Source: Apostichopus japonicus (taxonomy: Eukaryota > Echinodermata > Holothuroidea > Aspidochirotida > Stichopodidae). From it: a stretch of DNA of 64,000 bases. A model generated the notes under the pieces. That model saw only the letters and a list, made by a program, of their open reading frames with translations. It did not search any database and was not told where the DNA came from. The stretch lies in assembly GCF_037975245.1 (NCBI RefSeq), contig NC_092577.1:24921398-24985397 (forward strand). The letters are read 5' to 3'. The position numbers and the translations under genes are program-made. Below are positions 1-64,000 of the stretch, in pieces (the first letter of the stretch is position 1; every line of letters starts with the position of its first letter).

Positions 1-341
1 TTGCAATAATCTGAGCAAACATTGAGAATTTTACCTATGTCAACCAATTGGCAGCAGTAATCCATGTTTGTCATACTAACAAAGAAAAGTGCCATCTGAC
101 AAAATTGTAAATCCAATCAAACTAATGCTCATTTGTGTTTAAAAACTTTTATCATCTCTTGATCTGCATGCTCATGTAACAGTTATGACTTGAACCTTCT
201 TAATCTTTATTTTACCTATGGGATGAGTTTAATCACAAGAGTGGGAATGAGCACAAATCTTAAAATACAGGTGAACATTATCTCCATTGTATCAGGTTGA
301 ATAAATGCAGTGGCTCTTTCTTTTCTTTTTACGTTGAGCAG

Positions 342-3062
342 ATCCTGACATTTTTACGCCTCCAGCTGTGCCTACACCGCAAGAACCAGAACCACCAACC
401 ACCCCCACAAATGCAGTCACTTTGGTTTCTCCTAGAAGGGCTTCACAAAGCAACACGCAAGAAAGTAGGTTTATAAGGCAACATCAGTTGCTCTCACGGT
501 TTTCTAAGATGCTTATTCCAAAGAGTACAACGTTCAAAGCAGGATTGTGCTTAATTTGGAAACAATTTATGAAATGACAATCTGAAATTAAGCACAACTA
601 ATAATCTTTTTTATCACAACCACCTTTTGTAGATGTACTTTATGTGGAAGTTTCTGGAATTTGTTCTGAAATGCTATGTTGAAACTACTCTACCTCTTAA
701 ACAGATTTCCAGTTAACTGTACTCATGAAACTGGATACCATAATTGAAAACCAGAAGGAAGGGCTGTCACTGCTGCGGACCCTGGCTAGCAATCGGCATG
801 TTGCTTCTGATGAAATAATGTCGGAGGACATATTTGAAGAAAAAATGACAACAGTTCAACAGATGAATGAACTGTCTGAAAAACTAAAAGAAGAAAACTA
901 CAAGAAGAAATTGGTAACCTTAAACCTAAATTTATTACGAGTTACATTTAAAGAAATATTAGAAGAACTAATGAGCTACCAGAAAGTAAAATGAACCTGG
1001 TTATACAAACTTTTACCAGAAACAAACAGCTGGCTATGATAGTCCTGTGCCTACGTAAAAGGAGGAAACTAATTCATCAGTAATTTCTTCAATAATAAGA
1101 CTGACCTCACACACCATCATTTTCACCATGCACCGGAATAACAAGAAATGGAAATGAGTTAATTAAATTGTCAGAAGCTTGATGCATACTCTGAAAATTG
1201 TGTTTATATTGTTCTTGATGGATATAAGCATTTTCACGTTTGCTTGTTCTTGTATTTTGCGCTTTGCAACAGGTAAATTTCCTTAGTGCACTGGGAGGAT
1301 ACCGTGTTGGTGACACCGTGAGAATAATCATGAAAAATGTTGGGACTAATGCATTGTGGTCCAGGTACAGCATGAAGGGTAGACGGGGAAAGCTGCCTTT
1401 TCAGAGCCTTCAGCTGTTTAGAGTCATCATAAGTAAGTATTATCAAACTTCCTACAAAGATATAAATGTAAAGCATCCTCACCATGTATTGAGAGTCATG
1501 GTCAGTAATATAAGACAGATCAAAGTATAACGGATAATCAGTGTGTCAAATGTGAGGGCAATGTGTATTAACCTTTAAACTTTCCTTTCATACTTAGTTT
1601 AACCGCATTTTTGTTAGGTATGGAGCAAAAGGTTTACCCATATAATTGATACAAACAAAATCAAACAATGTAAATAATGATAATACGTACATATATTTCA
1701 TTGAATGATTTCTTGCAGAAGCCTGTCTACGGTCCCACAAAGGTACATCTGTGTCTCTTGTAGAGAGAGAAGTTGCAGAGACATTGAAGCATGCCCCCAA
1801 CAAACCTGGAGGTTCTAATTTCACGGTAATCTTTGGGTACAAACTTTAGAGAAGGGGGAATGTTTATATCCATGTCTGAAATGGCTTGGAAGTAATAATG
1901 CTCTATGACAAGTTCAACTACACTACAAAAGCAAATTATGTACAGGCAATTGGGTAAAGAAAAATTAGGGGTTCTTGTTGCAAACAACAAAAGAAAATCC
2001 CGAAAAACATACGTATTAACTGTTTACTTCAATAAATAAAAATTCATTAAAATTAAACTCTTCTCCACAGTCTATGAAAGCCATACTTATTGTATATTCT
2101 GTGGAGTGTTAGCTCAGTGTTATGTGGAGTGTTAGCTCAGTGGTTAACACTGGTGCCTTCCAATCATAAGGTCCCCGGTTCGAGTCACTCTAAGACTAAT
2201 GTATGTCGTCCAGTTACAGAGTTGTTGAGAATTCATAATCATGGACGTTCAATATGAATGTAAGAGACTGACCTCGGTCAGCTTGCGTCATTGATAAGCC
2301 AAAGAGGCTTCTCCGCAAGTTCCTGCTTGCAGGAGGATCTAAAATACACAATCTACATCAATAATAAGGAAATATCTTTATAACATATATACTACTTTTG
2401 TTCTAAGCTTGCCTTTACCTTTCAGAGAACTCCATAGGGCCACAACAATTAAAGACGTTTAACAAAGCTTGTTGAAAGTAGTTAACGTATTGGTTCCCTG
2501 AGAACGTAAAATGTACAATCCTTGAAATGGTGTTGTGGGTGCATTATTATCGCTTTCATTAAAGAAAATTAAGGTGTATGCAAATCAGTATTGTAATAGA
2601 CTTGATAAATATTATATTCTCATAACCTCAGTGCATTTTACTTTTACTCCAACCCTTAAATATGTTTAAAAAAGGTATACTGTTTTGGCCCCAAATATGC
2701 CAGATTTTTAAATATGGTCATCTTTGGTAAAAAAAAAACATGCTTTGGGTCTCTATGACTACTGTGAAGAAAACAAGGTGACCTTATATACTATTTACAG
2801 TTACAGATGTAATAAGCAATTTAATGGCAATTGAGCAGATTTTCAACCTTGAAAATTGCTTTAAACTGTAAGTGTGACTAAATTAGCTTTCTATGATACT
2901 ATTTTCTTTACCTTTGATATTTAAAACACTTGTTTCTTGAAATTGTTCTTGTAGGCACGGACATCTGCAGGATTCTCAGATGAAGGAAGCAATGATGGCT
3001 TCGATTGCCGTCCTGGGGAAGGGGATGAAGGGGGAAATGTTGACTTCTGTAGGGGTCTGTGA
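342..3062 (+). CDS. DUF4806-type transposon accessory gene, copy A (5'-partial, five exons)
   Basis: Exons read as 342-464, 705-913, 1273-1432, 1719-1825 and 2955-3062 (TGA 3060-3062). Every junction is AG/GT with compatible phases (1, 0, 1, 0) and no frameshift. The protein has a proline-rich linker (PEPPTTP), a coiled segment beginning FQLTVLMKLDTII, then the conserved core around LSALGGYRVGDTVRIIMKNV, W-S-R-Y, GRRGKLPFQSL and a C-terminal LKHAPNKPGG. That arrangement is what I recognise as the DUF4806 family, usually seen beside CACTA-like transposases. Biochemical role unknown; a DNA-binding or transposition accessory is an inference. Intron positions match the copy at 13096-24868. The intact frame suggests a younger or constrained copy. 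The N-terminal exons precede the window. Confidence 0.7.
2101..2350 (+). mobile_element. tRNA-derived SINE in last intron of copy A DUF4806 gene
   Basis: A Pol III-type head is visible: A box TTAGCTCAGTGG near 2132-2143 and B box GGTTCGAGTC at 2178-2187, spaced as in a tRNA. It is followed by about 150 bp of unrelated body ending near GGAGGATCTAAAATAC. The first 20 bp (GTGGAGTGTTAGCTCAGTG) are duplicated at 2101 and 2124, so the A box occurs twice. It is not a functional tRNA gene: there is no acceptor-stem pairing around it. Ends and TSD were not resolved. Confidence 0.65.
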
Positions 3063-5689
3063 TATACTATTATTTCCATGATTTCACTGTCTCACCGATT
3101 CCCATGTTTTGTTATTATTCTCAACGTCTGCAATCTCTTCTCAATATACACTAGCCTAGTGTATAGCCTAGCCAATTCAGCCTACACAGTAATATTACGT
3201 TAGGCTAGCCTATGTTATATACTCGGCTAACCTTACATTAACCGATACATCCTCACACTTCACAGTATCGATACACCAGCCTATTCTGTCGATGGAGTGT
3301 GTTAAAAGTCGTCTGGAATTTTACACCACATTTCCTATGGTAATATACACCACGTCATCAGTAACAGTAAATTTCTAGTTGCACGCTGAATATATTCTAA
3401 ATAGCAGATACTTTCCAGTATGACTCAAAAAGGGGTAGTTACATGTTGCCTCTTATATTTATAACGTAGCAGAATAATACAAACATTTATATTGTTTTAA
3501 AATTGTGGGTGCAGAGAGACGCTTTAAGCAGTTCTCTGATGTGTGGAATTAATATGTGTAGGCCTATATGATGGTCATGACTAATGCTGCATTAGGCAAA
3601 ATGATAAAGATGACTTGTCCTTGGTCACACTCACAGTACTTACCATGCTGCTGTATCATGTAGTGACTATTGTTACAGGGAAACATCAGCTCAGTTCTAT
3701 TTTAGCCTACAAAATTCTACAACTTGCATAACAAATGCTAGAATTGTGTTTAATTTACAATATTGGTAATGGTATAGGAACTAGGCTCATCTTTGCTAAA
3801 TGGGAATGTGGCATTATCGTGAAAGGACTTGTTATGCGATATCAGGTACTACTCAGCGCTATTGACTCTAAACTGTAAATAATATAGCCTGGATTCTGAT
3901 TATAGTTGGCTATAGCCTTCACTGTCATGTACACTAGGGTACACACAATGTAAAGAAATTGAAGAGGCTAATTGGCTAGGATATACCAATACTGGGCCTG
4001 CCATGGCTACTCGATCATTATACTTCATAGAAACCTGTCACTGTTTATTTGTAAATAATAAAAAGTTCAGTAACGGCTGGAATGTTGATGAATGTAGCGT
4101 GACTAGTCTAGGTACCTGTAGCCTATTTAGCCTAGCCTTCATGTGAATGTGTGATACGGAAGATCATACATCCAGCACATGGCTGTTACTAATTGCAATG
4201 CGGAGCTCAAAATTAATGTCACACTGGCAGGCGAAAACAAAACACAAAAGGCCGCTAGCCACAATACTAACGTTCACGAAATACTATTCATTTATTAAGT
4301 ATTTAGGGGATATGACTGAACTGGAAGCGTTTCAAATGGCGAAGATACGAGAGGTTATACTTACATGACATGCCCTGCCTGCCTTGTCAGAGCGTTCACG
4401 TGTGCGCGTTATAATATAAGTCAGTGGCACGCTGGCTGCATTTATTACGACTACACTATAGCACGCAGCGTGCACGGTATTGCTATTTCCACCACCAACG
4501 TCCACATCACAAAGCGCACAGATCAGTGGAATGCAAAAGCTGTTTATGCAAATGAGCAGTCGTTGAATAACAGTGCTTTGGAATGCCAAATGGGTAAAAT
4601 ATAATAGGGCTTCAGCTATATTGTTCATTGTATTCAGTGCTTCTTCTTGCGGGATCGACAAGCGAGACCCAAAAAGCAATGCATTATGTCAAGTTTAAAT
4701 GAAACTTCAACAGACACCAGTAAAGCCAAATTCTTCCATTTTTCTTGACAACTAGGTGGGACTAGTAAGGTGATATTGCTTTAGTGAAAATAGACTTACA
4801 ACCAATCTTTTTCTGCCCCATATGTTACCATATTTCCTTTGCTTACACAGTTATAGAATCGGGCCTCTACAATATTTTAAGGACGATTTATTTAAGGAGT
4901 AAAACATGCAACTTTGGAATAATCGAACATATTAATAGCATGAAAAGTCATATTTAATACTTAATTTTGCACTAAAGCAATTCAATGAACTATAAGCTCT
5001 TATTATATGCCGTTTCATATAAATTACAAAGGTCTACTATATATAAGAAGGGTATCTCTGGTACTTGTTTGAAACCAAAAACCAGCAAAAAAGACGAACT
5101 TAAGGTTGTTACGTTTTATTACGTTATTAACACGATTGAGTTTACATTAGTTCGTGGAACTCATTTTACCTCCATCTGTTTTTTAACAAGGCATTATCCT
5201 ATTTGTACTTTGTATTTGATATTTAGTGATTTTTCTTATTGAAGCTTTTGAAAGAAGGGTACCCTTTCTTATAACTATCTTGATCTATACTCTATACAAA
5301 TCTACTGTGAAATATGCATAAAAGGGCATGAAAAGAAAAAGAGATTTTTTGGTTGAAACCGTAAAGACTAGTAAGAATGATAACCGAAGGGAAATCTTAA
5401 CTCCTTAAAGATTGCAATGAACATGTGAGAGTAAACTTATTTAATCATAGACTATTTTGGGTACCGTTCTGTGCAAAAACTTCTATATTATTTATAAGAA
5501 GTTGCTTTTAAATTTATCATTGCATGTTAAAAATGTTGTGTATCATTCAGTCATTGATCATTTTTTACGGAGAAGAAATAAAACATTCTCTGTATCTATA
5601 AAGATGGAAATGTCTTCAGTCCTTTTTTAAGTTGCCAAGGTGTGTTAGGGTATACTCAGTGTGTACGTGGAGGGGCGGCGGGGTTGGTT
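3063..5689. other. 3' non-coding part of element A, no gene seen
   Basis: About 2.6 kb of AT-rich sequence between the DUF4806 stop and the subterminal array. It contains TAGCCTAG-type words (3150-3250). The open frames at 4147-4679 on both strands lack any family resemblance and overlap each other. I see no gene here. Confidence 0.5.
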
Positions 5690-6018
5690 ACTAAGTTACG
5701 TAACCATTACGTTATATCACAACGTAACTAAAACGTAAATCACTAAAGTCGCAAAATCTCGTTGTATAAACGTAGCAACGTATTAAAAAGGTTATATATA
5801 AACGTTAATGCGACGTTATTGTAACGTAACAGATGAACGTTACAAAATTACGTATTAAAAACGTAAACACAACGTTACTTTTTGGTCAGAATATAACGTA
5901 AATATAACGTCCCCTGGAGTCTACAAAATTTCATAACTGCAACGTAACATTATAACGTAATTACAACGTAAACGGTACGTAAATATAACGTTATAAAAAC
6001 GTAATTTTGTTACCTGGG
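5690..6018. repeat. Subterminal AACGTTA/TAACGT array and right terminus of element A
   Basis: More than twenty copies of ACGTAA/TTACGT words in both orientations are packed in about 330 bp, ending TTTTGTTACCTGGG. Short subterminal repeats in both orientations are a hallmark of CACTA elements, where accessory or transposase proteins bind. The word differs from element B's GACGTCGG, so A and B are different families with a shared layout. Confidence 0.65.
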
Positions 6019-6217
6019 AACTACTGACGGCTAGAGTCCCTACATTTATTTGTTCACTGTGTCACATGAAAGAAGACAGCATGCATCACCATACTTGCTA
6101 GGAAGTTCAACTCTATACTCTACTCGTACTGCATAATAGTGGGCATCGGGTTCCTTCTTTAGACTATCATTCCTTTTCCTTGGTACCTTCACAAGTCATG
6201 AACATACCACAAATCCG

Positions 6218-6326
6218 GACTTTTTTGGCTCGCTTGACCTGATTTTGGTTTCTAAGAATGGGATGGTTTGGTAGTGCCGTTTGGCCGTGACGTTTTTGTA
6301 TCCCGTATGACGGGTCACGTAAAAAG
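6218..6326 (+). mobile_element. 5'-truncated LINE 3' end with 13-bp TSD
   Basis: This 109-bp piece matches the 3' tails of the LINE copies at 15908 and 28428, in the opposite (plus) orientation, ending CACGTAAAAAG. It is flanked by perfect 13-bp direct repeats TACCACAAATCCG at 6205-6217 and 6327-6339. The TSD shows it is an independent target-primed insertion, and it fixes the exact 3' end of the LINE family, which has no long poly(A). Confidence 0.85.
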
Positions 6327-6543
6327 TACCACAAATCCGTTTTATCGAATAAAGTTGTCTATTGTCGGAACCAACTGGTGAATTTTTTCTGCAACAGGTT
6401 TTCTCCCGGCTCCGATTCGGGGCTCGTTGTTCGCGATTCCATTTTTGCAGCGACGGTATGTTTACAACAGGCACTTTTACGGTCATTTCTGCTGTATCCC
6501 CAGTCTTTCGTTTGGTGAACATTGATAGGCCCGCTACCATCTC

Positions 6544-6586
6544 CCCAGTAAACATTTTGACGTCGGATCGACGTCGGGTTTAGGTC
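6544..6586 (+). repeat. Left TIR of transposon B
   Basis: Starts CCCAGTAAACATTTTGACG and pairs as an inverted repeat with 27759-27801 (41 of 43 identical). TSD TC at 6542-6543. Confidence 0.85.
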
Positions 6587-6789
6587 CAGATGGTCGGTTA
6601 AACGTCGGTGTCCAACATAAGTAGTAGTTCAGACGTCGGATTGACGTCACAAATAAATCCTTTCAATTTTAGACGTCCTAACGACGGCGGATGGACGTTT
6701 GTTAATATCGTAGTTATATAAAGGTAGTCTTTCCGACGTCGGATGACAGTCCTTTAATATACGTCGCGTTTCAATGGTCCATCCGACAC

Positions 6790-7310
6790 CGAAATGACCT
6801 ATTATAATAGACCTATAATAAACGGTTCGTTGGATCGACGTCCGCTCAACTACGGACAGGCGACGTCGCACTGAGAACGTCCCATCGACGCTCAAACGAC
6901 CACAAAGAATAGACTAATCATAAACGGTTCGTTAGAATGACGTTCGTTCAACAACGGACAGGCGACGTCGCACTGAGGACGTCCCATCGACGTTCAAACG
7001 ACCAGAAAGAATAGACTAATCATAAATGTCTCTCCGAATTAATCATTGATATAGTTGGTTGGATCGACGTCGAATGAAGTGTCGAGAAGAGACGCCATAT
7101 TAAACGACGTTAAAACAACAATTCAAAATAGACTAATCATAAACGATTCGTTGGATCGACGTCGGCTGAACTAGTTCGGTGTTGGAACGGCATTGGCGGT
7201 AGAAATATATAAGCTTCCCTCTTTATACGCTCCAATGACTATCTAGAAATATACTATATCATAAACAGTTCGTTGGATCGGTGTCGAATCAATTTTGCCA
7301 CAGCGGGCGC
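6790..7310 (+). repeat. Left subterminal tandem array, units of about 110-120 bp
   Basis: Units centred on AATCATAAACGGTTCGTTGG and ATCGACGTCG recur near 6800, 6911, 7014, 7133 and 7256. The units at 6800 and 6911 are near-identical through GACAGGCGACGTCGCACTGA. Shorter GACGTCGG words fill 6557-6790. Probable protein-binding subterminal region of transposon B. Confidence 0.75.
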
Positions 7311-10300
7311 TTACGTGAATACGTATACCTTCGACGTTTAATACAGTTTATTAATATAACGTAAAATAAACATTTCGAAATACGTGTATCCGTGACATCC
7401 AACTTAACACTGGCAATCATATGCGACTCAGACGAAAGCTGTGAAAGTACCGTCAGTATATACAACAACTTCTCGCTTATCATGCCATTATTAAGGTAAG
7501 TAAAACTTAAATGAATCCAATAAAAGGAGACATATATTCAGTAAAATGAAGCTATAGAGCAATGTTAAACATGTTAACAAGTATATTGCAAATCTACACT
7601 CGTTTTCTTCCATAACACTTGCACTGCGAGTGAAAGAAAGAACCATATCTGGTGCAGTAATATTGAGGTAACGTTTAACTTAACTAATTGATTCGGTCAT
7701 GGCATCTCCATATAACAATGAATCAAGTAATCGTTTGATGCACTAGAACATACCTCGTTATACCCCATCCCATATCCTCACAAACACATCCCCGACTACG
7801 CTTTTATAACACTTCCGTAGACAAATGTGCGTCGGCAGCGCTTTCATCTTCTGCTGAGCGAACATGAAAGAGGAATGTCAGTTTCTTTTTATGCGCTGTC
7901 CAAGACTATGGTAGCGCAGAAGGGACATTGCATTGAAACAGTTACCGACTTTTCTAAACCACAATCAACGGTCAATTGTCGAGTTGACGAGACGATAACG
8001 TCATAAAATTCACAAACTTGGTATTGAATGTTGTTAATTTATTAATTTTCTGTAATTTGCTGAGTCGCACACTGAGTTGCTACTATGTCAAAAATGAGAG
8101 AAATCGGAAAATGTTGACGAGATAAAGTATCTCCTTCAAGTTTCTGCAAATTGGCAGGTTACCAACTTTAACAAAACTACAAATATCTGAAAAATGTTGA
8201 GATGGTAACGTGATTCTAGAAATTGCCGTTTTGACCGTACAACCGACGGATCTCGTCAACGGATTAATTTTCTGTAATTTGAAGAGTGCCAAACTTTTTC
8301 AAAGAAAGTCGGGAAATTAAAAAGAAAATTACTCTTCAATGATTTGACGAATTGCACTATACTAATCTCGCGAACATAGCATTATATAATTGCGTTGAAT
8401 TTTGGTTGCTCCTTAGTGGAATTCAGTGTTGTTGCTTGTTCATTTTTTTAATATTTACGAGTTGTAATTGTGCAACACGACACTTTAACGGTGGTCATAA
8501 GGGGACATGTCTCACACATTATAGAATAACTCAACTTCTTGCCAAAAATCGTGGTTCTGTCGGGTACCGACGCTTTCTTGACACGTCTGTCAAAAAGCTT
8601 ATACCATTTGTTTAATTCTAGGTAGACTCTGGGCCACTGTTTAGCCATGTAGTGCCCCCCCCCCCCCAACACACACACAGAAACACTCATTTATAGGGAG
8701 TTTCATCCGCCATTTCCGGTCACAATCTGTTTGTTAATTTGGTGTGGGCGCTAGGGCTGTTGCCACGGCAACTCAATTTTAAATTGGAATTAATGTAAAC
8801 AACATAAAAACAGTACGACTCTTTCATACCGTTTTATATTTTCACAGCACAGCAGACTACCCCCACCCTCCCCAAAACTCTGCATTAAATCTCATGTATA
8901 GGCTGGGTCATGTAATGTATGATTGGCCATGACCCATGATAATTGGTCATATAGGCCCAATAATCACGTGCAAATAAACAAAGGGTCAAGTTTTTAATGC
9001 TTTAGTATAGGTCAGGCCCATCTTTTAAGTGTTGCCGAGGCTGAAACTTCTAGAGTGTGGGACCTCCTTTATAGCTACTGGTTATTTGCTAACTTAGGTA
9101 GATCAAACATAGCTCCTGCGCCAGAATGCGATCTATTTTCGCGGTTATAAAGCACTACCGTATTTTATTCTTAAATACGATCGTGCAAATGCCGAACCTG
9201 GCTTAAGAAATAGAAACAAAATTGACTTCTCGTTCAAAACGGTCTTTTAATGAGTCAACCATTCGGACAATTGAAAATACAAAAGATTACATTTTCTTAG
9301 CACAAAGTACGTCATTACAAAACTGTAAACATGCAAAATAAAGCCTACATATAACGTTCGGACATTCGGTGAATTAAAGGCTGTTGACAAAAGGATCCAA
9401 ACTAAATTAGAATAAATTACTTCCAAATATTTCTTGTGCAAATAGTGTGAGCTATATCACACTAAAATTTGATAAAGATCTAAGCCTTAATAGCACGATT
9501 CTGTAGAGCTCTTACTGTTGATTACTTGAGGCAAATTAAATTTTCCTTGACGGGGGGGGGGGGGAGTATAGCGATTACATGGGGGGAGTGCCTCTTGGAC
9601 TTGCAAATGTGTGCAAGCAAAAAGTCAAACAAAAGGTTTCATTCGACAATATTTCACACCTGCAACTTTCCATATTACAAATAGACTACAGTATCAGATC
9701 TTTAGTTAATTCTAATTTATTCAGTTTCCGGAAACGGGGACCAAATATGCTACGTGTATCATCCCTTGCTCGTATAACTGATATGAATCCCACACGTTAG
9801 ATAAGTCATATATTCCCTTTAGTGCAAACACACGCCCTCACATTGAAAGTTTCCCGCGTAAATATTAACATAAATAATCACTCTCCTACACAATGACCGG
9901 CTGGTCGAATCGTACGTACGTACAAGCATGATAAGTTGCTGTACTCATACACGTGTTTGATCTCGCAGCTTGCGAGGCATGGATTATACATTGTATATAT
10001 GACAAACATTCCACGTCTAACATACATTAACCGGCCGTTATAGCTATAACAAATTGATCAGCATCAAACAGGGATTTGCGGTACGAGATTTTTCGGAGTA
10101 CAAGGTTTTTATATAATAAATGCAAAACTAGTGGCAGCGGTCTCAAAAAAACAAAACTGCCAAGGATTCGATATAATTTGTGGAAATAAGGACTTTGCTC
10201 TGTATACTTATATTGTTATACTATACTATGTATAGCCTATAGGCTCAGATTTATTTATGGGCCAACCTAGTGTATGCTGTTGTATATACTGCACAGGCGG

Positions 10301-10859
10301 TAGGATGTTATAGCCTAGGCCTTGTCTGTTTTTTGTTGATTCCTCGAATTAAGTTATACCCTATACTGGAGTATAGCAGAAACTGAAATGATAACGTCCT
10401 CATTTTGTTCCTCTTTATGAAGTCGGTCAAGGCCTAGACGTAGGGGGTCAATTTTATTTTTTCAAACATTAAAAGGCTAGGTCTATTCTTCGAACGGTAT
10501 AACAATAAAGGTAAATAACTGAGCTTAGGCCCAGGGGTTGCTACAATTTTCGTCCCACTCCCAGTTTCAAACTGCCCCAAGCTAGGATCACCCCCCCCCC
10601 TCCTATATCGTATTCTTAAACATTACCAAAAACGGCACCAAAAGTGTTTTTTACCATATTCGATACTATCCTAGACTAGAGGCTAGTTCACAATCCCAAA
10701 GAAGAGAATGCCCAGGGACACTGGGATATTAATTTAACAATAACAGTTTAGGAAAGACAAAATCCCCACAGCTGTCTTGAATACTCAATATAGTTCCCTC
10801 TGAGACTAAGAGGATATTTTAGGCCAGTTGAGCACAACTGCCCGTAGCTAGCTTAAGTC
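7311..10859. other. 5' non-coding region of transposon B
   Basis: No recognisable coding exon. It holds a short duplicated segment (ATTAATTTTCTGTAATTTG near 8041 and 8263), C and G homopolymer runs near 8647, 9551 and 10590, and low-complexity AT sequence. The promoter for the genes downstream should be here but cannot be pinned. Confidence 0.45.
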
Positions 10860-12952
10860 TTGAATTTTCAACATTTGTTCTTTGCTATGGCTTATGTAAA
10901 ACCAATATCGTATTGGAAAACAAGACGTAATGTACAATTTCAACTAAAGCACCACCCCTATCTCAAAATAGATAAGAGTAAAGTTCCTAAACAGGTTCAA
11001 GAGCCCAGCAACTTAGACATTCCAGTCACAAATACTGCACTAAATTTTACTTCTAGCCCCACAGTATCACAAACAGGCCATGACAATGTTAGGCTTAGCA
11101 CTAGGCCTTCTGAAAGCAAACACCTCTTCAACAATACATTAAACAATCCTGGAGTTACCCACAGGCCTAGCAGTAATTCTGAAAGTGAATTTGAAGAGCT
11201 TTCACCATGTTGTAGTAGCCAGTCAGATGTTGATGAAATGAGCCTCTCTGATCAGTTGGGGGAATGGGCTACATCAAACAACATATCACAAACAGCAGTA
11301 TCTAGTTTGTTAAACATTTTAAAACCATACCACATAGATTTGCCAAAGGATCCAAGATCACTTCTGAAGCCCATTAAAGTCATTTCTTTTGAAAACATAG
11401 CAGGGGGCAAGTACTATCACTTTGGCATTGCTAACTACATTAAATCAAAAATGCAGTTATAACAGCCATGTAAAGAATCTATCTCAATTAAAATTAACAT
11501 TGATGGTCTACCCCTGTTTCGCAGTTCAAATATGCAGTTCTGGCCAATTTTGGGGATCACTGATCAAATTTTTGACAGTACACCATTTCCAATTGGAATA
11601 TTTTCTGGAATGTCGAAACCATCTCCAGTTAATGAATTCTTAAAACCATTAATTGACGAGGTTAAAAGTCTCGAAGAACATGGTATTGAGCATTGTGGGG
11701 CAAAATACCAATTTTCAATATCTGCTGTTATTTGTGATGCCCCGGCTCGTGCCTTAATAAAGCGTGTAAAAGGGCATTCCTCCTACAAAGGCTGTGATCG
11801 GTGCATACAAACTGGAACTTGGATGGGAAAAATGGTGTACAAAGAAAGTGCAGATAGTTTAAGAACTGACGAAAGTTTCCAACAAATGCTTGACGAGGAT
11901 CACCACCTTGAACAATCTCCATTTTCATCTACTTCTATAGGATTAGTTTCCCAATTTCCATTAGATTATATGCATCTGGTGTGTTTGGGTGTTACGCGTA
12001 AACTGCTGGGTTTGTGGATGAAAGGTCCGCTCAAAACTAGAATGCCAACCAGAGTGATCAATGCAATTTCTGAGAAGATGATTTCACTTAGAGGGTTCAT
12101 GCCAAGAGAGTTTTCAAGCAAACCTAGATCACTCCGAGAAGTTGATAGATGGAAGGCTACGGAGTTCCGTCAATTCTTAGTCTACACTGGTCCATTAGTC
12201 CTTTCTAGCCAAATACCAGTCAACCTTTACCACAACTTCATGCTGCTTTCCGTTGCAGTTGAAATTCTGTTGTCACCAAGGCTTTGTAACCAATCATCAT
12301 TGATTATTCTGAAGAATTATTAAAACTGTTTGTTGCACATTTCTCAAAATTGTATGGCAAGGAAATGGTAGTGTACAATGTACATTGTTTGCTTCATCTT
12401 GCTGATGATGCACGTAAATATGGTCCACTAGATAATGTTTCTGCATTTCCATTTGAAAGTTATTTGGGCACATTGAAGAAAATGGTGAAAAAGCCATCAC
12501 TGCCACTGCGGCAAGTAGTTGGGCATCTGTTGAGAAAGGGGGAAATTCAGAAAAGCATGAAGAACAATGAGTGCATTATCCTCAAACAAGAACATTCAAA
12601 TGGGCCAGTGCCAGAAGGACATTTAGCTATGTCACAGTATGCCTACTTTTATCACAAAGATTTGAATGTCCATATAACTCTTTGCACTGGGGACAATTGT
12701 GTTCAAATAGGGAATGATGTGTGCCTAGTGCAAAACTTTTTTGTTACCAATGATGATTTGTATGTGGTTTATCGATCATTCACTCACAAGGAAAATTATT
12801 TTAGCTATCCTTGTGAATCAATGTGTATATGAATTTTACAAGTTGACAGTATAAGTGAAAATCTACAGGTATCACATTCAAGGGAAATTTTCCAAAAATA
12901 TGCACTTTTACCGCATAGAAATTGGTTTATTGCTATGCCTATCCTACATTAA
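10860..12952 (+). pseudogene. CACTA-like (Tnp2/Transposase_21-type) transposase, inactivated
   Basis: A single long exon encodes a Ser-rich N-terminal part with a short helical module (LGEWATSNNIS to LPKDPRSLLKP). The catalytic region follows, with ICDAPARALIKRVKGHSSY and GCDRC (11720-11810), FPLDYMHLVCLGVTRKLL (11955-12010) and RWKATEFRQFLVYTGPLVL (12150-12205). The C-terminal YNVHCLLHLADD and FPFESYLGTLKK segments end the recognisable part. The Asp of ICDAPAR and of FPLDYMHL are probable DDE residues. Lesions: an in-frame TAA at 11460-11462, with homology resuming in the same frame; a 1-nt shift near 12295-12303 (frame before CNQSS versus IDYSEELLKLF after); and a TGA at 12830-12832, after which the final coding segment ends in PILH and TAA 12950-12952. 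The likely start is the ATG at 10888. Family by motif recognition only. Confidence 0.75.
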
Positions 12953-13095
12953 AGAGCAAGTTTATATTAAGGAGACTTGAGGCCAGTTACTGTTAGTTTA
13001 AGTTTAATGTTAAATACATTTTAACACTTCATTTACTTACATATATGATCATCACTTTAACATAAATTAGAAAAAATATATTACTCAATCTTAGC

Positions 13096-16000
13096 ATGGA
13101 CCCATTGTATCACATTGTGGAGTTTACGGACTCTAAGGAGATAGCCATCATCAATGAGAAATGGATGGTTTCTGAGGGTACTTGTTTGTGGCCCCCCTTC
13201 AAATCTTCAGCAAGTTTGGCAAAGGCTCTGAAGACTACCACAGAGCCCGAGACAAGTTGGAAGGCTTTTAAAATAAGAAAACTATATGCAACAAGTAAGT
13301 AAAAATTATGTTAAATATAATTGAAGGGTGTGTCTTCATACTCTCTATTTGCCCCCATTTCTAAGTACTGGTTTTAATACTTGTTGCTAATATGCTACAC
13401 GGCCCAGCCCAGAAGTTTGAGATGAAATGTTGGAGAACAGTAAATAAATTAATGCAGTAACTACCATTGAACGCACTGTTTCACCACGATGGGCTATGAA
13501 CTCACAAGTGCTCTGTCCAGTGGTTACCTAATCTATAAGGACCCCCCCCCCCCCCACCCTGTCTCATGCCCTTTGTTTATCCTTCTCATTTTGGCTGGGT
13601 TATCCAACTGTTTCCTGATATTTTTCAATTTACCAAGGAATAAAATAAAAATGTAACTTCACAAATTCAAAGTAAAGGTATTCAAATACATGGGGCATAT
13701 TTTATATTATTCCATACAGATTCATATGACAAGGCAGTTTCCAAACTAAGGCAGGCTGAAGATGAGTCAGACCTACAGACAGGAGATGAGGAAGTAATCA
13801 TAGGAAGAAAGCGAAAGTAAGTCCCAACACAGCAAAAAGACTGATAGAGTCACACATGTATACAAAGCAGTGAAGCACCAAAGTAGAATTATCACCAAGT
13901 TTCTCTTTTCAACTGGGGTGGGAGGGTGATTTGTTAGCGTAAAAGTGGTCAAAGTAAGATAGATTTTCGGTTATCATTATTGTATTATGGTAATTTTTTA
14001 ATTTTCATTTTTTATTACAGACCTAATCAACGTTATATGGTTGAAAGCTCGAGTGATGAGGAGTTTCCTGCCTCACCAAAGCGACCCAGACCACCATCAT
14101 TTCCATTAACTTCAACACCAGTAACTCCGCTTGCTCTATCTCCTGCCCCACCACGCTCTCCAACCCCACCTTGCTTCCCCAACCAAACTTTGGACAATAG
14201 TGCAGCCTCTTCTTTCCATTTCCCTGGTAATTTTCTTTTAACTCTTTTCAATTATTTATAAGCATTGTACATTAGCTCTATTGGTTTACAGAATATTCAG
14301 CTTCATTAAATTAAAGCAATTGACACATGTTTGAATTGTTTCAATTAAAACCAGAATGCAAAATGCATTGAGGTTTCGATGACTTCAATACACTAGACTT
14401 CTGCTTCTTAGTATATAACCAGAACTAGCTGTTACAATAACACTATGGCATGCTAACACAGGTCAGTCTGTACGTGGTTATACACACCTCCATCAAAAAC
14501 AGTAGGGTTCTTGTACTCAATGTTATGAATCCGCACACCAAGTATTACAAACCAAACCAAATCGCTAATAACTTCGCACATTAAGGTTGCAGAGGAGTCC
14601 ACTTATGGACAATTTAGATTGGAATATGCCCACGAAACTTCAAAGAATCAACTTGAAAGAAGCTAACACAGGTCACTGGAGGTGAACCTGAGGTCAAAGG
14701 TCACCCAAATGCAGGTCGACTATTATATTACAATAGCGTAACTCCCAACCTTGATGGACATTTGGTTCTCAAGTTATTGCAAAAATACTAGTTTTTGACC
14801 CCTGATTGACCTTTGTTGACATTGGATCACATGACTGTTATGTTTTGAAACAATCCCTTACCCCCATTCACAACTAGTCCCAAAATATCAACCTTGTTGG
14901 AACCTGTCAATGGTAGTTTCACAAGTTGAGAAAAACTAGGCCAACATTACAGCCAACTCCATGAAGTGAAAACAAATCTCAAGTTCACAGGTGCTTGACC
15001 CAGTTTCTCATTGGCAGCTGGCCAAGAAATGTTTTGAAATTCGTGGTACCTGTGCAACTTACATCCAACCAGAACTACCAATGACCTACAAATATTTTCT
15101 AGAGAAGTCATGCTTCGCCATTCAAATGCACTATTCCATCGAAATCCATCAACTCTTTAGCAAAATATCCATACGGATGAGTGACAAGTGTTGCAGTAGC
15201 TCTAGCACTTTTATATATATCTATGGTCTGCAAGCAAGCCTTGGAAGACACTGTTACACACACACAGGTATGTAGCTATGTACATAGCAAATCAGGATTT
15301 CTAGCGACACACTTAAGTCAATGGGGATATTGTCGCGAGTTCAGATTCAAATCTACGGATGCCCGTAAGATCATTTGCAATTGTCAATAGGCTCTCCTAT
15401 TCTTATGAGGCGAATCGCCCATGTCATCTACTTATAGGCTGGACGATGGGAGATACCTATATATTATGAAAAGGTTTTTACAAGTTGACCCCTGGTGACC
15501 CTAAATGACCTTCGACATCCACCAAAAACGATAGGCTTTTTGTACTTAATGTGGTCAACCTACATACCAAATATGAAATCAATCCAAGCTTTGCTTCTTG
15601 AGATATCATGTTTACAAGCTTATCACTATTTGACCCCTGGTGACCTTAAATGACCTCTGACCTTCACCAAAAACAATAGGCTTCTTGTACTCAATAAGGT
15701 ACTCCTATGTACCACATATGAGAACTGTCCAAGCTTCCCTTCTTGAGATATCGTGTTTACAAGCTGGGCGTCACAAACGCACGCACACACACACACACAC
15801 ACATGATTGCAAATGTTATGATTATCATCGAAACAAAAAATGCTAAGGTATGAAGACGAAGTAATATTTGTTACTATTTAATATTATTTATATTCTTGTG
15901 AATTGTGCTTTTTACGTGACCCGCCATGCGGGATATAAAACGTCACGGCCAAACGGCACTACCGAAACATCCCATTCTGAAAAACGAAACTCAGGTCAAG

Positions 16001-19000
16001 CGAGCCAATAAAACATACGCCCGCCGACCTGCAGAGACAAAACGCCCAACCCCCCACTCAAACATTCAAAAAACCACAAAAGGACGACCAGTACGGAGCG
16101 AAACGAAAAACCCCTCCCCAGCACACCAGCGTCCAAAAAAGGCAGCCCCAGATAAACGGCGAAAATCCCCTTCAATCTGAAGGCGAATATCAGACTTCAC
16201 CGCCTCCAGGACGCGAGATTTTTTTTCCCAGCGCGGTAAAGGCCATCATTTCCATACCTCGCTTCTCATTGGCTGCAGTCTTGCACTGTTGATGCTGGGA
16301 AGTTCTTGCTTACGCTATGCGTGTGTGTATGTACATGAACATACACGTGCAAGCAGTTAAAATGTTTTGTATTTGCTTTTGCGCGGACTTGTTTGTGTAC
16401 ATTTACATCCATAAGTTCGTAACACAATACTGCGACCATGGACTGTGAGTGTACACGTCTCATTGTAGATGACTGTCCTTCTTAGAAGGTAATGATTACT
16501 TATGTAGCAGTTACAGACTCAGAAATGGTGACAATTTTTTCTATACTGATGATAGTTTATTCAACATCAACGTGAAAACTAAAAATAGAAAGAGAAGAAA
16601 AACAAAGTACATAAAAACCGGCACATAGTGCATATTACATACTATTGAAGCAATACAATAAAACCGATGACGTCAGCTCCTTGAAGTTGTAGACTACACA
16701 AGCATATAACATAAAATGTGATATCACTACAATCATATCGTGGACGGAATTAAGGTAAGAATTTACAAAAATAAGGTTAAAACAACATCTTGATCTTAAA
16801 AGTTAATTATGCCACTTTAACTGGTACAATATTATTCTTAACACAGATAGGCACAAATTGCCTACATTGCTAACCTTGGTTGCCTTTCTGAGATCTCTGC
16901 TAAGTAAAAGTAAAGATGAATCGCTGCTTGTCGGTTTCCTGTAATAAACAAATTAACATTCTTAAATAATATCTTAATATCTTAATGCTAAATTTACTGC
17001 ATAGCAACACAAACAACACTTAAATCGTGATAAAGCGTGATTTTCGAGTAAATATACCATTTAAACAAGTTACAAATAATGAACAGTGAGTTATAAAGCC
17101 AATACTGTGAGGCTCATGAATATTCATGAATTAAGTGAAGCAATGGCGAAGTGACGTTCCCTTGTAACATGTCACGTTGTGGGCATTTATATGCTGTATG
17201 CCACAAGGAATTAATTACTAAGAAATAGCCCTAAAAGAAGCTTCAATGATCTCTAAAGTAGCTTAAATGCTTAAATAATTAATTATGAATTACATGGCGA
17301 AGCCATCTAAGCACCATCTTAATATAAACAGTTAAAAAATGCAGTTAATTACTAGCGTGAACAAAACGATTTTACAACGCTCACAATAACGTGCACGTGT
17401 AAACTACAGTACGATAACGAGGCTTAACTTACGCCAAGTGATCGATAACACATGCATATAATAAACATACCGATTACTCATAAAATAATGTGATTTACGT
17501 TTACCTACAGTGCCATTAAATGTTTGAAACTTACCATTAATAATATTTGCAAGGCCAGCTTCAAACAAAGTATGATTGATAACTAAAATTACATTTTTAA
17601 AGGTTGCTAAAAGCTTATTCGACTTCTGGTGCTGCAAGTTTCTAGTAATGGCAATAGAGGGCGCAATTAAAGAATAAAAAAATAACATAAAGAAAATAGG
17701 TTAATACTACATTTACAACTTAGGTTGATGATCCAAAACTGAAAAGCCAATATATCGAATTAGTTAGTTTTGACGAGGGTGAAGCTTCGAAGTGATGGTG
17801 AAACTTGCTGTACATGGTACTGCGATGGGCAATGTACGCAGATAAGTACCAGGCGTTTGATTGCTTCAAAACTGTTTAAAAACATTGGACAGCTTGACCG
17901 TTTCTGGTTGACTATTAACTTGGGATGCTTTTAATCTTTAAACTGATAGACTCTTAATTCTGAGCATAGACGTTGATTTGAATTTCAAATTCATGACCCT
18001 TTGAAACGGTTTATTATGACCCTTTGGCACGGTTTTCAGATACTATACTACGAAATCTAGGCCTAGTATTTATTCATGCATGTTAGTAGTACCACTGCCA
18101 CTGTGGATTATAGTTATTGAACACAGAAATTGTCTTACGTTTATATTATATGGTGCTTTTTTTGTATCATCTTCAAACTGTTCCGGTTTGATTTAACTTC
18201 TTTTAATTTACAGCAACAGAGTTGTGCGATACATAACCACAGACCCTCTACACCCGTGGCATAAGACACCGACAAATATAAACGCGTACCATTGTACATT
18301 CTGCTGCTAGACTGTTTTCTTTTTTGAGTGTAGCAAAGTGGCCTTGTGAAATGTGGTATGTGATGAACGATTCAGTGCATCAGCTGCTAGTGGATATTGC
18401 AATGAATCTTATGTATACGGACCCCAGCCAATGAGAAGCGAGGTATGCAAATGATGGCCTTTACCGCGCTGGGAAAAAAAATCTCGCCTCCAGGACTGCC
18501 TGCCAACTGGCAAATTTCCCCCTAAAAACCACATCACATCTATTCCGCCAAACATGTTTTTTCACAATAGAGCAAACAAAAATAATGCGATGCAAAACAG
18601 CAACCGAACAAACTGGAGGGTCTACCCCATATAAAATAAAGCCCTGTCCTACCGACCATGAACGGTCTCCCGTAACACGGTCGGTCCAGGTCTGGAACCA
18701 CTCCCATAAGTTAACTACAAAGCAACAATGCCAAAAAACATGAGCGGTACTCTCTAAGCTGTCACAGCCGGTCCTCGGGCACAGTCCATCACCCAATCGC
18801 CAATGGTATCTTTTTAGGTTGGTGACCAAGGCACCGTGTGCAATTCTCCATGCAAGATCACGGAGCCTGCCACCATTCAGCCTTGAATGCACCGAACGCC
18901 ATACTTCGGCAAAATGACGTCCCTGGACAAAAATTGCATTCAAGGCCCTATCCCGCAACGAACTGTGAACGAGGGCCGGCTGTGACAGGTCAACAGGGGG

Positions 19001-22000
19001 CAACTCAATCAGAGCGGAGCAAATGACACGCACCACCCTGTTTGGAGTACTACTATGCGGTTCTCTGTTGCTAAACAGCGCCGGGACCCATCGACGCAGG
19101 TGCAAACCGCCCCAAAAACGTAAAAAATATGAACAAGGCAACCCTGGGTCAGTTACCGCTACAAACAACTGCTTAAATATCAAAAAGGTCAATTTACTTC
19201 CCAGATGAACCACCCCTAACCCACCCTTCTCCAGTTTCTGGTACATTACCGCCCTTTTGACAAGCTCTGTACCACCCGACCAAATAAATGAAAATATCGC
19301 TCTCTCCAACCGCACCAGGACGCGACGCGGAATTGGATACACCGCGCCCGGGTACCACAACATGGGCGAAACAAAACGATTAATTACGGTGACTTTCCCT
19401 AGGATCGAAAGCCAGCGGGTGCCAAAGGTTTCGAGCCTGCTCTCAAGTACTTCAGCCCTCTCGTTCCAGGTGACATCACAAGGTGCATCACAGCCGAACC
19501 ATATACCATTAATTTTGATATTTTGATCCGACCACGATGCACCGAATGGTAAGTCTCTGTATCTCCAGCTACCAAGGCGAAGGCCCTTTGTCTTTTCCGG
19601 ATTCAACTTCGCCCCGGTAGCTCTCTCAAAGATAGATAAATCCTGCGAGAGGGCACGAAAGGAGCCCAGACTCGAAATAACACACGTGACGTCATCTGCA
19701 TATTGAACGCACTTCACTTTGGCACCCCCTGGCACAACGAATGGAACAAGTCTGAAGTCCCTTTCCAAAAGACGAGAGAGCGACTCGCTAAACAAAACAT
19801 AAAGTAATGGAGACAGAGGGCACCCCTGGCGCACCCCCCTCTCCACGTTAAAAACCTCCGAACAAAACCCATTTACGATAACAGAACTGAAACTGTACTG
19901 ATACAAAACAGAAATCCATTTACGAAAAACCGGGTGCAAGTGAAACGTCTCCAATAGATTCATTAAAAACCCCCGATCCACCATGTCAAAGGCCTTCTGC
20001 TGGTCCAGAGACACCAATGCACATGGCAGATCTCGTTCAATAACAAAGTCGGTCAAGTCGCGCATCAACCACAAGTTCTGCTGGATGCAATGACCCTTCA
20101 CTGCACAAGTCTGGAGATCACCCACAAGATGCGGCATAGCCAGTGCAAGGCGGTTGCACAAAGCCTTAGCCAACAACTTGTAGTCTACATTTAACAAGGT
20201 GATTGGACGCTTGTTATGAGGGTCCAAGGGGTCACCAGACTTGGGCAGCAAAGTAATCATGCCCAGACGTTGACTTTGGTTTAACAGTCCGTTTTGGAAG
20301 GCGTCCTCGAAGACGGCTCTGAGGTCGGGTCCTATTATTGCCCAGAAGGTTCGGTAGAACTCCCTCGGAAGCCCGTCCGAACCCGGGGACTTGCCATTCT
20401 TCATCTTCGAAAGCGCCTTCCAAAGCTCAACAGTGGTTATTCCGCCCCCCAAAATATCATTGACATCGTGGGGAACGGTTTTTGAGATTCCCCTCAATAA
20501 ATCGGCCTGTGCCGACAAGTCGACACTGACACGCGTAAACAGACTCAAATAATAATCCTTGTATACGCGGACAATGCCGTGAGGGTCACTAACCACGGTC
20601 CCATCAGTAGCGCGCACAGATGGGACGCGTCTGTCACACGCCAATGAGCTTACGGACTGGTAAAACCTCAGTGAAGGGCGTTCCTCGGCTTCCACCGCTT
20701 CGACACGGGCCCTGACGCGGGCACCGTGGTACTTTTCATCGAGATACGTCTGCAAAGGGATGACAGCCGAAGGGTCGCCAAACTTCACCTCCGCGCACAG
20801 CTTCGAAAAATGTTCTCTTCGACGCCGTGCGCGGGTCACGCAATACTGAATTGCGAAGCGTTTGATGCGCAACTTGACATCATCCCACCATTGGGATGTA
20901 GAAGCAAAGGCCGGCTTCAATGTTTGCCATCCTTTGTACCTGGTCTCGAAACCTTGGCGGAACTCTGCCTCGCCAAGAATCCGACAGTTAAGCTTCCATA
21001 GGCCCCGCCCGATCGGGAAAATGGAAGGCAAAACAAAACGTGCTACTACAGTGTCATGGTCAGAGAGCGGACAGCTGAGCGTCTCGCAACCCGAAAATTT
21101 AAAACTTACGGGCGCATACACTCGATCTATCCTGGAGGCATCTTCTCCGTTAGGCCTCATCCACGTATACACCGTACTACACGGGTGCATATGCCTCCAG
21201 ACATCGGCTAAATGGTGTGCCGAAGTGAATCTGTCCAATTCTGTGATCCCAGCGTCAGGACTAGCAGACACAGAAGCCCCGAGTCTGTCAAGACCCGAGT
21301 CTGGGACACAGTTAAAGTCTCCGACCATGACACATGGTGCACTACCAGGAACAAAGGAAGGTAGCGTGTTAAAAAATTCTCGTCTAGCAGAAGGCCGATT
21401 GGGAGCATACACATTGCAAAGGGAGATGTTACCCTGTGGATACTTGAATAGAATGCAAACCAATCGGCCCTCGTGATCCGTCTCCACCCTAGTGGCAAAA
21501 CCCGCCTGACGAGGTGACAGAAGGATGACAGTGCCACAGGATGAAGACGAACCAAACGAAGCATGCAGCCCACCACCCCACTCATAAGCCCATAGAGGGA
21601 CATCTTCTTCCAAAATATGTGTTTCTTGCAGGCAAACGCAGTCGACTTCCATTGAAATACAATATTGGAAAATGCGACTGCGCTTGCGATGATCCCTCAT
21701 GCCATTGACGTTGAAAGTGGCAACTGAAAAAGTATGGGCCATGAGAGGGCAATGACGCAAAACTACGCCGACGACGATTCTGTAAGCTTCAAGCGAGCTC
21801 TAGACGACATATCGTCGTCTGAGTCGTCGCTTGAGGCCGACCTTTTTAGAGAGGGTTCCCCCATCTCGTCGTACCAGCTCGTCCTAGTGGCACGTTTTGG
21901 CTCGACGATCACCGAGCCCCCGGAGTCGCTCTCAGACGGAGACCCGATGACCACCGAGTCCCCGGAGTCGCCGTCGGACAGAGTCTCCGGATCTGGCGAT

Positions 22001-24868
22001 ACCGGCGGCGGACTGGGGACGGAACTGGACGAGTTGATAGGGGAAGCTGGTGGAGACTTTCTCGGTGCGGGCACGGGGTTGGGGTCTGCAACTACGGGGG
22101 AGGGTGAACTAGGTGCATCCGGTTGCCCCTCTTTGCGTGGAGCTTCCTCCGAGGCAGTAGGTGCGCCAGAACTTGGCGCCTTTGATTGACCCCCACTCTT
22201 TGTCATAAAGACATAAAGAGGAGGGACAAGCGCGAAAAACATGCCCCTCCTTCCCACAGAGTGAGCACACAACTTCGCTTGGGCAAGCAGAGGTATCATG
22301 CCCAAGACGAAGGCAGCGCCCACACTTTTTGTTTGGGCAGCCCTTGGCTTCGTGCCCGGTCTCCCCACACCTGAAGCAGGTACGGGGCTGACCGGGGTAA
22401 CGCACGTGAGCTTTATGCCCGGCAATAAAAAGGAAGGAGGGAATGTCCTGCTTGAGGTCGATCTGAACCTGTCGGTGCCCGTTCAACACCCCAGGGGCCT
22501 GTGCGTAGGAGCACATTTTGATGGCCTTGACAGCCCCAAACCGACCTAAAACAGTTGCGACAAGTTCCTGACGCACCTCTAGTCCTACGTGGATGACAGT
22601 TACTCCATACGAGCGTCCGTATGGAGTAACTGTCAAACCTTCAACCCCACTCAGCAACGCGACACCCTTCTGCCGGGTCACGTCACTTGTAAAACGTACA
22701 TCATAAGTATTACGACCCTGGAGAGCTTGCAACGCATCAACCTCTCCAGGCACAACAACACCCTTACTCTTTAAAATACTAAAAACTTGCACCGGTGGAA
22801 CCGCTTGTTCACCGGTGAAGGTTAACTTAACAATTTTGGAATCACGGCGCGATGCCATGATACCGAAGGTGGCTGGGCCACAGAGGAGTAACAAAACAAA
22901 CTAAAGATAGGTTGGATAAAATACAATATACGATGACTATATACGGTAACGATATACGATATGGCGCACACCCGCCTGGCGGGAAGTACAGCACAGTACA
23001 GTACAGTGAAAAAAGTTATCAGATGGAGAGCGAGAGCGAAAAACACGTCTGCACTCCACGAAAGCCAACTACCAACTTGAATTGTTATTTATTATTAAAT
23101 TGATGCTAAATATGCAACAACAAAAAATGAAAGACCTAATGTACAGTATAATTTTTAAGGGAACACAGTTTTACTATGACACATGGAGTCTATAGGAATG
23201 GAACTAAGTTTATTCTGTTGTTGTGAACTTTTATTAGATTTTGAAAAAGAGGGTAATCTCGATGCTGACGGAGATTAAGGCGGAGGTTCAGCACAACAAG
23301 GAGTTGCTAAAAACACTGACTGAGGCAAACGTCCTACCAGAGAGTGAAGAAGACGATTGGCTAAATGAATTTCCTCTAAAGTCCCTTGAAGGTATAACTT
23401 CTTTGGAGGAAAAACTTAAAAATGACACAGGATCAAGGAAAAAACTGGTAAGAAATGTTTTTTGTGTGTTTTTGATTGCACGTTTTTAAAGAAACCAGTA
23501 GTGTAAGCGTTCTGTGATTGAGTTTTAGACTAAATGTAACTTGCTGTAATTTCGTGCTCCATCAATTTGTAATATAAAGTTAATGAAAACCTTTTCACAG
23601 CCATATTAAATAGACATATGATGCTATGTGGTCTATAAGTCTCATATTTCAACCCAAGTTATAAGTGTAGATGGCACAGTTTAAAATTTGCTCTTTTAGC
23701 CTTATAATTTCATATTGCTTTAAAAATTGCACTACTTTTTTTTCTTCAACTGGGAGTGGTAGGAGTCGTACAGTTTTAAACAATCTTGCCAAACTCTTAG
23801 ATACTTATGCACCCAGTGACCCCACTCCTGTCATACGTGGTATGTCATAAGTCATACCTCTATGTGAGATATATTTGCATTATGTTTTTGAAAAAATTGT
23901 ATCTCTGTTAACTACATACATTCTGAAATATATTACTTTTTAATTATACTTCTTGTAGTAATGTTTACCAAATACATATTTTTAGCAAATAAATTAATTA
24001 CAACTAATATAATACTAATAGTAGTGTGGTGGTAAATAACAAGTAAACAATTCATAACTTATTACAACTGGATAACATAAACTTTGTTCCTTAATAAATT
24101 TCATCTTTTTTCGCCACCACCTCCTTATATAGGTCCAGAAGCTGTCTATGATAGGTGGGACTAACTTGGATAGTAGTGTAAGAAGGATTTTATCCTTCCT
24201 AATGAGCAGTGCCTTGGCCACAGAATTCAACTGGTTAGGCAGGGGGAGTGCCGAAAAGAAAGCCTTTTCTACCCTTCTTCTGAAAGATTTGATTTTTAGT
24301 AAGTATACAAATGCCTATAATTACAAAATCGTCCCAGTTGTTCAAATGGTATATATACTGTGACAAACTAACAGTGCTCCAATGATGCATCACACAAACA
24401 TTATGCACTGTATACATCTTTCCCAAAAGGCCAAGGCCCATATTTTAACCATCAAGCAACTTTGTGTAGATTTAATGGTTTTGTCAGACTGCAATGTGTG
24501 ACTGTAATTCATATAAGATAATGTACTCATCTTTGCAAAGCGCTAAGCAGAGCAGTAAAATTGGACCAAGTTGATAAGTATCATCAATGCCCTCCAATCA
24601 TTTGGGATGAGACTTGCCTGAAATAAACAACATAATATCAATAAAGTCATGCGGTCAGTCATTAGATTACATTTTCTCTTGGTTTATTCATGTGATTATA
24701 CTTATAATTGCTCTTCGTTTTTTCCTATTGTCCCTAGGGGCCATCTCAAGAAACCCTTTTGACAAAAACAGCAACCCAGTCATTAAATTATGGCTAAAAC
24801 ATGCTGCAGACCGGAATGGTGCCCGCAAGGACAGGCAGGCACAACAGCCAGATTGTCAGCTTGATTAA
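13096..24868 (+). CDS. DUF4806-type accessory gene, copy B (six exons, one frameshift)
   Basis: Exons: 13096-13294, 13720-13816, 14021-14226, 23238-23447, 24133-24298, 24738-24868. All introns are GT-AG and the phases close to about 335 aa if one extra G near 23249-23255 is discounted; as it stands, that 1-nt insertion breaks the frame. The N-terminal module (YHIVEFTDSKEIAIINEKW, LWPPFKS, then YDKAVSKL and SDLQTGDEE) is followed by a charged Pro-rich linker (PASPKRPRPPSFPL). The coiled segment (LTEIKAEVQHNKELL) and the core (LSMIGGTNLDSSVRRILSFL, NWLGRG, KKAFSTLLLKDLIF, IKLWLKHAADR) complete it. It lies 143 bp downstream of the transposase. Intron 3 (9.0 kb) contains the antisense LINE. Function unknown; likely transposition accessory. 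Confidence 0.7.
14640..15805. repeat. TGACCT/AGGTCA-rich minisatellite-like repeat in intron 3
   Basis: Repeated phrases such as TTGACCCCTGGTGACC, CCAAAAACAATAGGCTTCTT and CTTGAGATATCGTGTTTACA recur every 100-150 bp, and the block ends in a (CA)n run at 15782-15803. It belongs to the same dispersed family as 34880-37310 and 58330-59030. No coding potential. Confidence 0.7.
16066..16203 (-). pseudogene. Severed C-terminal end of LINE ORF2
   Basis: Read on the minus strand from the insertion duplication, the frame continues ORF2 as VKSDIRLQIEGDF, then AAFFGRWCAGEG, and stops at TGA (16066-16068). The same FFGRWCA segment ends ORF2 in the second LINE copy (28589-28670). This shows that the native ORF2 ran about 48 codons beyond the insertion point and that 16213-18487 cut it off. 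Confidence 0.85.
16213..16275 (+). repeat. Left TIR of the 9-bp-TSD element
   Basis: 63 bp, inverted match to 18425-18487 with a single difference at 16252. TSD CTCCAGGAC at 16204-16212. Confidence 0.9.
18425..18487 (-). repeat. Right TIR of the 9-bp-TSD element
   Basis: Inverted partner of 16213-16275. TSD CTCCAGGAC at 18488-18496. Its terminal sequence supplies the last codons and stop (18461-18463) of the truncated LINE ORF2. Confidence 0.9.
18461..21742 (-). CDS. LINE ORF2: endonuclease-reverse transcriptase (C-terminus chimeric)
   Basis: Open frame of 1093 codons from the ATG at 21742 (MAHTFSVATFNVNG). The upstream in-frame TTG at 21760 lies almost against the ORF1 stop and is less likely. 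The N-terminal endonuclease/exonuclease/phosphatase domain shows FNVNG, CLQETH, VGDFNC, RIDRVYAP and SDHDTV. The RT domain shows GSDGLPREFY, LVSLDQQKAFD, GVRQGCPLSPLLY and the catalytic QYADDV. A C-terminal CCHC-like zinc motif follows (CPRTGCDSLESTAHVFWHC). All key residues appear present. The last seven residues (RFFFPAR) and the stop come from the TIR of the inserted element and replace about 48 native codons. It would nick target DNA and reverse-transcribe its own RNA. Confidence 0.9.
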   Translation of the reverse strand: MAHTFSVATFNVNGMRDHRKRSRIFQYCISMEVDCVCLQETHILEEDVPLWAYEWGGGLHASFGSSSSCGTVILLSPRQAGFATRVETDHEGRLVCILFKYPQGNISLCNVYAPNRPSARREFFNTLPSFVPGSAPCVMVGDFNCVPDSGLDRLGASVSASPDAGITELDRFTSAHHLADVWRHMHPCSTVYTWMRPNGEDASRIDRVYAPVSFKFSGCETLSCPLSDHDTVVARFVLPSIFPIGRGLWKLNCRILGEAEFRQGFETRYKGWQTLKPAFASTSQWWDDVKLRIKRFAIQYCVTRARRRREHFSKLCAEVKFGDPSAVIPLQTYLDEKYHGARVRARVEAVEAEERPSLRFYQSVSSLACDRRVPSVRATDGTVVSDPHGIVRVYKDYYLSLFTRVSVDLSAQADLLRGISKTVPHDVNDILGGGITTVELWKALSKMKNGKSPGSDGLPREFYRTFWAIIGPDLRAVFEDAFQNGLLNQSQRLGMITLLPKSGDPLDPHNKRPITLLNVDYKLLAKALCNRLALAMPHLVGDLQTCAVKGHCIQQNLWLMRDLTDFVIERDLPCALVSLDQQKAFDMVDRGFLMNLLETFHLHPVFRKWISVLYQYSFSSVIVNGFCSEVFNVERGVRQGCPLSPLLYVLFSESLSRLLERDFRLVPFVVPGGAKVKCVQYADDVTCVISSLGSFRALSQDLSIFERATGAKLNPEKTKGLRLGSWRYRDLPFGASWSDQNIKINGIWFGCDAPCDVTWNERAEVLESRLETFGTRWLSILGKVTVINRFVSPMLWYPGAVYPIPRRVLVRLERAIFSFIWSGGTELVKRAVMYQKLEKGGLGVVHLGSKLTFLIFKQLFVAVTDPGLPCSYFLRFWGGLHLRRWVPALFSNREPHSSTPNRVVRVICSALIELPPVDLSQPALVHSSLRDRALNAIFVQGRHFAEVWRSVHSRLNGGRLRDLAWRIAHGALVTNLKRYHWRLGDGLCPRTGCDSLESTAHVFWHCCFVVNLWEWFQTWTDRVTGDRSWSVGQGFILYGVDPPVCSVAVLHRIIFVCSIVKKHVWRNRCDVVFRGKFASWQAVLEARFFFPAR
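21763..22858 (-). pseudogene. LINE ORF1: zinc-knuckle RNA-binding protein, frameshifted
   Basis: ATG at 22858 (MASRRDSKIVKLTF). About the first 210 residues are open and end in three CCHC-type zinc knuckles (CFRCGETGHEAKGC, CGRCLRLGHDTSAC, CSLCGKEGHVFRAC). The frame then shifts by one near 22205-22215 into a Pro/Ser/Asp-rich tail (KSPPASPINSSSS, SDDSDDDMSS) that stops at TAG 21763-21765, 20 bp before the ORF2 ATG. ORF1 proteins of this group bind element RNA in the cytoplasmic RNP. A 1-nt indel either inactivates ORF1 or is a sequencing slip. Confidence 0.8.
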
Positions 24869-27569
24869 AGTCGATACTTTAACTTCAACATAAGCCTAGA
24901 TCATCTTTCCATTATCAATATCAAGACTGCTTTCACATTGTTTAACTTTAGTGTCACACTTTTCAACTGTCATTAAACTGTTCCTTTCACTAAACATGCC
25001 TTGTAAATAGTAATGGCTATATTATAGTCTTCTAACACATTTTGAAGACTATGCAGTAAAAGTAATCAGTAAAAAATCTTGCAGGGTCTACATCCTTGCA
25101 TCAAATGCAATTCCATTCTCCTAGTGAAAGATTTTTTATTACAATTCAAAGTAGTCCTTAGCCTCATATCAGCCCAAAGTGCCTGCATGACCTATAAACT
25201 ACATGCTGGTGGTATTCTGTTTGCTTCCTGGCTCCTCCAGTGCCTTTCCCAGAGGATGGTGCTACTTTTTTCTTACAAATTAAGAGTGCTTAAATACAAA
25301 ATGGTGAGTTACTATATAAGATTGGTAGTGACCAGAAGCCATTCTGGCAATTTTCTTATCCCACCATATTTTTGGTGACTATTATCAAGTTACCACCCCC
25401 AGTTTAAAAGTAGTCTGCATAGGCCCCAAATTATAGCACTTTATAATTGGTAGACATTTTCAAAAAGTATTTTCCTGGAGGTCGTTATTCTCGAAATTGT
25501 TCTCGGACATTTTCTTAATGAACACCCAAGATGAAAGAATTTCTCAGTGGGGTAAATTTCTTCGAAGGCGCTAATAAAAACAATTTAAGAATTATGACCA
25601 AAGGTGACCATATTTAAATTTCTGGCATATTTCGCGGAAATACTGCATACCTTTAAAATTAGCACTGCTACATGCTGGTCGATACGCAGGCCGACTTTAC
25701 AAAAAAAAAATTCTTACAAAGGAAATCCTGGCCTGAACTTTAATCTAAGTTAGAGGGTGTTGGGATTCAAGCATTAGCCAAATAAGCTACAAATAAAAAT
25801 AGTATATACAAATATTGTACTGCAACTATATACCAACTGCTATTGAAAACATCGGTTGATACTTGATAGGTCCACGGCATATGCCCTTCCTGTACAGACT
25901 GTAGTGTTATCCAGGGCATGATCAATTCGGTATCTTATTTCTACTCTGCAGTTATTGACTAAGCAACTGAGAACGAGTAACATGATGATGATGATGATGA
26001 TGGGATAAATATGTACTTACCTATCAACTCTATCGATACTGCTCATTCCGTGTTTTTGGTAGCACGATATCTATATTATTGCGTTTATTCTCGTATTAAT
26101 TGGAAAAAAAGTTATTGGGCTGGAATGGCGATCCGTAACAAGTGTTAAGAGGTGGTTTACTGCTGCGAGTGTGACGACGCCTTGTGAGCTCGGTGTAACT
26201 GGTATCTCGATTTCTCGCCCTTGCTCAAGTAAATGAGTCAAATATTCCGTTGATTATAAGATTACCTCTCCCGTCTCTAAATTAAAGTCCAATTAGCGTT
26301 GTTAAGTTACTTCAAGATACTGATAAGAAACCATGTTTACTTAAATAGCCTGTACGTCCGCAAACAACGATCTCTAGCTAAGAGCGATTGTTTCGACTAA
26401 CTTTTCCCTACTGACATGCCTCTGAAATAACAACTCCGCACTTGGGCTCACTCATGTTCGGGCATCTGGTCACTGATTGGTTCAATGTTACCTAATTCAT
26501 CAAATCTGTCATTGAAAAGACCAACCAAGAGTGAGAAAGAAACGTCACGTGCTGTTTATCTTTTTATTGTTTTTTCCTGAATTGACTAGACGTCTGAAAT
26601 AGCGGGTCAAGCAATTTCTTATGTTTTTCTTTTTAAGGGATCGTGGGAACCAAGGGAAGGTCAAAAGTGCAACGAGATTAATGACCTTACATCTTGTAGA
26701 TTATATATTTCGAAATTTCAGTTGTATTACAGACTAGGCAATCACTACTTGTTTTGGATTGCTGTTATGGGAAAATGCTCGTGGCTTTGAATATTTATTT
26801 TTTACATTGTTTTATTTTGTTGGTAATTTTCCTTTTTGTACTTCTCGAGTGTTTTCGGGATTTTCCCTACCTCTAGTGTAGTGAATGCGAGAAGGCATAT
26901 TTTGGTGGGAGATTAGTACCGTGACCTAGCGGTGTCAAACATATTCTACTTGTAAAATGCGATACCAATAGGACTGCATGGACTATTTTCTTTACATTTG
27001 TGTAATGAACCGTAGGCGGTTGCAGTGATATTACGGTAAATCGTTACCGCCATAAGGGCGACAGAAAATTTTTTTTTTCTTTCTTTCGATTGCGACAGCT
27101 TTTCTCCATAAAACCCACCTGGTCAGAGTGTATTTAGGTTAAGAAACGTTGGAATCTAATTCGGAAGTTTGTTTTCTGAAATTCATGAGGAAACTCTGAA
27201 TGGGACTTTAACATATGGCATTTCATCGGCGGTGTGGTGTAACTCGTACGACAATGTACATGTAGAGCGCTCCTTTTTACCACAACGGTTTATGTTGACA
27301 AGTTTGGAACAACAGTCAACAACTTCTATTGCCTTTTAACTGGAAACTAATAAACATGCAGCTGTAGTAACATATAGTCTGTGCTATGTAGCGCATTTTA
27401 CCTGTATTAAATTTATAGTAGACTTTTCTTGTGACTTTATCATATTATTGTAATCAAATATAAAAAGGCCGTTTTCTTTTAAAACGAAATATTTCAATCA
27501 ACTCATGTTTTTCATTTTTCGATTTAAAACAAACTTACAATACATTGTGTAATTTGTTAGTAAACTATA
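24869..27569. other. 3' non-coding part of transposon B
   Basis: No gene. It contains an ATG trinucleotide run (about 25981-26003) and a 60-bp stretch near 25590-25650 that is an imperfect inverted copy of 2673-2733 in element A. AT-rich low-complexity sequence otherwise. Confidence 0.45.
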
Positions 27570-27801
27570 AACCAAGCCAGAGTCAATCCGACGTTAAAAT
27601 GATGTGTTACAAAGACGTCCACTTAACGTCGTTTGGTATATCGAAGAGTCGGCCAAACGTCGGACCAACGAATATTGGACGTCTGAATCGACGTCGAATC
27701 AACGTTGCCCCACTTTGCAAACGGAAACGTGGGAGACGTCGGTCCGACCATTTCACGCGACCCAAACCCAACGTCGATCCGACGTCAAAATGTTTACTGG
27801 G
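27570..27801 (-). repeat. Right TIR and subterminal array of transposon B
   Basis: The TIR occupies 27759-27801 and is preceded by about a dozen ACGTCGG/AACGTCG words in both orientations. The array is shorter than that on the left side. Confidence 0.8.
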
Positions 27802-28427
27802 TCTACCTCTGAGAGCGATGTTGTCACCCCCCCCCCCAAAAAAAATCAGTTGAGTAAGTGCTTAAAGTTGCATTCTATTCTGCTTACATACTTTCTCATG
27901 ATGGGAATTCATCGATTTGTGCTCTTTTGGTAATTTGAAAGAAATTCGTAAAAATCAGTATTCATATGTTTATTGAGATCACCTGTAGCATCAGAACGAA
28001 AGTGGGTCTCCTCATTCCCAACTAATACACAGGCTTTACGAAGAATTCCACCAACTGGTTTACTATATGCAAATCAGTAAAATCAGAAAACTTATCAAGA
28101 CGACTTTGGCGCAGATACCGTTTGGTGCCAAATTTCCTGCAGGAGAATGGTCACTGAAATCTTGCTTGTGTTTTCCACTTTGTTTTCAATATGAAATGCT
28201 TGTAAATTTACAAAATCTGTAGCCATAGCTTTGCCCCTAATTTACCAATATCACAATCAGGTGACATGCTAGAGCTACCAGGTCCAAAGCATCCATTAGG
28301 CCTATTGTTTGTGATGGTTGCTCAATAATTCCTGAAGCTAAAGTTGATGAATCAAAGGAAGTACAAGGCTCTTTATTGGCAGTATCGGTAATGACTTAAA
28401 GCTTCGGCATGGCGGTACTAGGATGTG
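27802..28427. other. Spacer between transposon B and LINE copy 2
   Basis: 626 bp with a C run near 27830 and no recognisable gene or repeat boundary apart from the TC TSD at its start. Confidence 0.5.
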
Positions 28428-31424
28428 CTTTTTACGTGACCAGCCATGCGGGATACAAAACGTCACGGCCAAACGGCACTACCGAACTGTCCCATTCTTA
28501 CAAACGAAAACTCAGGTCAAGCGAGCCAAAAAAGTACATACGCCCACCGACCTGCAGAGACAAAACGCCCAACCACCCACTGAAACATTCAAAAAAGTAC
28601 AAAAGGACGACCAGCACGCAGCGAAACAAAACACCCCTCCCTAGCACACCACCGTCCAAAAAAGGCAGCCGACCAGGAACGGTCTCCCGTTAAACGGTCG
28701 GTCCAGGTCTGAAACCACTCCCACAAGCTTAAAACAAAGGAGCAATGCCAAAAAACATGGGCAGTACTCTCTAAGCTGTCACAGCCGGTCCTCGGGCACA
28801 GTCCATCATCAATCGCCAGTGATACCTTTTCAGATTGGTCACCAAGGCACCGCACCGTGTGCAATTCTCCATGTAAGATCACGGAGCCTGCAACCATTCA
28901 GCCTTCAATGCACCGAACGCCATACTTCGGCAGGATGACGTCCCTGTACCAAAAATTGCATTCAAGGCCCTATCCCGCAAGGGACTGAACGAGGGCCGGC
29001 CGCGACAGGTCAACAGGGGACAACTCAATAAGAGCGGAGCAAATGACACGCACCACCCTGCTTGGAGTACTACTATGCGGTTCTCTGTTGCTAAACAGCG
29101 CCGGGACCCATCGACGCAGGTGCAACCCGCCCCAAAAACGTACAAAATATGGACAAGGCAACCTTGGGTCAGTTACAGCTAGAAATAAATGCTTAAATAA
29201 CAAAAAGGTCAATTTACTTCCCAGATGAACCACCCCTAACCCACCATCTCCAGTTTTTGGTACATTGCCGCCCTTTGGTACATTGCCGCTCTGTACCACC
29301 CGACCAAATAAATGCAAATATCGCTCTCTCCAACCGCACCAGGACGCGACGCGGAATTGGATACACCGCGCCCGGGTACCACAAGATGGGCGAAACAAAA
29401 CGATTAATAACGGAGACTTTCCCCAAGATCGAAAGCCAGCGGGTGCCAAATGTTTCGAGCCTGCTCTCAAATACCTCAGCCATCTCCTTCCAGTTGACAC
29501 CACCAGGTGCATCGTAGTCGAACCATATACCATTAATTTTGATATTCTGATCCGACCACGATGCACTGAAGGGTAAGTCCCCGTATCTCCAGCCACCAAG
29601 GCGAAGGCAGATAAATCCTGCGAGAGGGCACGAAAAGAGCCCCGACTCGAAAGAACACACGTGACGTCATCTGCATATTCAACGCATTTAACTTTGGCGC
29701 CCCCTGGCACAACGAATGGAACAAGTCTCGAGTCCCTTTCCAAAAGACGGGAGATGGCACCCCTGCCGCACCCCTCTCTCTACGTTAAAAACCTCTGAAC
29801 AAAACCCATTTACGATAACAGAACTGGAACTTTCCTCATACAAAACAAATCCATTTACGAAAATTTGGGTGCAACTTAAACGTCTCCAATACATTCATTA
29901 AAAAACCGCGATCCACCATGTCAAAGGCCTTCTGCTGGTCAAGAGAGACCAATGCACATGGCAGATCACGATCAATAACAAAGTCGGTCAAGTCGCGCAT
30001 CAACCACAAGTCTGGAGATCACCAACAAGATGCGGCATAGCCAGTGCAAGGTGGGTTGCACAAAGCCTTAGCCAGCAACTTGTGGTCCACATTTAACAAG
30101 GTGATCGGACGCTTGTTATGAGGATCCAAGTGGTCCCCAGACTTGGGCAGCAAAGTAATCATGCCCAGACGTTGACTTTGGTTTTGGAAGACGGCTCTGT
30201 TGTCGGGTCCTATTATTGCCCAGAAGGTTCGGTAGAACTCCCTCGGAAGCCCGTCCGAACCCGGGGACTTGCCATTCATCTTCGAAAGCGCCTTCCAAAG
30301 CTCAACAGTGGTTATTTCGACCCCCCCAAAAAAAATATATATATATATATCATTGACCTCGTGGGGAACAGTTTTGGAGATTCCCCTCAATAACTCGGCC
30401 TGTGCCGAAGGGTCGACATTGCCACGCGTAAATAAACTCGAGTAATACGCTCTATATACGCGGACAATGCCGTGAGGGTCACTAACCACGGTCCCATCAG
30501 TAGCGCGCACAGATGGGACACGTCTGTCACCCGCCAATGAGCTAACGGACTGGTAAAACCTCGGTGAAGGGCGCTTCTTAGCTTCCACCGCTTTGACACG
30601 GGCCCTTACGCGGGCACCGTGGTACTTTTCATCGAGATAAGTCTGCAAAGCGATGACAGCCGAGGGGTCGCCAAACTTCCACCTCCGCGCACAGCTTCGA
30701 AAATTTCTTTCCGCCGCCGTGCGCGGGTCACGCAATACTGAATTGCGTAGCGTATATGCGCAACTTTACATCATCCCATCAGTGGGATGTAGAGGCAAAG
30801 GCCGGCTTCAAGGTTTGCCATCCTTTGTACCTGGTTTCGAAACCTTGGCGGAACGCGTTTTTTTTTCCCAGGACGAACGTGGGTTTCAGGTTTTTCAGGA
30901 ATTTACAAATTCGTTTGAAATCAGAGTTAGGGTTTAGAAAGTGGGTTAGGGATCCAGTTTAAATGAAAATGAAAGATTGTCGTTCATAATCTGGTGTCAA
31001 AACTAGGAAAAAAGGTTCAGAACATGTTTTTTGCAAAAGCGTCACATGTTTGGAATCCAGGGATTTGATTGGCCGATGCCCACGTTCGTCCTGGGAAAAA
31101 AAAATACGCTGGCGGAACTCTGCCTCGCCAAGAATCCGACAGTTAAGCTTCCATAGGCCCCGCCCGATCGGGAAAATGAAAGGCAAAACAAACCGGGCTG
31201 CAACGGTGTCATGGTCAGACAGCGGACAGCTGAGTGTCACGCAACCCGAAAATTTCAAACTAACGGGCGCATACACTCGATCTATCCTGGAGGCATCTCC
31301 CCTGTTAGGCCTCACCCACGTGTACCCCGTACTACACGGGTGCACATGCCTCCAGACATCGGCTGAAAGGTGTGCCGAAGTAAATCTGTCCAGTTCTGTG
31401 ATCCCAGCGTCAGGACTAGCAGAC
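28428..31424 (-). mobile_element. L1/Tx1-like LINE copy 2, 5'-truncated and degenerate
   Basis: Collinear with copy 1 from its 3' end (CTTTTTACGTGAC at 28428) to AGGACTAGCAGAC at 31424, where homology stops in the endonuclease domain. ORF2 is broken into several frames: 30019-30735 holds the linker and start of the RT, 29214-29743 the YADD-to-thumb region (here EYADDV), 28589-29145 the C-terminus. Compared with copy 1 there is a deletion joining AAAGGCAGCC to GACCAGGAACGG near 28670, a lost stretch in the RT around 29750-29900, and a (TA)n insertion near 30340. It also carries the 255-bp insertion at 30855-31109. Dead copy. Confidence 0.9.
30855..31109. mobile_element. 255-bp TIR MITE with 9-bp TSD inside LINE copy 2
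   Basis: Ends are inverted repeats of about 29-31 bp: GCG, nine T, CCCAGGACGAACGTGGG on the left and GCGTA, nine T, CCCAGGACGAACGTGGG on the right (31079-31109). The perfect 9-bp direct repeat TGGCGGAAC flanks it (30846-30854, 31110-31118). The terminus pattern (GCG, T-run, CCCAG) and TSD length match the larger element at 16213-18487, so both were probably mobilised by the same transposase type. Non-coding. Confidence 0.88.
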
Positions 31425-31591
31425 GCGCAACAGGAATATCATAAAATGTTGTAGACACATCTCCCAAAGATTTGCAGTGAATGTCTACCCTCTTCCCAAG
31501 GAACAAAACAGTCAATTTTTGGACCTTTCACTGAAACTTTCTTTACAATTCCATTACCCCCTCTATCTACAATAACTCCAACAAGCTCATC

Positions 31592-31960
31592 TTAATTGCA
31601 AGCAAACATTCCTTGATTCTGTAAATAATCTTTTACTACCTTGCCATCCCACTGTCCTTCGTCACACACTTGGCAGGCATCATCATGAGCTGAAAACTGA
31701 TGGATGGTGATGTTTGTAGGCTGTAGATCTTTCTTTCGCCTATACTTGTTTTTCTTCCATCGAGATACCTTTAGTCTACATGTGTCACATATGCAAGGAG
31801 GATGGATACCATGTGAGTCTATAGTAAAGTCTATATCTAAGCTGTTACAAATATCTCGACTCAGATCCCTTTTTGTTGTTAATTTGGAAGCAGTACTTCC
31901 ATGACTTCTTATTCCGCAGAGCCTGCAAATGCAAGACAATAAGGCCCGGTGCAGATCCAC
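31592..31960 (-). CDS. Exon with RAG1 N-terminal-like zinc-binding domain (partial gene)
   Basis: The minus-strand exon begins after a good acceptor (TCTCTTTAG at 31961-31969) with VDLHRALLSCICRLCG and runs 122 codons to TAA (31592-31594). Cys/His order: C..CRLCG, then LSRDICNSLDIDF, IHPPCICDTC, a basic stretch (SRWKKNKYRRKK), and a last pair CQVCD. The order CxxC, Leu-rich helix, IHPxxxCxxC, HxxxCxxC resembles the zinc-binding region N-terminal to the RAG1 core, also known in invertebrate RAG1-like and N-RAG-type elements. No catalytic RAG1 core is nearby. The same frame reopens past the stop (DELVGVIVDRGGNG...) to about 31440. Alternatively an unrelated Cys-rich DNA-binding module. Confidence 0.45.
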   Translation of the reverse strand: MDLHRALLSCICRLCGIRSHGSTASKLTTKRDLSRDICNSLDIDFTIDSHGIHPPCICDTCRLKVSRWKKNKYRRKKDLQPTNITIHQFSAHDDACQVCDEGQWDGKVVKDYLQNQGMFACN

Positions 31961-33289
31961 CTAAAGAGATAAAAGCAAGATCAACATGAGAACTTATTTG
32001 TACGTACTTTATCCTTAAAAATTTACACATTAGTATCATCAGGCCATGTAATATTAGGGAGCTGCAATATCCTCATAATACTAACATTTATAAAATCCTC
32101 ATTTAATTTCATACGAAGTACAATAATATTTCTTTTTTGTAACCAACCTGTACCATCAAAGAGCTACATGATGTATTTGTTCAACTAAGTTAGTCCCTAT
32201 AGTATGACATAATGATGCAGCAGCTTATCATCTTCATACCCCCAACATAAGTGTGAAGTTCATATTCCCACTGCAGTCGTATATACTGCTTGGTGCCCAT
32301 TCACAAGGTCACGTAACCAATAATGTAATCCCTGACCCTAACTGAACACCCAACATAACCACCAACCAAAGCCCCTCATTTGAAGTCATATATAAACCCA
32401 ACATAAAATATTGAAATATTAATATTGCAGGGCATGACCATGCATCCTATGGTCCTGGTTTTAAACATGTCTCGTTATCTTAGTCTAGACCTAGTCCTAA
32501 ACACCTACCTAATCTGAATCAAGTGTATCCAATGCTTTGCCCGGTCAACAATCTAATCTGTACAATTGATGGGTCTAGAGGCAGCTGGCAGCCCATGCAT
32601 TGATTGACCTTTTTTCTCACAATGGCTAGATGCTTTAAACAGACAGGCTAGCCTAGGTTACAATACAAGTGGCCCTTCGCTCTGACGACAAGGAATGTTT
32701 GAAATCCCTTCATTGAATGTTCTTTCTACTGTACTTCTTCATACTGTAACAGAACTTCTAGTTGACTTGTAAATATAGGGCCTTAAGTAAAAATTGCCAA
32801 TATAGCCTTATAGCATATAGGATAACAATATTCTGGTGCAGCCTAGTGTAGTCTATCCCATTAGGACCATATGTCATAATACACTAGCAAATATTGCATA
32901 AATAATATAGATAGGCCTAGCAAGTACCACAGAGCCTAAGCCAGTAGTAGTAACACTGCATCATTTTTCTCATTAGGATAGACCTAGGCTAGTCCTAATT
33001 CCATTGCGTAGGACTATTTCGAGAATGTCTTCTCTTGTTTACTTGCTTGATAATAGTGACACAAAATTTCGCTCTTTCGCGCCAGTTACCATGGTAACGA
33101 GGAAGCAAAATGATAAGAGAAGGCGAATGAAATTAAGTTTTACACACACTAGACGCTAGGTGACGCTCCTCAATCGTAATATATGCTGAATCTTTTAAGA
33201 ATGTAACATTGTGTGTACATCACAAACTGTTCTTTCCTTATTGTGTCACCATAAACAGTTTGCATAATATCTTAGTAACTGAAACAGGC
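31961..33289. other. Spacer left of the 28-kb transposon
   Basis: AT-rich, with TAGGCCTA-type words (32460-33020) and no coding exon recognised. It ends in the 6-bp TSD CACATA (33290-33295). Confidence 0.5.
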
Positions 33290-33295
33290 CACATA

Positions 33296-33577
33296 TATGA
33301 AGTGCCATATGTGACAATATTATATACCATATATATTGATTATAACGAGTAATATATATTGGTTATGCAGTAATATATATGACTTATGTGTGTTCTTCAT
33401 ATATATACGTTATGCATAACCTATATATATTGCATATCATATATATATCGCATAACATATATATATATATATATTGTTCGTTATAACCTTTATATATTTT
33501 ATACTATTTTGTCATGTTCGGCGCGGTTATATATATAGATTATAAAAGTGTGAGTGACACGCGCGAGTGGGAGGAGC
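33296..33577 (+). repeat. Left TIR of the 28-kb transposon
   Basis: About 282 bp, inverted match to 61270-61544 with scattered substitutions and small (TA)n length changes. Internally it holds near-palindromes GGTTATGCAGTAATATA, GTTATGCATAACC and GTTATAACC spaced by TATATA runs, then GACACGCGCGAGTGGGAGGAGC at the inner edge. The palindromes are candidate transposase-binding sites. Confidence 0.88.
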
Positions 33578-34109
33578 TTAATTTCCTTGATTATTTGAAC
33601 ATTCGCGCCGCATAAAGCCTAGGTACATGTCAATCAGTCAATGTGTTCAACACATAGAAATTGATTAGGATAAATTTCTATGGTTCAACAAGTGATGGAT
33701 CTTCAACAAAATAGTTATTTAGACGCCTTTTCTGAGCTCCCAAACATCTATAGTGAAGCAATTCGTTTGCAAAATACGGCAGACGAGCAAAGAGCACATA
33801 TCGTACAAGGAAGGGTTGAATCTGCGATACATTTGGTACGTGTTTCGCTAGATTACCTTCAACATCTGCCCGTTCCAGGAGATGAAGCTAATTTGATGCT
33901 TGTAAGTGGCTTACAGCAGCTCCTTGGAGCTTTAGAAAATTTGCAAACCGGCTACAGTGGAGAGGCTGACGACGATATTGACTACAGTTTTCAGTGTTCG
34001 ACGATCCAAGGTGATGCTGGCCGACCACGGTAAGACTATAAGACTTGAGAGATTAATCCGGGCATGGCCCTTCGCCTTGGCTAGGCCTAACAGTTAGGCC
34101 TAGTTTAGT

Positions 34110-34430
34110 TTAGTAGATCAAGGGTCAGGAAGGACATTTGTCCTCATGAACGACCCTGTACCACAGATAACACAGACTGCCAGGTGTGATTGTGGATGAA
34201 CACCGGCTTTTCAGCCTTCTCTTCACGACCAAGTGCTCAGATGATAACGAGACAGGCGTGAACCCATCCTGCTCCCTGGACCGCCATTTAACGTCCCCAT
34301 CCCATGGACGTGAGAGTACCCCATACTTCGACCACTTTCTCAAAGTCTGGGGAGGTGGAAGCAACTTGCCCGTCACCACTGTGCAACAGCCGTGCCGAAC
34401 AACCTGAAGCGGAGAACCCCCATTAATTAA
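34110..34430. repeat. GC-rich unidentified repeat in transposase intron 1
   Basis: A compositionally distinct 320-bp block (TCAAGGGTCAGGAAGGACAT to GAACAACCTGAAGCGGAG) inside AT-rich intron. Both strands have short open frames without family resemblance. It looks like a dispersed repeat or SINE body, but no Pol III boxes or TSD were found. Confidence 0.35.
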
Positions 34431-34535
34431 CAACTGCAGCACATTCAAATCAACTCTGGATTGTTGGCAATCATGTGTTTTATCAGCTTTTATCAATTCC
34501 CAAAATGGCCAGCACTGTTCAAATTATTCCCTATA

Positions 34536-34637
34536 CAGTGTTCTCCATGAAGGGTTTTCGGGTGGTCGCGTGCCACCCAAGTGAAAATTGCTGCACCCGC
34601 CCGGGCCCCCCTGAAAATAGCTGCCGCCCCTCTTAAA
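34536..34637 (+). mobile_element. Fragment of CAGTGTTCTCCA-terminus TIR element
   Basis: About 100 bp starting CAGTGTTCTCCATGAAGGG and including GCCACCCAAGTGAAAATTGC. It is an inverted copy of the right end of the element at 57190-58216. Only one end is present. Confidence 0.65.
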
Positions 34638-34879
34638 CAAGAGCCCAAGGGCACTGTGGTTCCTTGCTTGGGGTATATGACAATACACATAATATTATCA
34701 AGCAAGATTGGGCTGAAATAGTCCAAGTAATTGTGGTCCTACATGTTCCCATAAAGTAACCAACACTATAGCCAACACTTTTGTGATCACAAAATGTGAT
34801 CGGATTTTTTATCAAAAGGCACTTTTGAGATCTAAATATGGCGTCGAAAATGTAAGAAATATAAGAGACCTACAAGCGT

Positions 34880-37310
34880 GTCAACAGATATGATAACAAT
34901 GGTGACCTCAGATGACATGACCTTTAAGTTTCAAAATGTTCCACCACACCATTCACAACTTGTCCCAAAATATCAACCATGTCACACCTTGGCATTGAGA
35001 TTTAATTGCATTAAAAGTCAAAAAATTAACTTTGAACTTGTATGTAACTTCACACACAAAGGTCACCCGGAGGTCAACCAATTGACATTTTTGATCGGTG
35101 AGACCTAAATAGAGCATGACTGTAAAAATTCAAACATTTTTTCTTTGCCCATTTTCTCCCCCCATAATACTACTTTTTTAACATTAGCTGACCTTTGGTG
35201 ACCTTGGATCACATAACCGTTAAGTTTGAAAATATTCCCCTATACCATTTGCAACTTGTCCAAAAAAATCAACCTTGTCACACCTTGGCACTGGGAGTTA
35301 TTGCATTAAATGTGTGAAAATTAACTTTGACCTCAAATAACTTCGCACACGAAGGTCAAATGGGGGTCAACCCATTGACATTTATGATCAGAAGTTACCT
35401 TTGACATCTGAAAATAGCATCGAAACTGTAAAAATCCCCAAAACACGGAAAGGTCACCAGAGGTCAAATTGAGGTCAAGGGTCACCCAGATGCGGGTCAA
35501 CAATTGGATTACATTGAGGCAACTCCCAACCCTAACAGACATTTTGTTCTCAAGTTATTGCAAAAATACTAGTTTTTTATCATTAATTGACCTTTGGTGA
35601 CCTTGTATCACATAACCGTTAAGTTTGAAAATATTCCCCTATACCATTTGCAACTACTCCAAAAATATTAACCTTGTCACACCTTGGAACTGGGAGTTAT
35701 TGCATTAAATGTCTGAAAATTAACTTTGACCTCATATAACTTCGCACACGAAGGTCACACGGGGGTCAACCCATAGACATTTATGATCAGAAGTTACCTT
35801 TAACATCTGAAAATAGCATCAAAACTGTAAAAATCCACAAAACACTAAAAAGGTCACCAAAGGTCAAATTGAGGTCAAGGGTCACCCAGATGCGGGTCGA
35901 CAATTGGATTACATTGAAGCAACTCCCAACCCTAACGGACAATTTGTTCTCAAGTTATCGCAAAAATACTAGTTTTTTATCATTAATTGACCTTTGGTGA
36001 CCTCGGATCACATGACCGTTAAGTTTGAAAATATTCCCCTATACCATTTGCAACTTGTTTCAAAATATCAACCGTGTAACACCTTGGCACTGGGAGTTAT
36101 TACACTAAATGTCTGAAAATTAACTTTGACCTCATATAACTTAACATACAAAGGTCACCTTGGGTCAACTTATTGACATTTTTGATTGATGAGACCTAAA
36201 TTAGAGCATCAAACTATAAAAAATCAAACATTTTTTTCTTTGCCCATTTTCTACCCCCAAAATACTACTTTTTTGACATTAATTGACCTTTGGTGACCTC
36301 GGATCACATGACCGTTAAGTTTGAAAATATTCCCCTATACCATTTGCAACTTGTCCAAAAATATCAACCATGTCACACCTTGGAACTGGGAGTTGTTGCA
36401 TTAAATGTCTGAAAATTAACTTTGACCTCGTATAACTTCGCACACGAAGGTCACACGGGTGTCAACCAATTGACATTTTTGATCGGAAGGTACCTTTGAT
36501 ATCCAAATCTAGCATCAAAACCAAACATTTTCTTTTTTGCTCGTTTCCTCCCAAAATAAGCACATTTTTTCTAATGTGACCTTTGACCTTTTGACCTTGG
36601 TTTCAGATGAAGTTTAATCTCCTGATTCCAAAAAACAAAACGAAAAGTCTGTACAACCATCCTAACTCCGACCGAAAAACTTTGACCGCATATAACTTCG
36701 CACATAAAGGTCACACGGGGTCAACCCATTGACATTTATGATCAGAAGGTACCTTTGACATCTGAAAATAGCATCAAAACTGTAAAAATCCCCAAAAACA
36801 CGTTAAGGTCACCAGAGGTCAAATTGAGGTCAAGGGTCACCCAGATGCGGGTCAACAATTGGATGACATTGAAGCAACTCCCAACCCTAACGGACATTTC
36901 GTTCTCAAGTTATCGCAAAAAAACTAGTTTTTTATCATTAATTGACCTTTGGTGACCTCGGATCACATAACCGTTAAGTTTGAAAATGTTCCCCTAACCA
37001 GTTAACAACTTTTCCCAAAATGTCAATCTTGTCGCACATTGGCACTGGGAGTTATTGCAGTTTTAATATGTTCGGTTTTTGGACCATAACTGACCTTTGG
37101 TGACCTTTGTGGGCACCAAAAACAATAGGGCACACCTTCTCCATATGGCGGATCTATAGTCCAAGTTTGGCCTCAATCCAACTTTCCCTTATTGAGATAG
37201 AGCGTACCCAAGAAAGTGTCACAGATGCACACACAGACACACACACACACACACACACACGCCAACCTGACTGCATAGGTTCCTTTTGCTAAAGCAAGGA
37301 ACCAAAAATC
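34880..37310. repeat. About 400-bp-period minisatellite rich in TGACCT/AGGTCA, transposase intron 1
   Basis: Units share TGACCTTTGGTGACCTCGGA, CATTTGCAACTTGTC, CACCTTGGCACTGGGAG, ACTTTGACCTCATATAACTT and AGGTCAAGGGTCACCCAGAT. The TGACCTTTGGTGACC phrase recurs at about 35189, 35588, 35988, 36283, 36938 and 37089, giving a period near 400 bp with partial units. The block ends in a (CA)n run at about 37230-37260 and CAAGGAACC. Related blocks lie at 14640-15805 and 58330-59030. Confidence 0.85.
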
Positions 37311-40300
37311 CCTCCCCTCTAGACAATCTCAAAACGTCACATTTTGCATTTATCTTTGTTTATGTCATTGCCCAAACATTTGGCTGTCAAAATTGTGTGC
37401 AAAAAGTACATACATGTATGTATAGTTTAACTATTAGTATTCATTGAATTACAAATCCTTATTTCTATTTAGGTTTTGCTTGACCATGCCACAGTTGGAA
37501 GAACATTATCAAGTTCTTGGATCTTGGAAACAAGTGGCTTCAACACTGGAATATATCATATAGAACCGTTCTTCGAAGAAGACATGAGTTCCAGATGCCT
37601 ACACACCTTGGAAGCGGCTATAGTCAAATCACAGATGATGATCTTGATGCACTAGTGCAAAGCATATTACAAATCTCACCAGATGCAGGTAAAGTCCAAA
37701 TGTAATCTATCTAATGTGACAGTACAAAATGTGACAGTACTCTTCAGTTTTATTAAGCATTTCATTTGAAAATGTTTTATCACCTATAGTAACCATTTCA
37801 GTTGAAAATGTTGTATTGACCACTTAGTCTGATTCAATTCAAAGCAAGGGGGTTGATCAGAGAAATATACATAATACATTGTCTATTACACATGAAGACC
37901 TTGTTTTATCATGAACTTCCCCTTTAAGATAAGGAATCAGTGACAGTTGGTACTCTTGTTCTGATTAAAGGTCTGTACTGTACTACTGTCAAATTGTAGG
38001 GAACTGTATAAGTTCTTTTTACTGATTTTTTTTATAATAAATGTTTTATTTGTGATCGCAATTAGTGACATGCAAACCACTGTTTACCTCACGTTAGGCC
38101 TATAGACACTGACGTTAACTACTGTACACAAACTCACAAAGCCACATGATGATTTGGTCATTGGAATTTTTACTTGCTCAAGTCATAGAAAAAACCTAGA
38201 TTGGGGAAATCCCTGAGTGCAATGTAAATTTTGTTATATAGTGTACATGTAGGTTCAATATTGTGTATGTTAATGGATGAGTGATCTAAAGCCAAATATC
38301 TGCCCAAATGGAATTCAAGACTCTTTTTTTTCAGAGATATTTTCCTTGATTCTATGTATCATCCATCAAGTTGATGGGATGCTAAAACGAAAAAGAGAAA
38401 GACAAAACAGTGTTTGCATTGCGGCAGTGTTTGTATTTGTCGGGCCACATTTAGTGTGATTTGGTAAAGTTACCGAGCTAGCTCTATGTTTAGGATAACG
38501 TTGTTATAGATATTGAATACTGTATGTGAAAAAATGCCAGTTGAATTTTTACGGCAAATGGATGAAGTCAAATTTACTCACAGATGAACTGTTTGTATAA
38601 AATTGCTTGCGATATCGGTAGGGTGTTATCAGCAATTGACACAAATTTCACAGATACCAATATGAGGCAGATAATGACAATATCAATCGATACCGATACT
38701 GTATACTGATAATCGGCCCAACACTATTCCAGAGTGCATTTTGTGTGCTTGTTCATTAACACCAGACTGATGCAAGGATAAGGAAGAACAATCATACAGT
38801 CTTACACTACTGAAAGTATAACTGACCAAAGAAATCTATTGAAACTAAAGAAATACATTTCACATAATTTGACCATTTTAAGCAGATTATAGCATATCTT
38901 TAAAGCTGTTTGCTGGATGTAATGGTACTGTAGCTATCCATGACAATTTTCAATTTATGCACTGGCATTAAAAAATGATAAAAAATAAACTGTTTTGTGA
39001 TGATATTAATAAAGACTGCTAAAACAAAACAACACCGGTTTGTTGCAAAATGTACAGGTTTGTTAACAGTGATGAATTGTTGTAATAAAAAAGTATATCA
39101 TCCAAGACTGTGACTGATGAGGGTGTACAATATCTGTACATAAAAATTTGATATTCATACCCATATAGTTTATAGTAGTTAGTATCTGATTAATTCAATA
39201 TTTACATTTTTAAAGGTGAAAGATATGTCATTGGAGCTTTGACTGGACGAGGAGTAAGAACTCAAAGATGGCGGTTGAGACAGTCCATTTCTCGAGTGGA
39301 TCCCATCAATAGATTGCTCAGAAGATCATATGCAATTTGTCGTCGGACATACCATGTTCCTTGCCCAAATCATTTATGGTAAGCAATCGTTAGGCAGCTA
39401 TACAGTAACACTTGCATTGCTGTATTATGTGTGAGTATGTACAGTACTGTTGCTAATGAAATGTTTCATGTAATGTGCATGTACAGACATACTAATCCTC
39501 GAGATCCCCTACATGCATGTTATCAACAGATTTGTGGTAATAAACCTCAATTTGGGTGGGTTTGAGGGATCTTACCCAACTAGCATTGCATACTTTCCGG
39601 AATTTGTTGTTCTTTTGAAGATCAAGATGCATGTAGGTAATCACTTTTATTATTTCATATTCCAACTAGTGCACCAATGGTGCAGTGGCTCTTACAAATA
39701 TTTGTTAATTTATCACAAGTTACATTTCATATTCATGGCTGAAATGAAGTGGTCAGAGTTCATTTGTAACAAATTGACTTCTAGCAATGTGTTAAAATTG
39801 GTGTGCATTTTCAGATAATGATCTCAAATAACCCCTAAATGACCTCTGACCCGAAATGTATGGACACCACTTATGTTTCAACACCTAATGATCATTGCAT
39901 TTGTGTTACACTAAAAAATCCATAAAAAAACAAAAGATCAATGCTATTTTCCATTTTATGACATGTGACCTCAAATCGCTAAAAACTGCACATGCACCAA
40001 TACTCAATGATTAAAATGTGTAACTTTGGAATACCCCTCATGTCCCCTCATCAAATAAACATTGTGTTCAAGTTTGGTCAAACTCCATTGAGGAGAAGCA
40101 TGCTGAACAAATGTGGACAGACAAATAGATTTGATTTTGAGGTGGTTTTTGCGTGTGGACAGACTATATTTATGTAGACATATATAGACTCGGTCAGGAG
40201 TGTTATGTATGTTGGGTGGTGGGAACCAGGGATTTTGCATTTCCAAAAGTGACTGTGTGTATGTGTGTGGTGTGTGAAAGCTCATTCGTAAGTTTCACTA

Positions 40301-41133
40301 AATTTTGTTTCATTATTAATGAGTGGGTGCTTAATGCCAAACAAAATAGCTAATGCCACACAAATAGCTCATAAACACAACATCTCAAAAATGGCATGTT
40401 AATATAATATTGGACTGGTACATGACACTTATGGAGTAGATATGCTTTGTTCTTGGTATCCAAATCATAAATATTAATGAGTGGTCTGGGCTTAAAATAC
40501 AATTCTTAAGATGTCAATATCTTTGTAACTGTATCAACTTCATAAGTGACACCAATTTTTTTTTACTTTACAATGGGATGACATTATTTCTGAACCACAC
40601 AAAAATAGCTTGTAAACACAAAATCTGAAATTGTCTATTAAGATTTTCTGATATAATTTTAATTTTCCAAATTGTTATTTTCACTTGAGAATATGGCAAG
40701 AAGGTGATATTAATAAGCTTGGGAGATTTTTTTTTACTTTTTGGTTACAAACGCGAAAGCCAAAGGTGTGTGTATGTGACGGCTGGCTCGTTAACACAGT
40801 GTATCCCCAATGACATGTTTGATTTATTAACCCAGTTATTGATATGTTAGATCAATGACAGGTATTTGTGCCATGTGTAGATGTACCATATGGTGTTTCT
40901 TTACCTGAACATTAATGAATGGGTGGCACTTATCATGTCATTCTTCACAGGTAGATGTATCATGAATGTATCATGATCAAATGTATGTGACAGTTTTTAC
41001 CATGCCGTAAGTAATCATACAGTTTGCTATCGTTGTGTTAAAGTCGAAAATGAAATGTGTTCTCATTAATATTCATTTTGCTTAATATATATACTTTTAT
41101 ATATAATATAAGGCCTACTCAATATTTTATTAT

Positions 41134-41750
41134 CTTTATTATCAGAATGCAAACATGATCAGGAACTCACAATAAAATGTGAACAAACAAAGCAATGCTT
41201 TACCTTCAGCCTGAAATGCAAGTTTTAAAAATAAACTATGTCACATATATACATATGATCGTGCCTATATGATCAAGCTGCATCTACAGTATCCGTCTGT
41301 TGATACTTGTTCAAAATTGTTCTTCTCGTACAGGCTTTGATGGATTTTGAGGAACCTTGGACACAATGTTCATTGGATGAGGGGGCATCAGGGGTCATGT
41401 AGGTCATTTACTGTAGGGATTATTTAAGGGCATTACCTGAAAATTCTTCAAATGCTTCTTCTCACAGAGTTATTAATAAATTTTGTCCAAAGTAACACAT
41501 TATCATCATTGAGTTAGTGGTACCTTTGGGGTGTTCAGTAATTTTGAGGTCAAAGGTTATGAAGTGATTTCTTTGTAAGAAGAGCATTATCATAGCATAG
41601 TCTTTCATGGATTTTAGTGAAACATGGATGCAATCATCCTTGGGTTTCATTCTGGTTCTTTATTATCAGAATGCAAACATGATCAGGAACTCACAATAAA
41701 ATGTGAACAAAACAAAGCAATGCTTTACCTTCAGCCTGAAAATGCAAGTT
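41134..41750 (+). repeat. Direct duplication of about 92 bp upstream of the catalytic exon
   Basis: 41134-41224 and 41658-41750 are near-identical (CTTTATTATCAGAATGCAAA to AAATGCAAGTT) with two 1-nt indels. The second copy ends 55 bp before the catalytic exon of the transposase gene. Confidence 0.85.
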
Positions 41751-42514
41751 GTTTATGGTTCTGAGTGGATTTGCACCATTATCTTTTACTGTTTCCCCTT
41801 CACAGGCATATTGATGGTAACCATAAATTAATTCCATGGCGGTTGGTCATCCATGGTGGGATCGATGGATACAGCAGACGGGTAGTGTATCTCAGGTGTA
41901 CCAACAATAATCGTGCCCAAACAGTCCTTAGTTTATTTCAGGAAGCTGTTATCTCTATGGTGTCCCCTCCCACGTCAGGTCAGACTTGGGTGTTGAAAAC
42001 TATGATGTGGCAGAGTTTATGCTTGAAAGACGAGGGCTAAACAGAGGAAGTATGATAACAGGGAGGAGCGTGCATAACCAGCGCATAGAGAGGTTATGGA
42101 GGGATGTGAATGTAAAGGTTGTCCGTTACTTCAAAAATGTTTTTATGGCCATGCAGGATGATCAAGTTCTAGATCCATTGAATGAAATTGATCTTTCATC
42201 ACTTCATTTTGTTTTTATACCACGAATCAATAGGGCTGTAGCAGAATTTGTACTTCATTACAACAACCACCCCCTTAGTTCATGTCATAATCAGTCCCCA
42301 AATCAACTGTTCCACCAAGGTTTTTTTTCAGCTGTTTCATTCAGATTATACTGGAGTAGAGAGTGTGTTTGATAGTAATGAACAGTGGGAGTTGTATGGG
42401 ATTGACCCTGATGGAGATGCACCTATGAATGAAACAGAAGATGGAGTACAAGTTCCAGAAACACTGTTAATCCACTCGAGAATGATGGAAGTCATGGATA
42501 TCAATTGTACCTGA

Positions 42515-45500
42515 ACACTCGGTCATTTGTTACAGAATGCAATGTCCACAATTAATATTGCTAATAGGTAATTCCACGGTAAATCGCATTACACTTTTTC
42601 AATTTTTTTTTATTGCAGGTTGATTATTTGTGGTATTAAAGCCAACACTCAAAGCAATGATCTCAAATTATTCGGGGTGATGGCACTGCTTTGTCTTATG
42701 TATGGTGCTCTTGAGAAAATCAGTAACTCGCATTACCCAAAAAGGACACATAAAAAATTGATGCAAGTTCAATGCAGTTGTTTGCTCAAACAAAAGATGT
42801 TGTATCCAGTTGAATGTATGTAGTAGATATCTATTCCACTGGTGTTTACATCAAACTGCTAAATGATATGAAACAACTTAAGATGTGGTGTGGAAGGGGA
42901 AATAATCCGGTAACTCGCATAACGGTAACTCGCATTTCACTTTGTCCAGTCATCAATGAAATCTAAATGGAAAATAAAATGCTGAAACTAATATTTCTAG
43001 TGGAAGGTGACTTACATTATATGTAAAGTTAAATAAGCAAAAATTTATCAAAAAGTAGTTCATGACAAGGGGGATAAACAAAATCGGTAACTCGCATTAC
43101 ACAAAAAGTACACAGCAAAAATGGAGATACTAGTTTAGTCAAACAAACAATGTTTTGTTCAATTGAATGTATGTACTAGATATCTACTATATCCTGAAGG
43201 TTACATTGTAGCACAACAAAATATAAAACAACTTAGAAGTGGTTAGGAGGGGGGGGGGGAAGAATCTGGTATTGCCCAGTCAGTATTTTCATCTTCATAA
43301 AATTCTGGAGAATTATTTGCTCTGAAGAACCATTGTAGAAGTTTAAAAGCATTGTACCAACAAATAAACAACAATACTTATACCTCTGTCAATAATTTTA
43401 GTAATAATTGCTGGCCAAATTAAAATATGTGATGAACAATGATGACAATGTTCATTTCCAATGATTCACACACAATTTAAATGTTAGCTAAAGCTGGAAT
43501 AGGGTTTTTCAACTTGTTTTATCATTCAGCATCATGGATGAAAGGTTTTGCATTCTTTGTCATAAGGCAATATTCAGTTTTTTTCAGTATTTACTGTATG
43601 ACAACTGGCATTACAGTGGTTACTCGATCGCATTACAGCACTGTTAACTTGCATTACCGGTAACTCGCATTACGGCTTTCAGTGGCCCTTCATATCAAAA
43701 TATGCATGGACTTTCTATTTCTTTGATTATTGTTAAACTCAGTACTTGGTCCAAAAAGCAAAATATGGAATGGCAGAAAATTATCGCCTCCAGGAGAGCA
43801 ATAATGTTAAAATCTTGATTGCTCAGGAACTCGCATTACATGTCAACATAGACGCCTTTTAACTACAGCAATATACCTACAAGCCAAAAATGGTGAATGG
43901 GCAATGTGATGTGATTTTAAAATATCATAAATATTTCACACTTGTACAAGTTACTTTCATACAAGGGAATATGGGACTTTGAAAAATCCACACAGACTCA
44001 CTTGCATTTTAATTGCAGAACCACAGTCAGCTATCACTGCACTTTTTTGTGGTAAAATGACACTGTATGCTAGGAAAAAGTTTCTGATCTGGACCCTGAA
44101 TACCTTAGCATGAACCAAAAGCAATATATTGGGTCAGAAAGGATTCTTTCATTTTTGGGGTCATGTCCCTGTTTGCATGGAATTGCCCTAATACATAGCA
44201 CTCTAAGCTATGCATAACAAAAAGTGAAATGTTAAAAGAATAGTGATGAGAATGAGGACGAAGTAAACTACACTCGGTGGTGAAAGTCCCATTTCTAGTT
44301 GCTGAGATATGAATGTTTCAAATAAGTTCACATTTTCAATTTCATTAAGAATCTGGCAACATTTGTGACATCAGTTGCATATTGAATCCATAAAGCTTTT
44401 GATTTTCTTGATAATTTAATTAGTGATTTTTTTCTAGAAATAACTTATCCATAGAAAAAGAATACCAAGGTAACAACTGATGCATAATGCATTTTTCATA
44501 TATATTACAAACTTTGGCATACCACTTCAAATTGGTATTAAAAGGGGTGAAACATGTAAAGAATAACAAAGACTTTTCATACCAAGAGAACTGAATGTAT
44601 TCTAAGGTATATTTCTCACTAATTAATGATAATGATTATAATATAATTGTTTTATAAGATGAACAATGAACTGAATGTTTAAAACATCACACCTTCAAGT
44701 TATTTCATGATTTGACCTCTGATGAAAAGTTGCACTAATGATATTGCAACAGTCGTATGTTTGACAATTGCAGGCTTTAATCTATGGTGATATCCAAGAA
44801 CTATATTGCAACATAGGCAACAGATAGTTACATCTAACAAATACTCTTATAAGCATTAACCTGTCCAGATCAAAATGTGAACAAATACATGAATTTCTTA
44901 AACTTTCTTGATTACCAAATAATTAAAAGAGTAAAAATATTTGACATCATATATATTGTTGACTGGTTGGTCAAGCATGAAACAAGAGAAAGAAAAGAAA
45001 ATGTTTAAAGCAAAACAAATTTTGTCACTTTGTATTTTATATAGAGATGGAACTTGTGGGCAAGCTTCAATTGTGTAATGGTGACTATTCAGTAAGACAA
45101 AATTTTGCTACACTCATGCAACTAGATATATATCAGAATCTTGTGTTCAGTATATCCATGGGTACCACGTTACATAACATGTTTGATACAGTGCAAACAC
45201 CAACACACTGCAAATGTTCCAAAAACCCTTTCTGCCATGTTGAGCCCATATTCAGATATCAGTAAATGTCATTATCATGATAACACTATTGGTAATATAC
45301 AGATAATCATATTAACACAATGTAAATTATTTTAGCTACCTCTGGTATGTAAAATGTTGGTACTCCATGTACCTATCCCAGAGGATCACTTCCTCTACTC
45401 ATACCATTAATTGCATCCTAGATTTAATTATGCTCAAAAATGGGGAAAAAATGTAAAACTTGCCAATGATTTACCATTATCATCTAAGTATCTACACATC

Positions 45501-47494
45501 TCAAATGTGTCAATACATATTTTCCTGATCAATGGTGACAAATTTTACACCAGATCAGTGATCTCTTCCACCCCTATCACAACGGCAGCCATCTCAAAAC
45601 AAGCTTATTTACCTGGAATATGACAAACAATGGTACAGCAGCTCGTACAACATTAGAATGGTCTAATAAATTGATATGATCAATAGTAATTAATACTTCA
45701 CAGGCTTTGACAAATTGTTTTTTAATACTTGCCTGTTGGGCTAGCTGTTCGCTAAACCTACTTGCCCGCATAAAAAAATCGACTTGCCTCAGACCTACAG
45801 AATAATTATGTATGCCTGCATATGCCAGATTCTTACAATGTGTTAACTTATATATGGATTTTGGTGACATTTGAACTGTTGTTGTAAAATACAGTAAGTT
45901 TCACAGAAAAGAATGAAAATTTGGAATCTAAACCATTTTGATTTAACTTATCAATTTGAAAATGTAAAAGCATTAAAAACATCTGCAATGGTAAGGCTGT
46001 GATGTCATCACTTAAAGGGACTATCCCAAATTTAGTAGAAAACCCAGTGTTTTTGTGATTCATTGCTTTTAAATTAACATAAAGTAGTATTTAGTATTGT
46101 TCCCCTCCTTACATTAAGTTACCTGTTAAAAGTTCTCTGTTCACTGTGGGCAAAATATGACTCATTAATGTTCAAGATATTCATCTAGCTTGCTTACAAA
46201 TTCTTAAGGACCATATCAAACAACCTGCTGCAAAATTAGCAGGTTTAATCTATATACACTATATGTAACTTTATAGTATGGGATACACCAATCCTTTCTT
46301 CATTTGACCTTTTTCTTGACCTCAAATGACCTTTTACCTCTTACAAAATGCACTATTGAGCTAACCTGATTATAAATTTTATCTGGTAAGATATAGGAAT
46401 ATTCTAGTCGACCAAGGCAATATAAGTAATAAAAAGTTAATTGGATTTTAACAATGTCTGTTCATCATTACATACTGTTGTACAACCACATCTCATCTCA
46501 ATTGGAAGGGGGAAAAAAATCTTGAAAAAGATGATGTATAATAAAATCATTATTTCAACACCGGCCCATGAAAGCCACTTGTGTTATGAAAATTTAAAAT
46601 AGCCTGAAAATCATCCAAAATTTATAACCAGCTAGATGAATAAAAAAAATAGATGCAAAGGAACAAACAAGCAGGAAAGGCTTCCAAGATGACATCTGAC
46701 TTTCAACTGCCTGAACACTTCGTATGAAGCACTCCCCAAGGACATGTTATTTTCAGTAATGTCCAGTACAACCTGTGAGAGGCGGCAGTTTTGAAGTGTT
46801 TTCAGATAATGAAACCTAGATGACTATAAAATACCTGAACACCATGAAGGAAGCACCACTCAAGTTTCAAATGCAATAAAAGCTGTACACTTTAAAGCAT
46901 TTTCAGGTAATTACCTCAGCTGCTCCCTAGATGACATGTTACCTCCAATTCCTATCACCCAAAAATAGCTCATCACCCAATGATTATATTTAAGTCCAAA
47001 TATCATAAAATAAAATCATGCAAAGGAAAACTTGAAAAATTGTGGACAGAGGAATAGATAGATACATAGGAGCATGATCACAAAAGCTCATTTTGGTATG
47101 AGCTTTTAAAACATACATTTTTTAACACCTTAAAGGTAAACAATGCTCACCCCAAGTATGCTAAACATGTTCTAGACTGGTCAGCTCATTTGATTTAATG
47201 AACGGGGCTTGATCCAATCATGAATTTCATGAGGTCTGTGAAATTCACTTTGGAGCCAGAATTGTATACCTTTAACAAGTTAATAAAACACTGAATGATC
47301 ACAAAGGAACTATTTCTAGGCAAAGAAAAACAGTGAAAAGAACAAGATGATAAAATATTGTACAACTAATTTGGTACTATGCCTAAAGTGTTACCTTGAA
47401 GGTAATCATGGATGCCATGTTAGTACAAACACTCCCTTGAGTTAGTGTGTATAACTGCATATGCCTACATAAAGCTTATGACAGAAATATTGAT
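42515..47494. other. Intergenic core between the two convergent genes, with GGTAACTCGCATTAC motif cluster
   Basis: No gene found in 5 kb. From about 42570 to 43845 the word GTAACTCGCATTAC and close variants occur at least eight times (near 42580, 42724, 42908, 42925, 43085, 43645, 43661, 43830), sometimes followed by CAAAAAGTACAC. The rest is AT-rich, with TGACCTCAAATGACC fragments near 46320. Confidence 0.6.
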
Positions 47495-50400
47495 TCAAAA
47501 CCTGCCAAAATAATCACCAGTCTGTGCCATCCTGTCCAGTACTGTTGTTTTGAAAGAGGCATAGGTGGTATGGCCCTGAGGAAACATGATTGAACACTGA
47601 CAAGTATTGGCGATGGGTGAAACCTCCTCAGGACGTAAGGTGTTAACAGCAATTGTTAGCTTCTGGTCAGGGGAGAATGAAGGGCTGCCAGTTGCAAACT
47701 TTGCAAGAATATGTGCGTCTGTGTCATCTAAAAAATAGAACATATATTTTTTGTTATGAACCAATGGGAATCATAAATACATTTTATTGATCAGGCTATG
47801 ATAAGTATATTTTTGTGAATACTATACAATCATAAACCCCAAAATGTTTAGTGGTTCCAATGCCATAAAATATTAAAAAGTGTTATCATTAGCCTTTTTG
47901 CAAAGTTTTCAATACTGTAAGCTAATATGCATTATATTGCTAATGAAACCAATAGGTCCACACCACACCTATACAACATGATGCATCTGCCTGTCAAGAC
48001 TGGCAAGCTGTCACATGTTTACACACAACAGTGAGGTAGTAAATTCAAGTCAAGCACATTCACCAGACAACTCTTAAGACATAACAAGCAACATATGTAC
48101 GAGGAATAAGATTAATCCAACTTGGGACTGCTGAGATAACGTGGTTACAAGCTTGGTGTCACACACACACATGACACACACACACACAGGTGTACATTCA
48201 GTCAGAGGACTTCATTTAAATTACCTTTATCCTAACCTCATAGGCCCTCACATTGACAAAACCCTAACCTTAGTTTGTCTTCAGAGGACTTGAAATTCCT
48301 TTGTTCAAGTCCTCGGACGTTATGACCCTACATGTCCATACACACACACACATTCACGCATACAGGTGGGTTTTACACTATGTCTGAGGACTCCATTGTA
48401 ATTTGCTTTGTCCGCGCCCTAACCTGACAATACCTTTACCATTGTTCGAACGTCCTAAGACCTTTTGTTTCTATTGAATTTGTCTTCCAAGGACTTGGAA
48501 TTCCTTTGTTCAAGTCCTCGGACCTGCTGCAAAACACGTCCACACACGCCAACGTGATTGCATAGATTCCTTGCAGCCAAGGCAAGGAATCAAAAAGCCA
48601 GTTGCTGATAGATACTGTGATCAAGACCAGCTGGCCGAGGCTGTTCTCGAGTGACAAACACACATACATGATCACAAAGGTCCCTGAGCCTTACTAAAAT
48701 TTTACTAATAGAACTGTATAAATATTCTACTTAATTAATATCTATGAGGCACTGAATAAAAAAATAAAAAAATGATGGATTAGTAGTCAAGTACTGTCAA
48801 TACAAATATCAAGTATGGTAACCATAAATCATATTGATCTGTACTTTTAATCTCTAGCTATTTCCAGTGGTTAAGTATTAAGCCAAGCATCCTCATGAAC
48901 ATAAAATGTTTTAATATATATATTATATAAAAATATTTCGAATTCTGATGAAAATATACAGCTATATCATGTTTGATGTATGACAAATGACACTCTGGCT
49001 ATTTTGTGGTATAGATCATCCGTATGATTATTCTGTTGTCATGAGTATTAAAGGCATGGGTATAATATGTAATAATAAGTATTTGTATGAATCAATAAGT
49101 AATATCATAAGTATTTCCAAGTTGGCAATATAAAAGCCATCAGACAGTCTGTTTATACAAATTTCTCATGAAAGGCTATTGCAACACATCATTGTTTTAA
49201 ACCTTGCATTTCATATAAGTTTGAATATGAATGTATTTGACCAGAAAACCAAAATATTTAGTGGTTCCAATGCCATTGGTGAAATTTTATTAGTTATCTG
49301 ACATACCTGAACATTGGAGAGAGGTGAGGAATTCCATTGTCATGTGCCAATGAACATCTCATCATCTATCACCATACCAAGGATGAAGCTGATCAGACAT
49401 ACATTCGCAAAGATATTGACATTTTAGCCCGCCCGCTAACAATTATTCATGTCATAGACAACTATACGGCATATCTTGGGACATCTACCAGTTCAAGTTG
49501 ACATAAATTCAATATACTTCTTTTATGTTTACAGGCCATTCTGATAAATTTAGCCTTAATAATGCATTCATGAATATTAATGAGGATCTCTGATCGATGA
49601 TCATCTAACATCACACGACAAAGTATGAAGTAAATTGGACATGCAATAGCAAACTACTGACATTTTAAGAATTTGACTGTCCTGCCACTCATTAATATTC
49701 ATGTCATGGAAAACAAAAAAATAGGGCACATCTAATCATGGAGCACCTAACAATTCAATATGACGGTAGTTCATCATATTGTTTCTACAATTCCATGTTT
49801 ACAAACTACTTTCAGGGATTAAGCATTAAGCCCCACCCACTCACGAATATTAAAGACCAACTATGGAGACTTTTCGATGAACATAAAATCCCACCATTTT
49901 TCATGTATGTAATCCTTAACTGACTCCAATTACATTGCTGTAATTAACTTTACCAATTTCGGACGTTAAATAAGTGAAAAATGGGACGAAAAGTCAGCTT
50001 CTATTTCAGACATTCCCGAAACATTCCTAAGACATCAGGTGACCATGTGACGTCAACGTTTGTATACCTCACTCACAACTATACTTTTAGTGTGTAAAGT
50101 CGTATACTTGAGCTGCCAAAAACATCAACGATATTACTCCTTTTTCCTCAAAATGTCACAATTCTGTGTTGTTGGAGGTTGCAGTTATACCTCATCCAAC
50201 AAAAGCATCAGCTTTTTTAGATTTCCGAGTAAAAGAACCGACGTAAAACGCCGCAGACTTTGGATCAATTTTTTGAGATCCACGCGGAAAGATTTTTCAG
50301 CACCCGGAGTATCTCATGCCCATGAGTCCACATGCATGACCCTGCTTCTGTGCATGTTGCAAATGTCTCATTCTGTGAAAATTATATACTGTCGATAGCT

Positions 50401-53400
50401 GTGTCGGACCATGGTCGGACATAGCTAATGTGAAATTGACCGTAAACACGCCCTGGACGTCCTTACATGTAACATTATATCACTCAATTGACAGTAATAT
50501 ATTTACTGTAAGAGATGACCGTATATATATACCGTGCCAAGGGTATAGCATTGTTAGTACATGTACGGTAGTTAGTTACAACTCTCGCCGGCGTTGGCTC
50601 ACAGCATTTGTAAATAGCCATGTTAGGATTTATCTATTTCATTTGTTGTATTCCAGTATCGTGAGTTCGTGATACATGTGTAATATTGTCCGTTCTGTTT
50701 ATTCCGACATCTGCATGTTCCAAGGAGTTGAATAAAAACGGTAGTATGTAGCGATCGGACGTTTTATTTCGTTAGTGACTGTCTTGTGATTGTGGGATGT
50801 TAGTACTGTTTCAACTAGACCTAACTCTATGGAATTACACAGACTCACGGTAGTTTTTCGCCCAGGATTGAACAAGAAACGTGGATTAGGATATTCACTG
50901 CTAAATTTGTTTATTGACAGGATACTTTTTCTGTGTTTGTATACTTTTGGATATTAAAACGAGTAAGTACTATGTAAGTATATTGTACCGTACGGACCTA
51001 TTGACGCTACGCTATGTAAAAGATGCCTCCATTTGAGTGGAAATTTTGCTAATAAAGTAAGCAATTTAACTAAAATTTCTGCTTATAATTGTCTTAAAAC
51101 TTGTTGTTAACCTTCATGTGTTCTTGTTTTGAGCTAACAGCTTTTCAAACACTCGAAATTGGAAGTCAAAAACAGTACAATTGTTCGCTATCTGTGTACA
51201 AACAGCGCCTATATCAGCGTTTGATTTTCGCGGTATACAAACTTTGACGTCACACGGTGACCAGAGGCTCCTTTGGGTCAATCTCTGTTTTCAGACATTC
51301 CAGAGGTTCATGTCACGTGACTACCCAAAATGTCCATTTTCGTGGTCGTTTTTGATGGGTTATAGTAGGTTTTCGAAGATTATTTTTTACACATGTTGAT
51401 TATGGGTATGTAAACTCCTAAATTAATGGAAAATCTCAAAAAAAAAAATTGCCTCCATATTTGGTCTTTAATATATAATACAAACATACCGACAGGGTTG
51501 CAAAGGTTACTCGGCCTTTGGCATTGCAACCAAAAATGTAGTCTGCACATGTAGTGAGCTTGAATTTCCAGACCAAAATAACTGAGCCTTACGATATGTT
51601 GAAAGTGTCATAATTAGGGGTAATTAATTACCCAAATCTGTGAAGAAGCTGGATATTAAGCTGACAGTCCTCCGATACCCTTCAGACTCTGCAGGTCTGT
51701 CAAGCTTTTGCAAAGCTTCTTGCACCATGATCTTCAAATCCTTGGCCAAGATTGGTCTGATAGCCAAGAGATCTGCAAAGGCTTCTAGATCAACCATGTG
51801 GAGCTCTGGAATGCAATCCAAGAGACCCTTCTGCATGGCATCGATGGCATCCCTCCTTATCCCAATGGTATAATGGAACATGAGACAAAGAGCTATGTCA
51901 TGTTTGTTTTCTACCTGTACAAAACAATAGACAAGTAATTAACTTATCAGCCTGTAATTGTGTACAATCTCATCTAACATAACCATGGTAGTCAGTGGCC
52001 TAATAAGGTCATTTTTTGATTGGTGGGGATTTCTTTCTGATTTTTATACATGTCTCTGGTGTACAGCTGATTTGCCAACTGTATTTTTGGGGGGGGGGGT
52101 GGCAGTCATAATTAGCCCTGACCTACATTTTTAAAACTAGTGATAGTCATGCATGTACGCTGTCTCTGTCATGAAAACCATAAACAGGACCTAACTTTGA
52201 AAATACAGGCTTCAATAAAATTCATAACATGTCAATTTCCTGGAACATATCTATGGACATATATTTCTGTCAAAACCACTGGATGTTCCAAGCTACACAT
52301 TACTTATATGATAAACTTTGTGCTTTTAAGCTCTTCCAATTACTTCATCAACTAAACCACTCTTTCATTGAATGATATTGCCCATGTATGCCAATCTAAA
52401 ATTGGTACACTCACCTTCATTGCCTTTGCAGCTGGCCACCCACAGCTGTCAAGCCAGTGTGTTGGCTTGCTCTCATCAGACAACAGTTGCTGAAACATGT
52501 CCTCATCTGTCTCTTCCAATAGCTTTAAGGACAGAAAAAAAAACAAATTAGGAAAAATGCATTAATATATTTTATCATATGAAATAGTCGAGAGCAAAAT
52601 CATTTTGGTTAGGTATGTGGCCACTTTTGTGATGTCATCGGCTCACTTGCTGTGGAAAAGTCTTTGTTAATTCCAATTTGAAATGGTATGCCAAAGTTTG
52701 TAACATTTTTATTACAAATGTATTTTACAACAGTTGTTACTCTTGGATATTCTATTTCCATGGATAATTTAAAATCATTAAATTAAGAAAGAGAAAAGCT
52801 TCTGGATCAATGTGCAATTGTGATGTCACAGATATTGCCTCATTCTGAATAATCATTACAAAGTTGAACATCAGTTTTCCTCTGGAATATTCTTTTAACT
52901 ATCATCTGACAAATCATGCACACATAATAATTGTTTTGGTGTATCAGCACATAAATGATCTCCAGCCATCCGAACCTATATGCATTCTACGTCACTGACT
53001 AGACACAAATTGGCTACATATAGTTGGAAAAGCAAATACTAAAGAATCACCATTCATGACACACTTAATACATGTTGAGAGTACAATAAACCTTTGTTTT
53101 GGTGCAATTGTATAACACTTATTATAAGTTAGAAATCAAGCTTACAAACCTTGTTTACACATTTTTTTTTTGGAGGGGGGATTATAAGCATGGACTGCTA
53201 ATTGTCACTAATTAATACTACACTACACTAATTAAATGTTCATTTTAAAAATAGCCAGTTAATGCAAATTTTAACTACAAAATGGGGAATTCAACAATTT
53301 AGGACCTTTTGACCAATGATTGACTGATTTAACAAGAATGATGACAATGGCAAGGAATTTGAAGGTCATATGGATGTCACCAGGGTTCATTTTAGGTCAA

Positions 53401-56400
53401 ATTACCAAACATTGTTGAATCCACATGAAATTTGGTACATATATAATCAACATTTGGTTCAAAATTTTTTTCCTACATGTATTATTCTCATTACCTCTGT
53501 TATGAAATCTTGGAGGCTCAAGTCGATTATGTCATTTTTATGCAGCTGTGCATAAATTTCTTCCTGTGTCTTCTTTAGTATGACTGCAATCACTGCCTTA
53601 TGTAAGGGAATTTCTACTGACACTTCATTCAGAAGTGCAGTGCCAATCGCTTTCCCCAACACCTGGTACATCCCTGAGAATGTGGGGAATTGATTGTTTG
53701 AAGGAAGCAGTTTTCCTGTAGGCGTTGATATTACTAGGTTTTTTTCTGGTGACCGGACCTCTTGAAAGAAGATACAAAAATTTTCACGGATAAGTCCTCC
53801 AGCATCAATGCCTTCTCCTTCAAAGTGCACTCTGATGGGTCCACTCTTAGCATCAAACCTGCAATTCTTGAAGAAGGCAATGTTGTCATTAAATAGTTCA
53901 TCTCTATGAACATATAGGTTGTTTGTAGGTTTGTTGTTGAAGTGAATGAGGGATATGAAGTCTTGTATCAGTGAAGCTGGATTCTTCAGTTTCCTACTTT
54001 GCTGGGAAGGATCATCCCCTGACAGACTGACTGACTGTCAGAACTGACTGATGGAGACAGAGTGGCTGAAATTACAAATAAAAAGCTGAAAACTCAATAT
54101 GATGTAGTTATGGCCCAGTTCCACTGGATGACAGGGGCGGCGCCAGGATTTTCCCGAAGAGGGGGCCCGAGTTCCCCGGCGTGGGTGCCAAATTCCCCAA
54201 CAAAAAGTGTTATTGTACACATTGTATACGGTAAAGCATAAAGGCCCTATTTTTTCCGAGACGGGGAGGGGGGCACTCCGCTGCAGGGAGGGGCCTGTGC
54301 CCCCGATGGGCACCGCCCCTGCTGGATGACACTTTAACCCTGACCCATCCATATACACTGGTTGGATGCCTGAGCATTCTAGCAATGAAGTAATTAATTA
54401 TTTGATCAGATTTTATTTATGATTAAGAAAATATCCAAAAGCCCATAAAACAAATCCTCCTAATTAATAAAGATGATCCCCAGTCCAATGAGTCCATTCT
54501 GCACTAGCTCAAGGGTTAGAGTATGTAAACTTCTAGTGGACATGATACAAATATATATCCTTAAACCAGATATGTGGCAAGGATATGGAATTTTATGAAT
54601 TTGATTTTGAAGCCACATATACTCATCAGAGTGCAGAGTCATATATGTGTGGATTTGTGCAAAAATTGAGAGAAAGAAAAAGCATATATTATCAGAAGTA
54701 GCTGTTTTCAAATTGATACATTGCATTCACGCATACCTTCACATATCTCACAGTAATCTGTGTTAGATGAGTTAAGAAAGGTGCACTGCAGGCAAGCTCT
54801 TGCTGTTGGAGGGGCACATTGTGCTGTGGATACTGATGATGTCAATGCTGATGTCCTTTGAGGGGCAGTGGACCTCAAAGCAGATCTAGATGATGAGGAT
54901 GCATGTGCTAATGATGGTGATGATGATGATGATGTTCCTAAGAACGGGTCTGGCATGTCATTATCTTCCTCATCCTATATATCAAGGAGCACCAGATATA
55001 AACCATAAGCAATCTTGGATTAAAATCTAGGACAACCCAACCCAACCAAAGAACAGTCAAATATTCAGTGCTTCTGCAGCGATTGACCAGTGTCTGCAAT
55101 AAATTTAACTAATATCTCAGACCCGAGTCCGGACTGGAGTCCGGTTTTAAAGGGAACATTGCGAATTATCAGCGCGCTTTGTGTGCAGTTATATATTACT
55201 TTCAGCTGGTATTGTCTTCGGATGTAATTTGTGCAAAATGTGTTGTTTAGCACCAATCACTGTAGGGGTGGAAGTCAGAGGGGGCCACAGCCCCATCGGG
55301 ATGTGTAGCAAAGACAAAAGGCTAATTTGGATACCTCTCCCATTCACTTCATGATTAACGTCACCGAATCCTCTATCAAGGTAGTATCTGTAGATGTATA
55401 GGCCGTACAGGTGGACTGCATGCGAGACTGAAATGATCAGTCATGAATGTGACCCTAATATTATGTCATCGAAAACTCGGTATCCGATAGGTGTCATGGG
55501 CCCCGAAGTTGGTCCAGCTTCCCTAAGACCAAAATGTATTGCTTAAGGCTACCGTCATCGACGTTTCCCATTTTGTCTCATGTCTGTAAATATATACATT
55601 TAATTACCCCACCGAAATAAAAGAAGTGTTTTACTTTTTGGCCAGTAATAATTTATAGGCCTAATATAAATGATGCCACACCTATTTGTTAAACAATGTG
55701 GCCAGGTAAAACTAAGATGTAAATTTCTAACCGCCCCCCTCCAATGCCCAAACCCCCCCCCCATACTATGAGATTTCGAAATATAACCATTGACATATGT
55801 AGGTAGGTAGGGAATACAGTTATCTATCTGTATATAAATTTTGTCAAATTCAGCCAATTGTCGACTAGCCAAAATGATTAGTAGGCCTACTACTGTAAAT
55901 AGCTAAGTCTAGATCTATGCCAAGTTTAGGTTTCAAATGTTAGGTATGTAATTTCTGTGATAAAATCGTGCCTATCTGTTTAAACATACTTAATAATATA
56001 TTTTTAATGTAGTTTATGACTAGTTGTAGGCTCTGATGTTCTTGCACATTGTCATAATGAGCAATTTGTAATGCTGGTTGTTACAAAATGATTGTAATAC
56101 AGCACCTTCCCATGATGCTCTATTACACATTGTGGGTTTCTGGGGAGGTTAAAGTATAGTGAAACATCAGGTACATGACATTTGACATATTTCCTTAATT
56201 AAGCAAGGTGACTAATGAAAATGTCTCTATTTTTGTCATTTTGTTTAATAAATATTTTGTTAATATTTTGCTATTTCATATTGGGGATAGCTGACTATCC
56301 CATGATATAACAGCACCTATCCCATGCAAATTAACCTCCACGGCTAACTTAATTCCCAATTGCCCCTAATATATGAAAGGAAATATACATACCGAGGTAT

Positions 56401-57511
56401 CTACAGATATCCTTCTCTCTGGGCGCAGGTACATGGTTTTCTGAGCAAAAATGTCACAAACCTTTGCTCCAGACATTTTTTCTCCTTGTGCTAATCTTGG
56501 AACTACCAAGGTTTGCCCCGCAGGCTTTAGAATCTGAAAACTTTCAGACAAAAATCCGGAATGTAAATATGCAAAAGTGCAAGAGTGGTTCTGATGCTAT
56601 TATAATAAACTAACATATTGATCTATACTTGTAATCGTCAAAATGAGTTATTTCCGTGGGGATAGGGAAGTTAGAAGATATAGCTTCCCATCGACTGGTA
56701 CAAAATTTGGTAAACAGTGTTTTAAAATGAATGTACTGTAAAATGCCACTGCCACTCCCGAAAAATCAACCGCCACTCACAGATTCCTTGCCTATAACCC
56801 TGCATATTTCATATAATTTACCTCATGGAAGATCCATCATTCAGTCTATCAGCAAAAGCATCTTGGAGCCTCCTTGTTACTTTATCAATAATGCATCCTT
56901 TTTCATGCAGCCTTGCTCTGTTCTGTCCTCTAATTGTTGAGGATCTGTAGAGTAGAATATGTATGTACGTACATAGCCTATATGTATATGCACCGGGGAG
57001 AAAAATCGGACCAAGATACCCTGGACCATACCCGTCGGTAACCGACAAAATAATCCAGACGTATTAATTCGGCTAATTTTAGCCACGGTGTATATAGGCT
57101 AGCAGATTTATACATGCATCACAAAATGGTCAATTTATACGCTACTTATAAGTAACTATTTGTGTCTAAGGCACTAACGTTAGGCATGCCAGTGTTCTCC
57201 ACAGATATACACAGGGATGAGACTGAGCCGGGGGAAAAAAATCTGAAATTTATCGATCGCCGTCCTGGGGGAGGGGCTTAAGGGGAGGGGGTATCCCCTC
57301 CCCTTTACAATTTTTTGTCAGGTAAGGAGGGCCTATATGGAATCTATCACATCACGTAACTCGCCAAAAAAGTGTGGAATTTCTGCTTGTATAATTTATC
57401 CATTAGCTTTTGTGAACCAAAAAAAGGCTTTTTTGCTTGCTTTGTGCTACTTGATTCCACCACTGGTCAAATTCGGTGTTCCTTCCCTTCACAGTCCAGC
57501 ATGTTCGGCCA

Positions 57512-57545
<34 letters not shown>

Positions 57546-60500
57546 AAGTAAATCCAAAAAGTAATAAAAAATAATAAAAAACGCGAATTACGAGAAAAAA
57601 CGCGAAAATGAAAAAAAAAACAATCGGAAATCCGCGTTTCCGCGGAAGAGTCTCATGCCTGTATACAAGAACATTTTGCAAAAAAAACCTCCTAGCTAGA
57701 TCACGGGAAATGACACTTAATTCCCAGGCTTTGCTTCGAAACCTTTTTTATTTTGAAATCTCATGTGTACATCGTGCAAGGCATCATGTAGATACTGTAC
57801 CGTAGGCATACATACTTGTGCACCATATACAGTTTACTATTACATTATTTGTGTATTGTATCTGTAACATTAAGTTAGTTTATGGACAAACATCGCGGAA
57901 TTGGATACCGTTTAAACATTAAACGAACGTTCATTTGTACCGTTTAAACAGATAGAAAATTACACGGAAATTGACAGTCCTAATACATCAGAGATCATTT
58001 TTCTTCTTAGCAAATCAATAGAAACTCAGTGGAATGATGAAAATTTGGTACTTAGGAAAAATTTGTGCAATAACTGATAACAAACATCTTATCAAACATT
58101 CTGGAACATTTCAAATTTTTAGGGGGCATGATTTTTTTAGGGGCCGTAACTATTTCTGGGGGTGGCAATTTTCACTTGGGTGGGCCGCCCCCTAAAACCC
58201 CTCGTGGAGAACACTGCATGCATATAATTGCTATAATAAAACCAAAAGGTTTTGTGATTCCCTGCTTGAATTGAAAATTCTGATGATGAAATTGCTTTAA
58301 ACTCCTTTCTGTCCAAATTATATATTTTAGGTTTCCCCTACTCTGAGAAACCTACATGGGTGACCTACATACCAACTATGAGTTTCATCCATGTTTCCCC
58401 TATAGAGTTAGCCTGATTACAAGGTTTTCAGCAATTGAACTGTGTTCACATCCTATGAAATCAACAGGTTCGTCTACTCAATATGGGTGACCTACATAAC
58501 TACTATGACTTTCATAAAGTTTCCCATATAGAGTTAGCCCGATTACAAGGTTTTCAGCTATTGACCCATGCTTACCTCAAGTGACCTTTAACCTCTTATA
58601 AAATCAATAGGATTCATCTCCCCAATATGGGTTACCTACATACTAACTACGAGTTTCATTCATCCAGGTTTCCTCTACTGAGCTAGCCTGATTACAAGGT
58701 TTTCAGCAAATTACCCATGTTAACCTCAAATGACCTTTGAACTCTTATAAAATCATTAGGGTTCACCTACTCTACTAATATGGGTAACATTTGTACCAAG
58801 AGTAAGAATAATCCCACTTGGGACTGCTGAGATAACAGGTTACAAGGTTTTCAGTGTTTGACCCTTATTGACCTCATATGACATTTGACCTATTTCAAAA
58901 TCAATAGCAATCATCTACTCAATATGGCTAACATATGTACCAAGTAAGATATTAATCCAACTTGGGACTGCTGAGATAACGTGGTTACAAGCTTGGCATC
59001 ACACACACACATGACACACACACACAGGTGTCCATTACATTCAGTGCGAGGACTTCATTGAAATTTCCTTTATCCTAACCTAATAGACGTAAAATTGACA
59101 ATACCCTAACCTTTGTCTTCTAATGACTTGAAAGTTGAAAATCACATTGTACTGTATTTCTTCCAAGAACTTCCTTTGTACAAGTCCTCGGACGTTATTA
59201 CCCTACATGTCCGCACATACCAACATGATTGCATAGATTCATTGTGGCCAAGGCAAGTATGTCGCCCACTTTTTGAATTGTCAGAGTCATGTTTTGTAGG
59301 GTCTGATATATGTCATGATTATCTAAGTATTTGCCAAGGTTGTTAAATTGATCTTGGAAATGTAAATATTTCTGAATAATATTACAAAATTAATGTGCAA
59401 GGACTTGGAAAAAATCCCCACCCCCCCCACTCTGGGCCCTGATGTAGTCTGCCTGTGTGACTACCAAAAATAAATCATACCATGTTTAAAACCCTATGAA
59501 AAATTGAGCACTCTGGAATTTACATAATACAGGTAATCTATAATAATTTTTTACTTAGGCATATGTGCACAGTGAAATTTAGTGTGATTCAACATTGAAG
59601 GAAGGTCAAACTTACTCATTTGGGGTCAAAAGGAGGACAACATCAATAGCTTTCCCAGCTGATGCCTGTTGGGTATATGGGCGATACCTTTGATTGGTCC
59701 CTCTGCTAGATGATCCTCTCCTACTCCTAGCCGGAGCCTGCCCACGTCCTTGCCCTCGACCACCAAAACGGAACAGGTTCCGCATTTCCTCATGGGCAGT
59801 CTGAAACACATTCCTACAATGAATGTCAAAAGAGCATTATGTAAATTAAAAAAACTATGAAAGGTATGTCATGTGTCACTTAATTGTGAACAATGTTTTT
59901 TTTTAGTTAACCATTTGGGGAAATAATTTCTTTTCCATTTTCATTTGGAAGATTGCTGCCTAACGTGTAATTATGTATTTGTGAAATTTGATAAGATAAT
60001 GTCTCTTTCTGATAACTGTCTTGTCACATATTATATTAATGAGTGTAGAATACATTGAATTATATTATATATAATATATAGAGTTCATACCCTTATTAAG
60101 TATCTTTCTGATCGATTTAGCATTTTTCTCACAAACTGTTTGAAAGTTATGTTGACCCACATGCATAGTGCATGTAGATTCAGCCCTACATGAATTTGGT
60201 ATCAGTTATATTCTTGTGCAAGTCAAAATTTGTCCTGTGCATACATGCACATTTTGTCTACATGCGCGCATCATGCACAGAGATGAAGACCTACATGTAC
60301 CATTTGCCCACATGTAAACGATGAAATACAAAACAAGGAAACAAAATTGCACTTTCAGGGTACAAATACAATCGTCCTAAAGTGTGAAAGTCTATTAAAG
60401 TTGAATTTAAATAAAAATAATAATGTAAGTATAATAACTTTGATACAATTTAAGTAACATTTTATTTTCTTCTTGGCCTTTTAAAATTTATTTTCATTAA

Positions 60501-61045
60501 ATAATGAGTCTGATGGCTTGGTCATAAATTGGGACCCTGATTCAGTTTTGCTTTCCTATTTTGAGAAGAATTTTCTTGAAAAGCTGATTTTTTTGGCCTA
60601 TCCTAAATGTGATTTTGTTCTTCCGCCTCAGGTCTACAAAGACCTAGGGCCCTGTAGGGGCCTAGCCTAGGCCTAACTTAGTAATTACAGTATGTTACAA
60701 AAACCTTAATCATACTAGTTATATGAAGCTTTGTGTAACGTACCGTAGTTAGGTCATGGACTAGCACTAGCGTAGACTAACTGGTTAGGCTATATATCAC
60801 TTTACCATAGCTAGCCTAGGCTTATAGGGCTAGGCCTAGCTAGGGGCCCCTAAGATAAGTTGGTACTAACACTGCAGTTGGGCTAAGTCTCCAGTACAGT
60901 TATGCAATTTGTTAGGCTAAGCCTACCTGTTAGTGTTTGTTGGACGCTCTCGGTCTCCCACCACTCTCATTACTTGTCTTGCGACAGGCTCAGCAAGCCT
61001 ATTTACCAAGGAAGAAAACTCGCTTTCCGTTAAGTTATTCGACAT
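47495..61045 (-). CDS. HECT-domain E3 ubiquitin ligase with RanBP2 zinc finger, eight exons, intact
   Basis: Exons on the minus strand: 61045-60927, 59813-59616, 56540-56393, 54974-54737, 54030-53495, 52522-52415, 51914-51632, 47727-47495. All are GT-AG and the phases (2, 2, 0, 1, 0, 0, 1) close exactly to 620 codons plus stop. Start MSNNLTESEFSSLVNRL; Gly/Arg-rich segment about 55-76 (RFGGRGQGRGQ); Ser-rich linker; RanBP2-type zinc finger C216, C219, C230, C233 (CLQCTFLNSS..YCEIC); HECT N-lobe from about 260 (VHFEGEGIDAGGLIRE, GKAIGTALLNE); C-lobe with FATGSPSF and catalytic C586 in PIANTC. HECT enzymes accept ubiquitin on this Cys and pass it to substrates. It is shorter than most HECT ligases and resembles the compact G2E3-type. 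Acceptors of exons 3 and 5 are the weakest. Confidence 0.82.
48091..48600 (+). repeat. Dispersed (CA)n-containing repeat, two adjacent partial copies
   Basis: 48091-48345 (ACATATGTAC, TCCAACTTGGGACTGCTGAG, CACACA run, CAAGTCCTCGGACGTTATG) is closely repeated at 58931-59217. 48370-48600 is a second diverged copy ending GATTGCATAGATTCCTTGC and CAAGGAATC. Confidence 0.8.
49854..51467. mobile_element. Kolobok-like TIR element with TTAA target duplication, in HECT gene intron 7
   Basis: TTAA at 49850-49853 precedes AGACCAACTATGGAGAC; the inverted end GCCTCCATATTTGGTCT is followed by TTAA at 51468-51471. Inner subterminal sequence is also inverted (GTGACGTCAACGTTTGTATAC near 50049; GTATACAAACTTTGACGTCAC near 51232). 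It carries a THAP-domain exon. TTAA TSD plus THAP is characteristic of Kolobok. 1.6 kb, no transposase core visible, non-autonomous. Confidence 0.75.
50153..50398 (+). pseudogene. THAP zinc-finger exon (fragment)
   Basis: MSQFCVVGGCSYTSSNKSI, then FFRFP and a later Trp in RRLWINFLR are the first half of a C2CH THAP DNA-binding domain (C-x4-C, conserved Phe-Pro and Trp). The closing Cys-x2-His and the AVPTF-type motif are missing: the frame ends without them at 50398. Either a first exon whose partner is gone or a decayed remnant of the surrounding element's transposase. Confidence 0.65.
54132..54321. mobile_element. 190-bp hAT-like MITE with 8-bp TSD, in HECT gene intron 4
   Basis: Left end CAGGGGCGGCGCC and right end GGCACCGCCCCTG are inverted repeats (12 of 13). 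The 8-bp direct repeat CTGGATGA flanks them (54124-54131, 54322-54329). CAGGGG termini with 8-bp TSDs fit hAT. GC-rich, non-coding, and absent from neighbouring AT-rich DNA. Confidence 0.85.
57190..58216. mobile_element. 1.0-kb TIR element (CAGTGTTCTCCAC termini), probably hAT-like
   Basis: Perfect 13-bp inverted ends CAGTGTTCTCCAC (57190-57202) and GTGGAGAACACTG (58204-58216). The 5-bp CATGC flanks both sides (57185-57189, 58217-58221). A single right-end copy also lies at 34536-34637. It contains a second TIR element (57212-57661). No transposase. Superfamily uncertain because the TSD is only 5 bp. Confidence 0.7.
57212..57661. mobile_element. 450-bp TIR MITE nested in the preceding element
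   Basis: Ends CAGGGATGAGACT (57212-57224) and AGTCTCATGCCTG (57649-57661) are inverted repeats (12 of 13). TATACA directly flanks both (57206-57211, 57662-57667). It contains an A-run of about 26 at 57511-57536 and further A-rich sequence with AAACGCGAA words. Confidence 0.65.
58330..59217. repeat. About 120-150-bp-period minisatellite with (CA)n tail, HECT gene intron 2
   Basis: Imperfect units share CTCAATATGGGTGACCTACAT, TTTCCCCTATAGAGTTAGCC, GATTACAAGGTTTTCAGC and TGACCTTTAACCTCTTATAA. The last unit leads into the (CA)n-containing repeat also present at 48091-48345. Confidence 0.8.
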
Positions 61046-61269
61046 GTTGAAAGCACTGAGTGTTATAGGTCAGTGGTTGAAAGGTTCGATAGTGTATTGC
61101 GGACAGATAACGTGGCTTTTGCCCTATTCTTCTATTGCATTACAGTGTAGGTATATACTGAAGCACTAGTATATATACTATACAAGTCCTTTTGCCCGCG
61201 CTCCGTCGAAAAAGTTTATCAACATTACCGATCGTACACATGGTGCTCGCGAACGCGATTTGCATAACG

Positions 61270-61544
61270 GCTCCTCCCACTCGCGTGCCACTCACACTTT
61301 TATAATCTATATATATATAACCGCGCCGAACATGACAAAATAGTATATAATATATAAAGGTTATAACGAATATATATATATATGTTATGCGATATATATA
61401 TGATATGCAATATATATAGGTTATGCATAACGTATATATATGAAGAACAAACATAAGTCATATATATTACTGCATAACCAATATATATTACTCGTTATAA
61501 TCAATATATATGGTATATAATATTGTCACATATGGCACTTCGTA
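61270..61544 (-). repeat. Right TIR of the 28-kb transposon
   Basis: Inverted partner of 33296-33577; ends TGGCACTTCGTA, followed by TSD CACATA (61545-61550). Confidence 0.88.
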
Positions 61545-61550
61545 CACATA

Positions 61551-62138
61551 AGATCGTCAATAATTATTGCTACCAATCCTGATACTTTATAAATAAAGCT
61601 TGCTAATTGTGGCATAGCACAGGGACCATGGTGGGGGGGGGGGGACTTTTGTTGCACTGACTATGTGTTAAGCCACGTTTGAGGTTGACTAAATTTATCC
61701 TTTTTCATGTATTTATCATGTATGAATAAATTCTGTCTATTGACATTTGAAGATTTTCACGATTGACCCTGTGTGTGACCTCATTACTCACTATGGCACA
61801 TCAAAGTACCAAGTCTTAGTTACAATGTTTAAAAGCTATTTTAGTGAAAATCTACTGAAGCCCTGCCCCCTCATAAACATGCATTATATCAAATTGAACA
61901 TATACCATGATGTATCCGCTATCTACCAACACATTCGTAACGAGAATGAAACGAGTTTGACTTTCGGTTGCGAAGTTATTGGTATTTCAAGATTTTTATG
62001 TTTGACCCTCTCACCTCATTAACATTCATGAGACGAGCAGCCCAAAAAATAGGGTTCTTATACTCACTATGGCGCATCTTTATACTCAGTATGACTGAAT
62101 CCAAATTGTTGATGATTATCATAAAAAACAAAAAGTAC
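61551..62138. other. Spacer right of the 28-kb transposon
   Basis: Contains a G run near 61632 and TGACCTCATTACTC-type repeat fragments around 61770 and 62000. No gene seen. Confidence 0.45.
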
Positions 62139-62357
62139 CTTAACTATACTGCGAGATGTTGTTGACAATTGCTTCTTCTGATGATGATATTCAGAGACTA
62201 CAACGTTTTGTACAATTACAAAATCTCCATGTTTAATGTCCTCAGTGGAATTTTTTTCCCGCAAAGTAACTTTCATTTTGTCTCTCATATCTTCCGGTAC
62301 TATTGTTTTCACATCCACTGCTGAACCCATTACTGAAACTTTCTGTGGACTTTCATA
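62139..62357 (-). CDS. Possible internal exon of an unidentified minus-strand gene
   Basis: Bounded by a good acceptor (GTTGCTTCACAG) and donor (AAG/GTAC), this 219-nt exon is open in phase 0 for 73 codons (YESPQKVSVMGSAVDVKTIV ... STTSRSIVK). It contains charged segments and no family I recognise. The next plus-phase-0 acceptor on this strand outside the 28-kb transposon is the Cys-rich exon at 31960, so both could belong to one gene split by the insertion; this is speculative. Confidence 0.35.
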
Positions 62358-62825
62358 CTGTGAAGCAACAAGACAATTTAACTTTAAAAGAGCCTATTAC
62401 ATGTACACATGGTTACAATTCTTAATTGTCACCATAGTGACCCAGCACAAAAGTAATGTGAGTCTTATTGGTTATTTATGGGTTTTTTGGGGGGTCAATG
62501 GGGTCTGTTGTGTTTTACATGTAAACAAATCCCTCTGAAAAGCACTCATTAGGCAGGTGCCATTTGAAATACATAATTTTGAAAATGGGCATTTAATATC
62601 CATTGTGATTTTGAGGCGCACTAATAGCGCAAAGTACAAAATGTTTGTATATTTGTATTTGTATATTTTTGGGTTTTTTAAATTTACAATGTGACGGCAA
62701 GTCCCCTATAAAGTCTGCGAGGCTTAACAAAGTAGGAGACTCCCCAAAAAGAAAAAAGAGAGAAAAAGAATATAATAAGAAATAATGAGAAAAGTTAATT
62801 GTACCATCTACCATGATAAAATAAT

Positions 62826-64000
62826 TTAATTCATGCAAATTGAAATTAATAATCTTAATAAACAATCCGAAAAATCTTTATAATAATCTTCATCACAAAC
62901 ATACACAAGAATAAATCCATCAATAGTGAGAAATGAAGAGTAAGAAGGCTTATTCTTAACACGAATACGAGGGCTTATAGAACCCATAGTACTTCGATGG
63001 GATAAAACTTGTGCATTATTACACTGGCGGGTTTGATGGTTGTGGATTAGTCTATTACTATAAATACAATCTTGAAAAGCTTCGGGTAGCAATCCATTCC
63101 ATGCTTTATATGCAAATGATGCAAGCTGAACTCTTATAATATCATTTACTTTTAAAAAATGTAATCTTTTGAATAATGGGCTAGTATGATCACGTGCTGC
63201 AGCATGTGAAATATGGCGGATAGCTCTCTTCTGGAGAACACATAGGTGATTAAAGTTTGTAGAATAGGTTCCTGACCAAATAGTCGTGCAATAAGTTAGT
63301 TGGGGTAAAATCAGAGTTATATACAGTGTTCTGAGTATATTTGGAGGTAAACAATGTTTTAATTTGCATATAATACCAGTATTTTTAGCCACGCTGTCAC
63401 AGGCTGCTGATATATGATCACGCCACAAAAGTTTACTGTCCATGTGTACGCCCAAGAACTTAGTAGTGTTAACCCGATTAATCATTTTACCATTCATGGT
63501 AATATTGTGATTCCATCTGAATGAGTGACTGGCATTAAACTCCATATAATTTATTTTTCTTCTATGTTACAGATAATTTGTTTCATGCAAACCAGGTGGA
63601 AAATGTAGTTAGTTCATTAGAAACAGTTTAATGTGATGAGAATAGATTTTGGGAATGGAAGAAAATATTTCTGTCGTCGGCAAATATTATTGTTTTAGCA
63701 ATATCGGAGACATTAGCGATATCATGGACATTAATTAGAAAAGGCAATGGACCTAGTATAGAACCCTGAGGAACTCCGCAAACGATATTAGCAAGTTAAG
63801 ATTTGGAATTTGTATATAAAGTGTCAAAAGCATTGGATAGGTAGAGAAATAGGCCTACACAGGTATTGTTCTTACCAAGACTATTATATATATTGTTCAC
63901 CGCATTTGCTAAAGGTAATTCTGTAAAATGGTCAGGACGAAATCCGTACTGCGCGTTATTAACAATATTATATTTACATAGAAAACTGTATATACGGTTA
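62826..64000 (-). mobile_element. CR1/Jockey-group LINE, 3' half of RT region, degenerate, continues past window
   Basis: Reading from 64000 leftward on the minus strand: QYGFR, a motif-A remnant LYLSNAFDT with Tyr in place of the first Asp, an in-frame stop, GVPQGSILGP and FADDRN. An open 239-codon stretch (63545-62826) then holds the post-RT region (TKFLGVHMDSKLLWRDHI, ILRTLYITLILPQLTYC, LQKRAIRHISHAAARDHT). This order is typical of CR1/L2/Jockey-type elements. Stops between the blocks and the motif-A change mean no active RT. The element's 5' part is outside the window. Confidence 0.85.

Follow-up and report, generated by a model that had tools for sequence, protein, structure and literature searches.

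The sea cucumber Apostichopus japonicus carries, in the 64,000-nucleotide stretch that we analysed (contig NC_092577.1, positions 24,921,398 to 24,985,397; hereafter the window), what is very probably a damaged member of an IS3EU-type transposon family with two genes, in which a HECT ubiquitin ligase gene would be a long-standing component with a role in the life of the element. This transposon occupies window positions 33296-61544 (28,249 bp), with a DDE integrase gene on the plus strand and a HECT E3 ligase gene on the minus strand converging between terminal inverted repeats (TIRs) (Table 1). The left and right TIRs align over 273 bases with 4 mismatches and 11 gap columns, and their outer 175 nt match at 99% across 27.9 kb. 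A first-pass annotation of the window had described TIRs of ~280 bp flanked by a 6-bp target-site duplication (TSD), with two converging genes that start 100-230 bp inside them, and this geometry held throughout: the TIRs measure 282 and 275 bp, CACATA stands on both sides, and the integrase (start at 33680) and HECT (start at 61045) genes begin 102 bp inside the left and 224 bp inside the right TIR, respectively. Searches of the window for Rfam families and tRNA genes found none.

Table 1. Features of the transposon and its target site, in window coordinates.
Feature	Position	Strand	Remarks
Left TSD	33290..33295	.	CACATA
Left TIR	33296..33577	.	282 bp; first letters TATGAAGTGCCATATG
Integrase exon 1	33680..34029	+	N-terminal part; ends GRPR
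Insertion in integrase intron 1	34640..37304	.	~400-bp tandem repeat within; not in 3 other full copies
Integrase exon 2	37473..37688	+	+1 frameshift near 37549
Integrase exon 3	39216..39378	+	
Integrase exon 4	41806..42555	+	DDE core PF24764; frameshifts near 41951, 42322; ~43-nt deletion near 42458
HECT exon 9	47495..47727	-	C-lobe, catalytic-type Cys (IANTCQCSI) and stop
Nested insertion in last HECT intron	49847..51474	.	22-nt inverted ends and THAP-domain ORF; not in 3/3 other full copies
HECT exon 8	51632..51914	-	
HECT exon 7	52415..52522	-	
HECT exon 6	53495..54065	-	N-lobe; 16-nt frameshifting deletion near 54021; acceptor uncertain
HECT exon 5	54737..54974	-	Zinc finger resembling NPL4 finger (1nj3)
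HECT exon 4	56393..56540	-	
HECT exon 3	56822..56944	-	33 nt (11 codons) of relatives missing, in frame, near 56880
HECT exon 2	59616..59813	-	
HECT exon 1	60927..61045	-	Start codon 61045; open in 4/4 full copies
Right TIR	61270..61544	.	275 bp; last letters CACTTCGTA
Right TSD	61545..61550	.	CACATA

Further copies of this element (lineage 1) are found in the same genome. We examined 10 of 14 additional TIR pairs, the others being those on C9 (2.8 kb), at C1:12.56M (1.2 kb), on C6 (0.36 kb), and on C19 (2.0 kb); two single TIRs and nine diverged TIR matches (79-82%) also fall outside the copy count. Both genes, in unchanged order, occur in three of the ten, while the remaining seven, with internal deletions, lack both catalytic domains; one catalytic gene without the other was found in none, and HECT is present in all three of the copies with an integrase core. 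The two-gene transposon that the first-pass annotation proposed is thus seen repeatedly between matching TIRs, in these three copies and in the lineage-2 element below. The same annotation had named a lack of HECT in other TIR copies as a point against itself, and HECT is indeed absent from seven of the ten, but the same seven are without the integrase core as well. Moreover, of 11 lineage-1 copies examined, nine have both termini, and all nine begin with TAT, finish with GTA or ATA, and are flanked by perfect 6-bp TSDs that all differ, the chance of one such match being ~1 in 4096; perfect TSDs also flank five of five internally deleted copies with both termini (of seven such copies). Because the insertion sites differ and each has its own 6-bp TSD, the element has moved as a unit, and since seven of the ten copies have neither catalytic domain, a copy does not have to encode the ligase in cis. 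As judged against the proteins of relatives, neither gene is free of frame lesions or stops in any of the four full copies. Taking the window copy as intact was where the first-pass annotation went wrong: with frame lesions in both genes, it does not have the intact genes of an autonomous transposon, and the annotated gene models are those of damaged copies.

With respect to the integrase, the core in exon 4 scores 166 bits against PF24764 in the window and 256 bits in relative P0002; its D, D, and E residues were assigned by eye, with 34 residues between the second D and the E. It is by comparison with relatives that the frameshifts and the ~43 missing nt in Table 1 were recognized, and exon 1 is lost or badly split in two of the three other full copies. 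Exon 2 of the window had no Pfam match, weak helix-turn-helix matches upstream of the core being seen with Pfam only in relatives P0004 and L001, and none of window exon 1, window exon 2, P0004, and L001 gave a Pfam match to a zinc-binding (HHCC) integrase domain before the core.

As for the second gene, its assignment as a HECT E3 ligase follows from a Pfam score above the curated cut-off (23.9 bits for PF00632), reached by the spliced window model (42.3 bits) and by Holothuria relative P0122 (35.0 bits), and from a C-lobe cysteine which, picked by eye against the HECT consensus, we take to be of the catalytic type. The NTC motif of this cysteine is kept in all four lineage-1 copies, in lineages 2 and 3, and in P0122, and the ORF of an apparent sponge contig (L003) has HTC at this position. 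By sequence profile, the best PDB match was UBE3A/E6AP (1c4z, E 3e-10), and an AlphaFold model of P0122 built from a four-row alignment had a mean pLDDT of 44.7 and was set aside. An open frame for the window HECT was dropped once the 16-nt deletion was found; a 662-aa open model requires another acceptor.

Convergent pairs are also found in divergent form elsewhere in this genome. A lineage-2 element at C17:15779116-15800633 has HECT on the plus and integrase on the minus strand, its own TIRs (ends TACGG..CCGTA), and a TSD of GCCTAC; its integrase has a histidine in place of the first catalytic aspartate. A lineage-3 pair at C17:21616161-21635220 is likewise convergent, and its integrase and HECT C-lobe are also interrupted. 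Among eight HECT loci retrieved with one query, six face an integrase core, one faces an integrase first exon, and one, a fragment, has no integrase within 9.5 kb. For a pair on C16, TIRs were not found, the best alignment having 49 columns (score 34) against 23 and 19 columns (score 25) in two controls.

Outside this genome, an integrase protein search gave 1807 proteins, the best 120 of which include fishes, corals, lancelets, insects, and others. Two HECT protein searches gave 4 and 5 proteins only, with sea cucumbers as the only named sources; the pairing outside sea cucumbers comes down to a single contig, namely L003, one of four apparent sponge contigs. Here, the integrase matches the family profile with E 3.5e-78, and a convergent ORF (4999-6111) matches Pfam HECT with 28.5 bits (cut-off 23.9) and the sea cucumber HECT profile with E 1.4e-7 and a probability of 94%, though an N-terminal piece on this contig did not resemble the N-terminus of the sea cucumber HECT (probability 0.2%). 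Contig L002 has a retrotransposon-type polyprotein downstream where HECT would be expected, and the two others are too short to show presence or absence of HECT. Viral contig scans with P0123, P0004, and integrase alignment A4 as queries confirmed no viral relatives.

Among the four full copies, the pooled HECT dN/dS was 0.49 (bootstrap 0.30-0.95), as compared with 0.59 (0.28-1.50) for integrase exons 2-4 and 0.61 (0.27-1.64) for HECT exons 6-9 alone, neither of the latter being significantly below 1. These values omit stop codons, any codon no more than 4 codons from a frameshift or gap, and integrase exon 1, which is badly split in two of the four copies. For HECT, they give only weak support to selection among recent copies.

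Our best reading is that these IS3EU-like elements have HECT as a conserved second gene, and a long-standing one, because the same pairing is found in two further, divergent lineages and in an apparent sponge contig. That a host HECT gene merely lies next to an unrelated transposon, or that transposable elements are nested, can practically be dismissed: we found nothing in favor of it, the layout is repeated between matching TIRs at four loci with four different perfect TSDs, and it is also seen in the divergent lineages. A passenger, taken up a single time from the host genome and passed on together with the element but without any part in its movement, is a more serious alternative, though an unlikely one. 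The perfect TSDs of internally deleted copies that have no HECT would suit it, as would the weak support for selection and the exchange of cargo genes such as TET/JBP among fungal transposons (PMC12730594). Against this, the pair recurs in convergent orientation in three lineages and one apparent sponge contig with the catalytic-type cysteine kept, and over such divergence a neutral passenger should decay or disappear.

For HECT as a conserved second gene, we infer a division of labor in which the integrase would bind the TIRs and cut and join DNA, while HECT, via its conserved catalytic-type cysteine, would ubiquitinate a protein to the benefit of the element, perhaps with its NPL4-like finger binding ubiquitin. 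The most likely target would be a host factor for silencing or repair, or else the integrase, turned over after strand transfer. The narrower proposal of a self-regulator, which by ubiquitinating the integrase would limit copy number or disassemble the strand-transfer complex, draws on the co-inheritance of HECT with one integrase family and on the active disassembly that other transpososomes require, but host targets fit equally well, and we regard it as rather doubtful. Tentatively, and with somewhat less than even confidence, HECT may even be a standard second gene of IS3EU elements in animals, and ancient enough to predate the split between sponges and bilaterians, with ubiquitination built into their life cycle; it would then correspond to what the alpha-kinase is for IS3EU in fungi. 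The narrow yield of the two HECT protein searches speaks against so wide a reading. If the conserved-gene reading is true, there is a eukaryotic DNA transposon family with its own ubiquitin ligase, and host silencing, repair, and transposase turnover in transposons become testable with one defined enzyme. Moreover, a HECT gene of this type in an animal genome may belong to a transposon and not be a ligase of the host.

Set against the references by description, the element fits IS3EU/GingerRoot, for which TA..TA termini and usually 6-bp TSDs are described, whereas Ginger1/2 has TSDs of 4-5 bp (PMC10045372). Such ends, which the first-pass annotation had likened to IS3EU, together with 6-bp TSDs, are seen in the nine lineage-1 copies with both termini and in lineage 2; a DDE integrase-like core is present in the window exon and in P0002, and as in IS3EU/GingerRoot it is not preceded by an HHCC zinc domain. 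Membership in Ginger1/2, IS481EU, or Polinton instead is accordingly very improbable, and no Polinton genes were noticed by eye among ORFs of at least 70 aa, with ten pieces of the element scanned with Pfam. Compared with the IS3EU/GingerRoot elements of PMC10045372, with which it shares its termini, TSD length, and type of transposase, the sea cucumber element differs in its 28-kb size, introns, and long TIRs, and in having HECT, absent from the main text of that paper. In the available parts of PMC12062965 and PMC12763893, there are no mentions of HECT and of ubiquitin, respectively. The HECT protein itself shares an N-lobe match and a catalytic-type C-lobe cysteine with UBE3A/E6AP, but is divergent and transposon-encoded. 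Among other DNA transposons, Helitrons with VTD deubiquitinases likewise carry a ubiquitin-system enzyme, though a deubiquitinase and not a ligase, and move by rolling circle (PMC9741609). Another known system resembles our element in having a two-protein IS3EU ancestor, but its other genes encode GATA, CCHC, and DUF3577 domains, and its paper, in the part available, mentions IS3EU and not HECT. A parallel in layout is offered by fungal TET+ IS3EU families, where transposase and alpha-kinase genes are opposite in orientation with a TET/JBP gene between them (PMC12730594); no TET gene was noticed in the sea cucumber element, in which none was specifically sought. Both thus have an oppositely oriented second gene for a protein-modifying enzyme, an alpha-kinase in the fungi and a ubiquitin ligase here, and on this ground the sea cucumber pair appears to be a variant of a known IS3EU kind. 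Taken with the fungal families, it points to the coupling of a transposase with a protein-modifying enzyme as a possibly frequent trait of IS3EU elements.

Our reconstruction of the 28,249-bp element (window 33296-61544) confirmed the layout put forward in the first-pass annotation, in which TIRs and a TSD enclose two convergent genes that each start near a TIR. The inverted repeats that bound it (33296-33577 and 61270-61544) align over 273 bases with four mismatches and 11 gap columns, CACATA flanks it on either side, and exons could be assigned to both genes (see table), with Pfam matches for part of integrase exon 4 (PF24764, 166 bits) and for the spliced ligase (HECT, PF00632; 42.3 bits, cut-off 23.9). 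Moreover, HECT exon 5 includes a zinc finger similar to the NPL4 finger (1nj3, E 0.0019), and the closest protein relatives of the two genes, P0001 (integrase, 95% identity) and P0121 (HECT, 93%), are both from Apostichopus japonicus.

Features of the window and related loci in the A. japonicus genome (C16, C17 and C20, contigs; C17 holds the window, at 24921398-24985397)
Feature	Position	Strand	Detail
Integrase gene	window 33680-42555	+	4 exons
HECT gene	window 61045-47495	-	9 exons
Insertion nested in last HECT intron	window 49847-51474		22-nt inverted ends, THAP-domain ORF; absent from 3/3 other full copies
Tandem repeat (~400 bp), integrase intron 1	window 34640-37304		absent from 3/3 other full copies
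Stretch related to this repeat, left part of window	window 14670-14918
Non-LTR-like endonuclease/reverse-transcriptase ORFs (named by eye), left of element	window 18461-22900, 28970-31438	-	one long, one fragmented
Three adjacent ORFs	window 10857-12832	+	180-286 aa; resemble parts of a single gene, possibly a further transposase
Full copy	C17:15.41M		23.4 kb; both genes, same convergent order
Full copy	C17:20.10M		37.0 kb; both genes, same convergent order
Full copy	C20:17.82M		41.5 kb; both genes, same convergent order
Lineage 2	C17:15.78-15.80M	HECT +, integrase (P0007) -	21,518 bp; TACGG..CCGTA ends, TSD GCCTAC
Lineage 3	C17:21.62-21.64M	HECT +, integrase -	identity per HECT exon 57-66% (against P0121), of the integrase about 68-83% (against P0001)
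HECT locus	C16:30.72-30.74M	HECT -	opposite lone integrase first exon (+); intervening DNA without core
HECT fragment	C17:24.14M		no integrase within 9.5 kb inspected

A search of the genome with the left TIR gave at least 80 matches, a lower bound since 40 of 279 candidates were scored, and pairing these by eye yielded 14 further elements, ten of which were analysed. The expected recurrence of integrase and HECT between matching TIRs was found in three of the ten, always in the same convergent order. The idea that TIR copies carry the HECT gene held for these three and failed for the other seven (about 3-12 kb), which lack the HECT domain and the integrase core alike and keep at most 5' gene parts; copies with integrase or HECT alone were found in none of the ten TIR pairs. 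Both terminal 22-mers are present in nine of 11 elements checked (window included), all nine with perfect, mutually different 6-bp TSDs and a left-right TIR divergence of 1.5-5.3%. Nine more TIR matches, on C13, C8, C10, C7, C17, C16 and C3, show 79-82% identity over about 150-175 bp and perhaps represent a sister or MITE family.

Searching the same genome with P0123, a divergent A. japonicus HECT relative, gave 27 exon matches (49/49 candidates scored), which grouped into eight HECT loci, namely the four full lineage-1 copies (window included) and four more, with the DNA beside all four extra loci inspected. Six of the eight face an integrase core, one faces an integrase exon, and the last faces nothing in range. 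The element has transposed as a unit, its genes being paired and co-inherited. On C17, identity to P0007 (the lineage-2 integrase) and to P0123 reaches 100%. This contig is about 5.5% of the assembly, yet holds six of the eight P0123-detected HECT loci, which may reflect local hopping or a part of the genome in which long insertions are retained.

On frame-aware alignment to relatives, the first-pass gene models proved to be damaged copies. The reading frame of the window integrase shifts near 37549, 41951 and 42322, and ~43 nt are missing near 42458. In the HECT gene, an in-frame gap of 33 nt lies near 56880, and the absence of 16 nt near 54021 shifts the frame. Frameshifts or stops hit both genes in all four full copies, with integrase exons 1 and 2 judged against either the window's own protein or one joined by hand. 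Some of the single-base lesions, notably in T runs, could be assembly errors. The database protein P0002, an integrase relative, reads through exon 4 uninterrupted. In lineage 2, a His stands where the first catalytic Asp of the integrase belongs, and in lineage 3 both the integrase and the HECT C-lobe are broken by frameshifts or a stop.

We consider it unlikely that the HECT is a mere passenger, and a useful role for the element seems fairly probable. The NTC/HTC cysteine motif of the C-lobe is kept wherever inspected (the four lineage-1 copies, lineages 2 and 3, Holothuria P0122, and an apparent sponge contig, L003). Among the four full copies, pooled dN/dS is 0.49 for HECT (bootstrap 0.30-0.95), 0.61 for HECT exons 6-9 alone (0.27-1.64), and 0.59 for integrase exons 2-4 (0.28-1.50). 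From known family biology, the integrase would make the 6-bp staggered joins. The ligase may modify either a host factor or the integrase itself, targets to which we give about equal weight.

At the protein level, the integrase search returned 1807 proteins, with sea cucumber, corals, fishes, lancelets, beetles and others as named sources among the matches listed (120 of 1807). Two HECT searches returned only four and five proteins, the named sources all being sea cucumbers; because these searches require shared 5-residue words, a HECT as distant as the L003 ORF would escape them. Fish and corals have many multi-copy HECT genes annotated as G2/M-specific ligase-like, and these may be related to the transposon HECT. 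A profile search of genome contigs with an integrase alignment found four loci, all in sponge symbiont MAGs, though record titles and eukaryote-type genes suggest sponge host DNA. In L003 (8.2 kb), an integrase (+) is followed after 191 bp by an ORF at 4999-6111 that converges on it. Both Pfam HECT (28.5 bits) and the profile built from sea cucumber HECTs (E 1.4e-7, probability 94%) match this ORF. The contig stops about 0.5 kb beyond the apparent last integrase ORF in L001 and within the integrase in L004, while in L002 a polyprotein of retrotransposon type, identified by eye, takes the place of HECT downstream; the pair is thus present in one of four loci, absent from one, and the contig is too short in two. 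That bacterial symbiont MAG contigs carry IS3EU-type integrases, such a polyprotein and a HECT ORF is an observation in its own right, apparently reflecting host contamination of reference MAGs.

Among the PMC papers searched, 35 mention IS3EU and none mentions it together with HECT, though Repbase, preprints and most subscription journals, which lie outside that scope, may mention the pair; nor were 'HECT domain', transposase and 'terminal inverted repeats', or transposon, sea cucumber, HECT and ubiquitin ligase, found jointly there, and no title or abstract among the PMC matches listed concerns the integrase-HECT pair. Overall, a real two-gene transposon family is well supported, IS3EU in kind and set apart by its carried ligase. 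IS3EU elements have TA..TA ends and a TSD of usually 6 bp (PMC10045372), Styx is modelled as derived from a two-protein IS3EU (PMC10853768), and Helitrons carry deubiquitinases (PMC9741609). Fungal TET+ IS3EU elements have a transposase and an alpha-kinase that are oppositely oriented (PMC12730594), whereas in the sea cucumber element the partner of the integrase is a HECT ligase.
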